Part shown: positions 1 to 64,000 of the stretch, piece by piece
How the letters are laid out: every line of letters begins with the position of its first letter
Position numbering within the stretch: position 1 is the stretch's first letter
From: Arbacia lixula
Lineage: Eukaryota > Echinodermata > Echinoidea > Arbacioida > Arbaciidae
NCBI GenBank assembly: GCA_963669155.1
Contig: OZ022586.1
Span: forward strand, 1,313,938-1,377,937
Direction: 5' to 3'
Length of the DNA: 64,000 nucleotides
The notes under the pieces: generated by a model
The model's database searches: none
Seen by the model: only the letters and a program-made list of their open reading frames with translations
What the model was told of the DNA's origin: nothing
Translations under genes and position numbers: made by a program

Positions 1-1074
1 AACAACCTCTTTCGCATTTTGGTCATTCAATTAAAAAAAAATCACATCCTTACTTTTTGGATCCGTGAGGCTTTTTTTTTTTTGGGGGGGGGGGGACGTC
101 GATCCTTTTCTGTAATTTTACATGATATGTTATTATTTTTCTCTTAAATATTATTTTATTCCTTTTTCTTTTCTTACATGTGTTTCATCTTTAATGTCAT
201 AGTTTTTATTTCATGTTCATTCATATTTTTCTTTTGATATCCTTTGTATTTCATTTTCTATACGTTGCTTCATACAATTTATTTTTCGGGGGTTTATGTG
301 ATGGATATCATTGTTTTCATTTGATCTTTAAGAATAGGTGTATTGTCTTTTTTTATTTGTTTTGTTACATTTTCATCTTTTTCATCATTCATCATATACT
401 CTCTTGTTTTCACCATGGTAAATGTTGTGCACTGCTTCATCCGTCGATTTCCTGGCGATTCAGGCACCTAGGCATATATGTTTGAGAATGGTTGTACCAC
501 TGGGTGCATTTTGCAAGGGTTATGGTGTCGATGCACTGCACTGCAACCTCTCTCATGATGGTGCAGGCCCTGTATGTAGATTGCGGTTAAACTTACAAGA
601 AAAGTCAGAAATAGCCCACCTTCTCTGACGAATGTTATCGGTGTAATGAGAGCTACAAGCTAATAAATCACATCATCTTTCTTTATGCGAAACTGTGCAT
701 ATAATTATTCTAACAGAAATACACAAACTGACAAAGTAGCATAAGATGAAAACCATTGCACAAATGTCAAAAATGTATGCCTATTCACTAAATTGAATAA
801 CCGAATTCTTACTGCAGATTGTCCGGCGCGAATTTGAATGCCCCTTGCACGTTTTTGGAATTGAAAGCTCGTTTTACATTTTTGTATGACAAAAGTATGA
901 AATCGCATGCTCCTAAAATTAAATTGAACGACAAATTTTGCTTTTTGAATGATGATCTACCCCGTCATTCAATTTCGTTCTAAATTGAATGAACCTAAAG
1001 TTATTTCGGCTGCTGAGTTTACGAAATTGGGCGGGAAAACCTATAATAAAGGACCCATCACAGATCCTTGTGGG

Positions 1075-1216
1075 CAGTGGCGTAGACAGGTTCGTACACC
1101 TTGGGGGGATGACTGAGCTGCCAACGCTCGAGAGGGCGCCATGCGACCGAGCCGGGGGGGGGGGGGGGGGGGGGGAGGGTGTGGGAGGGGGGTGTCCCCC
1201 CCCCCTCCCACGGTAG
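1075..1216. repeat. G-tract / C-tract patch
   Basis: A run of about 22 G (1154-1175) is followed by G-rich sequence and then a C run near 1196-1207. The left flank contains GGCGTAGACAGG, which recurs in reverse orientation beside the G/C tracts at 3540-3680. This suggests a dispersed repeat with homopolymer tracts, not unique sequence. Confidence 0.5.
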
Positions 1217-1995
1217 GGAGCTTTTGCAATTTTGAACTTGAAATCGTGCAATCTGATGCATACTTAGTGAGGTTGTAGAAATCGTTGTTAGGAGATATAA
1301 ATTATGCTTCTACTTACATAATATGTGTCACGGTGCTGATGATGCTTGGATCGGCGCTTTGATCGGGCAGGCACTGATGTAGTTCATATAATATGTTCAC
1401 GAGGCATACATGCCAAATGTTTGTTTGTACACTGTTTGTACAAGAGTTGATGGTGTATAACACAAACGAAAAGGATGGAACGATATGAGTTACACGATGT
1501 TACTTCCTTTTGAAAAAGGTATCGCGTAGTAGTAGACGTATGTCCCAGGTTGAAAAGTCCAGAGCTAGAAAGTGTTATTCCTGCTGGAGAGTTTGTGTTG
1601 AGTAAGTCCGAGTGTTTCGGTGGTTGCGAGGAGAAGTGATGAGATGTAAAGTGATGGGGAGATGCCCCAACATCTCGAGAAGTCCACGATGTAGATTATG
1701 AATTCTGATTGGTCAGGATTTCCCGCTGTTTGGGCATAACAACTGCGTGAGTTCGGTAAAATCACCGGAAAGAGGGTTTCCGGACTCTCGCCGCAAGAAC
1801 AGATAAAGGGTGTTCTGTTATATATCACTCTCGCCGCAAGAACAAAGAGAGTTTAAGGGTGTTCTGTCAAATGTCACCCGTGTGGGGTCCGGACATGTAA
1901 TTCAAGATAGCAGAAATTTAACTTGTTGTTCCTTAAAACATGAGCCGCTACAAGGTAAAATAACACACAAAAGCGTGCACGCACACACGCACATA

Positions 1996-2008
<13 letters not shown>

Positions 2009-2036
<28 letters not shown>
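2009..2036. repeat. (CA)n microsatellite
   Basis: A pure CA run preceded by a short TC run. It explains the His/Thr-rich and Cys/Val-rich open frames on the two strands. Confidence 0.9.
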
Positions 2037-2038
<2 letters not shown>

Positions 2039-2619
2039 TGTACTACGCCTTAAAGAGATACGACGAGATCTACACACCGTGGCATACGAGTACGGAATGG
2101 ACTGACACATATTTTGCAGGGAGGGTTCGTAATGGATCCAGGGGTAGTTTGGGTACCATTTGGCTTGAAACAGAATCTTCTGCGGTTTAGTTTCTAGTAC
2201 GGGAATGGAAGAAGTTGGTGCTGATTGGGGCTAACCCAGTCGTTAAAAACGGCATCAGTTTCATCATCATCTCTCGCCTCAGATGCTCCATCACCCTCAA
2301 CGGCCCTTTCTTCTGGTTGAACTTCTGTAAGAACAGACCTTTCGCCGACATTATCCTATTAATTTTGATGTAGACGGCTGTTCGCCATCATGTTCTTCTT
2401 TCTCATTATGCTTGAAAAAGAAGTGATCTTTGATGTTCTCAATTTATGAGACATCCTATAATCCGAAAATCAATTCACTCTGTAGATTATGTAAGGGACA
2501 CACTCACATATATTTTCCCCTTAAAAAGTTAAGGAAGACAAGGCCTCCTGCTTAGCGGACTCACCACGTGTTTTTGTTTTCTAAACACAACAAAAAACAG
2601 TACCCCCCCCCCCCCCTGA

Positions 2620-3296
2620 GCAAAATAGCATAACTTTTTATCGAAGCGGTTTTGGGAAAAATAATTTGCAGGATTGTTACTTAACTTATTGACTAACCTA
2701 TGTGTGAAAATGACATTAATCTAATTAGTCATGCATGAGTGGGCAAATTTTAAAGGCAAAAACTGTAGATTTTTCAAAAGTCACAAGGGTAATTGTTTAT
2801 GCAGTACATTTTGGCATTTCTTTATTTTCTGCGATTTTTAAAGTGTATTCACTCAACCACGACACTGAAATGACTTCCAATGTTTACATAACATGCCATC
2901 TTACATCTTTGTCAAAATATATTAAGGTTTTTTCACAAAAATAAAGGGTTTTTAAAAGTTTCAAACTCAAGAGGAAGGAGTATTTTTTAAACGGGTTAAA
3001 TGGGCTAAATGTCGGGATACGTGTAGGTGCATCGAGAGATGAATGATAAACAATGAAAGGACGTAAGTTATGCACCAGACATGGAATTCATCAAATATTC
3101 ATATGACAGAAACCCCAAATAACCCTTGTGACTTTTGAAAAGTTACATTATTGCATCTTAAATATGTCCACTCACGCATGACTTATTGGATATTTGGAAT
3201 GTGATTTTCACACAGAAGTTAGTCAATAAGGTCAGAAACAATCCTGCCAAATTATTTTGCCCCAAACTTCTTTGATAAAAAGTTATGCTATTTTGC
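2620..3296. mobile_element. fold-back element, about 680 bp
   Basis: The left end GCAAAATAGCATAACTTTTT recurs inverted at the right end, ending near 3296. Similarity between the arms continues inward for more than 150 bp with mismatches, including shared GATTGTT, TTATTGACTAAC and AAAAGTCACAAGGG blocks. No transposase is visible. It is probably a non-autonomous DNA element. Partial resemblance is also seen near 21690-21800. Confidence 0.7.
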
Positions 3297-3539
3297 TTAG
3301 TGAGGACAAACCACAAGATAACCACAAAATACTTGTAAGATTTTCTCTTTTTTACCGTCTGAATTGGCTTTGACCGTGTGAATGCGGCTATAATACCAAT
3401 GAACACGATTAAAATAATGATGAGGATTAATATCATTATCATGATCATCATCATTATTAATATTATAATTGTTATCATTGTCGTTTTTACTATTATTATC
3501 ATCAGTATGACTTATTAAATAAGCAAATATCATTCCCCC

Positions 3540-3680
3540 AAACCTGGGGGGGGGGGGGGGGGGGGGGGGGGAGGGATGATTGTACATGCCATCCCCCCCC
3601 CCCCCCCCCCACCTTGTGAAGTGGAGCGGGGGGTGTATCCCCCTCACCCCCCACCCCCCCCTGTCTACGCCTACGCCCCT
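3540..3680. repeat. G/C homopolymer tracts
   Basis: A run of about 26 G (3546-3571) is followed by a long C run near 3593-3610 and further C tracts. The right flank carries CTGTCTACGCC, the inverse of the motif next to the patch at 1075. Open frames across it are low complexity. Confidence 0.6.
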
Positions 3681-4071
3681 GCGTTGTGGGACACCCTGGC
3701 GTATCATACGTTAGTTTGAAACCTCATCATTGATTACTACATGTTGATATCTATTTGTAACATAAGTATGGAGCCAATTCATGAACTGCTCTTGAATCCA
3801 AAGCTAAATTGTAATCTTCGAAGACGTATTTCGTGGCTAATCGAGTCAAAAGCAGCAGAGTAATCCAGCAACACTAAAAATGCCTCTTGTCCTTGACCCA
3901 GGCTGAGGAGCAATAAAAAGGTGGAGACATTAAATACTCCAATGTATGACGAAACTGAAACCTGGAATGTATGTGTATATCACTAGAATAACATTTAAGT
4001 GCATTATAATCATAGTCGGGTTGTTTTAAGAACATTTTCATGATATTCGGGGGAAAAAAAAACAAACGATA

Positions 4072-4460
4072 ATTCTCCCTATCGCATATAGCTCTCCGAA
4101 TCTGAACGTGTGTGGCGCTCTAATTTTTTTACTTTACTTCTTGGGATATGAACTTCCGGTCCACGAACATTCGGCAATAGGGGACCAGGGTATCCAACTA
4201 ATTTTTATGAATATTAACCCTAAACCTAACCCTGACCTGAACACTAACCCTAAACCTTATTCTAGACCTAATCCTGACCCTAACCACAACCCTACACAAA
4301 ATTTCCACTGCTTAATTCATAAAAAAAAGTGATTTCTTGGTCACTTTCTGCCGACAACCAACTCTTACCGGAAGTATACGTCCCAAGAGCAATCGATCAG
4401 ATATCGGTATCGTGAGGTGATATCGCTTGATATCGGCTATATATATGCGATAGGGAGAAT
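4072..4460. mobile_element. MITE family 4, copy A
   Basis: Ends are perfect inverted repeats (ATTCTCCCTATCGCATA at the left, its complement at the right). The same ends and arms recur at 52766-53177, and one arm is present near 32665-32760. The interior near 4210-4300 has degenerate CCTAACCCTAA-type repeats. The flanking duplicated block gives an empty-site comparison. No coding sequence is seen. Confidence 0.8.
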
Positions 4461-4531
4461 TGATGATTTTTTTTAACCACTACCGCTAGCAGAGTTCCCC
4501 AGGACTCTGCACTAGTCCCCCCCTCCTTGGC

Positions 4532-4682
4532 CCCGTAACATAAAGGTTTGCGATAAATTGCAAATTTGAAAGACAAATTCTAATTGGTTACAGGTCAGTC
4601 ATTTCACAAAAAGCGCATGCAACAATGATGTTGATTGGCCATTGCTATTTTGCAATTGATCGCAAACTTTTATGTTACGGGA
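4532..4682. mobile_element. MITE with CCCGTAACATAAA ends
   Basis: The left end CCCGTAACATAAAGGTTTGC pairs with an inverted copy ending near 4682 that differs by one base. Pairing continues through GATAAATTGCAAA / TTTGCAATTGATC. About 150 bp, single copy in this window, no coding content. Confidence 0.7.
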
Positions 4683-5034
4683 CACTGGACTGCATTAGCA
4701 ATCCGCCGACAACGGACGTAGGTGGCGCATCACATAAAAAAAAAAAAAAAAAAGATGAACTGGGGGGAAACGCGAAATCGGCATTAAATCACTGCAAGAT
4801 AGGAAGAAACTGAGACCTGGAATGTAAGTGTATGACACTAGAATATCGTTTATGGTGCAATATAATGATAGTGAGGTTGTTTTAAGAACATTTCCATATC
4901 ATTTGGAGAAAGAAAAAAATCGAAAATTCCCGATTTTGTAACCCCTACCACTAGGTAAGTTCCCCCTAGAACTCGGGAAGGAGAGCTAGGCCTAGGCTCG
5001 CGCTCACATGCTGCTTGCTAGCTGCTACTGGCTG

Positions 5035-5105
5035 TAGTGCTCCTGCTTACTGCGACCAGCCCGCTCACGCAGTGAGCGCGCGGGAGCAGTCCCGGGGCTA
5101 TGCTC
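5035..5105 (+). promoter_or_regulatory. GC-rich block upstream of zinc-finger gene A
   Basis: A GC-rich block containing TGCGACCAG and GCGGGAGCAGTCCCGGGGCT. The same words, in the same order, lie at 14717-14760 upstream of zinc-finger gene B. Conservation between tandem paralogues and position upstream of the first coding exon suggest promoter or 5' UTR sequence. The function is inferred. Confidence 0.5.
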
Positions 5106-5588
5106 CTGCTAGCTGCCGATCACTGACCAGCTGTCAGAGACGGCCATTGAGTAGATCTAAATGGATAATATTTGTTTAGGTACAGGGTTAGACTTACTAC
5201 CCTCATCATGTTAGTGTTAATCATATATTTCATCAACTTTTTGATGAATTAGAAATCTGCAGTAACAGTGTCTGAGTTAAATATCTTACGCTAGTATATT
5301 AGTATAACTTCAATTTCAGCGTCGGCTGTGCCGATTTGATCGGTAAACCGTTGGAGTGAGCCACCGTCTGCACCGCTTTTGCTTGTGCAGAATTGAAGAC
5401 GTAACCACCGTTGCCATAAAGTTTTGAGTTTATTTCACGAATAACTTAGCAGTTAGTGTGATTTTGGTTTAGTGGATAGATTATTCGTTTTCTAATTGTG
5501 CATCTGGCATGTCTTTATTTCAACAGTAGGCCGGCTACAGTATGAACGGTATGCATGTATTCACTAGACCGAAAAAATCAGTCTCTAT

Positions 5589-5629
5589 AGGACGTTGGAT
5601 CCGCTGAGATTGCATCTGGCTCCTCTGAA
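5589..5629 (+). promoter_or_regulatory. conserved 5' block of zinc-finger gene A
   Basis: The words AGGACGTTGGATCCGCTGAG and GCTCCTCTGAA are shared almost exactly with 14820-14865, upstream of gene B. The block lies about 320 bp before the first coding exon. It could be a core promoter or a non-coding first exon. I see no decisive splice donor. Confidence 0.5.
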
Positions 5630-5848
5630 CGCCCTATTTAGGGGGGGTATGTCCAAAAATGTCATTTTGATTAAAGAATGCCCCCGAATGAGACGGTTAT
5701 TCCTGTCTAGTATTCACACCCTGCGTGAAGATAGATTAGAACTTCAGAATTTGATTTTAAAGTAATTGAAAATAGGGCCTCTTTTAAAAATACAAATTTT
5801 GGAGGTGCAGAATATGAATTTTGACTTTCAAAGGTTGGCAGCCCTGTA

Positions 5849-5872
5849 CAGTACAGTACAGTACAGTACAGT
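5849..5872. repeat. short AGTAC tandem run
   Basis: About five copies of a 5-bp GTACA unit just upstream of the first coding exon of zinc-finger gene A. Confidence 0.85.
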
Positions 5873-5952
5873 TTTTGTTCATTCTTTCTGCTATTAATTG
5901 ATATTGTGTTATGTTATATCTTTTTTTTTTTATATATTTATCGTTTTGGCAG

Positions 5953-6101
5953 GAGCAGGACAGTGCAAGATAGAGGCCTAGTCTACAGCTCTGTCATTAT
6001 GAACGACCACAACACTGTGGAGGATGAAGCAATGGATGGAATACCAAATGAGCTTGCAAAATGTACCTGTACCATCAAAGAAGAATCAGAGAAGATGCCA
6101 G
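5953..6101 (+). CDS. zinc-finger gene A, first coding exon
   Basis: Acceptor TTTTGGCAG ends at 5952 and donor CCAG|GTAATG follows 6101. The ATG is at 5999, so 5953-5998 is 5' UTR. The coding part is 103 nt (34 codons plus 1 nt), exactly the length and phase of the matching exon of gene B. Confidence 0.85.
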
Positions 6102-9100
6102 GTAATGTGTCTGTAAATGTATAAGCGGATTTGAAAGTGGGTTTGCAGCATTTGTTCTGGCAGAGAAAGAGTTAATCCTATTATGACTGGGCTTTTTGAG
6201 AGCAGGTTTTGACGGGGGATGGGGTCAAAATATGTCTGCCACAAAATGTTGACTCGACATGATATTTTGAATGGAGATAAAGGAGCATGTTAAAGAGTGC
6301 AGCTGCATACAAAAAAGTATTCCATTTTGTGTTAATTAATCTTCATGCAACTTAGATACATATTTGTAATTGATTGTAAAAAGATGGCAGTAAGGTCAAA
6401 ATTCTTTTTTATAGGCAGTGTTGCATAATCAACAGTATCAGGTTAAAACACTTTGAAATTACGGGAAGCACTCGTTATTCTTAAGGTTCGTTATCCCAAA
6501 GGTTCACTATTCTGAAGGTTCATTAGTCCAAAAACAAAATAAGGTTCGTTAGTCTGAAAACGAAATTTTTTGTACGGTCAGAGTTGGTTTAAAGGATAGT
6601 CAGTGAAACAGCACATAACACTTCAAAAGTTGTTAGTTTGTCTGCAGGTATTTACTTTGTGGTATTCATGCATTCAAGTTGGGATAAACCCAATTTTGTT
6701 GTTTAATGCAAAAAATGTTTGAATTAAGCAGCATTCCTTGTAAAACGTTAGTTTGGGCTACGCCAGTGCAGCTGAAACGCTTTGTCAATCCTCCAAATTA
6801 TGAAATAAAATGGAGAAAAACTGTTCCAAAGCGTTGTCCCCTCACTTCAATAAGAAGCAAAAAACAAGCATGGATTCAATCAGAAATTGTGGGGAAATGT
6901 ATGTGCGAGAAGATGGTGAGATAGGAAGTGGTGGGGGGGGGGGGGGGGTGGGTGGCAGTGTTTAGAAATATTCAACTGGGCCGAACTTTGTAATCTAAAT
7001 TCTTGATAGCACATACACATTTAAGGGAGAGTCAATTAATAGCTCACAGCAAAGTTTCAAGTTTGTGTGCAGGCACTGACTGCATAGCTGTCTCCTTTGA
7101 TGATACACCCTATCGCTTTACCCCTATTCATAGTGGCCACCCTTCTCTGAAATATGCACAACAATTGCAGCAATTTTACTCATGCAGTAACGATATCTAG
7201 CTATATATTTGAGTTTATGAACAAAGTTACCAAAATAATGTGGTATTTTTTGTTTGTTTTTAATACATGCATCTAGCTATTTTGCAGCAACAACAAATTG
7301 TATTGCAGGTAATGCATCTAAGGAACTGCTTCCACAAAACGATGTAAATACATACTGTATGAAATGGTGAATGAAAGAAAATGTATTCTTGCTGCATCTT
7401 TTGAGATTTCTATTCAATCCTTTTGTTGTAATATCATTCAGATGGACGGGATACCACGCTAGATGCCACGACAGAGCCTGATCTGGAGGGTGACACTGTA
7501 AAGTCTGCTGACCAATGTGAAGAGCTGACTTTTGACAGGTTAGCTGAAGGAACCATCAAGGAAAATGAGGACGTGATACTAGTTGAAGTGAACAATGTTA
7601 ATCTAGAAAAATGTCATCAATGTTATTTTTGTAGTGAGACATTCACCCAAAGTAGCGCATTAAGGAGACATCTGGTAGCTCACACTGGAGAGTACCCAAA
7701 CCAATGTGGTGCATGTAATGACACATTTTCAAGAAGAAGCAAATTAGCAGATCATATGAAAAAACATGCAGGAGAGCAACTAGAGCAATGTTCTATTTGC
7801 AATGACACCTTCATGACGAGAGGTGCATTAAAAAGACATATGAAAATCTTTCATGTGAGACATTCTCGCAAGTGCTCTAGTCGTAATAAGACTCCCACAC
7901 AACAAAGCCATGTGGCACGTCATACGAGAATTCACCCTGGAGAGCGTCCACACCAATGTTCTGTCTGTAATGACACATTCAGAACAAGAAGAAGCTTGGC
8001 CAATCATATGATAATTCACACTGGAGAGCGTTTGTACGAATGTTCTGTTTGTAATAAGATATTCAGTAAGAAAGACCTACTGTCAAAGCACACGAGAATT
8101 CACACTGAAGAGCATTCACACAAATGCTCTGTCTGTAATGACATATTCAAGACAAGAAGAAGCTTGGCAAATCATATGAGAATCCACCCTGAAGAGCCTT
8201 CACACCGATGTTCTGTCTGTAATGACACATTCAAGACAAGAAGTAGCTTGGCAGATCATTTGACAATTCATACTGGAGAGCCTTCACACCAATGTTCTGT
8301 CTGTAATAACACATTCACAAGAAAAAGAAACTTGCTAGATCATATGAGAACCCACACCGGAGAGCGTCCACACCAATGTTCTATTTGTGATCGCACTTTT
8401 AAACAAAAATGCCATCTGGCAGATCATATGAGAGGTCACACTGGAGAAAATCCATACCAATGTTCTGTTTGTAGTGACACATTCTCAAGAAGAGGAAGTT
8501 TGGCATCTCATATGAGAATCCACACTAGAAAGCATCCACACAAATGTTCCGTCTGTAATGACACATTCAAGACAAGAAGTAGCTTGGCAAGTCATGTGAG
8601 AATTCACACTGGAGAGCGTACACACCAATGTTCTGTCTGTAATGACATATTTGAGACAAGAAGTAGCTTGGTAGAGCATGTGAGAACTCACACTGTAAAG
8701 CGTACACATCAATGTCCTGTCTGTAATGGCATATTCAAGACGAAAAGTAGCTTGGCAGATCATATAAGAATCCACACTGGAGAGCGTCCACACCAATGTT
8801 CTGTCTGTAATGACACATTCAAAACAAGCAGCAACTTAGCATATCATATGAGAAATCACACTGGAAAGCGTCCACACCAATGTTCCATTTGTAATCGCAC
8901 TTTTAAACAAAAATGCCATCTGGCAGATCATATGAGAGGTCACACTGGAGAGCGTCCATTCCAATGTTCCGTCTGTAATAACACATTCAGAACAAGAAGT
9001 ATCTTGGCAGCGCATATGAGGATTCACACTGGAGAGCGTCCATACCAATGTTCTGTATGTAATGACACATTCAAGACAAGAAGTAGCTTGGCAGGTCATA

Positions 9101-9213
9101 TGAAAGTTCATACTGGAGAGCGTCCACACCGATGTTCTGTATGTAATGGCACATTCTCATTAAGGAGCGCATTGAAAAGACATGCAAGAGTTCATACCAC
9201 AAAGCGTTCATAG
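5999..9213 (+). CDS. C2H2 zinc-finger protein A (two coding exons)
   Basis: Predicted nuclear poly-zinc-finger protein of 624 aa, joined from 5999-6101 and 7442-9213 by a phase-1 intron. The N-terminus (residues 1-94) has no recognised KRAB, SCAN or BTB domain. It is acidic and contains TIKEE, which fits the consensus for SUMO attachment. From residue 95 to the C-terminus there are 19 tandem C2H2 fingers of 28 residues with TGERP-type linkers. Finger 4 is degenerate: the second Cys is Arg (CSSRN). Fingers 10 and 16 share KQKCHLADHMRGH and lie exactly 504 nt (six fingers) apart, which indicates internal duplication. The protein most likely binds DNA, but its target cannot be read from the sequence. 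Gene B downstream is a tandem paralogue. The start ATG is chosen because it is conserved in both paralogues. Confidence 0.92.
6470..6565. repeat. GGTTCGTTA/TTCTGAA short tandem repeat
   Basis: About five degenerate copies of a 17-18 bp unit (AAGGTTCGTTAT.C.GAA) inside the intron of zinc-finger gene A. Confidence 0.65.
7442..9213 (+). CDS. zinc-finger gene A, finger-array exon
   Basis: Acceptor ATATCATTCAG ends at 7441. Joined to the first coding exon, the frame reads DGRDTTLDATTEPDLEG and runs into the fingers without a stop, ending at TAG 9211-9213. The whole 19-finger array lies in this single exon, as is usual for C2H2 array genes. Confidence 0.93.
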
Positions 9214-9245
9214 TAATGTTGACTATGCATTGATTGCAAAATCAT

Positions 9246-9473
9246 GCATATGCTACCACTTTAGGGATCAATTGGCATTGGGTAAAGAGTAACCAGGCTT
9301 TTGAACCGAGGTATATTTTGTACAGTTCAGCATGAAGCATGATGCTTTTTAGGCTAAAGGAACATGTTTCTTGCTGAATCGTACAAGATTTAAGGCGGTT
9401 CAAAACCATGGTTCCTTCCCTTCCTTCCCTTTCCCTTTACCCGATGCCAATTCCCTAGAGCGGTAGTGTATGC
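9246..9473. mobile_element. MITE family 1, copy A
   Basis: Inverted ends (GCATATGCTACC... and its near complement) enclose long arms containing AATTGGCA, TTCAGCATGAA and GAACCG blocks. The arms are inverted copies of each other, so the element folds into one long hairpin. Two closer copies lie at 24990-25226 and 30808-31060. This copy is the most diverged. It sits just past the stop codon of gene A, so it may be in its 3' UTR. Confidence 0.75.
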
Positions 9474-9602
9474 TTGTACCCGCAATAGATGAGCCATATT
9501 TGCAAAGTTGCTATCTATTGCAACACACTCTTTGTGATATGGGGCGTCAGATCTAATTCAATATGAGACCATTTGCTTCATGAACACGTATGCTGAAGAC
9601 AT

Positions 9603-10192
9603 TGGCCTGTATTCTGATCAGAGGTTTAATGCAAACAGTGTACTAAACCTGGACGAACGGATATGGATATGGATATGGATATAGCAATTTATTGTCCAAT
9701 TGGAAATTTCATTTTCACTGGTTTACATTGATACAAACAAAGAATGTGACATCACACAAGGTACATATAAACAGAAAGACATGTACAATTATACAAATTC
9801 TGAAGGATACATGATGTTTATGTTAGCTTTACAATTACTGAAACTGAGCAAAACAAGGCTTCTATTGGGTTGTACGAAATATACACTTATTACACCAATA
9901 TTAGTAAACCTGCATTGGTTACCAATGCGGCATGGGACGCCAAATAAATCATCTGATGTTATCCCCAAATCATTGATATTCATCAACGTATCACAACAGT
10001 GGTCGATTTCAATTATTCACTGCAATTGCTATGTGGACAAACTCACTATAATACATGTATAGTGATTCAGAGGCCCAAATCAATTATATTCAATCAATAA
10101 TAATGTTTCATTTTGTTTCATTTGGCTTCCCATAAACTTAGTCCAAGTTGAGTACACTCCTTGCGTTAAACCTCTGGTCAGAATATGGGCCA
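9603..10192. mobile_element. fold-back element family 3, copy A
   Basis: The ends GTATTCTGATCAGAGGTTTAA and an inverted copy ending near 10190 match the ends of the element at 34906-35204. This copy is twice as long because about 275 bp of other sequence, starting with a GGATAT repeat, sits inside it (9656-9930). Confidence 0.7.
9656..9930 (+). mobile_element. possible LINE fragment inside the family 3 element
   Basis: The + strand near 9889-9930 encodes ITPILVNLHWLPM. This resembles the conserved L.WLP. segment near the end of many non-LTR retrotransposon reverse transcriptases. A GGATAT tandem run at 9659-9683 marks one edge. It is too short to classify and is clearly not functional. Confidence 0.35.
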
Positions 10193-10980
10193 TTGTCCTA
10201 ATATCTAAGTCCAGCAGGGTATGTAAACAGCACTTGACAATCTTGGAAAGTATTGTTACAAATGAGTATTTAAAGTTAACATGAATAATACCAAAAAGGG
10301 TTATTTGTGGTGACCAATGGGAAATATTTTCAAAATGCAAAATTTGATCTGAATGGGAAAGAGGAAGAAATTGTGAATTATTAAGGTCTTATCTTGAATT
10401 GTACAGGGTTATTTGTTGACACTGAAAGATTATTGTGATAGATTTCAAAAAGTTTTTTGAAATTATGTAATTTTTTAGTAATCACCAACGTACTTTTAAC
10501 ATTGGAACTTGTCTCTTTGAATATCTAATCAAGCTAGTTCTTATGTATGGAGCAAAGATATGTGGAGCCTTTATTATCATGTTTAACAATGTAATGAATC
10601 ATGAATGCGGGAAATTAAAACTGTACTTCAACAATAAAAGTATGGTAAGCATACCAATATATGCAGTGGATAAGTTATACGTATGTGTTGGGTACCTATC
10701 TTAAAAGTAGCAAAATGTCAACAAATGATAAAATATTTGATAAGAAGGAGAATGATTACTGTAGAATCTGGTACAAATGTATGTACAACTCACCTCTAAA
10801 AAATGTAGAAATTGAGTGCACAGGGAGATGCTATCTAGCCAATATGTTATGATAGAAACAAACAGTATTATTGTCATTATTTGATAAATGTCAAATATGT
10901 ATGTTAATAGGAATGTGTTGAATACCTTATCAGCATTTGATCATGAAAAAGGAAAATACTGGAGATGAAGAGTATAACGA
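10193..10980. other. gene-free AT-rich stretch
   Basis: Short open frames only. None has a recognisable domain or plausible splice structure. No RNA gene is recognised. Confidence 0.5.
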
Positions 10981-11756
10981 GTTGCACGAAAATTATTCAA
11001 CCCCCGTGCATTTTGGATATTCTGGCAAAATGAGGATACATTTCAACTGCAGATTATTCTTAAATCATACAGATTGAAGAGATAGCTTGTTACAAATACA
11101 TGTAATTGTGACTAACTGTGATTATTCATGCATGACGAGATATAATCCAGGAAGGTCGCTTTCAGACCTTTCTGTGGTCATTGAAGTCTAACTTGAAATG
11201 CCTCGCCGATCATGGTTTGTTAAGTCATTGCTTTGATGCATGTATATGATATAATATGCCTTAATATGATATATGATTCTTATTATCTAAATTTACATAT
11301 TTCATTTGACCAAAGATTTTGTTGAGTGAATTTCTGGTGCCTCCATTGAGTTTGTACAGAGGTTGCCCGTGAGATTAATAATTCCAATTTCAATCCGTGT
11401 GAAAACGAATTGAACCAGTCAAAGTACTAAAAATTATTATGTTACATGATGGGATATTATTTCATCTTTCATAAAAAGAAACAAAAAAGCCATGATTACC
11501 AGCGCATTATAAGTCATGCTTCACTGATCACAGAAAGGTCTGTAAATGGCCATTATTGTGCTCACTGGACCATATTTTCTTGTACTTCAATTATCACAGT
11601 TTGTAACTACAAGAAAATCTGTATTTAATCATGATAAACTATCCGTTTCTCGTTTAGCATTTGCATGATTTGGTAACATTCTGCAGTTGTTATGGTAGTC
11701 TTTTTGCCAGAATGTCCAGAATTATGTGATGGGGGTTGAATAATTTTGCTGGCAAC
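10981..11756. mobile_element. fold-back element, about 780 bp
   Basis: The left end GTTGCACGAAAATTATTCAA followed by CCCCC pairs with an inverted copy ending at 11756 (GGGGGTTGAATAATTTTGCT, then GGCAAC). Inner arms also pair (AGACCTTTCTGTG / CACAGAAAGGTCT). No coding content. Confidence 0.7.
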
Positions 11757-12890
11757 TGTAATTTAATGACTTGTGAACTATTCAAAACATAGTGAACTTA
11801 GGTAACGAGAGAAATGTTTGATGTACATGTAGAGTGTAAGTAGTAATTTTGAATCATAAGATTGGGAAAGCTAATTTCAGATCATACTGTAAATGAACAG
11901 TGAAAAGTTGATTTAGTGTAGATGAGATAATCTGGTAAAAATGAAGAAATGTGGAGATTCTTTAGATGGGATTTTCATCTTTGATTTATACAGTAATAGG
12001 TTACACCATTCTTCTGTTTTTAAAATAATCTATTGTTTATAGATACAATTCAAATGAATTTATCACAATATCAATAAATGATTTGGATCAAAACATTTGT
12101 AAGATAACATGAAATACAAATGTAAATATCTAATAGAAGAAAATGAGTTCTTCCGTATATAGTATTACAAAATATAAATGCAATGTATTAAAATCTGCAT
12201 GATTGTGGCAAAGTATGATGTTAATAGGTTCTTTATGAAGGTCCAAATTTGTCCCAAAGTGGACATTTCATTTTAATTTTGTTTAAAATTAGTTAATACC
12301 ACTGATCTCTACACTAACTGGATAGGTTTTTGCACGCTCATTTGCTCTTCCGTCGGAAGCTGCCGAAGCGAAGCGGCCGCCATTGTGGGACCATCAAAAA
12401 AGCTGTCAGCCGTGATATACTGCGTACGATCAAACTGTGTTGGAGTGCTCAAAAAATTATACAGTTATCGGTAAAGTTTTGCTGTCACAAACTTATGTTA
12501 TTTATGTTCACATTCTTCAGTTTGTTTCACTTTATTTTACATTTTCAAAAACCAGTTAACAGGATTAACAAGTACATGTAAAAGTTATTGTATCATTTGT
12601 ACTTGGAAATTTGTTTGATATTGTGTACATTGCGGCAATGGCATATACAATATGTTTCCAAACACAACTCCTGTACACTGTAAATAATAAATTCAACGTT
12701 GATTTTTTTACTTAAATAATACAATGGCTTCATTTAGAATACTCTGTGATGTATGCTGTCTTTTAAGATCGTTATGCCAGAAATGTGTGTTTATAGAGTG
12801 GCAAAACAATATGACAGAAATGTTGGCAAGAGGAAAAAGGGAGGGATGGGGGTGGAAATTAAAATTGGGACTTTGAATGAATTGGAGAGT
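11757..12890. other. gene-free stretch
   Basis: AT-rich sequence with one short GC-rich island near 12345-12395. No open frame with a recognisable domain and no RNA gene is seen. Confidence 0.5.
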
Positions 12891-12895
12891 TGGCA

Positions 12896-13118
12896 TGTAT
12901 GTGTGTGTGTGTGTGTGTGCGTGTGTGCATGCGTATGTGTGTGTGCGCCTGTATGTGATGTGTGTGTGCATGTGCGTGTTTGTGCAGTAAATATGTGTGT
13001 GTGTTTGTGCATGCGTTAAAGTGTGTATGTGTGTGTGCATGTGTTAAAATGTGTTTATATGTGTGTGTGCATGCATTTTAGTTTTTTTTTTTTTGTGTGT
13101 GTGTGTGTGTGAGGTGGG
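12896..13118. repeat. (GT)n-rich microsatellite with poly-T
   Basis: An interrupted GT repeat runs from about 12896 to 13075, followed by a T run (13082-13094), more GT and a G run at about 13115-13127. It accounts for the Cys/Val and His/Thr open frames on the two strands. Confidence 0.85.
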
Positions 13119-13394
13119 GGGGGGGGAATACTTTGATCAACCCCGGTAGGATTCAAATCCTTCCCCATGCCTTCCCCGGTGTGATAATTCAGGTTCGGTA
13201 CATCAGACCATGCCTCCGGCCCGATCCCCCTTTTTTTACTCTAAGGAGTTCTGATGAAGAAAAGGCATTTCCCTCTTTCTTGTCATATCTCGCTGAACCA
13301 TATTTTGATTTGATCTGAATATGTAAGTAAGGAGATAAGGGCTACCTTACCACAAAAGTTAAGTCTTTCTGCTCCATCAAATTGCACAAGTCCA

Positions 13395-13553
13395 GGGCCC
13401 CATTGCACAAAACTTACCATTAATGGTTACTCTGCCATGAATAGTAACTACCATGGTAACATCACTGGGCAGCCAATCAAATTCTTGTTTTCCATAAAAG
13501 TTGCAATTGATAGCAAAGTAACAATCAATGGTAAATTTTATGCAACAGGGCCC
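13395..13553. mobile_element. MITE family 2, copy A
   Basis: GGGCCCCATTGC and its inverse GCAACAGGGCCC bound arms carrying AACTTACCATTAATGG. Copies lie at 31068-31228 and 60908-61066. It is inserted into the arm of a larger fold-back element whose other arm reads straight across (GTCCAGGACTC), so the insertion is secondary. Confidence 0.85.
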
Positions 13554-13825
13554 AGGACTCTAAGACTTATTCCGCCAGTCCGTTTCTTTGAATCTACATA
13601 TGACGAGGAATCAGACTCGAATTACTCGCAAATTTTTCTGTTTGTCTGTGTGTTCGTCTTTCTTTTTCTTTTTTTTTCTTTTTGCTGGTAAATGTCATGC
13701 TCACAAATTTTGATGTCATTTACAGAACTGGACAAGCGAAGTACATTTTTTGTTGGCACTATCTGAGAAACTTTTTTTGCCATACAATCATGTTGGTAAT
13801 TGCTAAAACACCTGGCAAGCACATA

Positions 13826-14003
13826 CAGTGGAACCTGTCTGAAGTGACCACCCAAGGGAAACAAAAATTGTGGCCTTTATAGACAGGAGGCTATTATAGC
13901 CAGGTTCTTTAACACATGATCTCTCTCTGGGGGAATTAGTTTAGCGGCCACTATAGACAGGTTGGCTGCTATATACAGGTGGCCACTGAGACAGGTTTGA
14001 CTG
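13826..14003. mobile_element. Tc1/mariner-like MITE, TA flanked
   Basis: CAGTGGAACCTGTCT at the left and an inverted ACAGGTTTGACTG at the right, each directly flanked by TA. The interior also pairs (GTGGCC and TATAGACAGG motifs). About 178 bp. TA target duplication and CAGT ends are typical of the Tc1/mariner superfamily. A fragment of a similar element is at about 29313-29390. Confidence 0.75.
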
Positions 14004-14135
14004 TAAATGAGAATACAGAACTTTTCAACGGCGTCGAGCAAGGTTGATTCAGATGACATTTTCCATACACGTGTCAAAATTAAATTCTTTTCCCCGATTG
14101 CGACCATCACACACACACACACGTCACACACGCAC

Positions 14136-14161
14136 ATATTTTTTTTTTTTTTTTTTTTTTT
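14136..14161. repeat. poly-T run
   Basis: About 23 T preceded by a short CA run. Simple sequence inside the large fold-back element. Confidence 0.8.
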
Positions 14162-14716
14162 ATCTTGAAGATACCACAGAGTCTACCCGAATGAATGACT
14201 TCCACAATACGTGCAGCAATGCATGCTACTATTATACTTTTGCTAGGGCAAAATCATAATAAGTTCTTCAGGAGAAAATTCTAAACATTTTTTCGAAGTT
14301 CATTATATAGTCTAACACTCAGCGGATCTGAGTGGAAAATAGTAAGAAGGGAAGGTTAATGATATAAACTTAAGTTCAAAGATGCCGATGTGCAAGATCA
14401 TCAAAACATCGAGACAGGATCAGGAAATCTGCAGCGACCCGTGGCCGTGCACCAGCTCGACCTAGGCCGAAAAGTCCCGCGAGCTTGCTTGCTTACGCGC
14501 CCGTGCAGGGTGCACCGGCGTGTACGTCCCATCGCGCCAGTGCCAGTGGTTCGAGTATGATTCCTCGTCGTTTATAGATTGTAAGTATAAAGTGACTAAC
14601 GGAACAATTCTACGAGTCCTGGACTTGTGCAATTCGATGGAGCAGAAAGACTAAACTTTTGTGCTTGTGGTAAGGTAGCCCTGCGCCCTCTTGCTTCCTT
14701 CCGTCATGGCTTAATA

Positions 14717-14760
14717 CTGCGACCAGATCAGCGGGCGCGGGAGCAGTCCCGGGGCTAGCC
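14717..14760 (+). promoter_or_regulatory. GC-rich block upstream of zinc-finger gene B
   Basis: Carries TGCGACCAG and GCGGGAGCAGTCCCGGGGCT, matching 5035-5105 upstream of gene A. This shows the tandem duplication included upstream DNA. A promoter role is inferred. Confidence 0.5.
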
Positions 14761-14819
14761 TAGCCCTAGGGCCTAGACCAAAAAATCAGTCGATATCATG
14801 TCTGTAAGACTGTAGATGT

Positions 14820-14865
14820 AGGACGTTGGATCCGCTGAGATTACATCTGCCCTCGCTCCTCTGAA
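14820..14865 (+). promoter_or_regulatory. conserved 5' block of zinc-finger gene B
   Basis: AGGACGTTGGATCCGCTGAG and GCTCCTCTGAA match 5589-5629 of gene A. The block lies about 250 bp before the first coding exon of gene B and directly before a long perfect hairpin. Confidence 0.5.
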
Positions 14866-14886
14866 TAAAAAAAACTTTATTTTTTT

Positions 14887-14981
14887 CTCAGCACTGATAA
14901 GCACCGCCTCCAGAATATCCTCCAACTCAAGTCAAGATTGAGTTGGAGGATATTCTGGAGGCGGGGCATATCAGTGCTGAG
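14887..14981. repeat. 44-bp near-perfect inverted repeat (hairpin)
   Basis: Arm 14887-14930 and arm 14938-14981 are complementary over about 44 bp with two or three mismatches (the left arm starts CTCAGCACTGAT) and a 7-nt loop. Gene A has no equivalent at this place, so it was gained after duplication. It is probably a tiny MITE, and a transcript across it would form a strong stem. Confidence 0.85.
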
Positions 14982-15117
14982 ATAAAATGAAGAAAAATTA
15001 TTTAAAAATATAGGACACATAATTCCATTGAACAGTTAGTGATTTTTTTTATTAAGTTGCATCAAATAAGTCAACATACATGTTCATATGTCATAGGACC
15101 TTAAAATTTTGTTGCAG

Positions 15118-15260
15118 GAGATTGTAACATAGAGGCCGAGTCAGCAGCTCTGTCATCATGGACGACCACAGCAGTGTGAAGGATGAAGCAACGGATGGAA
15201 TACCAAGTCAGATTGCAGACTGTACCGTTATCATCAAAGAAGAACCAGTGGAGATGTCAG
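15118..15260 (+). CDS. zinc-finger gene B, first coding exon
   Basis: Acceptor TTTGTTGCAG ends at 15117 and donor TCAG|GTAACA follows 15260. ATG is at 15158, with 15118-15157 as 5' UTR. The coding part is 103 nt with phase 1, the same as gene A. It encodes MDDHSSVKDEATDGIPSQ. Confidence 0.85.
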
Positions 15261-18200
15261 GTAACATACTGTATGCCTTTTTAGTACAATTTTGTAATAG
15301 TATGGATTCAGTATCTTTTAACAAACAATATGGTAGTATGTACTGCTGGAAACTGACTTTAAGCGAAATTGTAGCAACCAGTAGACTTTGAGGAGGTTTT
15401 GGGCTGGTTCGCGTGAAACCTACAGCCTTGAGACCGGAGACCGCTTTGTACTATGGTATGCTGCATGTTGCATGCGTTTAATGGAAACAATTGTGCACAT
15501 CGAACACTGAGAGGGACAGTACGGTTATGAATGTAGACTATGCTTACTGCGGTACAAATGCACACAAGGATAATTTGTCACTTCCTGAAAATGTTTATGA
15601 CGTGATTATTACGGTATACTGCTGATTCCTGCTGAATTTCATAACTTACAAATGGGACAACATGTCTTTCAATGTCTATTAATTTTATTTAGAAGATGAA
15701 AGAAAAAATGAAAAGAAGATGATCTTAAAAAGATCCTTTCATTATTTTATTCTTCAAAAGAATGAGGAGAATGACTTGAAATGATTAAAAATGCAATGTG
15801 ATTGGCAACTACATGTATAGTCAACTTGGACTGATTGCCATTGGAACACCAAATAACAACAACACATCTTATCTCTACTGGACATGCTGATACTGGAATG
15901 GTAAAATGATGATTCACTTTTCCCTGAAGTGTATTGTATAGTGATAGTCAATGCATTTTTGTAATCTATCTGTTACCGAAAATTTGTTAAATTGCAAGGC
16001 TGTTAAACAGACCATTTGAAATATTATGTTCCATTATCTTCCAAAGATAGTGTGGCTAGTTTGTATAGCTTTGATTGGATTCCTGCACAGTATTTTTTGT
16101 TAATTCTTGTTTATTTCTTGGGTAATAACATTTAGATGGATGGGATACCACGCTAGATGCCGCGACAGAGCCTGATCTTGAGGGCGACCTTAACTCTGCT
16201 GACCAAAGCGAACAGGTGACTTTTTGCGGACTGGCTGAAGGCAGCATCAAAGAAGAACCAGAGAAGTATACAGTTGCTGAGGCAGAAGTTATGGAAGAGC
16301 AGTTTGATTCACCTGAAGTGAGAGTTGAGCCATTACCTGAAGATTGGGTACCAAAGGAAGTGAAAACTGTTAATCCAGGAAATTGTCACCAATGTTCTAT
16401 TTGCAATAAAACATTCACACAAAGCAGCTCATTAACAATTCATAGGAGAATTCACACTGGAGAGCGTCCACACGGATGTACTGTTTGTAATGACTCATTC
16501 AGAACGAGAAGCACATTGAAAAGACATATGTTCACTCACACAGGAGAGCATCCATTTGCCTGTTCTGTTTGTAATAGGGCTTTTAGACAGAGATGGAGGT
16601 TGGCAGATCACATGAGATTTCACACTGGAGAGCGTCCATACCAATGTTCTGTTTGTAATGACACGTTTGCAACAAAGGGCAAATTAGCAGTACATAGGAG
16701 AGTTCACACTGAAGAGCATTTACACACATGTTCTGTGTGTCATGAAACATTCACAACAAGAGGTTCGTTAAAAAGACATATGATAACTCACACTGGAGAG
16801 CGTCCACACGAGTGTTCCGTTTGCTATGAGACTTTCGCTGGAAAGAGTACCTTGACAAGACATGAGAATTCACACTGGAGAGCGTCCACATGAATGTCTT
16901 GTTTGTCATAAGACATTCACACAAAGTACCACATTGGCAAATCATATGAAATGTCACACAGAGGAGCGTCCACATACATGCTCTGTTTGTAATAAAACTT
17001 TCAGACAAAGTGGTCATTTGGTAGCTCATATGAGAATTCATACTGGCGAGCGTCCACACCAATGTTCGGTTTGTAATGCTACATTCACAAGAGGAAGCAC
17101 ATTAACAAGACATATGAGACTTCACAGCATTGAGCGCTCATACGAGTGTTCTGTGTGTAATGAGGCTTTCCCCCAAAAGGGTACCTTGTCAACACATATG
17201 AGAATTCACACTGGAGACCGTCCATACCAATGTTCTTTGTGTGATAACGCGTATACTCAAAAAAGCAGTTTGGCAGGTCATATGAGGATTCACACTGGAG
17301 AGCGTCCACATGTATGTTCTATTTGTAATAAGGCTTTCACAAAAAAAAACTATCTAACAGACCATATGAGAAGTCACACTGGAGAGCGTCCACACCAATG
17401 TTCTGTTTGTAGTAGGGCTTTCACAAAAAGAAACAGGCTAGCAGCTCATATGAGAACTCACACTGGAGAGCGTCCATACCAATGTTCTATATGTGATAAC
17501 ACTTACACGCATAAAACCAGTTTGGTAGCTCATATGAAAATTCACAATGTAGAACATCCATTTGAATGTTCTGTTTGTAGTAACACATTCGCGTCAAGAA
17601 CCAATTTAAGAGCTCATATGAGAATTCACACTGGAGATAGTCCACATGAATGTTCTGTCTGTAACGAAAAATTCACAACAAGAGGTTCGTTAAAAAGACA
17701 TATGCTCACTCACACCGGAGAGCGTCCACACCATTGTTCGGTTTGTGATAAGACATTCACAGAAACCAGTCATTTGGCAGGTCACATGACAATCCACACT
17801 GGAGAGCGTCCACATGAGTGTTTTATTTGTAATAAGACTTTCACACAAAAAAGTCATCTAACGGAACATATGACAATTCACACTGGAGTGCGTCCACATA
17901 AATGTTCCGTCTGTAAGGACACATTCAGGAGGAGAGGGGAGTTAAAGAGACATATGAGAACTCACACTGGAGAGCGTCCATACCATTGTTTGGTTTGTAA
18001 TAAGATATTCAGAGAAAGTGGTCATTTAACGGCTCATATGAGAATTCACACTGGAGAGCGTCCGCATAAATGTTCTGTCTGTAATGACTCATTTGGTACA
18101 AGAGGTACATTAAAAAGGCATATGAAAATTCACCCCACAAGGCATTCTCACAAGTGTTCTGTTTGTGAGAAGACTTTCTCAAAAACAAGCTGCGTTTCAG

Positions 18201-18454
18201 GTCACATGAGAATTCACACTGGAGAGCGTCCATATCAATGTTCCATTTGTAAAAAGACATACACACAAAGATGTACTTTAGCCTATCATGTCAAAAAGAA
18301 GCACACCGGAACTTTTGAGCCTCGTCGAGGAATCGTCAAGGAAGATTTAGAGAAATATACAGTTATTGAGGCAGAAATCAAGGAAGAGCCGTTTGATCCA
18401 CCTGAAGTGAATGTTGAGCCATTACCTGATGACTGGGTACCAGTTCTATGCTAA
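15158..18454 (+). CDS. C2H2 zinc-finger protein B, frameshifted (two coding exons)
   Basis: Tandem paralogue of gene A, from 15158-15260 and 16136-18454. Read as two frames it has 23 C2H2 fingers. The N-terminus (residues 1-120) carries acidic IKEE motifs (IIKEEP, SIKEEPEKY) that fit SUMO-site consensus. Fingers 1-5 are intact. In finger 6 the expected CATATGAGA reads CATGAGA at 16861-16867, a 2-nt loss that shifts the frame and ends translation at 16893. Fingers 7-23 continue uninterrupted in the +2 frame to 18454. Beyond finger 23 the protein repeats its own N-terminal spacer (KYTVIEAE, VEPLPDDWVP) and stops. Such a long clean frame after the break points to a very recent mutation, a polymorphism or a sequencing error, not an old pseudogene. 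A DNA-binding role is inferred from the family. Confidence 0.88.
16136..16893 (+). CDS. zinc-finger gene B, second exon, part before frame break
   Basis: Acceptor GGTAATAACATTTAG ends at 16135. The frame continues from exon 1 (DGWDTTLDAATEPDLEG), through the spacer with VEPLPEDWVP, into fingers 1-6. The true reading frame ends at 16863. From there to the TAG at 16893 the translation is out of frame. Confidence 0.85.
16862..18454 (+). CDS. zinc-finger gene B, fingers 7-23 after frame break
   Basis: Uninterrupted frame from the end of finger 6 through 17 complete fingers, then the duplicated spacer and TAA at 18452-18454. It has no start context of its own. The first ATG here is just the Met of the HMRIH helix. 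It is best read as a continuation of the upstream exon. Confidence 0.85.
   Translation: MRIHTGERPHECLVCHKTFTQSTTLANHMKCHTEERPHTCSVCNKTFRQSGHLVAHMRIHTGERPHQCSVCNATFTRGSTLTRHMRLHSIERSYECSVCNEAFPQKGTLSTHMRIHTGDRPYQCSLCDNAYTQKSSLAGHMRIHTGERPHVCSICNKAFTKKNYLTDHMRSHTGERPHQCSVCSRAFTKRNRLAAHMRTHTGERPYQCSICDNTYTHKTSLVAHMKIHNVEHPFECSVCSNTFASRTNLRAHMRIHTGDSPHECSVCNEKFTTRGSLKRHMLTHTGERPHHCSVCDKTFTETSHLAGHMTIHTGERPHECFICNKTFTQKSHLTEHMTIHTGVRPHKCSVCKDTFRRRGELKRHMRTHTGERPYHCLVCNKIFRESGHLTAHMRIHTGERPHKCSVCNDSFGTRGTLKRHMKIHPTRHSHKCSVCEKTFSKTSCVSGHMRIHTGERPYQCSICKKTYTQRCTLAYHVKKKHTGTFEPRRGIVKEDLEKYTVIEAEIKEEPFDPPEVNVEPLPDDWVPVLC
18317..18441 (+). repeat. second copy of the pre-finger spacer of gene B
   Basis: Encodes IVKEDLEKYTVIEAEIKEEP and VEPLPDDWVP, closely matching the spacer at 16243-16352 (SIKEEPEKYTVAEAEV, VEPLPEDWVP). 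A spacer after the last finger means a second whole module once followed. Confidence 0.85.
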
Positions 18455-19025
18455 TTCATTTCACACCGGAGGACGTCCACACCAATGTTCTGTTTGTAAT
18501 GTGACATTCGGGAAAGGAGCTCGTTAGCAAATCATATGAGAAAGACACCGGAGAGCATTCACACAAGTGCTGTTTGTAATAAGAGTTTCATAGCAAGAAG
18601 CCATCTAGCAGATCATTTGATAGATCACACTGGAGAGTGCCCTTACCAGTATTATTTTTGTATTCACAGAAATAAGTGAATCAGTGTTCTGTTTGTAATA
18701 AGACATTCAAGAAAAGAGCAAATTAACAAGACATAATAAGAATTCGCAGTGGAGAGCGTCCACACCAATGTTCTATTTTGTAATAAGACGTTCTCAGAAA
18801 GGAGCAAATAAAAAAACAGAATTCATACTGGCGAGAGTCCTGATGAATATTCTGGAATCTGGAGAGCGTCTGCATGAATTTTATGTGTGTAATAAGACTT
18901 TCATGGAAAAGAACGAATTAACAAGACATGAGAATGCATACACTGAGGAAGGTCCACACCAAAAAAAAAATTCTGCAATAAGAAATTCACACACAAAAAT
19001 CATCTAGCAGATTATAATCATACCA
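18455..19025 (+). pseudogene. decayed zinc-finger array
   Basis: About six to seven finger remnants remain recognisable by CACACCAATGTTCTGTTTGT, TGTAATAAGAC and GGAGAGCGTCCACA words, but small indels and stops break every frame. They follow the duplicated spacer, so they are the remains of a second copy of exon 2 of gene B. Probably part of the 3' UTR of gene B now. Confidence 0.8.
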
Positions 19026-19130
19026 GAAAACATCAATCTTCTTTTCAAACCTCTTTTGATCAACCAGTGGGCAGATTATACTATCAAACATCCTCATGAA
19101 CATGCTATTTGTATATGGACATTCTTATAC

Positions 19131-19136
19131 AATAAA
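19131..19136 (+). terminator. candidate polyadenylation signal, zinc-finger gene B
   Basis: AATAAA downstream of the decayed fingers, in AT-rich sequence. Plausible by position only. Confidence 0.35.
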
Positions 19137-20930
19137 CATTTCAGAACATGATGTCAATTTCATGAATTAGTTTTCTTGTAATAATCCTTTGAACACTTAA
19201 TAAGATTCACTTTTTGATAATTTAGGACCAATAAAATTATGTATCAGTGAATATGATGACATTGATGGTAGTTGCTGGTGGATTGATTGACAATGGGTGT
19301 TGCTATGTTCGGAATTACTTATCTACAACATGATTGGTCCTGATTTGTCAAAGAATTTGTCAGAGAATTAATGAAATGTCACAGAACCCGCTCTAAAGAA
19401 AAATCACATCATTCCACTTGATGTTGTTCAAAGTTCAGCTTGATTCAAATTGGGTTTTTTTGTGAGTATATTGGGATTTTTTTGTTTACACGTAGTGCAC
19501 ATGTGAACTTAAACAGTGCAACTTTCTGTGTTCTTTGAGTGGTCTTAATATACATTAGATTTCACTCTTTAGTTGTATCTGGTTCTTCCATGCCATGTGA
19601 ATTGATCTGACATGTGATATGTACTTTGAGTTTCAAACTGCAAGAGATCTGATTACACTGTATGGGACAGCAATATCATTGAAGCAATATAAGTTTTTGT
19701 CATGTGATTTATAATGGTAACGGGGACTAGAGTGAAGTTTGGTCGTTCTTGTGACAAAGCAGAATTAAAAAAACAACTGTTTACCCAGTTTATTTAATGG
19801 ATATTACAAAGACCAGATAAATGTTCATTAGTCCCACTACATTGTTTTATACACACCTTACAAGCCATGGGCTTTCTGGTGATACCTTGAATTAGATGTT
19901 CATGAAAATTAGTTTATTTTGTGTGTTAAATGAATGAATAATTGAATTGAATATTCACCTGTGGCCATATTCATGAAACCTTTACCTATTCATGCAGCTG
20001 AGTACATTTTAGTACACTGTAATGAACTAAGCTTAGAAGGTTTCATGAACGTGGCTCCAGACAGTCTATAGCAGTATGGCTACATTGGTTAGTAGTGCTA
20101 ACACTTAAAATCTGACATTCACACCATAGATCATTTGTAAGTTTAATTTATATTTACTGTACATATGTACTAGTACTGCCAACTGAATGACGAGATGCAG
20201 TTTTTGTATTCAGAATTTCCCCTTTGCTGTAGAGTACAGCATTGTTACATTCACTTGTATTTTGTGATTCAGTTTCAATGGGTGGATTGCAGGTTCAAAT
20301 CCCGTCTGGTTCCAAGATTTTTTCTGACTGTTATACATTCATTTACAGGATGAACCATGCTATCTTTACTACTGGGTGTATGCCTAAAATTTCTTTTTAA
20401 ATCAAATAATGATATACATGTATCATTTTATATGTCATATGAAAAATGAAGTACTGTAAGGATAGTGAGCTTTGAAACGCCATTGCTGCCAGTGTGATAT
20501 GGACATCACTTCTTTTATTGACCCAATCTCATGAGATGACTCGATGTGTTTTCACATCAGCTACATGTACATCTGAAATACATTTGTATACATGTATAAA
20601 GGATGAGATATTATATTATATTCTAGATCATTATTCAATTTTAATCGATGAATCATGTGATGAAGGATGTGTATGAATATTTATTAAAAAGATGGCTTTT
20701 TGGCAAGAAACCTGATCATTCTGTCCTCTGGTTGTTGTTTTTTTCTACTTAAACTTTGTTATCATGATTTGATGCATTATAGAATGCCCTTTGATCACAC
20801 TGAAAAAGAACCTCCCCAACATGTACCTCCAAGAGTACATAAATAATGTCCACCGTTTCCATGACAGAGTTGACATTGGTCATTTTCATAGAACGTGTAC
20901 ATAGATTACTAGACGGTTGTGCTGTAGCTG
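19137..20930. other. gene-free stretch
   Basis: AT-rich. The only structured feature is the short fold-back at 19964-20056. A GGTTCAAATCC word near 20292 looks like a tRNA B-box but no tRNA fold surrounds it. Confidence 0.5.
19964..20056. mobile_element. short fold-back repeat, about 93 bp
   Basis: GGCCATATTCATGAAACCTT at the left pairs with AAGGTTTCATGAACGTGGC at the right. Inner bases also pair partly (AGTACATTTTAGTAC...). Confidence 0.6.
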
Positions 20931-20935
20931 AATGT

Positions 20936-20994
20936 GTGCATGTGTGTGCGTTTAAGTGTGTATGTGTATGTGTGTGTGTGTACGTGTGTACCAG
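20936..20994. repeat. (GT)n microsatellite
   Basis: Interrupted GT run. It explains opposite-strand His/Thr open frames. Confidence 0.8.
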
Positions 20995-21099
20995 CTCAAG
21001 TGTTAGCAATTTGAATAATATAAAAAAATACCAGTGAAATAAGTTGTTTTGTGCCAACAATGGACACAGGAAAAAGCACATCTATTGATCTGCAAATTA

Positions 21100-22760
21100 T
21101 ATGATGTTAATTATTAATAAAGATAAATTGCAATGTCTATGAAACATCACCACTCTTATTATATTAGAATAAACTTACAGTGAATCAAATTTTACATGAT
21201 TTAATCATTTAATTTGGGGGATATGGCTTCACCTGGGGATGTTATTTTCAAAAACCACAAAAAGTGATGAAAATTTTGAAAATATGCTGTTTTGACATGG
21301 TCCAATTAAATGGCCCCTTTAATATCCAGGGAATTTTTTTAAATCAAATATGAACATTAAACTTGATAAACTAGATCCTCTGGCGGAACCCAAAATTAAA
21401 GTAGCCAATCGTTATAGGGGGGAGGGGGGTACACAGGAAGCTCTCCTACCTACTTAGACTAATACACCTGTACATGTTGGGAACAATATCTGATGTCAAT
21501 TCATTCAATAAACTGAATAGATATGGCAATCTGAAAAGGGTTAAACATAGTAACATTTCCCCTTAACTTGTGTTCATTCAACTGTGAAAAAACACATGAA
21601 AAGTATCAGAATAGGATAAGGGGAACAACGATTAATTAATCAAACAACAGCACTTTGATTAACAGACCCCCCAAAATCCCCGCCAAAATCATTCTTGTGA
21701 CTTTTTAAAAGTGCCCTTTTCTGCCCAAAATGCGTGATCACCCATGCATGACTGTAAAAATAAAGTAATTTTTACACAGAAGTGATTCAATATGTGAATA
21801 GGGGTCTTTAGGGGAGGAGGGGGGGGGGGAGACCCACTCCTTTTGTTGTGTATCATTCATATTGTGTTCTTTTCTGCCACTAAAAACAGTTGTGATATGG
21901 TGATAAGAAGCACATTATGATTGTATTTTTGTGTGTTATATTGTCTTCTATAGCATGTATTTGATTAGTTGGCACTGTTTTGTGTTTTTTTTTTTGTGTG
22001 TGTGTTTTTTTTTTTTGTTTTTTTTTTTTAATGAAATGCGGATCGCTTCATGTAACTTTCTTTTTTAATGAGAAAGTGAAAGCCTAGGCTAGGGTACAAA
22101 CAAAACAAAATGTACAGAGTATATCCGACAGATGGCGCTGCAGTAGGTTTCCTTCACAGATGCCATTTCGGTACGGTTTCCATAACTACGTGTTAATTGA
22201 TTGGTCTTTCTATCGAGAAGGATTGAAGTTTGGCCGAGAAAATCAAGGTAATATTTCACGCAATTGATTCTGACTTCTACCTCATTTTCACCTTTGTTAT
22301 AGTTTTGGTTGTGGCGCACGTAGAAGGTTCAGTATGGTAAATGTTGCATATTTAGCATCTTTCTACTCACGTTACCGTTCTGAACAGAACGCAGAATGAG
22401 TTTTGTTTCAGGATTGCCCCACTAACTTATATTTGTGTGAGATAAAAAAAAAAGTGCTGCTGCTTCTGTGCGTACACCATGCAGAATCTTGATATAAGCC
22501 TAGGACTGATGGTTTTAATTTTTTGAGAATACAATGATGTAGTTCTTAATTTAAAAAAGCTGCTGACAGTGATAGACTAAAAAATCTAGTAGTAGTAATA
22601 AGAAATGAGTGCAAATGCAATGTAAAAATCCAGCCAATATTTTATTGTGTAATGTGAATCTCGTCTCATTTTCTCCTGTTTTCACACCACTCAGATGTTT
22701 GAGGTTGGCATTTAAACTACATGTAAGTTTCTCATCAAAGACAGCCGAGCTTTTTGAAGC
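21100..22760. other. gene-free stretch before the TRP gene
   Basis: Contains diverged resemblance to the fold-back element at 2620-3296 (about 21690-21800) and T/GT-rich sequence at 21985-22030. Promoter and 5' UTR of the TRP gene should lie in or beyond this stretch, but I cannot place a start site. Confidence 0.4.
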
Positions 22761-22778
22761 GCGTGACACACACACACG

Positions 22779-23061
22779 ATGAATTCATCTGCCGAGGATA
22801 GTCTCAACAAAAGTGGCAAGAAGAAGAAGAGGAAGGGAAAAGTCGGTAAGGTCTTCCCCATGCATCTCGTGGTCAACGAAAAGGGGAGTGACCATGAACA
22901 GCTGATCAAGGGTGATGCAAAGACGAATAAACTGGTAGTCGACATGGCGCCACCAAAGGCAGCGGCAGATGTCATCCGAACGTATCAGAACGTGAAGAAA
23001 GGGGCAGAAATATTCCTGACTTTGAAGCGGGGTCGGAGAACGATCAGTACCGGAACAGCAG
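22779..23061 (+). CDS. TRP gene exon 1
   Basis: Starts MNSSAEDSLNKSGKKKKRKG. An in-frame TGA at 22764-22766 supports this ATG. Donor CAG|GTATGT. Encodes the basic cytosolic N-terminus, phase 1 end. Confidence 0.85.
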
Positions 23062-26000
23062 GTATGTAGACTGAAGGCTTACATTGAATTTCAAAACCTA
23101 GTTAAATGTTCATTTTTCATGAAATACACATATACTCTATAAATATTGGCCCAATATCACAAAGAAGTTTTTTATTTAGATCACGCTTAAGCACATTTCA
23201 TGGCACATGCGCAGATAGGTACGCTTGATTGAACACATACATTTCAAAATGACATGTTTTGCATACAGGACTAAATTCATGTTAGTTTCTATGGTTTAGA
23301 CCAAGGTTTATTTAAATGATTTGATGAAACCTTGGTCTAAACCATACAGTAGTAATGAGCGGTAATTTACTACCATGCACAAAACACACTTTCATTATTG
23401 GACCTGTTTGAAATGTACGCACTTAATCAAACGCACTTATTTGCAAATATACAACGATATGTGCTTGAACCATAGTCTAAATCTAATACACCTTTGTGAG
23501 TGAATTGAGGCCAATGTGTTTAATCTGTCGCTTGTCCTTCCATCTTGTAAACAAATATGTATGTTTGCTTTTTGTTCATATTATATGTTTTATCTATAAT
23601 TGAGCTACAGATCAATGTTCATACATGAAGAGAATTGTATTTTTGTGTACATTTGTAAACGATGCTATTGCAGAATGTTTTAGAAAAATGTTTTAAATCG
23701 CATAAAGTAGTTCATATATCTAGTATAGCCATGTAGATAGAAAATATAAAGCTTGTAGGCACATGTAAAAGATTTACACAATTATAGTGCACATTCATTT
23801 GTGTGTGTAAAATACTTTCATTTGCTATTTGTTATTTTTGTTTTTTATGTGAAAATTGCTTTATATCCACTGAATATTTCATCCATCTGTGTCTCATAAT
23901 TGTGTTTATAGATTAATATGAGTTGTGACATGTCTCATGTTTTAATGTTTTAAACTGAATTTATATCGATTACAAACAAAGTTTATATTGATTGCTGTGA
24001 CGTATATATAAATTATTATAATATTTAAATCGATCACTGTAACATTACATGTGATTTCATATCTTTCCTTTAAACAGCGGTACAAGAGAATGGTACGTGG
24101 AAATATTGACTTTATTAAAATTAAAACTAATTCATTTAAAGTTGAGCTTAATCTCATGTTTGAGTCATCAAACTAATACTGAAAATGCACAATTTTAAAT
24201 TTCAGCTCAGCAAAACATTGCATGTCTTTTTTTGAGAGAAAATCTTTGTATCGCAGTACGTAGTGCATGCATGCAGTTGCACATTGCTAAATCTTCAGTG
24301 GGCACACAATGATTGTGTTTTGGATGCCACAAACACCAGTGAGCGAGCAGTACAATCTCTACTTACCCTTTAAATTGATAGAGAGCGCGTGAGAGGTACA
24401 GCAGTTGAGTAGGCCAAAAATAATCATGATTCAGGCTGCTGGGGTTGGTCTAAAACTTACAGCCAATGGGTTAAGTTCCTACGAGGACAAATAACATTTT
24501 TCAACAGTGACAAATAGTGATCAACTGGAAATTACTTTTCCCTTTGCGTTTTTGTGTCCTCTACCTACATGTATTTATGTCATCCACATGCTGCAAGAAC
24601 TGCTTTGCTGGAGCTAACATTTTCTCTAACGATTATAGGCTTTGTATAACTTCATTATTACTTAAAGCACAATAGCAAACTCTCATGTAGTTGTAATTGT
24701 AGCGCAACTTGTATGTCAAATGTTAGACACTAATACTTTTGGGCTGGAAGGGGGGGGGTAAGGTTGAATCATGTACCTGAAGGAAACAAACTACATAAAA
24801 ATGTTTCATCATGTATTAGGTTACGGCACACGAATAATGTTACAATGACAAATGCATGTTCTTTTTGTAATGTTGTGACATGGCATGTTTTCTGAAATTT
24901 CAATGATGGCAGATCGCTTATTTGTGCAGATATATATGTTTTTTCCCCTTATTTGCTTTACTTTTGGTTTAGTTTAAACCATGGAAGATATACACAAGAG
25001 CTCAAAGGAATTGGGAAAGGGAAAGGGAAAGGGAAGAAAGGGAAGGAGCCACAGTTTTGAACCGCAGTATATTTTGTCCAGTTCAGCATGAAACACGATC
25101 CTTTAGCCTAAAAAGCATCATGTTTCATGCTGAACCGGACAAAATATACCACGGTTTGAAACTACGGCTCCTTCCCTTTCTTCCCTTCCCCTTTCCTTTT
25201 GCCAATTCCTTTGAGCTGTAGTGTACATGTAAATTCACTCAGCATAATCAATGAATCCTTGAATTTTCAAGGGATGGAGACGTGTATCTGTCACCATGTT
25301 GTTGGAGCCCAAATTTCATATTTTATATATCTTTCTCTTTGTCCACATGTTGGGAACATTATCTTAACAAAAATGCATGGTGTTTCTTTTTGGTGAAATC
25401 TGTGATTGTAAGTATGATTCTCAAACTCAAATGTCTTTCGGGGGCACTGCATTATCACACCATTGTTTGGCATACTAACCTAACATTTTCACTTTCACCA
25501 AATCACTATCTTTTATGATATTCATAACATTTTAACCATTTTAACAAGAAAGTGGTTGAGTGTTTTGATTCATCCTAAAAATATTGTATTGATAATGATG
25601 TTCTTGAACTGGCATGGTGTCAAGTATGACATGCTGTCGTCAAGTTTACTTTTAGGTGATCTGTCAATCATGACCGATCACCTCTTAATTTTGTAAGAAC
25701 GTTCTTTCTTTCTTTATTGTTCATTTATTATTAATCCACACCCCAACTTCTTTGTCATTTTTATCGCAGCTTTGCATGGGTCATGGTTTACCCTTTTTTT
25801 TTGGTTAAGTTTAGGTATCAATTCCTATTTTTCAAGGTCATTTCATTGTAAGGATGTCACCATCAATCACATTAATGAAATCATTTACTTGCAGTATCTC
25901 TGAAATCTAATGAAATTTGACATGAATAAAGTTCAATATGAGACAATTGATTTGCTGTAAATTCAAGAGTTATGGTTGGTTTAATCTTTTTACCTCAAAT

Positions 26001-29000
26001 ATCAAAAGTTTTTTTTTTCAAACTCATCTAGTCTTCCTTTTTTAATGTGTCAGCCATGTAGTGGCTGGATGGCATTATGTTTCTGTATTGTCCATCTGTC
26101 CAGATCTCATCTAATATGATAACTCAAGAATGATTGACCAAATTTTATATTAGTGAGCATATTCATAATATATGACAGGACAACAAACTGATTGGGTACA
26201 GGTCACAGGTTGTGGTCAAATCCTAAGATAATAACTCAAAAATGTTGGACCAAACTTGGTACAATGATGACATATGAAAGGACAATTCAGCTATGATATT
26301 TTGGTCAGATAGGTTAAAGTTCAAAGGTTATAGGTCAAGGTGAAATTCTAAAATGTTTTTTTTTTCTATGTGATAACTCAATAGATATTTGACCAAACTG
26401 TACAAAGATTACATATGACTGCACAATTAACTGATAAGTCAAAGTGAAATGTCTTCAGGTGAAGGTCACATTGTAAGATTTTGCTGATTTTGTGATAACT
26501 TGTGAAATATTTAACCATAATATCAGCAACTTTGGTACAATGATTATGGCAATACCTCGGTGTCTCTGTATGGGGTGTTGAAGGCATACCAGGCAACTGT
26601 GACAGTCAAATTTTTCAAGTATTGAGAATATAAGATGCCAGCTGCCTGTTAATCTTACTTTTGTTCATTTTGACATAATTTGCACAGTTTGTTTTCCTTG
26701 CGGTGTTGATGATAATGTTGGAGGTAATAAACATCATTTATGTGAACTATGCCCATTTGCAAAAAAAGGCTCATCACAAAGTGTCTAAATGAATTAAGGA
26801 ATGAAATTTGATGGAAAAGAACATTTTGTTTCATTTGACAATCTTTCTAATTTTTTATCATTTTTTTTTTTAAATTCTTTTCTATACTACATGTAGTTGG
26901 GTTTTGTTTACCGTAAGTGATGCTGGGCACTGATTGGATTATTGAAGGGAATTGCAGAGTAATAATATGTTCACATCAATTCTACTTCAATGCACATGCT
27001 GGTTCATGGATATCACATACTGTTAACTAATGCTAGGTAATATAGTTAAAGACTTTGATGCTTTAATTTTGTAGCAGCTTTTAGGATACCATCAGTTGAT
27101 GATATAATTATGATTACATTGAACCAAATAACATAGACTATATGATAACATGACGAAGTGAATGGTTAAGAACCAGATGAAGTTCTGTTTTATATTTGGG
27201 GCTCTTATAAACAACATATTAATAGCATGAAGAATGAATATGTAAATTCACATGAATATTGTACATATAATGTTGTGATTATTGAACTTTCTCTCAAATG
27301 CACAAAGTCAAGTACTTGTACATGTATGTTGTATTTTCTTAATTTGGAGAGAAAGTTTGACCTTTCCATATTTTGATATGTTTGTTTCGATAAACAATTA
27401 CCACTGCATAATTACAAAAATAAAACAGGATCAAAAACAAAAAATATGTGTTTGATATGTAACTTTGAATTTGATTACTTCGAATGATTCTTGTCCTCAC
27501 CTCAGGTCAGATATTAAATGTTTCGCACATAATCACTGGTGGAGGTTATACACGTATCTCTAGTTGCATATACCCTTCTGCAGGATTTTGAACCTATGTT
27601 ATTGTAAATAGAGATAATACTTGCAATAATATTTACATGTACCTTACATCAACAATTCAAAGGTTTCTTTTTTTTCTATTAGAACAAAAGCAATGGTGGA
27701 GGGTGAAAATCATCATCAACATGAATGTATGCAAATGGATTGACTCCTTCATGTAGTATAAGGTTTTTCCCAATACATACATGTAGACCATGTTTTCCCA
27801 GTGTTTTCTTTACCAGTATTATCAAAAAGTTCAAATGGAAGAGGGTAGTTCAACTTATAAATGTGGTGTAGACTTCCACAGTCATGAATTTTAATATCTG
27901 TAATCTTTAACTGCTGAAATGAGTTTGATATCTTTGAAGAGCAACTTCTGATGAGGAGGTTTTATTCATTATGTACACATGCAGTGTTTGATTTGTCCAA
28001 TAGGTATAGCAAATTATCAGTCTTGCTGAAAACAGTGACAGACAGGGGTGTTAATAAGGTTCCATCTTTGTTACCAATGCCACTGTAATCTTCTTTATCA
28101 TTACATCATAATCGATACAAGTCCTAATTACAACTTTCATTCCTGAAAATGTTCACAGTTGAGAGCATTATACTGCGGTCACCATCTTACACAGATCCAT
28201 TTTCTTCCCTTTTCTAGCTACCGCTAAAAAAAACACTTTAGTCCGCGGCATCGACGCCAGCATCTCACCGGAACCTCTGAGCTTGAACGTGGCCAATGCT
28301 GAGTTCATCGGTTACTGGGGTCACCTGGCGAACTCCAATGACCCCAATGTGGCCGTTGACTTGGAGTACGTTGAGCTGATCTTGAGTCGAGGGGCGAATG
28401 TGAACTCCACAGACAAGTATGGCCAGACGGCTCTTCATGAGGTTGGTCTGAGCTATTGTTGTGTTTGGATCGTTTGTTTGTATGTTGATACAGTATGTGG
28501 AAACACACAGCCACGCTGTCAATGATTACTGTATACGCCATATATTTAGTGAGTCTAATTTTTCGCAATTCGGGACTTCGCAACAATTTCGCGAGTTGTT
28601 GAATTTGTGATCGTGGAGTACTAGTCCTTGTGCTGTGCACATGTACATTGTATTCATAATTATTTTTGTGTGTTGCTAAATTCGCGAATAGCACCCAACT
28701 CGCAAAATTCGCAAAAATAAAAAACCTGCGAAATATATGGCGTATACAGTATGTGGAAACACACATTTATGCAGTGACTGATTAAGTTGGAGATTTTGTA
28801 TATTGAAGTAGTATCGTTGCATTTATTCTCAGCATCTGCTCACAGCACATAATATATACAAGATATTTTGTAGAGAGCAGTCTGCAATTCACTCCTTCTT
28901 CTTCCAGCATCTAACTCCAACTTCTCCTTCGAAGCTTTTCCCCTCTATTTTAGCCACATGACAATCAACTGGAATTGGGGGTGTGGTCAAATTTATTGGG

Positions 29001-32000
29001 GGAACATACACATTTAGGATATGGGAGAAGCTAGGGGTGTGGCCTCTGCCTGGTAGCTTGACCAAGAGACAAAGAGACAGTTCTTGGAAGCTGTATAGAT
29101 GGAGATACATGGTCATTTAAGTGGTTTAGCTGGTTTGGGTAAAAGGATGTTTAGAAGATTTATGATGTGGTCTGAGCAGGAAGGACGAAATATGGAGGAG
29201 TAATCTAAACAGTAAAAGGGGGCAAGGGTAATGACTACTACACCACAGATGGTGGGAGCGGGGTTATGACAAATTACTTCTATACACACCTACGTCCTTC
29301 TGCATGGAAAGATACATTCAAGCCTGTCTATAAAGACCACACAAATGCCTCTGTAGACAGATATGGTCTGTATAGACCAGTGTGATTGCATGTGATTATC
29401 AAAATTATATTGCAGATTTGTAGAATCGCACATGTTCATGACTGTCTTTAAGATATTGGACTTTAAGAAAAGGATTTCTTGTTGTTCTGAAGCTCCATGG
29501 ATTGATACAGAAAACCCAGACATATATGCAAATAGAACCAAAGGGCTCTGATAGCATGGATTTTGATTATTGTCTTACATGTCAAGTATATGACCTTACT
29601 GAAAGACTGGAAGCAAGCAAACACTTGCAGAACTGATAATTATGATGATAATTATCGTAACTTTAATCTGCCTTGAAAATGTTATCAGACTGCAAGAACT
29701 TTTTAGGGTATCAGTTTTGCTCTTGTTGGAAATGTTGTCCATAAAATAAACATGAGTATGTACAACAAATGTGAATTATTATGATCATTATTTCAAATAT
29801 CTGTTTAATTTCTGTTCCAATCAAGTAATATCTAAAGTCATCAAAAAGAATGTGTACAATGAAACTACCTACAGTGCCTACAGAACCACAAATAGGTACA
29901 ATGAAAAATAAAAGCTCTCTTGCACAGTGTTGATTTTGTTATTATCATTCTGCATTCCTCTCATGACAATTTTGTTGTCCTTAACAGATCGCAAGAACTT
30001 GGGACCCAGATGTGGCTGTCTTCATGATCGGTAAGGGCATCAGTGTGAACCAGGCCGATACGTACGGCCGAACCCCGCTCCACGTGGCGGCTGCCGTCGA
30101 TTTCCCCGAGATGATCAAGGTGCTGCTTGACAATGGAGGTATGACCTTTGACTTCTTCCAGACACTTTCAAAGAACTTTTTTTTTATTGTTAGCCTTATT
30201 TTAATGATTACATGATAATTAAAAAACTAGACCTATATGCTACACTTGTGGTTCATGAAATGCCTTACAAAATCTCATTGATATCTTTTCAGGTTCTACC
30301 ATAACCTGATTACATGATTTACATGTATGCTTATCAGGAAAAATGGTGTGCTTGCCAACATCTTTTAAGTACTTGCGTGTAATTGATAAACTAGTGCTGA
30401 TACCCTAAGACAGTATCAATATAGATCAATGGTTGAGAGACCACCTCACATTTGATATCATAAAATTGAAATTTGAAGAGATCATAACTTTCTTTTCCTT
30501 TGACGGATTTTCATCAAACCTTCACTAATATGTTTCTTTCATGTTTCTGTTTTTATCATATCAAAGTTAACTTTTGGATGGACTGTCCCTTTAATATATG
30601 TTCTCACTTTCCCTGTTTGTCAGCTGACATTGAGAGCCTAACGGAGAAAGAGCTTCAGACTCCGCTGCACTACGCCGCCCGTAATGATGCATGTTGCGCC
30701 CTCCAGGTCCTGATAAAGAAAGGTGCCAAACTGCACCCCCGGGATTACAAGGGGCGCACCCCGTTGCTCGTTGCTGCTGAACTGGGTGAGTTGTCTGGTA
30801 CTGACATGTACACCCCAGCTGAAAGGAATTGGCATAGGGAAAGGGGATTAAAGGGAAGAAAGAGAAGGAGCCGCAGTTTTAAACCGTGGTATATTTTGTC
30901 TAGTTCAGCATGAAACATGATGCATTAGCCTAAAAATCATCATGTTTCACGCTGAACTGGACAAAATAAACTGCGGTTTAAAACTGCAGCTCATTCCCTT
31001 TCTCCCCTCTCCCATTCCCTTTCCCTTTCCCTATGCCAATTCCTTTGAGCTGTAGTGTACTGACCATGGCCTTGTTGCATAAAACTTACGATTAATGGTA
31101 ACTCTGCCACCAATGGTAACTATAGTAACATCACTTGGCAGCCAATCAAATTCAAGGTTTCCATAGTACATGTAGCTGCCATTGAGAGCAAAGTTACCAT
31201 CAATGGTAAGTTTTATGCAACAGAGCCCATATCAATATTTTCATGTTTATATTCAATAATTGTTACAATCTAAATGGCCAGTGAGTATGACAGCTAGTTG
31301 TTGCCATGGTAATTGATTACCATATCATGATTAGCTTCGTAATAATATGCCATTACATGTAAGTCATTACTGCACCAATTACACACACAAATTCCATTGT
31401 ACAAAACTTTGCATGACGCTAAAAGAGCTATCATATAGTTTATATTCAACATGAAAAATTGGAAAACATATACAATAGACTTTTTTTCAATCATCAAGTC
31501 CATTGTTGAATTCTGTTTCTATGTTCATATTGATATTTCTCCTGGATCTTTGCACTGAATCTTTCAAGCTCATCATATACACACTTATGGAATATTTTTT
31601 TTCCAGTTGTGTTTGCAAATTGATACAACATTTTAACACTCTGGGCCATATTGCATATAGTTCTGTATGGTAACAAGTTATATGTATTGCAACTGTACAA
31701 TATTGAAGTGCTCAGAGCTCATCGGCTGTCTCTGTGGTATACAATCAATTTTGATTTGACCGTTTGACCGTTGGTTTGCTTACCTAGATCGGAGTGAGAC
31801 GGCCAGTTTGCTGTTGGAGATGGGAGCGAGGGCGTCTGATGTTGACCGTACTGGCCATACAGCCCTGCAGGTCATGGTCACCAAGATGCCCGCAGTGGTA
31901 CGTAGCACCCACGGTGTATAGCTTTAACTCGTTTCAATTCAATTCAAATGGTAGGTAGCAACCACAGTGTTGAGCTTTAACTCATTGGGGACCATGCAGT

Positions 32001-35000
32001 CATCCACTACTTGATACCTTATAGGCTATATAACTTCTCATATCCATTACTTCAATTCAATTCAATTCAAATGGTAGGTAGCACCCACAGTGTATAGCTT
32101 TAACTCATTGGGGACCGTGCAGTCATCCATTACTTAATACCTTTGAGGCTATATAACTTTTCATATCAATTACGTCAATTCAATTCAAATGGAAGGTAGC
32201 ACCCACAGTGTAGCTGTGACCCATTGGGGACCGTGCAGTGACCACTTCTTTGTACCTTTGACTTTGAGACTATGTAACTTTTCATATCAATTAGTTCAAT
32301 TCAATTCAATTCAAATGGTAGGTAGCACCCACAGTGTATAGCTTTAACTCATTGGGAACCATGCAGTCATCTACTACTTGATACCTTTGAGGCTATATAA
32401 CTTTTCATATCAATTAGTTGAATTCAATACAATTCAACTCAATTCAGATGGTAGGTCGCACCCACAGTGTAGCTGTGACCCATTGGGGACCACGCAGTGA
32501 CCACTACTTTGTACCTTTGAGACTATATAACTTTTCATATCCATTAGTTCAATTCAATTTAATTCAATACAATACAATCTAAATGAGTTTTATTTTTAAA
32601 AAATGGCGAAAAAAACAAGCTCTGTGCATTTTGAATGATCGTATACTATCCCAGAATATGGTGCGCCATAAAACCGGAAGTATATGTCCCAAAAGCAATC
32701 GAGTAGATATTGGTATGGCAATGTGATATTGCTTCATATTGGCTTTATGCGATAGGGAGAATGACCCATGACATGAATCTAATCTGTTCACCTGATCAGG
32801 CTAAAGATGGGCTGAACCAGCTGTATCGCTGTGATCGAGCCAACCGCAAGCAGTACTACGACCTCCACCTCCTGGAACCCCTTCCCCTAGACTCCGCCAT
32901 CGACGTCCCTGCAAGGACAGTGGTAAGTTTGGTGCTAGGTCAGGCAGGCTGTGTGTAGGTGCTGTGATCTTATGGTAGAGCCTGACAAGATATCAATGAG
33001 ACTTTGTAAGCCATTTCATGAACCACAAGTAAAGCATATAGGTCTAGTTTTTGAAATATCATAGTACCAGAGAACTTTTGAGTCCTTTTATCTTTACTAT
33101 GGAGATCCACTTTAGAACAAACAATCATTCTTATGACCATGATGTTCCTTTTCCACATTTGTCTGTCATTTTAATTGTATTAGTATGTGCAACTTTTAAT
33201 GTTTATATATGAATATTTGTCTTGTTTGTATAGGACACTGCCCTGCGGAAATTCAGTGCTATATCAATGAAGGGGATACTCTGTTTAAAAACTGATATAG
33301 AATAAATACAAAATAGAATATATCATGATGAGATCATAATGTACATTGATGATGAAAGGAATTTATTCATTGATTATTTAATTAATAAATGAATATATGA
33401 ATAAATGTATGAATGAATACATTTCAATTCAATTTCATCCTTTAGTCATTTATCAAACAAAATAAAGAACTTTTCATAAACATTGAATACAAGGTATCAC
33501 AAGAAAGCTAATGATTTGTGAGATGTGATGACCTTTAACATGCGTTTCAATACACATCAAGCAGTAAGATGAATCAAAGTACACATATCAAATAAAAATA
33601 TGTACTTTCAAAAATACATACATAAATGAATAAATACATCTTTTTCTTACAGCTGCAAAGCATTGTTCACTACAACCAGCTTGAGCTGATTATGCATCCT
33701 GTCTGCAGGCAGCTCGTTGAGGTCAAGTGGGAGAAATTTGGCAGGTAGGAATATTTCTTCTTCCTCTCTCTCTCTCTCTTTCTGTCTCGTCCTCTCTCTC
33801 CTCTCCTCTCTTCCTCCTTCACTTTCTGTCTCTTCCTCTCTCGCCCCCTCTCCTTCTCTCTTCCTCTTTCCTCCTCTCCTTCTCTCTTCCTTCCTCTCTT
33901 TCTGTCTCTTCCTCTCTCTCCTCTCCTCTATTTCTCCCTCACTTTCTCTCTTTTGGTCTCTTCCTCTCTCTCCTCTCTTCCTCCCCCACTTTCTCTCGTT
34001 CTGTCTCTTCTTCTCTCTCCTCTCCTTCTCTCTTCCTTGTTCTGTCTTTTCTTATCTCTCCCTCATTCCTCTCTTCCTCTCTCTTTTTCTGTATCTTCCT
34101 CTCTCCTTTTCTCCTATCTTCCTCTCTCTCTCTCTTTCAGGTCAACTGATGTAAAACACAACAAAAGAAAAAGGTCTGATGCTTCAGCATGCATAAATGA
34201 TATGATTAATACTAAATAGTTATGTTATACCTCGTAATTATATGAGATATAATAAAGGACAATGTACAAAAAGTATGAATACCGGTCCTCTTTTAAAAGA
34301 ACTCTTTAATCACATCATAACAAACATTAACAATATTTTGCATATACCTGCCAAATATAAACAGTTGTATTTCATTGAAATTATAGTACATGGGATCATC
34401 AAAGAGGACATTTGTTTTTACAATTTCAGAAAAACTTTCATCCTGTGAGTGGGTAAAAAAAATGTAGCATGTATTGTTATGTAGGCAGTTCATCTACCTT
34501 TAAATCTTCACCTTTCCCCCGTCCTCTATTTGATTTATACCAATCTTTGTTTTGCCTCTCCTGCTCAAACCACATCATTAAAGTCTTCTAAACATCCTCT
34601 CATACTCAACTTGAAATTTACAAGTCTGATGCTCGTTATTCGTGTACCTCTCGACGCTGCAATAATATTACAAACACACACCGATCCCAAACACTACAGT
34701 ATATCAAGATATTTGTTGGTGTGTTCTCTTGTTATGGATAGGATGGGTGCTCTGAAGCAGCTAGCTTTCAACCTTCTCTTCATCATGATGTGGACCGTCC
34801 TGGCCTGTAGCTTAGAGAATCCGTTTGAGTACAAGTTTCCTCAAGATATCTGGAGACTTACCCTGGAGGCAAGTATTGTATCAAAGAGTAAGGAAAAAAC
34901 ACAGTGGCACGTATTTTGAACAGAGGTTTAATGCAAACAGTGTACTAAACCTGGATTAACTTGATGGGATGCCAAATAAAACAAATTGAAACATTATTAT

Positions 35001-37524
35001 TGATTTTGTCTTTGGAATCACTATACTATATTGAGTTTGTCCACATGTATAGTAATTACACCGAATAATTGAAGTTGACCACTGTTGTGCTTCTGTGATG
35101 AATATCAATGATTTGGGGATAGCATCAGAAAATTTATTTGGCGTCCCATAAAGTTAGTCCAGGTTTAGTACACTGTGTTAAACCTCTGTTCAGAATACGG
35201 GCCAATGAGAATAAGTTGTCTTCAAAAGAGGCAGATCAGTGAATATTCGAGCAAAATCAGACAAGTAGTCAAGAAGTGATGATCATTTAAAGTCTGAGCA
35301 CTTCTTGACTTGACAACACATGTGTGATGTCATAGGTGAGGTAATGATGTATTGCAGCCAATCAAAAAGTGCTTCTAATCCTCCCTAATTTGAATAGTTG
35401 TTTAAAAAAATTAAAGTGAATGATATTCTTAATGCTAAATAGGTTACTCATTGCGGATAATTCGCTAGTGATAATGGTTTGTCTCACAATGTATGATCAA
35501 CGGAATCTAAAAGATCATGACGTTTCGTGCGCCACTGCAACACTTCATCATACAAAATTGATACATAAAGGATAGAGAGCTGGGCTCAGCCACAGCATCA
35601 CAGCATCTTATTTCGTTCTTGCCCAAGTTTACTCAGACATTTGCCAATCTATTTCTTGTATTTTTCTGCTTTAACGCTTGAACTCAGCGTGATCTTTTTC
35701 CTTGTCAATTTAATTTTTGGGCAGACCATATGCAGGGTACTTACTGTCCATATAGCAGTAGGGAGTTTTCGCAAACAGGAATCATCTAACTGTGACGGTG
35801 CCCACACTATATAACGAAAGTTGTCTATTGGCTATTGCCCAGTGGAGAATGTCTGGGCTAGTGACTACCGTTGTGAGACTTGAAAACTAACCCTTCCGTT
35901 TCTCTCTTACTCCTACAGATCTGTGGCGTACTCCTGACTTTGTACCAGATCATCTTGGAGCTGAGAGAGTTTGTAGATTCAAAGAAAATATTCATTGTAA
36001 GTACTTGTCCACTGGGTATGTCTTGAAGAAGAAGAGTTTCTTGAAAAGAAGCCCTACGTAGGACTCGGAATTTGAAGGTATTTTTTTTCCAGTCAGTGTG
36101 GGAATTTGATGGAAATTTCTCAAATCAGGGAAAAGTCAGAGCTAGAATTTTGATTGGCCCAAAAATCAAAAGTAGTCAGTCAGACTCTGTTATATTTCGT
36201 TGCATGTAAAAACAACATCCATTATTATATAATGCAGATTGTTCACTGCAACAACATAGAAAACATGTGAAACTGGAAATTAGTTGAAATAATCATGCAA
36301 TTTTGAGACTTTATCAGGGAAAAATCAGGGAATATTGTTTTCTTGAAATGCTGGGAACCCTGAAAAAATATACAAAATTTGCTTTTTTTGGTCACATGAA
36401 GGTACAATGTAGTGCACCAACTTTTTTCTCAGCTTTGGCTCAGCTAATAAGAAAAATACCGCAGATCACCTCATCTTACTTGATCACTTCCATTTCATGT
36501 ACGTAGGCGTGGAGGAATTGGCGTATCACAGAGATCGAGCGAGACTTCAAGTTCTGCCATCCCCAGTGGCCTCAGGAGCGCCAGTACCTGGACCAGGAGG
36601 TGGCCGAGATCAGGGAGCAAACACCCACCTACTTTGCAGACAAATGGTAAGTGTGCCTCCACCCTTGCCCCCGCCCCTACCCCCGCCCCCACCCTTGCCC
36701 CCCCCCCACCCCCGCCCCTACCCCTGCCCCAAACCGTTCCTGAAAAAGAGCAGAGTATCGATAGAGAGTAGAGGCGCGTACGAGCTTTGCGAAAGGTCCG
36801 TTGACCTGTACACATCGCTCATTCGCGTTACATGCTCGCCGAACTGGTAACATAACTGATCGTCCTTTACAAAGGTTCGGTCGGGCTATGCTACAACACT
36901 TACACATACTTGCAAACACAATTCATTGTGTGTACATGCGCAGTAGCATAGCAAAGATTGCCTCTGATATGGTACAAGCGCAAGATCGCGACTGGCTAAG
37001 TTTTACCTATCTTGAGGGTGGGGCTGGTATGACCACCGCCAAACGCAGTGCCCTCTATAAACGCTATCGCGCCATTTAGAGTTCAGGTGTCTGGGCCTTT
37101 AACCCTAATACTCCCGGGGTATTTCAAAGCTTGTTATTACCGGGGGGCCATTATTGCCCCCCCCCCTGAGATCTCGGCCATGGGTCGCCCGATTGCCTCA
37201 AAATTTTGCACAAGGGTAAAGAATTATGTAATCTACAAAGTTGTATAGCTAAATTTACGAAAGTCCTTTTATTTTTTTTTTAATAATTTATGCTAATTTA
37301 TGCGAGAAATCATAGATTTTTGTATTTCTCACTCAATAAAGCCTCAGGAATAGCAATTTTTGGTACAAATGTCTTTCATAACTCCCTCATCAATTCTTGA
37401 AAGAAAAAGACAGGTTGTGGTAATTATTTCTTATGTATTTTATTGTTTTTCAATTTTCTTATGTATTTCTTTGTTTTTCGTTGTGATTCAGATGTGATGC
37501 GTGGGTGTGAGTGTGTGTGTGTGG

Positions 37525-37557
<33 letters not shown>

Positions 37558-40500
37558 GTAATTATTTACACTATTTGAAACAATGATAACACTTATTAGA
37601 AAAGTATTTACATAAATTGGAAAAGCTGATTTTATCCATAGGGTTATACACAGTCACATAGAGAAATAGCGAAATTTCAGTGACATGTGTTCGGTAAACG
37701 TAATCTGACACCCGCACGGTAGGTCCGATTGCCATAAATTTGGTATCAAAATGTGCGGGAAGGATCAGAGAAAAAAGTCAAGAAATTTCGTTTCGAAATA
37801 TTGAGGCGTTAAGAAGTACCGACAAAACTTCGACAGGGGGGGGCCATAATGCCCCCCCCCCCCCCCCCCCCGGGAGTATTAGGGTTAATACCCCTTAGCT
37901 TCCCCTACTTGTTGGATTGCCATGAAGTCATTTTCATGTTTTGAACGTCATGCTCCCATTGTTTTTGACCCTGTTTATATAATGAAAGTGGATGCCTTTG
38001 TAATGTAATTACTACACATCACATTGGGTTTGTAATGTAATTACTACACATCCCATCGGGTTTGTAATGTAATTACTACACATCCCATTGGGTTTGTTAT
38101 GTAATTACTACACATCCCAATGGGTTTGTAATGTAATTACTACACATCCCATTGGGTTTGTTATGTAATTACTACACATCCCATTGGGGTTGTAATGTAA
38201 TTACTACACATCCCATTTGGTTTGTAATGTAATTACTACACATCCCATTTGGTTTGTAATGTAATTACTACACATCCCATTGGGTTTGTAATGTAATTAC
38301 TACACATCCCATTTGGTTTCTAATGTAATTACTACACATCCCATTGGGTTTGTAATGTAATTACTACACATCCCATTGGGTTTGTTATGTAATTACTACA
38401 CATCCCATTGGGTTTGTAATGTAATTACCACACATCTCATTGGGTTTGTAATGTAATTACCACACATCCCATTGGGTTTGTAATGTAATTACTACACATC
38501 CCATTGGGTTTGTAATGTAATTACCACACATCCCATTGGGTTTGTAATGTAATTACTACACATCCCATTGGGTTGTAATGTAATTACTACACATCCCATT
38601 TGGTTTGTAATGTAATTACTACACATCCCATTTGGTTTGTAATGTAATTACTACACATCCCATTGGGTTTGTAATGTAATTACTACACATCCCATTGGGT
38701 TTGTAATGTAATTACTACACATCCCATTGGGTTTGTAATGTAACTACTACACATCCCATTGGGTTTGTTATGTAATTACTATGCATCCCATTGGGTTTGT
38801 AATGTAATTACTACACATCCCATTGGGTTTGTAATGTAATTACTACACATCCCATTGGGTTTCTAATGTAATTACTACACATCCCATTGGGTTTGTAATG
38901 AAATTACTACACATCCCATTGGGTTTGTAATGTAATTACCACACATCCCATTGGGTTTGTAATGTAATTACCACACATCCCATTGGGTTTGTAATGTAAT
39001 TACTACACATCCCATTGGGTTTGTAATGTAATTACCACACATCCCATCGGGTTTGTAATGTAATTACTACACATCCCATTGGGTTTGTAATGTAATTACT
39101 ACACATCCCATTGGGTTTGTAATGTAATTACTACACATCCCATTGGGTTTGTAATGTAATTACTACACATCCCATTGGGTTTGTAATGTAATTACCACAC
39201 ATCCCATTGGGTTGTAATGTAATTACTACACATCCCATTAGGTTTGTTATGTAATTACCACACATCCCATTGGGTTTGTAATGTAATTACTACACATCCC
39301 ATTGGGTTTGTAATGTAATTACTACACATCCCATTGGGTTTGTAATGTAATTACTACACATCCCATTGGGTTTGTAATGTAATTACTACACATCCCATTG
39401 GGTTTGTAATGTAATTACTACACATCCCATTGGGTTTGTAATGTAATTACCACACATCCCATTGGGTTGTAATGTAATTACTACACATCCCATTAGGTTT
39501 GTTATGTAATTACCACACATCCCATTGGGTTTGTAATGTAATTACTACACATCCCATTGGGTTTGTAATGTAATTACTACACATCCCATTGGGTTTGTAA
39601 TGTAATTACTACACATCCCATTGGGTTTGTAATGTAATTACCACACATCTCATTGGGTTTGTAATGTAATTACTACACATCCCATTGGGTTTGTAATGTA
39701 ATTACTACACATCCCATTGGGTTTGTAATGTAATTACTACACATCCCATTGGGTTTGTAATGTAATTACTACACATCCCATTGGGTTTGTAATGTAATTA
39801 CTACACATCCCATTGGGTTTGTAATGTAATTACCACACATCCCATTGGGTTGTAATGTAATTACTACACATCCCATTAGGTTTGTTATGTAATTACCACA
39901 CATCCCATTGGGTTTGTAATGTAATTACTACACATCCCATTGGGTTTGTAATGTAATTACTACACATCCCATTGGGTTTGTAATGTAATTACTACACATC
40001 CCATTGGGTTTGTAATGAAATTACTACACATCCCATTGGGTTTGTAATGTAATTACTACACATCCCATTGGGTTTGTTATGTAATTACTACACATCCCAT
40101 TGGGTTTGTAATGTAATTACTACACATCCCATTGGGTTTGTAATGTAATTACTACACAGCCCATTGGGTTTGTAATGTAATTACTACACATCCCATTGGG
40201 TTTGTTATGTAATTACTACACATCCCATTGGGTTGTAATGTAATTACTACACATCCCATTGGGTTTGTAATGTAATTACTACACAGCCCATTGGGTTTGT
40301 AATGTAATTACTACACATCCCATTGGGTTTGTTATGTAATTACTACACATCCCATTGGGTTGTAATGTAATTACTACACATCCCATTAGGTTTGTTATGT
40401 AATTACCACACATCCCATTGGGTTTGTAATGTAATTACTACACATCCCATTGGGTTTGTAATGTAATTACTACACATCCCATTGGGTTTGTTATGTAATT

Positions 40501-43500
40501 ACTACACATCCCATTGGGTTTGTAATGTAATTACTACACATCCTATTGGGTTGTAATGATTAACATATTTGTGTAAACTGGTGCTTTCTCCCTGTGTAGG
40601 AACCTGTTTGACTGGCTGATCTACATCTCACTACTTGTTGTGACCCTCTTGCACGTAGTGGATACCTTTGTAATGTAATAACTCCACATCCCATTGGGTC
40701 GTAATGATTAACATATTTGTGTAAACTGATGCTTTCTCCCTGTGTAGGAACCTGTTTGACTGGCTGATCTACATCTCATTACTTGTTGTGACCCTCTTGC
40801 ACGTAGTGGACATTTTTGTGGATGCCAGATCCCTTAGCACGGCCACTCAGAACATCTTCTCTATCGTCATCATCTTCGTCTGGGTCCGACTAATGAAGAG
40901 CGTCAGAGCATTCACGAGATTTGGTATGAAAATTGTCTAATTTTAGCATCAAGAGTACTAATACAGTCAGTATAAAAGTCATAAAAGGGCTGTTTAGGAG
41001 GGGCAACATCTGAGTGTGAAAGTCTAAATTAGATTGAGTATTCACAAGCTAAAAATGGGAATAAAGTTTGGTACTAGAAACTTGTTTCACAAGGTATTAT
41101 CTAATGAAATTTGTCTGATTTAGTATCAAGAGTAATTAAAAGAATTAATATACAAGTCTGTATTAGATTTAGAATTAACAAGCTAAGATTGGGTTTGAAG
41201 TTTGGTACTATAAACTTGTTTTACTAAGGATTATCTAATGAAAAATTGTTTATCAAACTAAATTTTGTACCCCTTGTGAAAACAATTGTTGATTCGAAGT
41301 CCAAAACAACATCTTGTTCAGGTAAACGTTTGCACCAGCTCTTCAGCTGAAAGTGTTTTTAAAACGTTTCAAATAATAGGCAGTTTGAGTAAGATTAGTT
41401 TAGATGATTATAAAATTCATGTAAACAAAATGAAATTTTCCCTTATGTGGTGAATGAGGAAGTAAAATCAATTTTGAGTTAAACAATCTCCTAGTCAAAA
41501 TGTTAAAAAATCTAAAGAGAATCCAGAACAGAACGATATTTGATGATTTATAGAATATTTTTAGATATAAGTTCTCATGTTTTATGCATATCTTACTTCT
41601 ATATTTAAAGAGAATCCAGAAAAGAATGATATTTGATGATTTATACAATTGTTTTCAAACGTTATTTCACATTTTTTATGCATATCTTATGTCTTCCCTC
41701 TATGTTCTTGAATTGTTTTTATCTCTCTCCTTGCTCCTCTCCACAGGACCCTTCATCATAATGCTGGGGCTTATTGCACAAGACTTTGGGACATTCCTCT
41801 ATCTCTATGGGAACTTCTATGTGCCATACGGTAAGCTGCTCAGATCAAGACCCTTTCCAGTCGTCCCAATTCTCACAAGGCTCCCTTCCAGTCAGGGAAT
41901 TTGATGAAAATGCCTCAAATCAGGGATTTTATGATCATGAGGAATCTTGTGAAATAAGTACTCCTGAGGTGAAGTGGAGGGTGTGCAGTACTACTAGTAT
42001 TTCCCAGAGACCTCCATTTCATCGAGGGGACCAGTAGATTCCACAAAGATCCTGATAAAGATCATAAAATATCTGTTTATATCCTTCATTGATATATTCT
42101 TTGTTAATCAATTGGATCCTTAACATGGACCTTGTTGTAGTGTCCATGCTCTAAGCTCTAGACGTCAGGTATAAATATGAAGGACACCGATTCATTTGTC
42201 TTTGATTTCCTGTGGCTTGAGCATACCAACCAAAATTGAAGTTGCACCTTGGCCGCACCACCATGGGAGTTCCCCGATCACGCCCAATGATTTTCCACTA
42301 AAACGCAAAATAGCAGTTGGAATGAAATTTGTCGCATAGATTTTGCGTGTTGCGCATACACTGAAAAGGTCAAGGCGTGGAATGGAAAACATGGTATGGA
42401 ACAAAAATGCACGATAAACGATGGAATGGAGCAAATATCTGATAAGTGACCTATTATCCTGCAAAGGATCTACTTAGGTGTTTTATAATAGTTTTAAATC
42501 CTGAAATATAGCAAAACTAGACTTGACATCATGCCTGCAGTAGGCAAAGTTTATAAGCAATCTTTGCTCTGTGCTTGCAGCTTGTGCCTTCTGGATGACA
42601 TACGGAGGTAACAACGGGACAATCCCAAGCATGGCCACCGTGGACCAGATGATGTACAGTCTCTTCCGCATCACCCTGGTCGATGAGTACGACTACGATG
42701 TAAGTCTATGAGGAGAAATCCTCACTAAAAGAGAACTTGTTCCACAAGGCCTTTCGGCTGTACTTTAGTTCTCTTTTTTAATTTTCAACACATATTTGTA
42801 AATAATTGATTGTCATTTTGTGTTGTTAAAGTTGATACTCGTGTATTTCTATCGAAAGTGAAATGAATAAATGAATGAATGAATGAACTCATCACAGTAA
42901 AGCTAGGCCATTTTAAAGGAGGTGTAATACTTTTCCATGCCGTAAGTATAACATTCTGTAGCTACTACACCATGTAAAAGAAAATATCCTTCCTTTAAAA
43001 TGAAGGTACTGAACAGTGATGTGGGTAAATTCTGACCTTCACAGTTCTCATAGAGTTTTGGCGGGGTCATCCAGAAATATAAGCACCTGCAGAAAGTTAC
43101 ACTGACAACATTATTTTGAACTTCACAATCATTTCTGAGCAGCTTTGTGATAAAACATGATGACAAACTTATTTTTTTTTCCATGCTGTATTTGAATCCT
43201 ATGTCACTGTTCAGATTCACAAAAGGAACATTGTTGTTGTAATTTTAGGTTGTGCAATATTTCACATAGTTTGATTTGTATCTTTCTGTAGATGTCTGCA
43301 CAAGAGTCTACCTTTAAGATAATAATCATTATTTAGCATTGTATACATAAAAAAATCTCTTCATTCGCTGCTGAAACAGCTTCGGTGGTTTTGACAACTG
43401 TTGATACAATGGGGAAGAGGTGCGGTGCAAAATACTTTCTTAAACATTTTCAGTAAGCTTTAATAGTTTATGTTTATGTAAGTATGACAAGTTTTTCCCC

Positions 43501-46500
43501 CCTTGTTCTTTTTTTCTGTCAGGGCATGCGACAAGAAAACGTTTGGATGACATATTTCTTACTGGTCTCATTCCTGATGATCTCTGCTATCCTCTGCATC
43601 AACCTCCTGATTGCCATGCTCTCGAATACGTTTCAGAGGTAAGAGTGCGAAAGTGCCTCAATTTTCCACATTTCTTGAAACACCGTGTTGCTTACAAAAA
43701 GTAATTTTGTAAGGGTGTGTTCACTTGAGAAATATGCTCAGTCAAGAACTATTCATTAAGACAATTACAACTGGAATGTGAGGGATTGCCATGTTCTCTA
43801 GAAGGTATCAGAGGTAGGAGTGTGAACATACCTCATTGAGAGCAGTAATAATAATGATTATTTCATATAACACATTTCTTGAAACACAGTGTTGCTTTCA
43901 AAAGGTTAGGGTGTGTTCACTTGAGGAATATGTTCAATATGCAACATCTATTGCAACCATTTTTGCAAAATAGTACTAGACGAGTGAAACACCTATCCAA
44001 TCGATTGCATACAAACTACTAATGAACCGTTTCAATCTCACAGAGTCTATGACAACGCCACAGCCTTTGCCACCATGTAGGCAAAATAGTATTAGATGAG
44101 TTATTTGGACTCTGCCATGTCCATTATCGATCTTCCTCTTGCTTGAAGGTATTCATGATCTTGAAACCATTGAGGGCACATTCCAGAAGTCGATCTCCCC
44201 TATCATTCCTGGAGCCTATTGCAAAGTTCCCTATCATCCTCTCACTGTTATCATTCTGTTGACCTAACTTTAGCATTAAAGTCTCCCACGACAATTGTAC
44301 AATTTGCCTTGTCTTCATGAAGTAATTTGTCAATCTTTTTGTACAACATGTCAACTTCTCCGTCAGTATGGCTTGATGTTAGGAGGTATACTTAAGGGTT
44401 TGCCACTTCAAGATCGTTACGATAATCTGAGCCACTCTGTCTGAAGATAAATGGAAAATACATGGATCCATTTAGTATGCAAACTACTAATTAACCTTTT
44501 CAACCCCACAGAGTCTCTGACAATGCCACAGCCATTGCCTTAATGCAACAAAAGAAGAACAAGCACTGCACCTTCAGCTGTGTGTTTTATGTAAAGCGCT
44601 CAAAGTGGAATAAAGTATTACGTACAACATGACAAGAAGCGTTGTACGCCATCTACGTTTTCTTTAAAGCAGGCGTCCATCGATAGCATGAATTAGGTAT
44701 AAGTCCGTTGCGCGATCCAACATTCAAATGAGTCATCTCCTTTTAGAATATTAACAGGTAGTGGTATATGAAATGATACGTGATACGGACGTCTCATAGT
44801 AGTCAACTTACTAGGCTACAAGGATTATATCTATTCCCTTATGCAATTCAAAACTAAGTCTGGAAACATATCAGCCCGTATTTTTTCTCTCTTTTCTCAA
44901 AAGAAAAAGGAATGATGCTTTGTCATTGTATCCAGACATAGTTGTGATTTGCAGGAGGGCGTGTTATAATATGTGCATTTATAACGAAATAACATTTCCA
45001 TCCCACATAGTCTATGACAATGCCACAGCCATTGCCTTAATGCGACAGAAGAAGAACAATGGATTCATTTAGTATGCAAACTATTAATTAACCTTTTCAA
45101 CCCCACAGAGTCTATGACAATGCCACAGCCATTGCCTTAATGCAACAGGAGAACAATGGATTCATTTAGTATTATAACTACTAATTAACCTTTTCAACCC
45201 CACAGAGTCTATGACAATGCCACAGCCATTGCCTTAATGCAACAGACTAAGATTATCCTGGGCATTGAGGAAGGGCTTGGTAAGAGGAAGAAGAACAAGT
45301 ACCGCAACTTCATCCGGGGGTTCTGCAGCCCTCAGGCCCTGTACTATGACGACGACATGACCTCTGATGGGGGTGATGACCTCAAGAAGATGACATTCCA
45401 GATCAGGGTATGGAAAAATGACTTTTGTACTTAGCAAGTTTTTGATTTTTGGTATCCTCTTTGACCCCAACAAAATGTCTTTAACTAGTCCACATGGTAA
45501 AAATTCATCATAGCGCTATACACCATATAAAGAAATGCTGTATAAAGAAACATGGGTCTGGGCATTGTTTCGAACTAGAACGGTAAAAAGAATCATGTTT
45601 AAACACAGTGCGCGATGATTGTGGAAATGACTAGCGATATGTTTTATAACTGGGCAGGGCTTAGCGTGGCCGCGCACGAAAATGCCCCAATCAACTCAAA
45701 GGAAAGCGCGCTCACCGAAGACAGACAGGACCCTTTTCGCTATACAATGATTCTTTATTTTATTTTGGTATAGATATTTTTGCATGTGGACACCCTTTTC
45801 GCTATACAATGTTTAATCGAGTTTCGGTATAGATATTTTCGTGTGTAAAAATCCTGTTCGCTCTACCTTGATTCTTTTACGACGTATAGCTATAGAAAAA
45901 CGTTGTAGCTATACAATGGATTACTTGTATGTGAACACAGGGTTTCTTTCCTCTGTTTAGGATGCCTTGACTGAGCTGGATGAGTTTGTGCGAGAAGAGC
46001 AGCACAAAGCCCACTCTGACAACATCGGTGACCTCAAGAGAGAGGTCAATGACCTTAAACAGGCACACGAGAAGCAGCTCAAGAAGGTCACCGGCGAGCT
46101 GAAGGTCGTTCAAGAACTGCTCAAGGCTGTGTTGGATCAGAAGGCTGGTTGGAATGCAGGAGGAGGAGGAGGAGGAGGAGGAGGGGAAGGAGGTGTGATA
46201 GGTGAGTAGAGTGGATGGATGGATGGATAGATGGATAAATGGATGGATAGATAGATTGATACATGGATGAATGATTGAATGGATAGGAATATTAATATAC
46301 AGATAGATAGATAGATAGATGAGTAGATATACAGAAGAATAGATGGATAGATAAGGGTTGTAATAATATGTGGATGGGTGGATAGATAGATTAATGGATG
46401 GTCATTTGTATAAAGGAATGGATAGAAAGATAAATAGCTTGATAAATAGTTAGATATTAGGAAAGATATGTACATGAATAGATAGATAGAAAGATGGGTG

Positions 46501-49500
46501 GATAGATGGATTAATGGATGGACAGTTGTGTAAATGAATTGCTGTTATGTCAAAGCCCTTAGTGACAGCAGTTTTTTAACTGAAGAGGCCACCCTGCTTA
46601 AATAAAACTAGAAATAAATAAATAAATAAAATCAAGGAATAGATGAAGACATGTCCCATATACATTGGAAGGAATGTGACCTACAGGATAAGTCATGCAT
46701 GTGTCCCCACCCCCTCCCCTTTCCCCTCCCTTTCCCCCTCCCCCTCCCATTATCCAGGCTTCTCAGGAACCCTCCCGGCCTACTCCACCCTTCCCCCAGG
46801 CACGCTGCCCTCCGGGTGGACCGTACCTCCGGGGGAACTCCCTGAGAAGGAGCGGCCCAATCTTGCCGCCACGGGCACCCCTCGCTTCATCGGCCGCCGG
46901 GATTCCACCACCCAGCACACCACCGGCCCCACACAACCGCTGCTTGGAGTAGATGCTACAGACAGTCTCAATCTGACCAGACAGAGGTATGACTTACACG
47001 CACCCATGGGGGGGTATCCAAAAAACATCTTCATTATATCTCAGTGACTTGGGGAACATTTTCTCTTTTGGTATTCCGTAAAGCCAACTTTGGCAAAAAG
47101 ATTAGAAATGTATTCAAATGAGCTAGAGATAAAATTTTTATGCAAACGAGCATCAGAGATAAATTTTTTACACAAATGAGCTAAATAGGTAGTCTGAAAT
47201 GCACGTAGGAAGAAAAATGCACATACCCTTTTGCAGTATTCTTATAGATGATATATTTTTGTTGTTTATTGGGTAATAATAAATAAAAAATAAAGTGAAT
47301 TGAAAGGGATCACAAGCCCTTATCAACTATTTGTTATTGAGTTACCTCAATATTCAAATATTCAAATTAAAATATCACATTTATGTTGATATTTTGTGAA
47401 ATATGAAGGTGTGAAATTACAATGTCATGACAGTGAGGTATTCCAAGAAGGATTTCTTGATTGATATCATTTTGTTTACCTGTATTTATTTGCTTTTGCA
47501 TTTAGCACTCGAAGTCCACCATACCTGACGTCACCCACTCCGGAACCACCAGCAGATGATGGAGAAAGGTAGAGTGCTGTGATTGGCTGATGGGGCCGTA
47601 TATAGAGAAGAATTTCAGAAAAATACTGTAGGAGCTTGATATTTTTGTGAGGGTTGTATTTTCGTGAATTTTCTGGTTCGCTGTAGGGTCCCATATTTAA
47701 CAACATAAAATATTGCCATGTAATCCTGATGACTATTAAAGTGCATGCACATCACGCTGCTGCGCGCGTACAGAAGAAGCCCTGTAGATGTCATGATGGG
47801 GTACGGGGTGTCATATGTACTGTGAGCGGTGCATGTGATCACATCCTAACTAGCATAGCATTGCAGCGCACAATTGAGCGTCGTGATAACATGTGCAAAT
47901 ACGGTTTGTTTTCTCCCATTTGTGCGTGTGTACATTTGATACCAGAACAGTGTGTGCATATTTTCATGTTCTTTTCTATCTTGCTCTCCAGATTGAAGGC
48001 ATATAAGAAGGAGAGCAAGAAACAGGGATATTTGACTCACTTATGGCATGAAGAAGGAAAAGGAAGGAAAGAAAAAGTGGAGATTTTTATGTTTTTTACT
48101 ATCTTACTCTCCAAATTGAAGGCATACAAGAAGGAAAGTAAGAAACAGGGATATTAGACTCACTTATAGCATGAAGACGGGAAAGGAAGGAAAGAAAAAA
48201 AGAGATTATCATGTTCCTTTTGATCGTGCTCTCCAGATTGAAGGCATACAAGAAGGAAAGTAAGAAACAGGGATATTAGACTCACTTATAGCATGAAGAA
48301 GGGAAAGGAAGGAAAGAAAAAAAGAGATTATCATGTTCCTTTCAATTTATTTCAATTTTTCAATTTATTTTTCAATTTATAAATTTTTCAATTTATTTCA
48401 ATTTATTTTCATACTTCTCGATGAATACAATGTGCTCTCCAGATTGAAGGCATACAAGTAGGAAAGTAAGAAACAGGGATATTAGACTCATTTATACCAT
48501 GAAGAAGGGAAAGGAAGGAAAGAAAAAAGGAGATTATCATCTTCTTTTCTGATCTTACTCTCCAGATTGAAGGCATATAAGAAGGAGAGTAAGAAACAGG
48601 GATATTAGACTCACTTATAGCATGAAGAAGGGAAAGGAAGGAAAGAAAAAAAGAGATTATCATGTTCCTTTTGATCGTGCTCTCCAGATTGAAGGCATAC
48701 AGGTAGGAAAGTAAGAAACAGGGATATTAGACTCATTTATAGCATGAAGAAGGGAAAGGAAGGAAAGAAAAAAAGGAGATTATCATCTTCTTTTCTGATC
48801 TTACTCTCCAGATTGAAGGCATATAAGAAGGAGAGTAAGAAACAGGGATATTAGACTCACTTATGGTATGAAGAAAGGAAAGGAAGGAAAGAAAAAAAGG
48901 AGGTTATCATTTTTATTTCTGATCTTGCTCTCCATATTAAAGGCATACAAGAAGGAAAGCAAGAAACAGGGATATTTGACTCACTTATGGCATGAAGAAG
49001 GGAAAGGAAGGAAAGAAAAAAGGAGATTATCATCTTCTTTTCTGATCTTACTCTCCAGATTGAAGGCATATAAGAAGGAGAGTAAGAAACAGGGATATTT
49101 TACTCACTTATGGCATGGAGAAGGGAAAGGAAGGAAAGAAATAAGGAGATTATCATGTTTATTTCTGATCTTACTCTCCAGATTGAAGGCATACAAGAAA
49201 GAGAGTAAGAAACAGGGATATTTGACTCACTTATGGCATAAAGAAAGGAAAGGAAGAAAGAAAAAAAGGAGATTATCATGTTTCATTCCAATCTTTCTCT
49301 CCAGATTGAAGGCTTACAAGAAGGAGAGTAAGAAACAGGGATATTTGACTCACTTATGGCATGAAGAAGGGAAAGGAAGGAAAGAAAAAAGGAGATTATC
49401 ATGTTTTTTTCTATCTTGCTCTCCAGATTGAAGGCATATAAGAAGGAGAGTAAGAAACAGGGATATTTTACTCACTTATGGCATGGGGAAGGGAAAGGAA

Positions 49501-51615
49501 GGAAAGAAATAAGGAGATTATCATGTTTATTTCTGATCTTACTCTCCAGATTGAAGGCATACAAGAAAGAGAGTAAGAAACAGGGATATTTGACTCACTT
49601 ATGGCATGAAGAAAGGAAAGGAAGTAAGAAAAAAAAGAGATTATCATGTTTCATTCCAATCTTTCTCTCCAGATTGAAGGCTTACAAGAAGGAGAGTAAG
49701 AAACAGGGATATTTGACTCACTTATGGCATGAAGAAGGGAAAGGAAGGAAAGAAAAAAAAGGAGGTTATCATGTTTATTTCTGATCTTGCTCTCCAGATT
49801 GAAGGCTTACAAGAAGGAGAGTAAGAAACAGGGATATTTGACTCACTTGTGGCATGAAGAAAGGAAAGGAAGAAAAGAAAAAAAAGGAGATTATCATGTT
49901 TCATTCCAATCTTTCTCTCCAGATTGAAGGCTTACAAGAAGGAGAGTAAGAAACAGGGATATTTGACTCACTTATGGCATGAAGAAGGGAAAGGAAGGAA
50001 AGAAAAAAGGAGATTATCATGTTTTTTTCTATCTTGCTCTCCAGATTGAAGGCTTACAAGAAGGAGAGTAAGAAACAGGGATATTTGACTCACTTATGGC
50101 ATGAAGAAGGGAAAGGAAGGAAAGAAAAAAAAGGAGGTTATCATGTTTATTTCTGATCTTGCTCTCCAGATTGAAGGCATACAAGAAGGAAAGCAAGAAA
50201 CAGGGATATTTGACTCACTTGTGGCATGAAGAAGGGAAAGGAAGGAAAGAAAAAAGGAGATTATCATGTTTTTTTCTATCTTGCTCTCCAGATTGAAGGC
50301 TTACAAGAAGGAGAGTAAGAAACAGGGATATTTGACTCACTTATGGCATGAAGAAGGGAAAGGAAGGAAAGAAAAAAGGAGATTATCATGTTTTTTTCTA
50401 TCTTGCTCTCCAGATTGAAGGCTTACAAGAAGGAGAGTAAGAAACAGGGATATTTGACTCACTTATGGCATGAAGAAGGGAAAGGAAGGAAAGAAAAAAA
50501 AGGAGGTTATCATGTTTATTTCTGATCTTGCTCTCCAGATTGAAGGCATACAAGAAGGAAAGCAAGAAACAGGGATATTTGACTCACTTGTGGCATGAAG
50601 AAGGGAAAGGAAGGAAAGAAAAAAGGAGATTATCATGTTTTTTTCTATCTTGCTCTCCAGATTGAAGGCTTACAAGAAGGAGAGTAAGAAACAGGGATAT
50701 TTGACTCACTTATGGCATGAAGAAGGGAAAGGAAGGAAAGAAAAAAGGAGATTATCATGTTTTTTTCTATCTTGCTCTCCAGATTGAAGGCTTACAAGAA
50801 GGAGAGTAAGAAACAGGGATATTTGACTCACTTATGGCATGAAGAAGGGAAAGGAAGGAAAGAAAAAAGGAGATTATCATGTTTTTTTCTATCTTGCTCT
50901 CCAGATTGAAGGCTTACAAGAAGGAGAGTAAGAAACAGGGATATTTGACTCACTTATGGCATGAAGAAGGGAAAGGAAGGAAAGAAAAAAAGGAGATTAT
51001 CATGTTTATTTCTGATCTTTCTCTCCAGATTGAAGGCATACAAGAAGGAGAGTAAGAAACAGGGATATTTGACTCACTTATGGCATGAAGAAGGGAAAGG
51101 AAGGAAAGAAAAAAGGAGGTTATCATGTTCTTTTCTATCTTTCTCTCCAGATTGAAGGCATACAAGAAGGAAAGCAAGAAACAGGGATATTTGACTCACT
51201 TATGGCATGAAGAAAGGAAAGGAAGGAAAGAAAAAAAGGAGGTTATCATGTTCTTTTCTATCTTACTCTTTAGATTGAAGGCATACAAGAAGGAAAGCAA
51301 GAAACATGGATATTTGACTCACTTATGGCATGAAGAAGGGAAAAGAAGGATAGCAAAAAGGAGATTTTCATGTTCTTTTCTATCTTTCTCTCCAGATTGA
51401 AGGCATATAAGAAGGAGAGTAAGAAACAGCGCAAGCTGAGGCAGCAGAGGGAGGAATACCTCCAGAACCAGCTCCGCCAGACCCCCAGCGACCCAGGTCA
51501 CAGGTCACAGGAAGGTCAGAGGTCAGCTGAGGTCAGGCAGGAAGATAGGGATGAGGAGGCCCCAGGGGTGACCCTAGCTGACCTCGTCAGGATACAGTCT
51601 GTCACGGTGAGCTGA
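22779..51615 (+). CDS. ankyrin-repeat TRP-type cation channel (20 exons)
   Basis: Predicted plasma-membrane cation channel of 984 aa. Twenty exons join with matching phases to 2,955 nt. Order: basic N-terminus with KKKKRKGK (residues 15-22); ankyrin repeats at about 145-315 (TPLHVAAAV, TPLHYAAR, TPLLVAAEL); S1 about 391-410; S2 about 423-447; S3 about 507-527; S4 about 536-556; S5 about 563-588; pore helix and loop with a sequon (NGT) and LFRITLVDEYDYD; S6 about 636-661 ending NLLIAMLSNTFQRV; coiled coil about 738-795; Gly9; Pro/Ser/Thr-rich tail. Ankyrin repeats plus a TRP-like S5-S6 place it in the ankyrin-bearing TRP group. The pore does not match canonical TRPV, TRPA1 or TRPC filters as I know them, so the subfamily is left open. 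TRP channels act as tetramers in sensory signalling; the stimulus here is unknown. Several introns carry amplified splice-site copies. Confidence 0.93.
23146..23514. mobile_element. fold-back element in TRP intron 1
   Basis: TTGGCCCAATATCACAAAG at the left pairs with CTTTGTGAGTGAATTGAGGC at the right. The centre is a near-perfect hairpin (GGTTTAGACCAAGGTTT and its inverse, 23294-23346). About 370 bp. Confidence 0.7.
24078..24092 (+). CDS. TRP gene exon 2, predicted 15-nt microexon
   Basis: Acceptor CTTTCCTTTAAACAG, 15 nt, donor AATG|GTACGT. Phase 1 in and out, encoding AVQEN. Exons 1 and 3 also join in frame without it, so it would be a cassette microexon. Predicted from splice signals only. 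Confidence 0.5.
24990..25226. mobile_element. MITE family 1, copy B
   Basis: AGCTCAAAGGAATTGG and its exact inverse CCAATTCCTTTGAGCT near the ends, with arms paired almost throughout (AGGGAAGGAGCC, TTTGTCCAGTTCAGCATGAA). It folds into one hairpin of about 115 bp per arm. Confidence 0.88.
26105..26560. repeat. degenerate tandem repeat, about 125 bp unit
   Basis: About four copies of a unit with GATAACTCAAGAATG, TTGACCAAA and TTGGTACAATGATGACATAT words. Copies start near 26116, 26230, 26372 and 26493. Confidence 0.65.
28218..28441 (+). CDS. TRP gene exon 3
   Basis: Acceptor TTCCCTTTTCTAG, donor GAG|GTTGGT. Encodes the pre-ankyrin region and the first ankyrin repeat (LSRGANVNSTDKYGQTALHE). Ends phase 0. 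Confidence 0.92.
28527..28751. mobile_element. MITE in TRP intron 3
   Basis: TACTGTATACGCCATATATT and its inverse bound a 225-bp fold-back with further paired AATTTTGCGAA-type arms. A short direct repeat (CAGTATGTGGAAACACACA) lies at 28492-28510 and again at the right edge, 28747-28765. Confidence 0.8.
29988..30138 (+). CDS. TRP gene exon 4
   Basis: Acceptor GTCCTTAACAG, donor GGAG|GTATGA. Encodes ankyrin repeats (ISVNQADTYGRTPLHVAAAV, IKVLLDNG). Phase 1 end. Confidence 0.93.
30478..30543. mobile_element. fragment of fold-back family 11
   Basis: AACTTTCTTTTCCTTTGACG and CACTAATATGTTTCTTTCAT match the right arm of the element at 58614-58981. It lies in TRP intron 4. Confidence 0.6.
30624..30785 (+). 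CDS. TRP gene exon 5
   Basis: Acceptor CTGTTTGTCAG, donor CTGG|GTGAGT. Encodes ankyrin repeats (LQTPLHYAARNDACC, YKGRTPLLVAAEL). Phase 1 in and out. Confidence 0.93.
30808..31060. mobile_element. MITE family 1, copy C
   Basis: GTACAC ends with GAAAGGAATTGGCATAGGG and its inverse. The whole 253 bp forms a long hairpin. It begins 22 bp after the exon 5 donor and ends 7 bp before a family 2 MITE. Imperfect flank match TGACAT / TGACCAT may be a target duplication. Confidence 0.88.
31068..31228. mobile_element. MITE family 2, copy B
   Basis: Ends GTTGCATAAAACTTAC and inverse TAAGTTTTATGCAAC, with internal GCAGCCAATCAAATTCAAGG shared with copy A. In TRP intron 5. Confidence 0.85.
31788..31897 (+). 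CDS. TRP gene exon 6
   Basis: Acceptor GCTTACCTAG, donor CAGTG|GTACGT. Encodes the last ankyrin repeat (SLLLEMGARASDVDRTGHTA). Its donor junction is the start of a tandem repeat. Confidence 0.92.
31893..32580 (+). repeat. tandem repeat seeded on the exon 6 donor
   Basis: Six occurrences of a ATGGTAGGTAGCACCCACAG-type word at about 31896, 31949, 32070, 32189, 32314 and 32447. The first is the real exon 6 donor with its flank (GTGGTACGTAGCACCCACGG). The unit is about 120-130 bp with TTCAATTCAATTCAA and ATATAACTTTTCATATC words. Four of five downstream copies keep a GT at the donor position. Confidence 0.88.
32665..32760. mobile_element. MITE family 4, single arm
   Basis: CCGGAAGTATATGTCCCAAA through TATGCGATAGGGAGAAT matches the right arm of copies A and B. 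The other end is missing. It ends only 40 bp before exon 7. Confidence 0.7.
32800..32922 (+). CDS. TRP gene exon 7
   Basis: Acceptor TTCACCTGATCAG, donor CAGTG|GTAAGT, phase 0 both sides. Encodes the linker after the ankyrin repeats (LNQLYRCDRANRKQYYDLHL). Confidence 0.9.
33653..33744 (+). CDS. TRP gene exon 8
   Basis: Acceptor TTTTTCTTACAG, donor GGCAG|GTAGGA, phase 2 end. Encodes the segment before S1 (IMHPVCRQLVEVKWEKFGR). Confidence 0.9.
33763..34139 (+). repeat. polypyrimidine (TC)n-rich tract
   Basis: About 375 bp of T/C-only sequence with tandem TTCTGTCTCTTCCTCTCTC words, immediately after the exon 8 donor. It ends TCTCTCTTTCAG, which looks like a splice acceptor but no exon follows in frame. 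Ser/Leu-rich open frames across it are artefacts. Confidence 0.85.
34742..34868 (+). CDS. TRP gene exon 9 (S1, start of S2)
   Basis: Acceptor TTGTTATGGATAG. Encodes S1 (LAFNLLFIMMWTVLAC). The only in-phase boundary at the 3' end is GAG|GCAAGT, a GC donor, because the next exon resumes at phase 0 with ICGVLLTLYQ. Confidence 0.9.
34906..35204. mobile_element. fold-back element family 3, copy B
   Basis: GAACAGAGGTTTAA with AGTGTACTAAACCTGG at the left and the inverse at the right. 299 bp, matching the arms of 9603-10192 without its extra insert. In TRP intron 9. Confidence 0.8.
35437..35575 (-). mobile_element. dispersed repeat with hammerhead-like core, copy 1
   Basis: Shares GTTACTCATTGCGGATAATT and GACGTTTCGTGCGC with 62239-62385. 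On the minus strand 35519-35551 reads TGATGAAG ... GCACGAAACGTC, resembling the CUGAUGA and GAAAC halves of a hammerhead ribozyme. Homology as a repeat is clear. The ribozyme reading is tentative. Confidence 0.5.
35919..35996 (+). CDS. TRP gene exon 10 (S2)
   Basis: Acceptor TTACTCCTACAG, donor CATT|GTAAGT. 26 codons, phase 0. Encodes ICGVLLTLYQIILELREF, the core of S2. Confidence 0.92.
36507..36646 (+). CDS. TRP gene exon 11 (S2-S3 linker)
   Basis: Acceptor CATGTACGTAG, donor AAATG|GTAAGT, phase 2 end. Encodes the intracellular linker (EIERDFKFCHPQWPQERQYL) that runs into S3 with the split Trp codon. Confidence 0.9.
36658..36735. repeat. C-rich tract after exon 11
   Basis: CCCGCCCCTACCCC-type runs 12 bp after the donor. 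The minus strand is G-rich with repeated G3+ runs. It accounts for Pro-rich and Gly-rich open frames. Confidence 0.75.
37101..37886. mobile_element. fold-back element in TRP intron 11
   Basis: AACCCTAATACTCCCGGG and its exact inverse bound 786 bp. Next to each end are GGGGGGCCAT(T/A)ATGCCCC tracts. The interior is AT-rich with a GT microsatellite (about 37507-37557). No transposase. Confidence 0.72.
37990..40558 (+). repeat. 32-bp minisatellite, about 80 copies
   Basis: About 2.57 kb of a 32-bp unit with core TTTGTAATGTAATTACTACA and CATCCCATTGGG. The core includes the palindrome GTAATTAC. Sequence variants (a 31-bp unit with GGGTTGTAATG, CATTAGGTTTGTTATG) recur together at multiples of the unit, showing higher-order structure. 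It lies in TRP intron 11, abutting the decoy copy of exon 12. Confidence 0.95.
40548..40662 (+). pseudogene. partial decoy copy of TRP exon 12
   Basis: Nearly identical to 40697-40810: 52 bp of intron, acceptor CTCCCTGTGTAG ending at 40599, then 63 bp of exon 12. Only a few substitutions, one of them synonymous. Exon similarity then runs into minisatellite sequence. If spliced, the frame reads HVVDTFVM and stops at TAA, truncating the channel after S3. No donor follows. Confidence 0.9.
40748..40923 (+). CDS. TRP gene exon 12 (S3-S4)
   Basis: Acceptor CTCCCTGTGTAG, donor TTTG|GTATGA. Encodes S3 (WLIYISLLVVTLLHVVDIFV) and S4 (IFSIVIIFVWVRLMKSVRAF). S4 has only two basic residues near its end, as in TRP channels and unlike voltage-gated channels. 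Confidence 0.94.
40928..41250 (+). repeat. tandem duplication at the start of TRP intron 12
   Basis: About 180-bp unit starting 5 bp after the exon 12 donor (GAAAATTGTCTAATTTTAGCA) and repeated from about 41107. Shared CAAGCTAAAAATGGG and TTTGGTACTA words. A further 90-bp duplication with GAGAATCCAGAA lies at about 41514-41695. Confidence 0.7.
41747..41830 (+). CDS. TRP gene exon 13 (S5)
   Basis: Acceptor CTCCTCTCCACAG, donor TACG|GTAAGC, phase 1 in and out. Encodes most of S5 (FIIMLGLIAQDFGTFLYLYG). Confidence 0.93.
42581..42699 (+). CDS. TRP gene exon 14 (pore)
   Basis: Acceptor TCTGTGCTTGCAG, donor CGAT|GTAAGT. Encodes the end of S5, a pore loop with an N-glycosylation sequon (NGT) and the pore helix and filter region MMYSLFRITLVDEYDYD, rich in acidic residues. 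Confidence 0.94.
43523..43638 (+). CDS. TRP gene exon 15 (S6)
   Basis: Acceptor TTTTTCTGTCAG, donor CAGAG|GTAAGA, phase 2 end. Encodes S6, finishing INLLIAMLSNTFQ, the typical TRP S6 end. Confidence 0.94.
43785..43930 (+). repeat. duplicate of the exon 15 donor end and adjacent intron
   Basis: ATTGCCATGTTCTCTAGAAG then TATCAGAGGTAGGAGTG mirrors the last about 33 nt of exon 15 plus its donor (ATTGCCATGCTCTCGAATAC, TTTCAGAGGTAAGAGTG). Similarity continues through CACATTTCTTGAAACAC and GGTGTGTTCACTTGAG of the intron. Confidence 0.82.
43960..45205 (+). repeat. four decoy copies of the exon 16 acceptor
   Basis: Copies of intron end plus exon start (CCCACAGAGTCTATGACAAT) have acceptor AG at about 44042-44043, 44510-44511, 45009-45010 and 45107-45108, before the real one at 45204-45205. 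The last two are close to a 97-bp unit. Copies carry 36-45 nt of exon 16 and then diverge to ATGGATTCATTTAG, giving an in-frame stop. Copy 2 is followed by AATAAA near 44610. Confidence 0.9.
45206..45407 (+). CDS. TRP gene exon 16
   Basis: Acceptor TTTCAACCCCACAG, donor CAGG|GTATGG. Encodes the post-S6 helix (VYDNATAIALMQQTKIILGI), a basic patch (KRKKNKYR) and an acidic stretch. It is the last of five tandem acceptor copies, and the only one that continues in open frame to a donor. Confidence 0.92.
45725..45860. repeat. short tandem repeat in TRP intron 16
   Basis: Two to three copies of a about 65-bp unit with CCCTTTTCGCTATACAATG and GGTATAGATATTTT words. Confidence 0.6.
45961..46201 (+). 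CDS. TRP gene exon 17 (coiled coil, poly-Gly)
   Basis: Acceptor TTTCCTCTGTTTAG, donor ATAG|GTGAGT, phase 1 end. Encodes a heptad-rich helix (residues about 738-795, DLKREVNDLKQAHEKQLKKV), probably a tetramer coiled coil, then nine Gly from a GGA repeat (46158-46184). Confidence 0.92.
46205..46510. repeat. GGAT/GATA tetranucleotide microsatellite
   Basis: Interrupted GATG, GGAT and GATA units begin 3 bp after the exon 17 donor and run about 300 bp. The Ile/Tyr/Ser-rich minus-strand frame across it is an artefact. Confidence 0.85.
46758..46986 (+). CDS. TRP gene exon 18 (Pro/Gly/Thr-rich tail)
   Basis: Acceptor CCCTCCCATTATCCAG preceded by a strong C/T tract, donor CAGAG|GTATGA. Encodes a low-complexity cytosolic tail (FSGTLPAYSTLPPGTLPSGW). 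Two other frames are open here, but only this one matches phase 1 in and phase 2 out. Confidence 0.88.
47506..47568 (+). CDS. TRP gene exon 19
   Basis: Acceptor CTTTTGCATTTAG, donor GAAAG|GTAGAG, phase 2 both sides. Encodes STRSPPYLTSPTPEPPADDG, a Pro-rich segment. Confidence 0.82.
47980..51395 (+). repeat. 27-copy array of the exon 20 acceptor and exon start
   Basis: A unit of about 122 bp, made of polypyrimidine tract, AG and the first 34 nt of exon 20 (ATTGAAGGCATACAAGAAGG, AGAGTAAGAAACAG) followed by GGATATTTGACTCACTTATG and a purine-rich stretch. Copies begin near 47995, 48115, 48235 and onward to 51276; the real exon is copy 28 at 51396. CAATTTATTT repeats (about 48342-48410) interrupt the array. 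Nearly every copy keeps TCTCCAG. Repeated Lys-rich frames (KAYKKESKKQGYLTHLWHEE) are translations of this unit. Confidence 0.95.
51396..51615 (+). CDS. TRP gene exon 20 (terminal coding exon)
   Basis: Acceptor TATCTTTCTCTCCAG, stop TGA at 51613-51615. Encodes a basic helix (KKESKKQRKLRQQREEYLQN) and an acidic end with LADLVRIQS. It departs from the array after AAACAG, where the array has GGATAT and this exon has CGCAAGCTG. CACG|GTGAGC at 51606 could be a donor, but no matching exon is visible downstream. Confidence 0.87.
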
Positions 51616-51629
51616 TAATAGATGTCTGA

Positions 51630-51846
51630 GATATAGAGTACCGAAGTGGTGGTGTCATATGAGCATGTTGTCAAGACAACTGGTTCTTAACAAACTCACT
51701 CCAGTGAGAGGTTTACTGGTCCGATATTGTCTCCAGCGGGCTAGAGTCCCAGCTGTGATCACCACTGCTTGCTCTACCCGCATAGTTTAGAAACAGTTGT
51801 CTTGACAATCTGCTCAAAATGATGTCACACTTCGGTACTCTATATC
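51630..51846. mobile_element. MITE 14 bp past the TRP stop codon
   Basis: GATATAGAGTACCGAAGTG and its inverse bound 217 bp. Arms continue with TTGTCAAGACAACTG / CAGTTGTCTTGACAA. It would lie in the 3' UTR. Confidence 0.82.
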
Positions 51847-51923
51847 CATGAATCTGCCATGAAGTGCTAATGCATCTGGTGAAATGTATATACATTTGTA
51901 TGTATATACATGTATTTTATACA

Positions 51924-51929
51924 AATAAA
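51924..51929 (+). terminator. candidate polyadenylation signal, TRP gene
   Basis: AATAAA about 310 bp past the stop codon in AT-rich sequence. Supported by position only. Confidence 0.4.
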
Positions 51930-52279
51930 TGAATTGATTAATTGATGATATAACAATTCAGACAATATAGCTACACTATTTTGAATGTATATATATTAGA
52001 ATGATTAAAGAGGTTCCAATGGCGATGAAACTGTAAATGCAAAATACAAAATATTAAACACAATATTCAATATTCACTGATTGTTTCTCGTTAGTGTGCA
52101 CACGCACAGTACACAGTTACCAAGATTGGGTAACCCAACATAATCTTGGCTTGGATTTGAAGGCTGGTCTAAAAGTTGTGTAGTGTATAGATTATAAACG
52201 GCTGGATTAAATAAGTAATTTCAAGTGGATGTGCCCGTTTGGATATTTTTCTTGACAGTATGACTCAGAGACGCATGGG

Positions 52280-52690
52280 GGAGCATCCCAGCACTGAGCA
52301 GAGGTGTGTCGTGACGAGCCCTTGGCATGGGACTTCATTAAGCTTCTTGGAGCTGAGCGTATACAGTGAAGACTGGTAGGCAGCTGAAAGCACTGAGCAG
52401 AGATGTGTCCTGACGGCCTTGGCATGGGACTTCATTAAGCTTCTTGGAGCTGAGCGTATACAGTGAAGACTGGTAGGCAGCTGAAAGCACTGAGCAGAGG
52501 TGTGTCCTGACAAGCCTTGGCATGGGACTTCATTAAGCTTCTTGGAGCTGAGTGTATACAGTCAAGACTGGTAGGCAGCTGAAAGCACTGAGCAGAGGTG
52601 TGTCCTGACAAGCCTTGGCATGGGACTTCATGAGGCTTCTTGGAGCTGAGCGAATACAGTGAAGCCTGGTTGCAGGTGAAAGCACTGTGT
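52280..52690. repeat. 98-bp tandem repeat, about four copies
   Basis: Words GCACTGAGCAGAGGTGTGTC, TTGGCATGGGACTTCATTAA and GACTGGTAGG recur at 52371, 52468, 52566 and (diverged) 52664. Open frames on the minus strand reflect the repeat. Confidence 0.9.
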
Positions 52691-52765
52691 ACAAACGCTT
52701 TGGAGCTGACTGCATTTGATGACGATCATTGCGGTCAGTGATTGCAGTCACTAAGTTACAAATCC

Positions 52766-53177
52766 ATTCTCCCTATCGCATATAGCTATCCGAATCTGAA
52801 TGCGTGTGGCGCTCTAATTTTTCAACCTTTAATTCTTGGGATATGAACTTCTGGTTCATGAACACAGTACTGCACAAACATTCTAAAGCTATCGTCTTGC
52901 TTGTGTCTTTTCAATCTTTCATTAGTCCATCCACAATCAATGTTGAGGGAGGCAAAAACAGCGCTTTGAGTGATTGGTGGTATTTTTTTCCAGTCCTTCA
53001 TTCATGTAACAACCCTTCCATTTTAATATTACGCGGTTTACGAGGTCGAATTTACAGATTCTGTGCATTATTGAATGAATTGAAAACGTACCAAACTCTT
53101 ACCAGAAGTATACGTCCCAAGAGCAATCGATCAGATATCGGTATCACGAGGTGATATCACTATGCGATAGAGAGAAT
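52766..53177. mobile_element. MITE family 4, copy B
   Basis: ATTCTCCCTATCGCATATAG at the left and TATGCGATAGAGAGAAT at the right. Matches 4072-4460 along both arms but has a different, longer centre. Confidence 0.82.
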
Positions 53178-53189
53178 TCAAGCTGACTG

Positions 53190-53790
53190 TATTTAACTGC
53201 AATACATATTCATTAGAGCTGACTTCATTTGACTACAATTATTAGATACATATTCATTAGAGCTGACTTCATTTGACTACAATTATTAGATACATATTCA
53301 TATGAGCTGACTGCATTTGACCACAATCGATTGCGGTCAGTGGTTACAATCAGTATGGACAAATTCATTGGAGCTGACTGCATCTGACCGCAATTACTAG
53401 ATACATATTCTTTAGAGCTGACTGCATTTGACTGCAATTACTAGATACATATTCATTAGAATGACTTCATTTGACTGCAATCATTGCGGTCAGTAATTGC
53501 AGTCACTGTGTATAAATTCATCGGAGCTGACTGCATTTGACCGTAATCGATTGCAGTCAATGATGGCAAACGCTGCGTACATATTCATTGGAACTGACCG
53601 CATTTAACTGCAATCACTGTGTACAAATTCATTTGAGCTGACTGCATTTTCTTGGAGTGCAATCGATTACGGTCAGTGATTGCAAACACTGTACAAATCA
53701 ATTTAGGCTGACTGAAATTACTGTGTACATATACTCATTAGAGCTGAATGCATTTAACTGAAATTGATTGCACTCTGTGAAGGTGATCTC
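53190..53790. repeat. degenerate tandem repeat after copy B
   Basis: Many imperfect copies of GAGCTGACTGCATTTGACCG and TACATATTCATTAGA words, spaced roughly 55-120 bp. Confidence 0.8.
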
Positions 53791-56690
53791 AACACAAGTG
53801 TTCATAATCTTTCAGTACTGTATGAATTCCTGTTTCTGTTGAATATATTTTCAAAATAATGTGTATACCACATGTGTTCTTAAAATGCTGTGTATATATG
53901 ATTCTTTTGTGAATGTCAATCAGTCATGTTGGTCAATGCTGCATTTTGATTATTGAAGATATAATCATTCCTATACTGCCCTACTCTGACAAAAGGAAGC
54001 AAGTGACAAATCACTCAAATCTGGGTTTTTGGTATGCGTAGATTGTACCCAACATTCCCTACATACGGCCAAAATCTGGACAAGAAATATTAATCTTGCT
54101 GCGAAATTTTCAATCTAACATGATGTGGTGTTGCACTGACGCCAATGCAAGTGACAGATACATTTTGCTCATTTACAAGAACTGTCTCTCTTCGTTAGTT
54201 GCTTCCTTTTGTCAGATTAGGGCAGTATGGGCTTTGGACATTCCCAGAGTATTATTCAAACTTACTACTTTCACCCTGTATTGCTTCAAAGCAAAAAAAA
54301 AACATGATGTTGTCATAAAATGGTAGGTTAAGGAGTTAATATGTAATGTTGCAAATGTGAAATGTGTGTAGATGTTATGGTGTAGTGGTTGTGTCTGGAT
54401 ACCGGGTTCACAGATCTCCCAACATTTGGGAAATTTCAGGAAATTTTTGTGTTGCCAATTAAATTTTCAGGACGTTAAATAATTCCAGGAAATTTCAGGA
54501 AATCGATAATTATGAAGAGAGACCAAAAGTGTCCAAAAATTAGTGAAAATGTGCAAAAGAAATTGTAAAAAGTGTAAATAATAGAACTAATTTTCTTTCA
54601 GGCTGTACCGATCTATACGCCGTTAATACGTAGATCTAGCTGTACTTTTTAACTCTTTAACTGGAGTGTACATTCTACATTTTAACAAATTTGACACACT
54701 CAGGCCTGTGCATCATGTGTGCAATGGGACACTCACAATCCGTGTAAACCTCAGTGACAGTTTTTTTTTTTTTCGAAGAAGTGCAAAAAGCTTGCACACA
54801 TGTTAAAACTGGTCCATTGATATCCATTGATGGCGCTATTTTGTAACACCTGGAGCGATATGATATGAAGTGTGCTTGAGAACAACATAATAGTTGAGAT
54901 GACATTGTAAAATAATGTAAAATCAAATTAATACCATTGCTACTTATTAGTAGTGGTAGTAGATCATTATGTGCACAATCTTGTAGGAAGAAAGTGGATT
55001 TTTTTTATAATGACCTCTTCTTATAAATATCAATAAAAGTTTATAATGTTGGTCATATTCATATCATTATAAATCACCTTGACTTACAGAATATTACTCC
55101 ACTCATGAGAAGAATTATCATAGAGTTAACCAAAGAGTTTAATTGAATGGGTAAACAAATCAGGCCAAACATAAATTATTTCTTGCTCCAAAGTTGATAC
55201 ATTTTTACTATGATTTTGTTCAATTATGTTGGATTATACATACACTTAGTGTGTAAAGACATTTTTTGTTTGTTTTGTACTATGATTTTGTTATCTTTAA
55301 TTCACCAAATTTATTATGTCTTGTTCCCATTCCTGGTGACAACGTTTCAATGAGTGTTTTGTGTGTGAAGCGTATGTGCTGTGTTTTGTTATAATTTTAT
55401 ATAAAGATCATCTATGCATTACATTGAAATGAATCAGATTAGATAGGAATTAGATTTCATTTTGAAAAAGATCGAAGAAGCATTTCAGCAAGCTGTTAAG
55501 TCTTTGAGTGCTACTGGTGACTTTTTTCACACGTTTTACACACATTTCCCTCTGAGCAAGAGTTTATCTGCCACTCAGAGGATCGATGTCCGATGATAGT
55601 GAATGAGAAGACAGTATACTTTTCATTACATTTTCATGTTTCTCCTAAACGTAAATCTCTCATTTGAATAATTAAACCAATTTGTCTCTTTTTTTTTTCA
55701 TTTTTTCATTTTGTCAATTTGTCATTCTCTCTTTATCTGTTGTGGGTTCAACTCCAAACAAGTTTATTCTACTTTTATGTTGGTTCCACATTATCATAAA
55801 ATGTATATTTGTGTAAATGTTATTTTCATTCTTAAGCGTGTGTGTATGTGTGCATAAAAAAAAAACATACTGGAAACTGCCACATACCTCAAAGAGGAAA
55901 AAGGAGGGAGTGAGCAATTGTTGCAATGTTTACATTGACATTAATCGTACACAAGGCTCAAAACAACCCCCAAAGAAGATGACCATGACATTAAACAATC
56001 AAACTAGTACTTACATGTATTTAAACAGGAAGAAGAATGGTATGGCTTTAAATACAGTGAGAAAATTGATTGTAACACGGCATTAATTTGTATGGAGATG
56101 GAATACATGTATTAAGATTGCTGCAAAAGTATTGACCATGAATTGTTTTTCCTCACTGCTATTTATTATAGATGTGTATCAAAATGTTTTTACGCCCCCT
56201 TTTTTTTAGTAATAAGTGAAATTATCTATTCATTAATTCATCATGGCTGTGATCATCTGGATATGTTTGTTGTATAGGTTGTTAATGTTTTTGCTTAAAT
56301 CATCTCCGTCCCAATTCTTGAAAACTCTAACGAAATCATGTATTTTGAGATTGTTGTGTACCAAATTATCACTTGACACCTTGATGTAGAAGCATTGAAA
56401 TGTATGATAATTTTATCTTAGATTTTTAAACAAAAGATGGGTGGATGAAGTTGTAAATCAGGTATGTATATATACATTGATGTATAAATTTGTGTACTAA
56501 TAACTTATTGAAACACTTTATTTGTAAATAAAAAGACAATTGTATTCTGAAAACGATTCTTCAACCTCGTCTGCCTTATTTTGTTTTATTTTCAGTAGGT
56601 GTCATTTCGATTTTCACTTTTTTGTCAGAAAATTATTTCCTGTTTGGCGATAATATTTGTTTTGTCTGATCCCTCTGTTTAAATATCATA
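53790..56690. other. gene-free stretch
   Basis: AT-rich with short open frames only. No domain, RNA gene or clear transposon ends are recognised. Confidence 0.5.
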
Positions 56691-56734
56691 AGAAGAACCA
56701 CTGAGTGCGTGTTTATGAGAATGTGGGAGAAAGA

Positions 56735-56755
56735 GAGAGAGAGTGTGTGTGTGTT

Positions 56756-56841
<86 letters not shown>

Positions 56842-56848
56842 GTGTGTG
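56735..56848. repeat. long (GT)n microsatellite
   Basis: An almost pure GT run of about 90 bp, preceded by a GA run. Confidence 0.95.
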
Positions 56849-56999
56849 ATTACTGATATGAACACCACGGAGGAGAAAAAAAAAAGGGGGGGACAGTATT
56901 TACGGGAGGTGTAAGGATTGGGGTTGAGGGAGTCACTCATTTGAGATCTATACCCATCTCTTTCTCATCTCTTTCCTCCTCCCACACCCCGCCCCCTCT

Positions 57000-58600
57000 C
57001 TCTCCCCTTCTCCTCACCCCCTCACCCCCCTCTCTTTCTCTCTCTCCAATCACATATCAATGGAACGCATACAAGGTGGAGTTCCTGATTACAACATGTT
57101 ATTGGCTACAACGGCATAGATACAATGTCACTGGTCTAAAATATATCAATCACCGTTACCTTTATAGATATTCCATTTCATATTCAACTATCATATCACA
57201 ATTATCACCAGTTATATTCAAATTCAAATTTCAATACATTTTTTAAAACAAAAAGTGAAACTTGCCGACAAATAATACAAACATATTACAAGGAAAAAGG
57301 TGAGATAAATACGAATATGAATAAGCATAATTGTATGTTATTGCTGATTGATAAATTCCCTTTATTTCAACTTTTAATTGTACAGAGGAGGCCCATGAAG
57401 GAAGCTAAGCTTATCGGTTGATGGTCCCCAGGAAAGTAAATATCATAAAAGTTTACCAGGGCATCATGATGTCACGTGACAAATACTAATACAAGACAAA
57501 AGTACACAAAACATACACAAGTAGACAAAGACAAATATAAACAAAAATATGTTACATGAAAGGAGACAGAAGAGAGCGGGGTTCAATTTTGCAATTTTCT
57601 ACAGTGTTTATGGTTTTAAAGGTCGAATTTTAAGTTTACACGTTATATCACAATAAACATTAAAATCAATTTATTGATATATAAATTATAATGTAAATAC
57701 ATTGTGTTTATGCGTATGCAAGAATGAGGATATATTTTATTGACTCTATCGACTCCCTCTCGGGGTATGAGAGTTCAACATATTTACAATCATATGCAAT
57801 AACATGAATACGTATAAATACACAAAGTAAATAAAGTACATAACTTCTTCAGTATTTACAACACAAAGGGCACAGAATAACTACCCTGCATGGTTTATGG
57901 GTCATGATCGTCTGTATTTGCACATACGACCTGTGGAACAAACACTGCCATTGTAGATACATAGTGTCACGTGCATGGGCAGAGATGATCAGACTTAAAA
58001 CTACTTTTAAACAAATGATTGATAAGAATCAAATATTTAGACGTATCCCCATTAAAATGCAATAAAGGTATATACGATGGAGATAAGGTTTACGTGTAGG
58101 CATATCATTAATTTTTTAGTAGGTTCATATATCAAAGTTTAAAACGCATTTATGATAAGGATTCGTCCAAATATTCACGAGATCACCTGTTTTTTGCCTT
58201 CATGGTGATAACTATGGCATACTCAACGAGACCAGTAACCGACAAATGGTACAACAGTATAGAGAAGATGTTCTGTGTTGGCGATTGTGAGAATGCAATC
58301 GGACATACTTTTTGGGGAAAAGTAACACCTTCGATAACTTTTAAAGAAATCAAAAAGATCGTTAATTTGAACACTCAAACCTGCCACCTTAAATGTTTAG
58401 TACAACAGTTTTTGTGAGAACGTCCATTATGACTGGAATCACTCATTCGGCCACACATACTTCCTGTAATTTTGATGAAAATAATTGATTTTCAGTAATG
58501 ACGGACGTGTTTTTTCATATCTGCATCCATATCATACCAGACGTGATGTAAAGGTGAAACATATAATGGGATATTTCACCGTATAATTAAGTTGATATCA
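57000..58600. other. gene-free stretch
   Basis: TC-rich at the start (56950-57050), then AT-rich. A 71-aa frame at 58202-58417 has no recognisable domain and no support. Confidence 0.5.
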
Positions 58601-58613
58601 ATAAAAGCAGACG

Positions 58614-58981
58614 CATGAAAGAAACATATGAGTGAAGGTCTGATGAAAATCCGTCAAAAAAAACGTTTTGATTTTGTGACGTCAGGTGCGAGGTGCTCTC
58701 ACATTATGTTTACGTGTACACTTTCTTTAAATGTCAAATTTCTCAAAAGGATATGCATCATTTTACCTGCGCATCATTAGAAACGCACTTTTAAACACAT
58801 ACCTCTATGAAAAATATTCATTCCGTTGTCAAAAACAGAAAAAGAGCAAGTTTATGGAATCATACAGCACATGTGCGAGCACCTCGCATATGACGTCCAA
58901 AATTTAAATTTCAAAAGATCATATAACTTTCTTTTCCTTTGACGGGTTTTGTCAAACCTTCACTAATATGTTTCTTTCATG
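58614..58981. mobile_element. fold-back family 11
   Basis: CATGAAAGAAACATATGAGT at the left and ACTAATATGTTTCTTTCATG at the right. Arms pair inward through GTGACGTC and GCGAGGTGCTC blocks. GGTGAACTATCCC words follow at about 59015, 59130 and 59580, which suggests further fragments. Confidence 0.75.
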
Positions 58982-59029
58982 TTTTTGCTTTGATTGAAGC
59001 CAACTTATCTTCAGGGTGAACTATCCCAT

Positions 59030-60660
59030 TTATAATCAGTTAATATCCGTATATCCGTAAAATGATGCATATCCTTTTGAGAAATTTGACCTTTTTCTGA
59101 TTTGATTGAAACCAACTTATCTTGAGGGTGAACTATCCCTTTTATAATCAGTTATATCCGTACACGTCCATCTTGTTTTACGACAAGGGCATAACTTGAA
59201 ATGGGAGCCGATGTATGACCTCAACGTCACCTGGAATGTGTATTGATTTTCGAGAGGAGGCGGATCGTATGAGCTGAATGACCCCGTCAGACGGCTAGAC
59301 AGACTGTTCCACCCTTCAATGTCCAAGGTACGAGCACAATCAATGCGGGTTAGTCTTAAGCTTAGGGTTCATTTACTTTCATTAATTCTACAATCAAGAG
59401 GAAGTCGAATAAATGATAGAGAATATGGAGATTGAATGCTACAAGATGGGCGTATGTTTAATATCAGATGGTTTGTGTCATCTTGTTTAATATCTTGAAA
59501 CAGTGCGTGTGTGTGTCCACATGCCCTCGGACGAATTTTCGTCGAACTTCTTCTGGTTTTATTGAAGCCAACTTTTCTTCAGTGTGAACTATCCCTTTAA
59601 CCAGGTAAATGCAGAGTATAGGTTTATATATCATTTCAGATTGTTTTTTAGTCCATGTAACTCCTCGTTAATCTTGGATGTGTCACCGTGAAATCATACC
59701 ACTGAACTTAAGTCATTGACATAGCCAGTGTTGGCTTCTTGACTACGAGTCGCGCGTTCTTAACATTTAGCTTTCAGCTCGGTTTCTTTCACGTCCCAAA
59801 CACAGTCATCGGTAATCATTATAACTATATTGTTTCCCCTAAATGGCCTGAATCTCGACACACTCACTGTGATCTAGCGTACAGATTGTATCAATGTGGG
59901 TGATTGAGGTGGTTGGAACCCCCGACTGAACATTGTGTTAATAGTCAGCTAGACATTTTGATTTACATATTATATGCTCAATACCCAAAACAGAAGTATC
60001 CTATCCGATGACTGAGGAAATCATATCACGAAGCCTCTTGCAAAGGATGAAAGAAAGTTTTCTATTTAAAAAACAAAACAAAACAAAAAACAAGGAGGTT
60101 CGCGAACCACCAGTCTCGCCTGATTTCGCGATCAGTAAACATGCGGGAAAAAGTAGAGCAAGTTAAACCGAAACTTTCAGAAAAATGAGGCACATGGCCT
60201 CATATCATTCAACCCTTTGACCTCATTATCCCCATCAACATACATGTGGTATTACCCCCGGGTATTACCCAAGGCTCATTTGTACCGATTAGGAACACAA
60301 CTGATGCAGAAATAAAGCAATAAGAGGAAGTTAAATCAAAACTTTCTTTTTTTTGTAACAGATTAACAATTTCAAAGACCATCAGACTAACATGAAAAGT
60401 GATTCGTAGGCCTCGGCCTCAGCTGAGACACATTAAAAAAAAAAACGTCCCTGGTCACGTGATCTGCCTCGTTTATCAACCAATAAAAGTAACACAACGG
60501 ATATTATAACCTTATCTAGTTTTATTGATGTCATAAAACAAGATTGATGTAAGGTTATGAGCCGATAAAGAAGTCACCCTTGACCGTCCTTGTATCACAG
60601 AACATCCAGCTATGGACATCGAAGTAAACAAATCCTGTAATTCAATCAATATCCTGCTCT
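59030..60660. other. gene-free stretch
   Basis: Contains scattered fragments of family 11 (near 59095-59140 and 59556-59600). No gene is recognised. Confidence 0.5.
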
Positions 60661-60665
60661 TCCAT

Positions 60666-60765
60666 GCCATTATACCGGCAAGATACCTTACATGTTTTAA
60701 ACGACTCTTAATTGCCATTATACCGACAAGATACCTTACATGTTTTAAACGACTCTTAAATTGGC
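60666..60765. repeat. 48-bp direct duplication
   Basis: GCCATTATACCGGCAAGATA and TACATGTTTTAAACGACTCT occur twice in tandem. It explains the internal repeat in the minus-strand frame here. Confidence 0.85.
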
Positions 60766-60907
60766 ACAAGAGATTTCGGTAGTCTTGTACTATAGTATAA
60801 TTAAGTTGCAGGCACCCACACAGTTTGTAACCCATTTCTAGATTGTTTCGACTGTGACTGACGTGTACGTTCCCAATAACAACACGTGATTGTGCCACGT
60901 GCACCCT

Positions 60908-61066
60908 GGGGCCTGTTGCATAAAACTTACCATTGATGGTAACTTTGCTATTAATGGCGACTTCTAGGGAAACCTTGAATTTGATTGGCTGTCAAGCGAT
61001 ATTACCATGGTGGTTACCACTCATGGCAGAGTTACCATTAATGGTAAGTTGTATGCAACGGGACCC
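60908..61066. mobile_element. MITE family 2, copy C
   Basis: CTGTTGCATAAAACTTACCA at the left and TAAGTTGTATGCAACGGGAC at the right. GATTGGCTGTCAAG interior matches copies A and B in inverted orientation. Confidence 0.85.
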
Positions 61067-61070
61067 TGGG

Positions 61071-61652
61071 TCATGTTGCATATAGGTTTTCAATTATTGT
61101 AACTTACCATCAATGGTAAGTACCGTGAGCTCTCATTCTTGCACCGGTCGCCACGGTATTTACCATTGATAGTAAGTTACAATAATAAGCCAGTTCGTAA
61201 TTACAATTTGCGCATGAGCAGATGAAGGTCATAGTGACCAAACCAGCTTGTTGGTTTTTAAATCACTGAGATAAGCATCATCATTAATAAGTTATTTTAG
61301 AATATGCTTGTTATCCAATTTACAAAAGAACACCAAGGTGTTCAATCATGGGGTATTTGACAACAGGCCAAACGACAACAATTAGTTTACAATAAACAAT
61401 GTAATAGAAGCTTTCCCAATTGTTCACAGACCGTAGCCTACTATTCTTGTCACCTGTTTTTGAGATGGTTCCTTTATTAGAGGTTGAATATCGCAAATTG
61501 CTATGTCGGGTAAGCACATTACGTAACATCTCCTTTTGAAATGATATATTAATCAACTGCTTATCCTAATGAAAAAGGGAAAGGTCATAGTGACCAAACT
61601 TGCTCCAGAGCTAACTACGAACTGGTGTATTGAAAACCTATATGCAACATGA
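61071..61652. mobile_element. fold-back element, 582 bp
   Basis: TCATGTTGCATATAGGTTTT at the left and AAAACCTATATGCAACATGA at the right are exact inverses. Inner arms share AAGGTCATAGTGACCAAAC. It begins 4 bp after the family 2 copy and contains a separate smaller hairpin (AACTTACCATCAATGGTAAG, 61100-61185) related to family 2. Confidence 0.8.
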
Positions 61653-62235
61653 AGCAGATGTTGGAATAGGACATGCATATTCAACGTCACAGTTACAGTT
61701 ACAGTCGTAGCAAACTGAAACTCTCTAATGTGCTCAATGTTTACTTCTAAAACTGGATCAACTGGTCAGGTTCTAAATATGACTTAGTTTCACCAATCAT
61801 TAGCCTTCATTTGTGAACTGACAACAAATTAAAAAGCAACATTAATTCACACATTTTATACAACTCTTGATTAGAGTGCTACTGATATCTGTAGCAGCAT
61901 ATTGGAGCATGCATTTTTTATTGAGTCTATAACTTCACTATGTTCTTGGCTGCAATCATGTGACTATTCACTGTCATATCAAATAGAGATTTGCCATCAC
62001 CTCTGCTCCATGCTTGATTTTGACTTTATTTTGAGTTAGGTTCTGCATGAAAGATTCAACATGATATTCGGATAGACCTTCATGTCCAAAACTTGAATTA
62101 TATTTCATATTAGTTCATATTCGATATTTCTTCCAGTTTTGTTTTCACAATGGCAACATTAATTTATCCCTTTCAAAGAAAACTGTAAAAGTGTTTGGTC
62201 TTGTCATTATATCCTATGAATGTCGTATGTTGATA
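61653..62235. other. gene-free stretch
   Basis: AT-rich, nothing recognised. Confidence 0.5.
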
Positions 62236-62238
62236 TTG

Positions 62239-62385
62239 TTTAATGCTAAATATGTTACTCATTGCGGATAATTGGCTAGTGATAATCGTTTGTCTCGCAA
62301 TATAAGGTGAACGGAATCCAAAAAAAAGATCACGACGTTTCGTGCGCTGCTGCAACACTTCGTCGGGTGTGATCCAAAATTGTAG
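62239..62385 (-). mobile_element. dispersed repeat with hammerhead-like core, copy 2
   Basis: Matches 35437-35575 over about 140 bp. On the minus strand 62334-62366 reads CCGACGAAG ... GCACGAAACGTCG. The GAAAC half is intact, while the other half has C where U is expected in CUGA. Confidence 0.5.
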
Positions 62386-62950
62386 TAAATAAGTCAGTTA
62401 GTAAGTAAGTAGTAGATATTGTTTGTTCAACAAAGCTTTTATTTTGTTCGTATACTTAAATCATCCCGTTCTGTGTTGTGAATGATTGTGCCCCCACTCA
62501 ATATTTAGTTCTGCTTTCTATAAACGTCACTCTTCATTCTTTTCATCTAATTTATTATCGATCTCGATTTCTTTTAATTTTAGCATGTACTTGCTTCTTT
62601 CTTTCTTTCTTTTTACATTTCACACCCTTCATATTCCTCTCCATGCCTGTATATTCTTTACCATGTTAAAGCACGTTTTCTTTCCCCCACTATTCATTCT
62701 CGTCACGTTCTTGGAGCTGAAATGCAAACACTGTCTGAAAAAAATTATCCAGTAATGCGCATAACATTCCTTGCCCATATTATTTACAAAGAAGATAAAG
62801 ATGTGCAAATACCATCCGCTGATGTAGTTGAAATCAGTTATGGACACACAGGTCTCTATAACTGTATTATTTTCTCGACAGAGCGTGAAATCCTGTCTGT
62901 ACATACGCGCGATGAATGTAGGCATTTAATACAAATACGACTAGTCCGTA

Positions 62951-63108
62951 TCCCTCTCTCTCTCCCCCCTACCTCCTCCCCCCCCCCCCCCCCCTCTCCC
63001 TCTCTCCCTCTCTCTCTCCCTCTCTCTCTCTCCCCCTCTCTCCCTCTCTCTCTCTCCCTCTCTCCCCCCTCTCTCTCTCTCTCCCTCTCCCTCTTTCTCT
63101 CTTTCTCA

Positions 63109-63140
<32 letters not shown>

Positions 63141-63198
63141 CCCTCTCTCTCTCTCCCTCTCTCTCTCTCTCTCCCCCCCCCCTCTCTCTCTCTCTCTT
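62951..63198. repeat. (TC)n microsatellite with C runs
   Basis: About 250 bp of CTCTC and CCCC runs. The Ser/Leu/Pro-rich and Glu/Arg-rich open frames are artefacts. Confidence 0.93.
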
Positions 63199-64000
63199 CA
63201 CACTCAATACTTTCGAAATTTACACATACAATCACACTTAGCCACATCATTGCCAGAATAAACCATTTATTATCTGATTATACACCACTGCTACATTATC
63301 ACGGACTTTTCATATCCCACCATCCTATTTGCACATAATGACTTGAATAATTATAAATGTATTGTTAATTTTTATAAATTGTAATTTTCCTAAACCCAAA
63401 GATATATATTTTTTTACTTATTTTTTTTTTTTTTTTTTTCAAATACTGATACAGAGAATACATGTATCTACATAATTATGACATTCAATCAAGTTGAGGT
63501 AAAATCAAGTAGAGCAAAAATATATACATTCCCGAATTCAGTAAAATCGAAATAATCGTATAAATCGATGATGAGGTCAATACAAAATTGCTGTTTCATA
63601 AACATTCCAGTACTGCAATGCTTTTTAAAAGAAGAAAGTAACCATTTTTTTTATATCCATGAGCAAAATGTGTCGTGTCGCCGATGCAACATCACATCCT
63701 CGAAAATTGAATATCTGACAGCAAAATAAAAAATTTCTTTTCCTATTTTGCTTGTCACAGGGATGCTAGGAATAATTTTAGATTTGAATAATTTGTTTTA
63801 GCTTCCTGTTTTTTTTTTTTCAAAGTAAGATAAATCTTGCATACAAAATAAGCGAAAACATTACAGTATTACGTTATGTACACTTACGCCTATAAGGCGT
63901 ACGATATAAACCAGACATCTTTAATCGTGGCATACACAATGAAACAAGGATATCATGTTTAATGACATTTCTTTCAACTTTTTTTTTGTGCAAATAACAT
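63199..64000. other. gene-free end of window
   Basis: AT-rich with T runs near 63421-63439 and 63810-63820. No gene is recognised. Confidence 0.5.

Follow-up and report, generated by a model that had tools for sequence, protein, structure and literature searches.

A gene in which the same exon edge occurs more than once raises a question about where duplications arise and what becomes of them. Are the additional splice junctions peculiar to that gene, are they a property of splice junctions more widely, or have ordinary repeats come to lie on exon edges by chance? And are the extra sites of any use? The question is posed by a locus in a window of 64,000 nucleotides, the whole stretch of DNA from the sea urchin Arbacia lixula that was analyzed. 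All features of this locus are on the + strand and are given by their positions in the window.

The Gene and Its Identity

The gene extends from 22779 to 52297 on the + strand. Its 20 exons form an in-phase chain with a predicted product of 989 amino acids and a putative start codon. A Pfam scan of this product detects ankyrin repeats and an Ion_trans domain. When the product is compared with the PDB by phmmer, ankyrin-repeat proteins are the top matches; among channels only, a TRPA1 chain (7ykr) aligns with residues 344-677. Because that match takes in the channel part of the product, TRPA1-like is the best available name for the predicted gene.

Several other features can be seen in and around this gene. 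An apparent GC donor (G/GCAAGT) is found at exon 8 (34868-34876). Simple-sequence runs (46158-46353, 36655-36730 and 33756-34135) start no more than about 12 nt downstream of the donors of exons 7, 10 and 16, and exon 16 has a GGA run inside the exon as well. An array with a unit of about 44 bp lies directly downstream of the gene (53202-53649). Elsewhere in the window, two long tandem arrays of 84-bp units (7913-9156 and 16387-18282) resemble C2H2 zinc-finger coding repeats, as judged by unit sequence.

Duplicated Junctions in the TRPA1-like Gene

The duplication families, the lengths of their exon parts and their copies were all taken from a self-alignment of the gene. Four splice junctions have copies that contain both intron and exon sequence; three of them are acceptors (exons 11, 15 and 19) and one is a donor (exon 14). 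The extra copies at exons 11, 14, 15 and 19 number 1, 1, 4 and 27, with exon sequence of 72, 30, 47 and 34 nt. A fifth edge, the donor of exon 5, is repeated with hardly any exon sequence. The initial annotation had listed the same five edges under a different numbering (its exons 6, 12, 15, 16 and 20 are exons 5, 11, 14, 15 and 19 here), and self-alignment agrees with it that extra junction copies occur at all five and that those at four of the five include exon sequence. Its copy numbers, in which the real junction is counted, are also reproduced (2, 2, 5, 6 and 28 for exons 11, 14, 15, 5 and 19). The exon part had been put at 30-60 nt; the upper end of this range is too low (72 nt at exon 11).

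The five edges differ in how their copies are arranged. The exon-11 acceptor (real site 40748) has a single copy at 40600, in a duplication (40519-40819) with a unit of 148 bp. The intronic start of this unit is a 32-bp sequence that is also the unit of a minisatellite with 80 copies (37997-40558), which makes up most of the length of intron 10. A search to the left of that minisatellite for a decayed, older copy of the exon-11 junction gave weak scores, reached by 20 of 300 and 7 of 300 shuffles, and such a copy is not claimed. At exon 14 (43609-43936; real donor 43638) the one copy, with its donor at 43813, is diverged (79% identical). The exon-15 acceptor family (44009-45252; real site 45206) consists of two dispersed copies, at 44044 and 44512, and two that are in tandem with the real site, at 45009 and 45109; the copy at 45009 has lost its AG. 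In the exon-19 array (47954-51429), 27 copies precede the real acceptor at 51396, and each unit of about 122 bp includes the 34 nt of exon.

The exon-5 donor array (31897-32576) is best described as intronic. Its homology begins only 2 nt inside the exon, and the donor at 31897 is followed by five downstream copies at a spacing of 53-133 bp, four of which have a donor-like GT. Over the five donors and acceptors, the AG or GT is retained in 34 of the 38 copies (25 of 27 at exon 19, 3 of 4 at exon 15, the single copies at exons 11 and 14, and 4 of 5 at exon 5). One further array touches an exon without involving a splice junction: 4.1 copies of a 98-bp unit (52290-52687) begin within the final 8 coding nt of exon 20, at the stop codon, and continue into the 3' flank.

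Preference for Junctions Within and Beyond the Gene

Within the TRPA1-like gene, four of ten local-duplication families span a splice junction, while 1.0-1.5 would be expected (P 0.014-0.048). The range covers four versions of a placement null from which exon-internal placements were excluded, and the test is post hoc, since the gene was picked for its looks. The array at the stop codon could be counted as spanning, which gives 5 of 11; the four families were used instead. The gene is also rich in arrays. Those with a period of at least 25 take up 27% of its length, compared to 5.1% in a sample of 18 10-kb stretches at arbitrary positions.

Other genes of the same genome were surveyed as a control. 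The exons came from two gene families only: 30 of 69 profile matches for Ion_trans, mostly those with few or no stops, and 25 of 126 for kinesin, picked for several exons within a short span. They are found in 27 loci, 63.9 kb in all, chosen without regard to repeats. A matrix derived from 19 donors and 19 acceptors served to predict exon edges, and the 55 exon matches gave 109 predicted junctions (one junction in locus L040 has no candidate site). A junction was scored as duplicated if a local duplication reaches 8 nt or more into both its intron and its exon side. In L036 and L043 the edge was moved manually, from a copy inside the array to the foremost of several equal donors, and the duplications are spanning under either choice. 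Two loci, L050 and L051 (the latter with N stretches), were chosen for visible repeats and were kept out of every rate.

In this sample 10 of 109 junctions (8 of 97 plus 2 of 12) are duplicated, a count outside which stand L040, where exon edges are unclear, and L044, with 4 nt of intron. The corresponding figure for the TRPA1-like gene is 4 of 38. Because these proportions are so similar (Fisher p 0.76), the gene is not exceptional beside the sampled channel and kinesin loci. The preference for junctions, on the other hand, is evident in the control loci. Half of their local-duplication families (12 of 24) span a predicted junction, compared to 4.7 expected (P 0.002); without L040 the values are 11 of 23 and 4.6 (P 0.0025). 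A variant Monte Carlo in which two L056 families were merged and L057 and L058 were absent gave 10 of 20 compared to 4.0 (P 0.0028) and has been superseded. The subsets of high identity matter here, since an old duplication at a junction stays recognizable for longer when its exon half evolves slowly. Among the families at or above 85% identity, 6 of 11 are spanning (2.4 expected, P 0.0135), and among those at or above 90%, 5 of 8 (1.8 expected, P 0.0115). Local duplications prefer junctions, two- to three-fold. The initial annotation had held that exon edges are favored beyond chance in one gene; the preference is supported, and the idea that the gene is special is not. It had also asked how common such repeats are across the genome, and in the small two-family sample used in place of the whole genome exon-edge repeats are above chance.

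The control cases vary in quality. Some are clear by eye, for example L043 with four donor copies and L056 with five. Others are weak (the first donor of L036, 78%; L052; L053, 72%; and one L056 acceptor, 74%). Outside the rates, one intron of the kinesin locus L050 is flanked by three copies of its donor and seven of its acceptor (1-511 and 573-1315 of the locus), and the acceptor copies include codons that we take to be those of the P-loop. A myosin profile with 73 matches provided one possible case, in which the matches at C1:8454105 and 8454880 overlap in the profile. In L047 a 150-bp array (1956-3248) stops 14 nt short of an ion-channel exon.

Origin of the Arrays

The arrays are probably minisatellites of the type known as mirages, in which stretches straddling an exon edge are recurrently duplicated in tandem, expanded by unequal exchange, and tolerated. 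A short stretch across the edge would first be duplicated in tandem, and the array would then grow by unequal exchange. Among duplications that touch an exon, those spanning a junction may be the one class able to pass without effect on the mRNA, since the copy beside the exon body (the last acceptor or the first donor) would remain usable, presumably through exon definition. Duplications internal to an exon would be purged. Junctions would also be somewhat more prone to duplication, through a local cause.

A dedicated duplication process at junctions could be imagined, e.g., a hotspot for fork stalling and template switching at the step in base composition between intron and exon. Such a process would be compatible with mirage-type minisatellites, since it would be the cause of their junction-proneness, and it is a possibility of which we are doubtful. 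The two- to three-fold excess is found with exon-internal placements excluded, and six of the 24 control families, arrays that lack exon sequence, begin or end 6-29 nt from a predicted exon, both of which are in keeping with a process that acts near the edge. However, the excess is modest, and the base composition of the polypyrimidine tract could equally be its cause.

It is improbable that these are ordinary minisatellites whose position at exon edges is accidental, without any bias toward junctions. The TRPA1-like gene is indeed rich in arrays (the 27% compared to 5.1% given above), and a junction duplication, with its slowly evolving exon half, is easier to recognize than others. Chance placement is nevertheless at odds with the control families, both in the full set (12 of 24 spanning compared to 4.7) and in the subset with 90% identity and above (5 of 8 compared to 1.8).

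Splice Sites in the Extra Copies

The predicted effects of using the extra splice sites are consistent with copies that are tolerated. All 32 acceptor decoys (27 at exon 19, 4 at exon 15 and 1 at exon 11) would, if used, bring in a stop codon within the extension or just beyond it, and three of the 32 are already without an AG. The decoy donor of exon 14 would give an immediate stop. A role of the decoys as alternative coding exons was considered and was rejected for the acceptors, on the grounds that all 32 give an early stop and that the exon-19 filler between the junction parts has no codon periodicity. By these predictions no alternative protein would come from the decoys, and the gene can work normally only if splicing passes them over.

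The strength of the sites was scored with a matrix made from the gene's own sites, the real exon-19 acceptor included. That acceptor scores 12.0; one decoy in its array is equal to it and 26 of the 27 are lower. At exon 11 the decoy, and at exon 15 two of the four decoys, score equal to their real sites, so that site strength alone cannot explain the choice of acceptor at these two exons. In the exon-19 array the splice-site columns are no better kept than the filler, with a diversity of 0.089 in the last 14 nt of the intron and 0.084 in the filler. The decoys look tolerated, not kept.

The initial annotation had suggested that decoys are kept because they tune splicing, e.g., by slowing the choice of acceptor or by yielding transcripts destined for degradation. 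This has very little to recommend it. The AG or GT is kept in most copies (34 of 38), and early stops on decoy use have the shape of a poison-splicing switch, which is what tuning might look like. The same count shows that sites do decay, however, and the duplication rate is similar in the control genes. The exon-19 splice-site columns show no better conservation than filler, and 26 of 27 exon-19 decoys are below the real site, though the exon-11 decoy and two at exon 15 tie with theirs. The arrays can scarcely be an assembly artefact: tandem arrays are difficult to assemble, but the units differ from one another (11 distinct exon parts among the 27 exon-19 decoys) and similar structures recur on several contigs.

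Sequence Evolution of the Exon-19 Array

The exon-19 array has enough units for their variation to be compared site by site. Over all 28 units, mean pairwise diversity in the 34 exon nt reaches 0.159 at third codon positions, similar to the 0.140 of the intron part, and falls to 0.013 at first and 0.006 at second positions. Position 3 accounts for 90% of the exon diversity. The permutation p for this bias is 0.0009 with the 28 units, 0.001 with the 27 decoys alone, and 0.002 on 11 distinct haplotypes. Of the nine exon sites that vary, seven lie at codon position 3 (p 0.004) and six are synonymous, compared to 14% of all possible single changes and 36% of transitions. A strong transition bias would weaken the codon signal, which depends on nine variable sites in one array. 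The position-3 bias is absent elsewhere: the exon-15 and kinesin L050 copies, compared by eye, have several amino-acid-changing singletons.

Because neutral decay of free decoys is not expected to give a position-3 bias, exchange or reseeding is the more natural reading, and the exon-19 copies behave as if derived from, or exchanging with, the working junction. Within the mirage-type explanation, the units would exchange with the working copy or be seeded from it, and it would be mainly protein-compatible variants that reach high copy number. A simple conveyor model misfits, because the copy farthest from the real acceptor is nearly identical to it and the nearest copy is not the most similar.

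The source of the filler was sought by alignment. Compared with the intron flank on the left and with the first part of intron 18, it gave scores that 103 of 200 and 106 of 200 shuffles reached; for the body of exon 19 the figure was 9 of 200. All 28 units have a GTAAG or GCAAG that starts at nucleotide 24 of the exon part. By virtue of this motif an exon-19 unit might, in principle, serve as a micro-exon.

Comparison with Known Systems

Duplicated splice signals have been linked to the gain of introns. In the RdRp gene of potato, according to the available part of the report, an intron was gained by a tandem duplication across an intron-exon boundary, by way of a cryptic GTAAG (PMC4974935). 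The duplicated segment there, as in the sea urchin gene, consists of the 3' end of an intron and the 5' part of an exon (PMC4974935, as far as its available text describes the segment). The GTAAG or GCAAG of the exon-19 units recalls the potato motif (PMC4974935, same portion), a likeness of sequence only. The Rogers model of intron gain and a model developed for globin introns regard splice signals that have been duplicated as a source of introns, as summarized in the accessible portion of PMC3087553. Such signals are duplicated at the echinoid junctions too; the likeness to these models, as they are outlined there, is one of parts only.

There is a bolder reading, to which we would give rather less than an even chance. 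Splice junctions in this echinoid may be duplication hot spots, with about one in ten bearing extra copies that ongoing exchange keeps in step with the working exon, and its genome may hold a large stock of half-built introns and exons for intron gain. If about one junction in ten does bear copies, as in the small sample, a single genome would provide many natural tests of how the spliceosome chooses among near-identical sites, and of how introns originate. There is also a warning for annotation, in that fragments of exons found in the introns of this genome need not be alternative exons.

The closest known structures are the mirages of amphioxus. As described in the available sections of two reports, these are arrays that span an intron-exon edge and in which many copies have intact splice signals (PMC3087553, PMC3902484). 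They have been found in Adh3, troponin C, the globins BflGb6 and BflGb9, and PGBD5 (PMC3087553, PMC3902484, same sections). The Adh3 data and RT-PCR suggest that mirages do not disturb regular splicing, and normal mRNA splicing and length polymorphism between alleles or cells are listed among their traits (PMC3087553, in its available text). The structural features by which that text defines a mirage recur in the TRPA1-like gene. Copies span the exon-intron boundary at four junctions; both 5' and 3' exon boundaries are involved (three acceptors and one donor); and many copies, not all, have the AG or GT (34 of 38). The host is an echinoid and not a cephalochordate, but the taxon, as given in the same text, is where mirages were described and is outside their structural definition. 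The 15,740-bp mitochondrial contig of the assembly agrees with an echinoid host: COI reads best with the echinoderm code, which yields the expected conserved residues (the general invertebrate code leaves it open as well), and tRNA and protein genes follow the gene order of sea urchins. Amphioxus, considered as a source since mirages occur there, was rejected on this evidence. By the structural definition the four junction-spanning arrays of the TRPA1-like gene, known here from genomic sequence, are mirages.

A literature search found no report of junction-spanning arrays in sea urchins, as far as titles and the openings of abstracts show and with most subscription journals outside its coverage. 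The structure is of a known kind, and the search suggests that echinoids are a new group for it. If about one in ten sea urchin junctions carries copies, junction duplication would count among the common mutations of two or more deuterostome lines. Mirages are reported from a handful of amphioxus genes (PMC3087553, PMC3902484, in the sections available). In contrast to those, the arrays described here occur in an echinoid host, four such junctions are found in one gene, one array has 28 junction copies, and the two-family sample puts the echinoid rate near one junction in ten.
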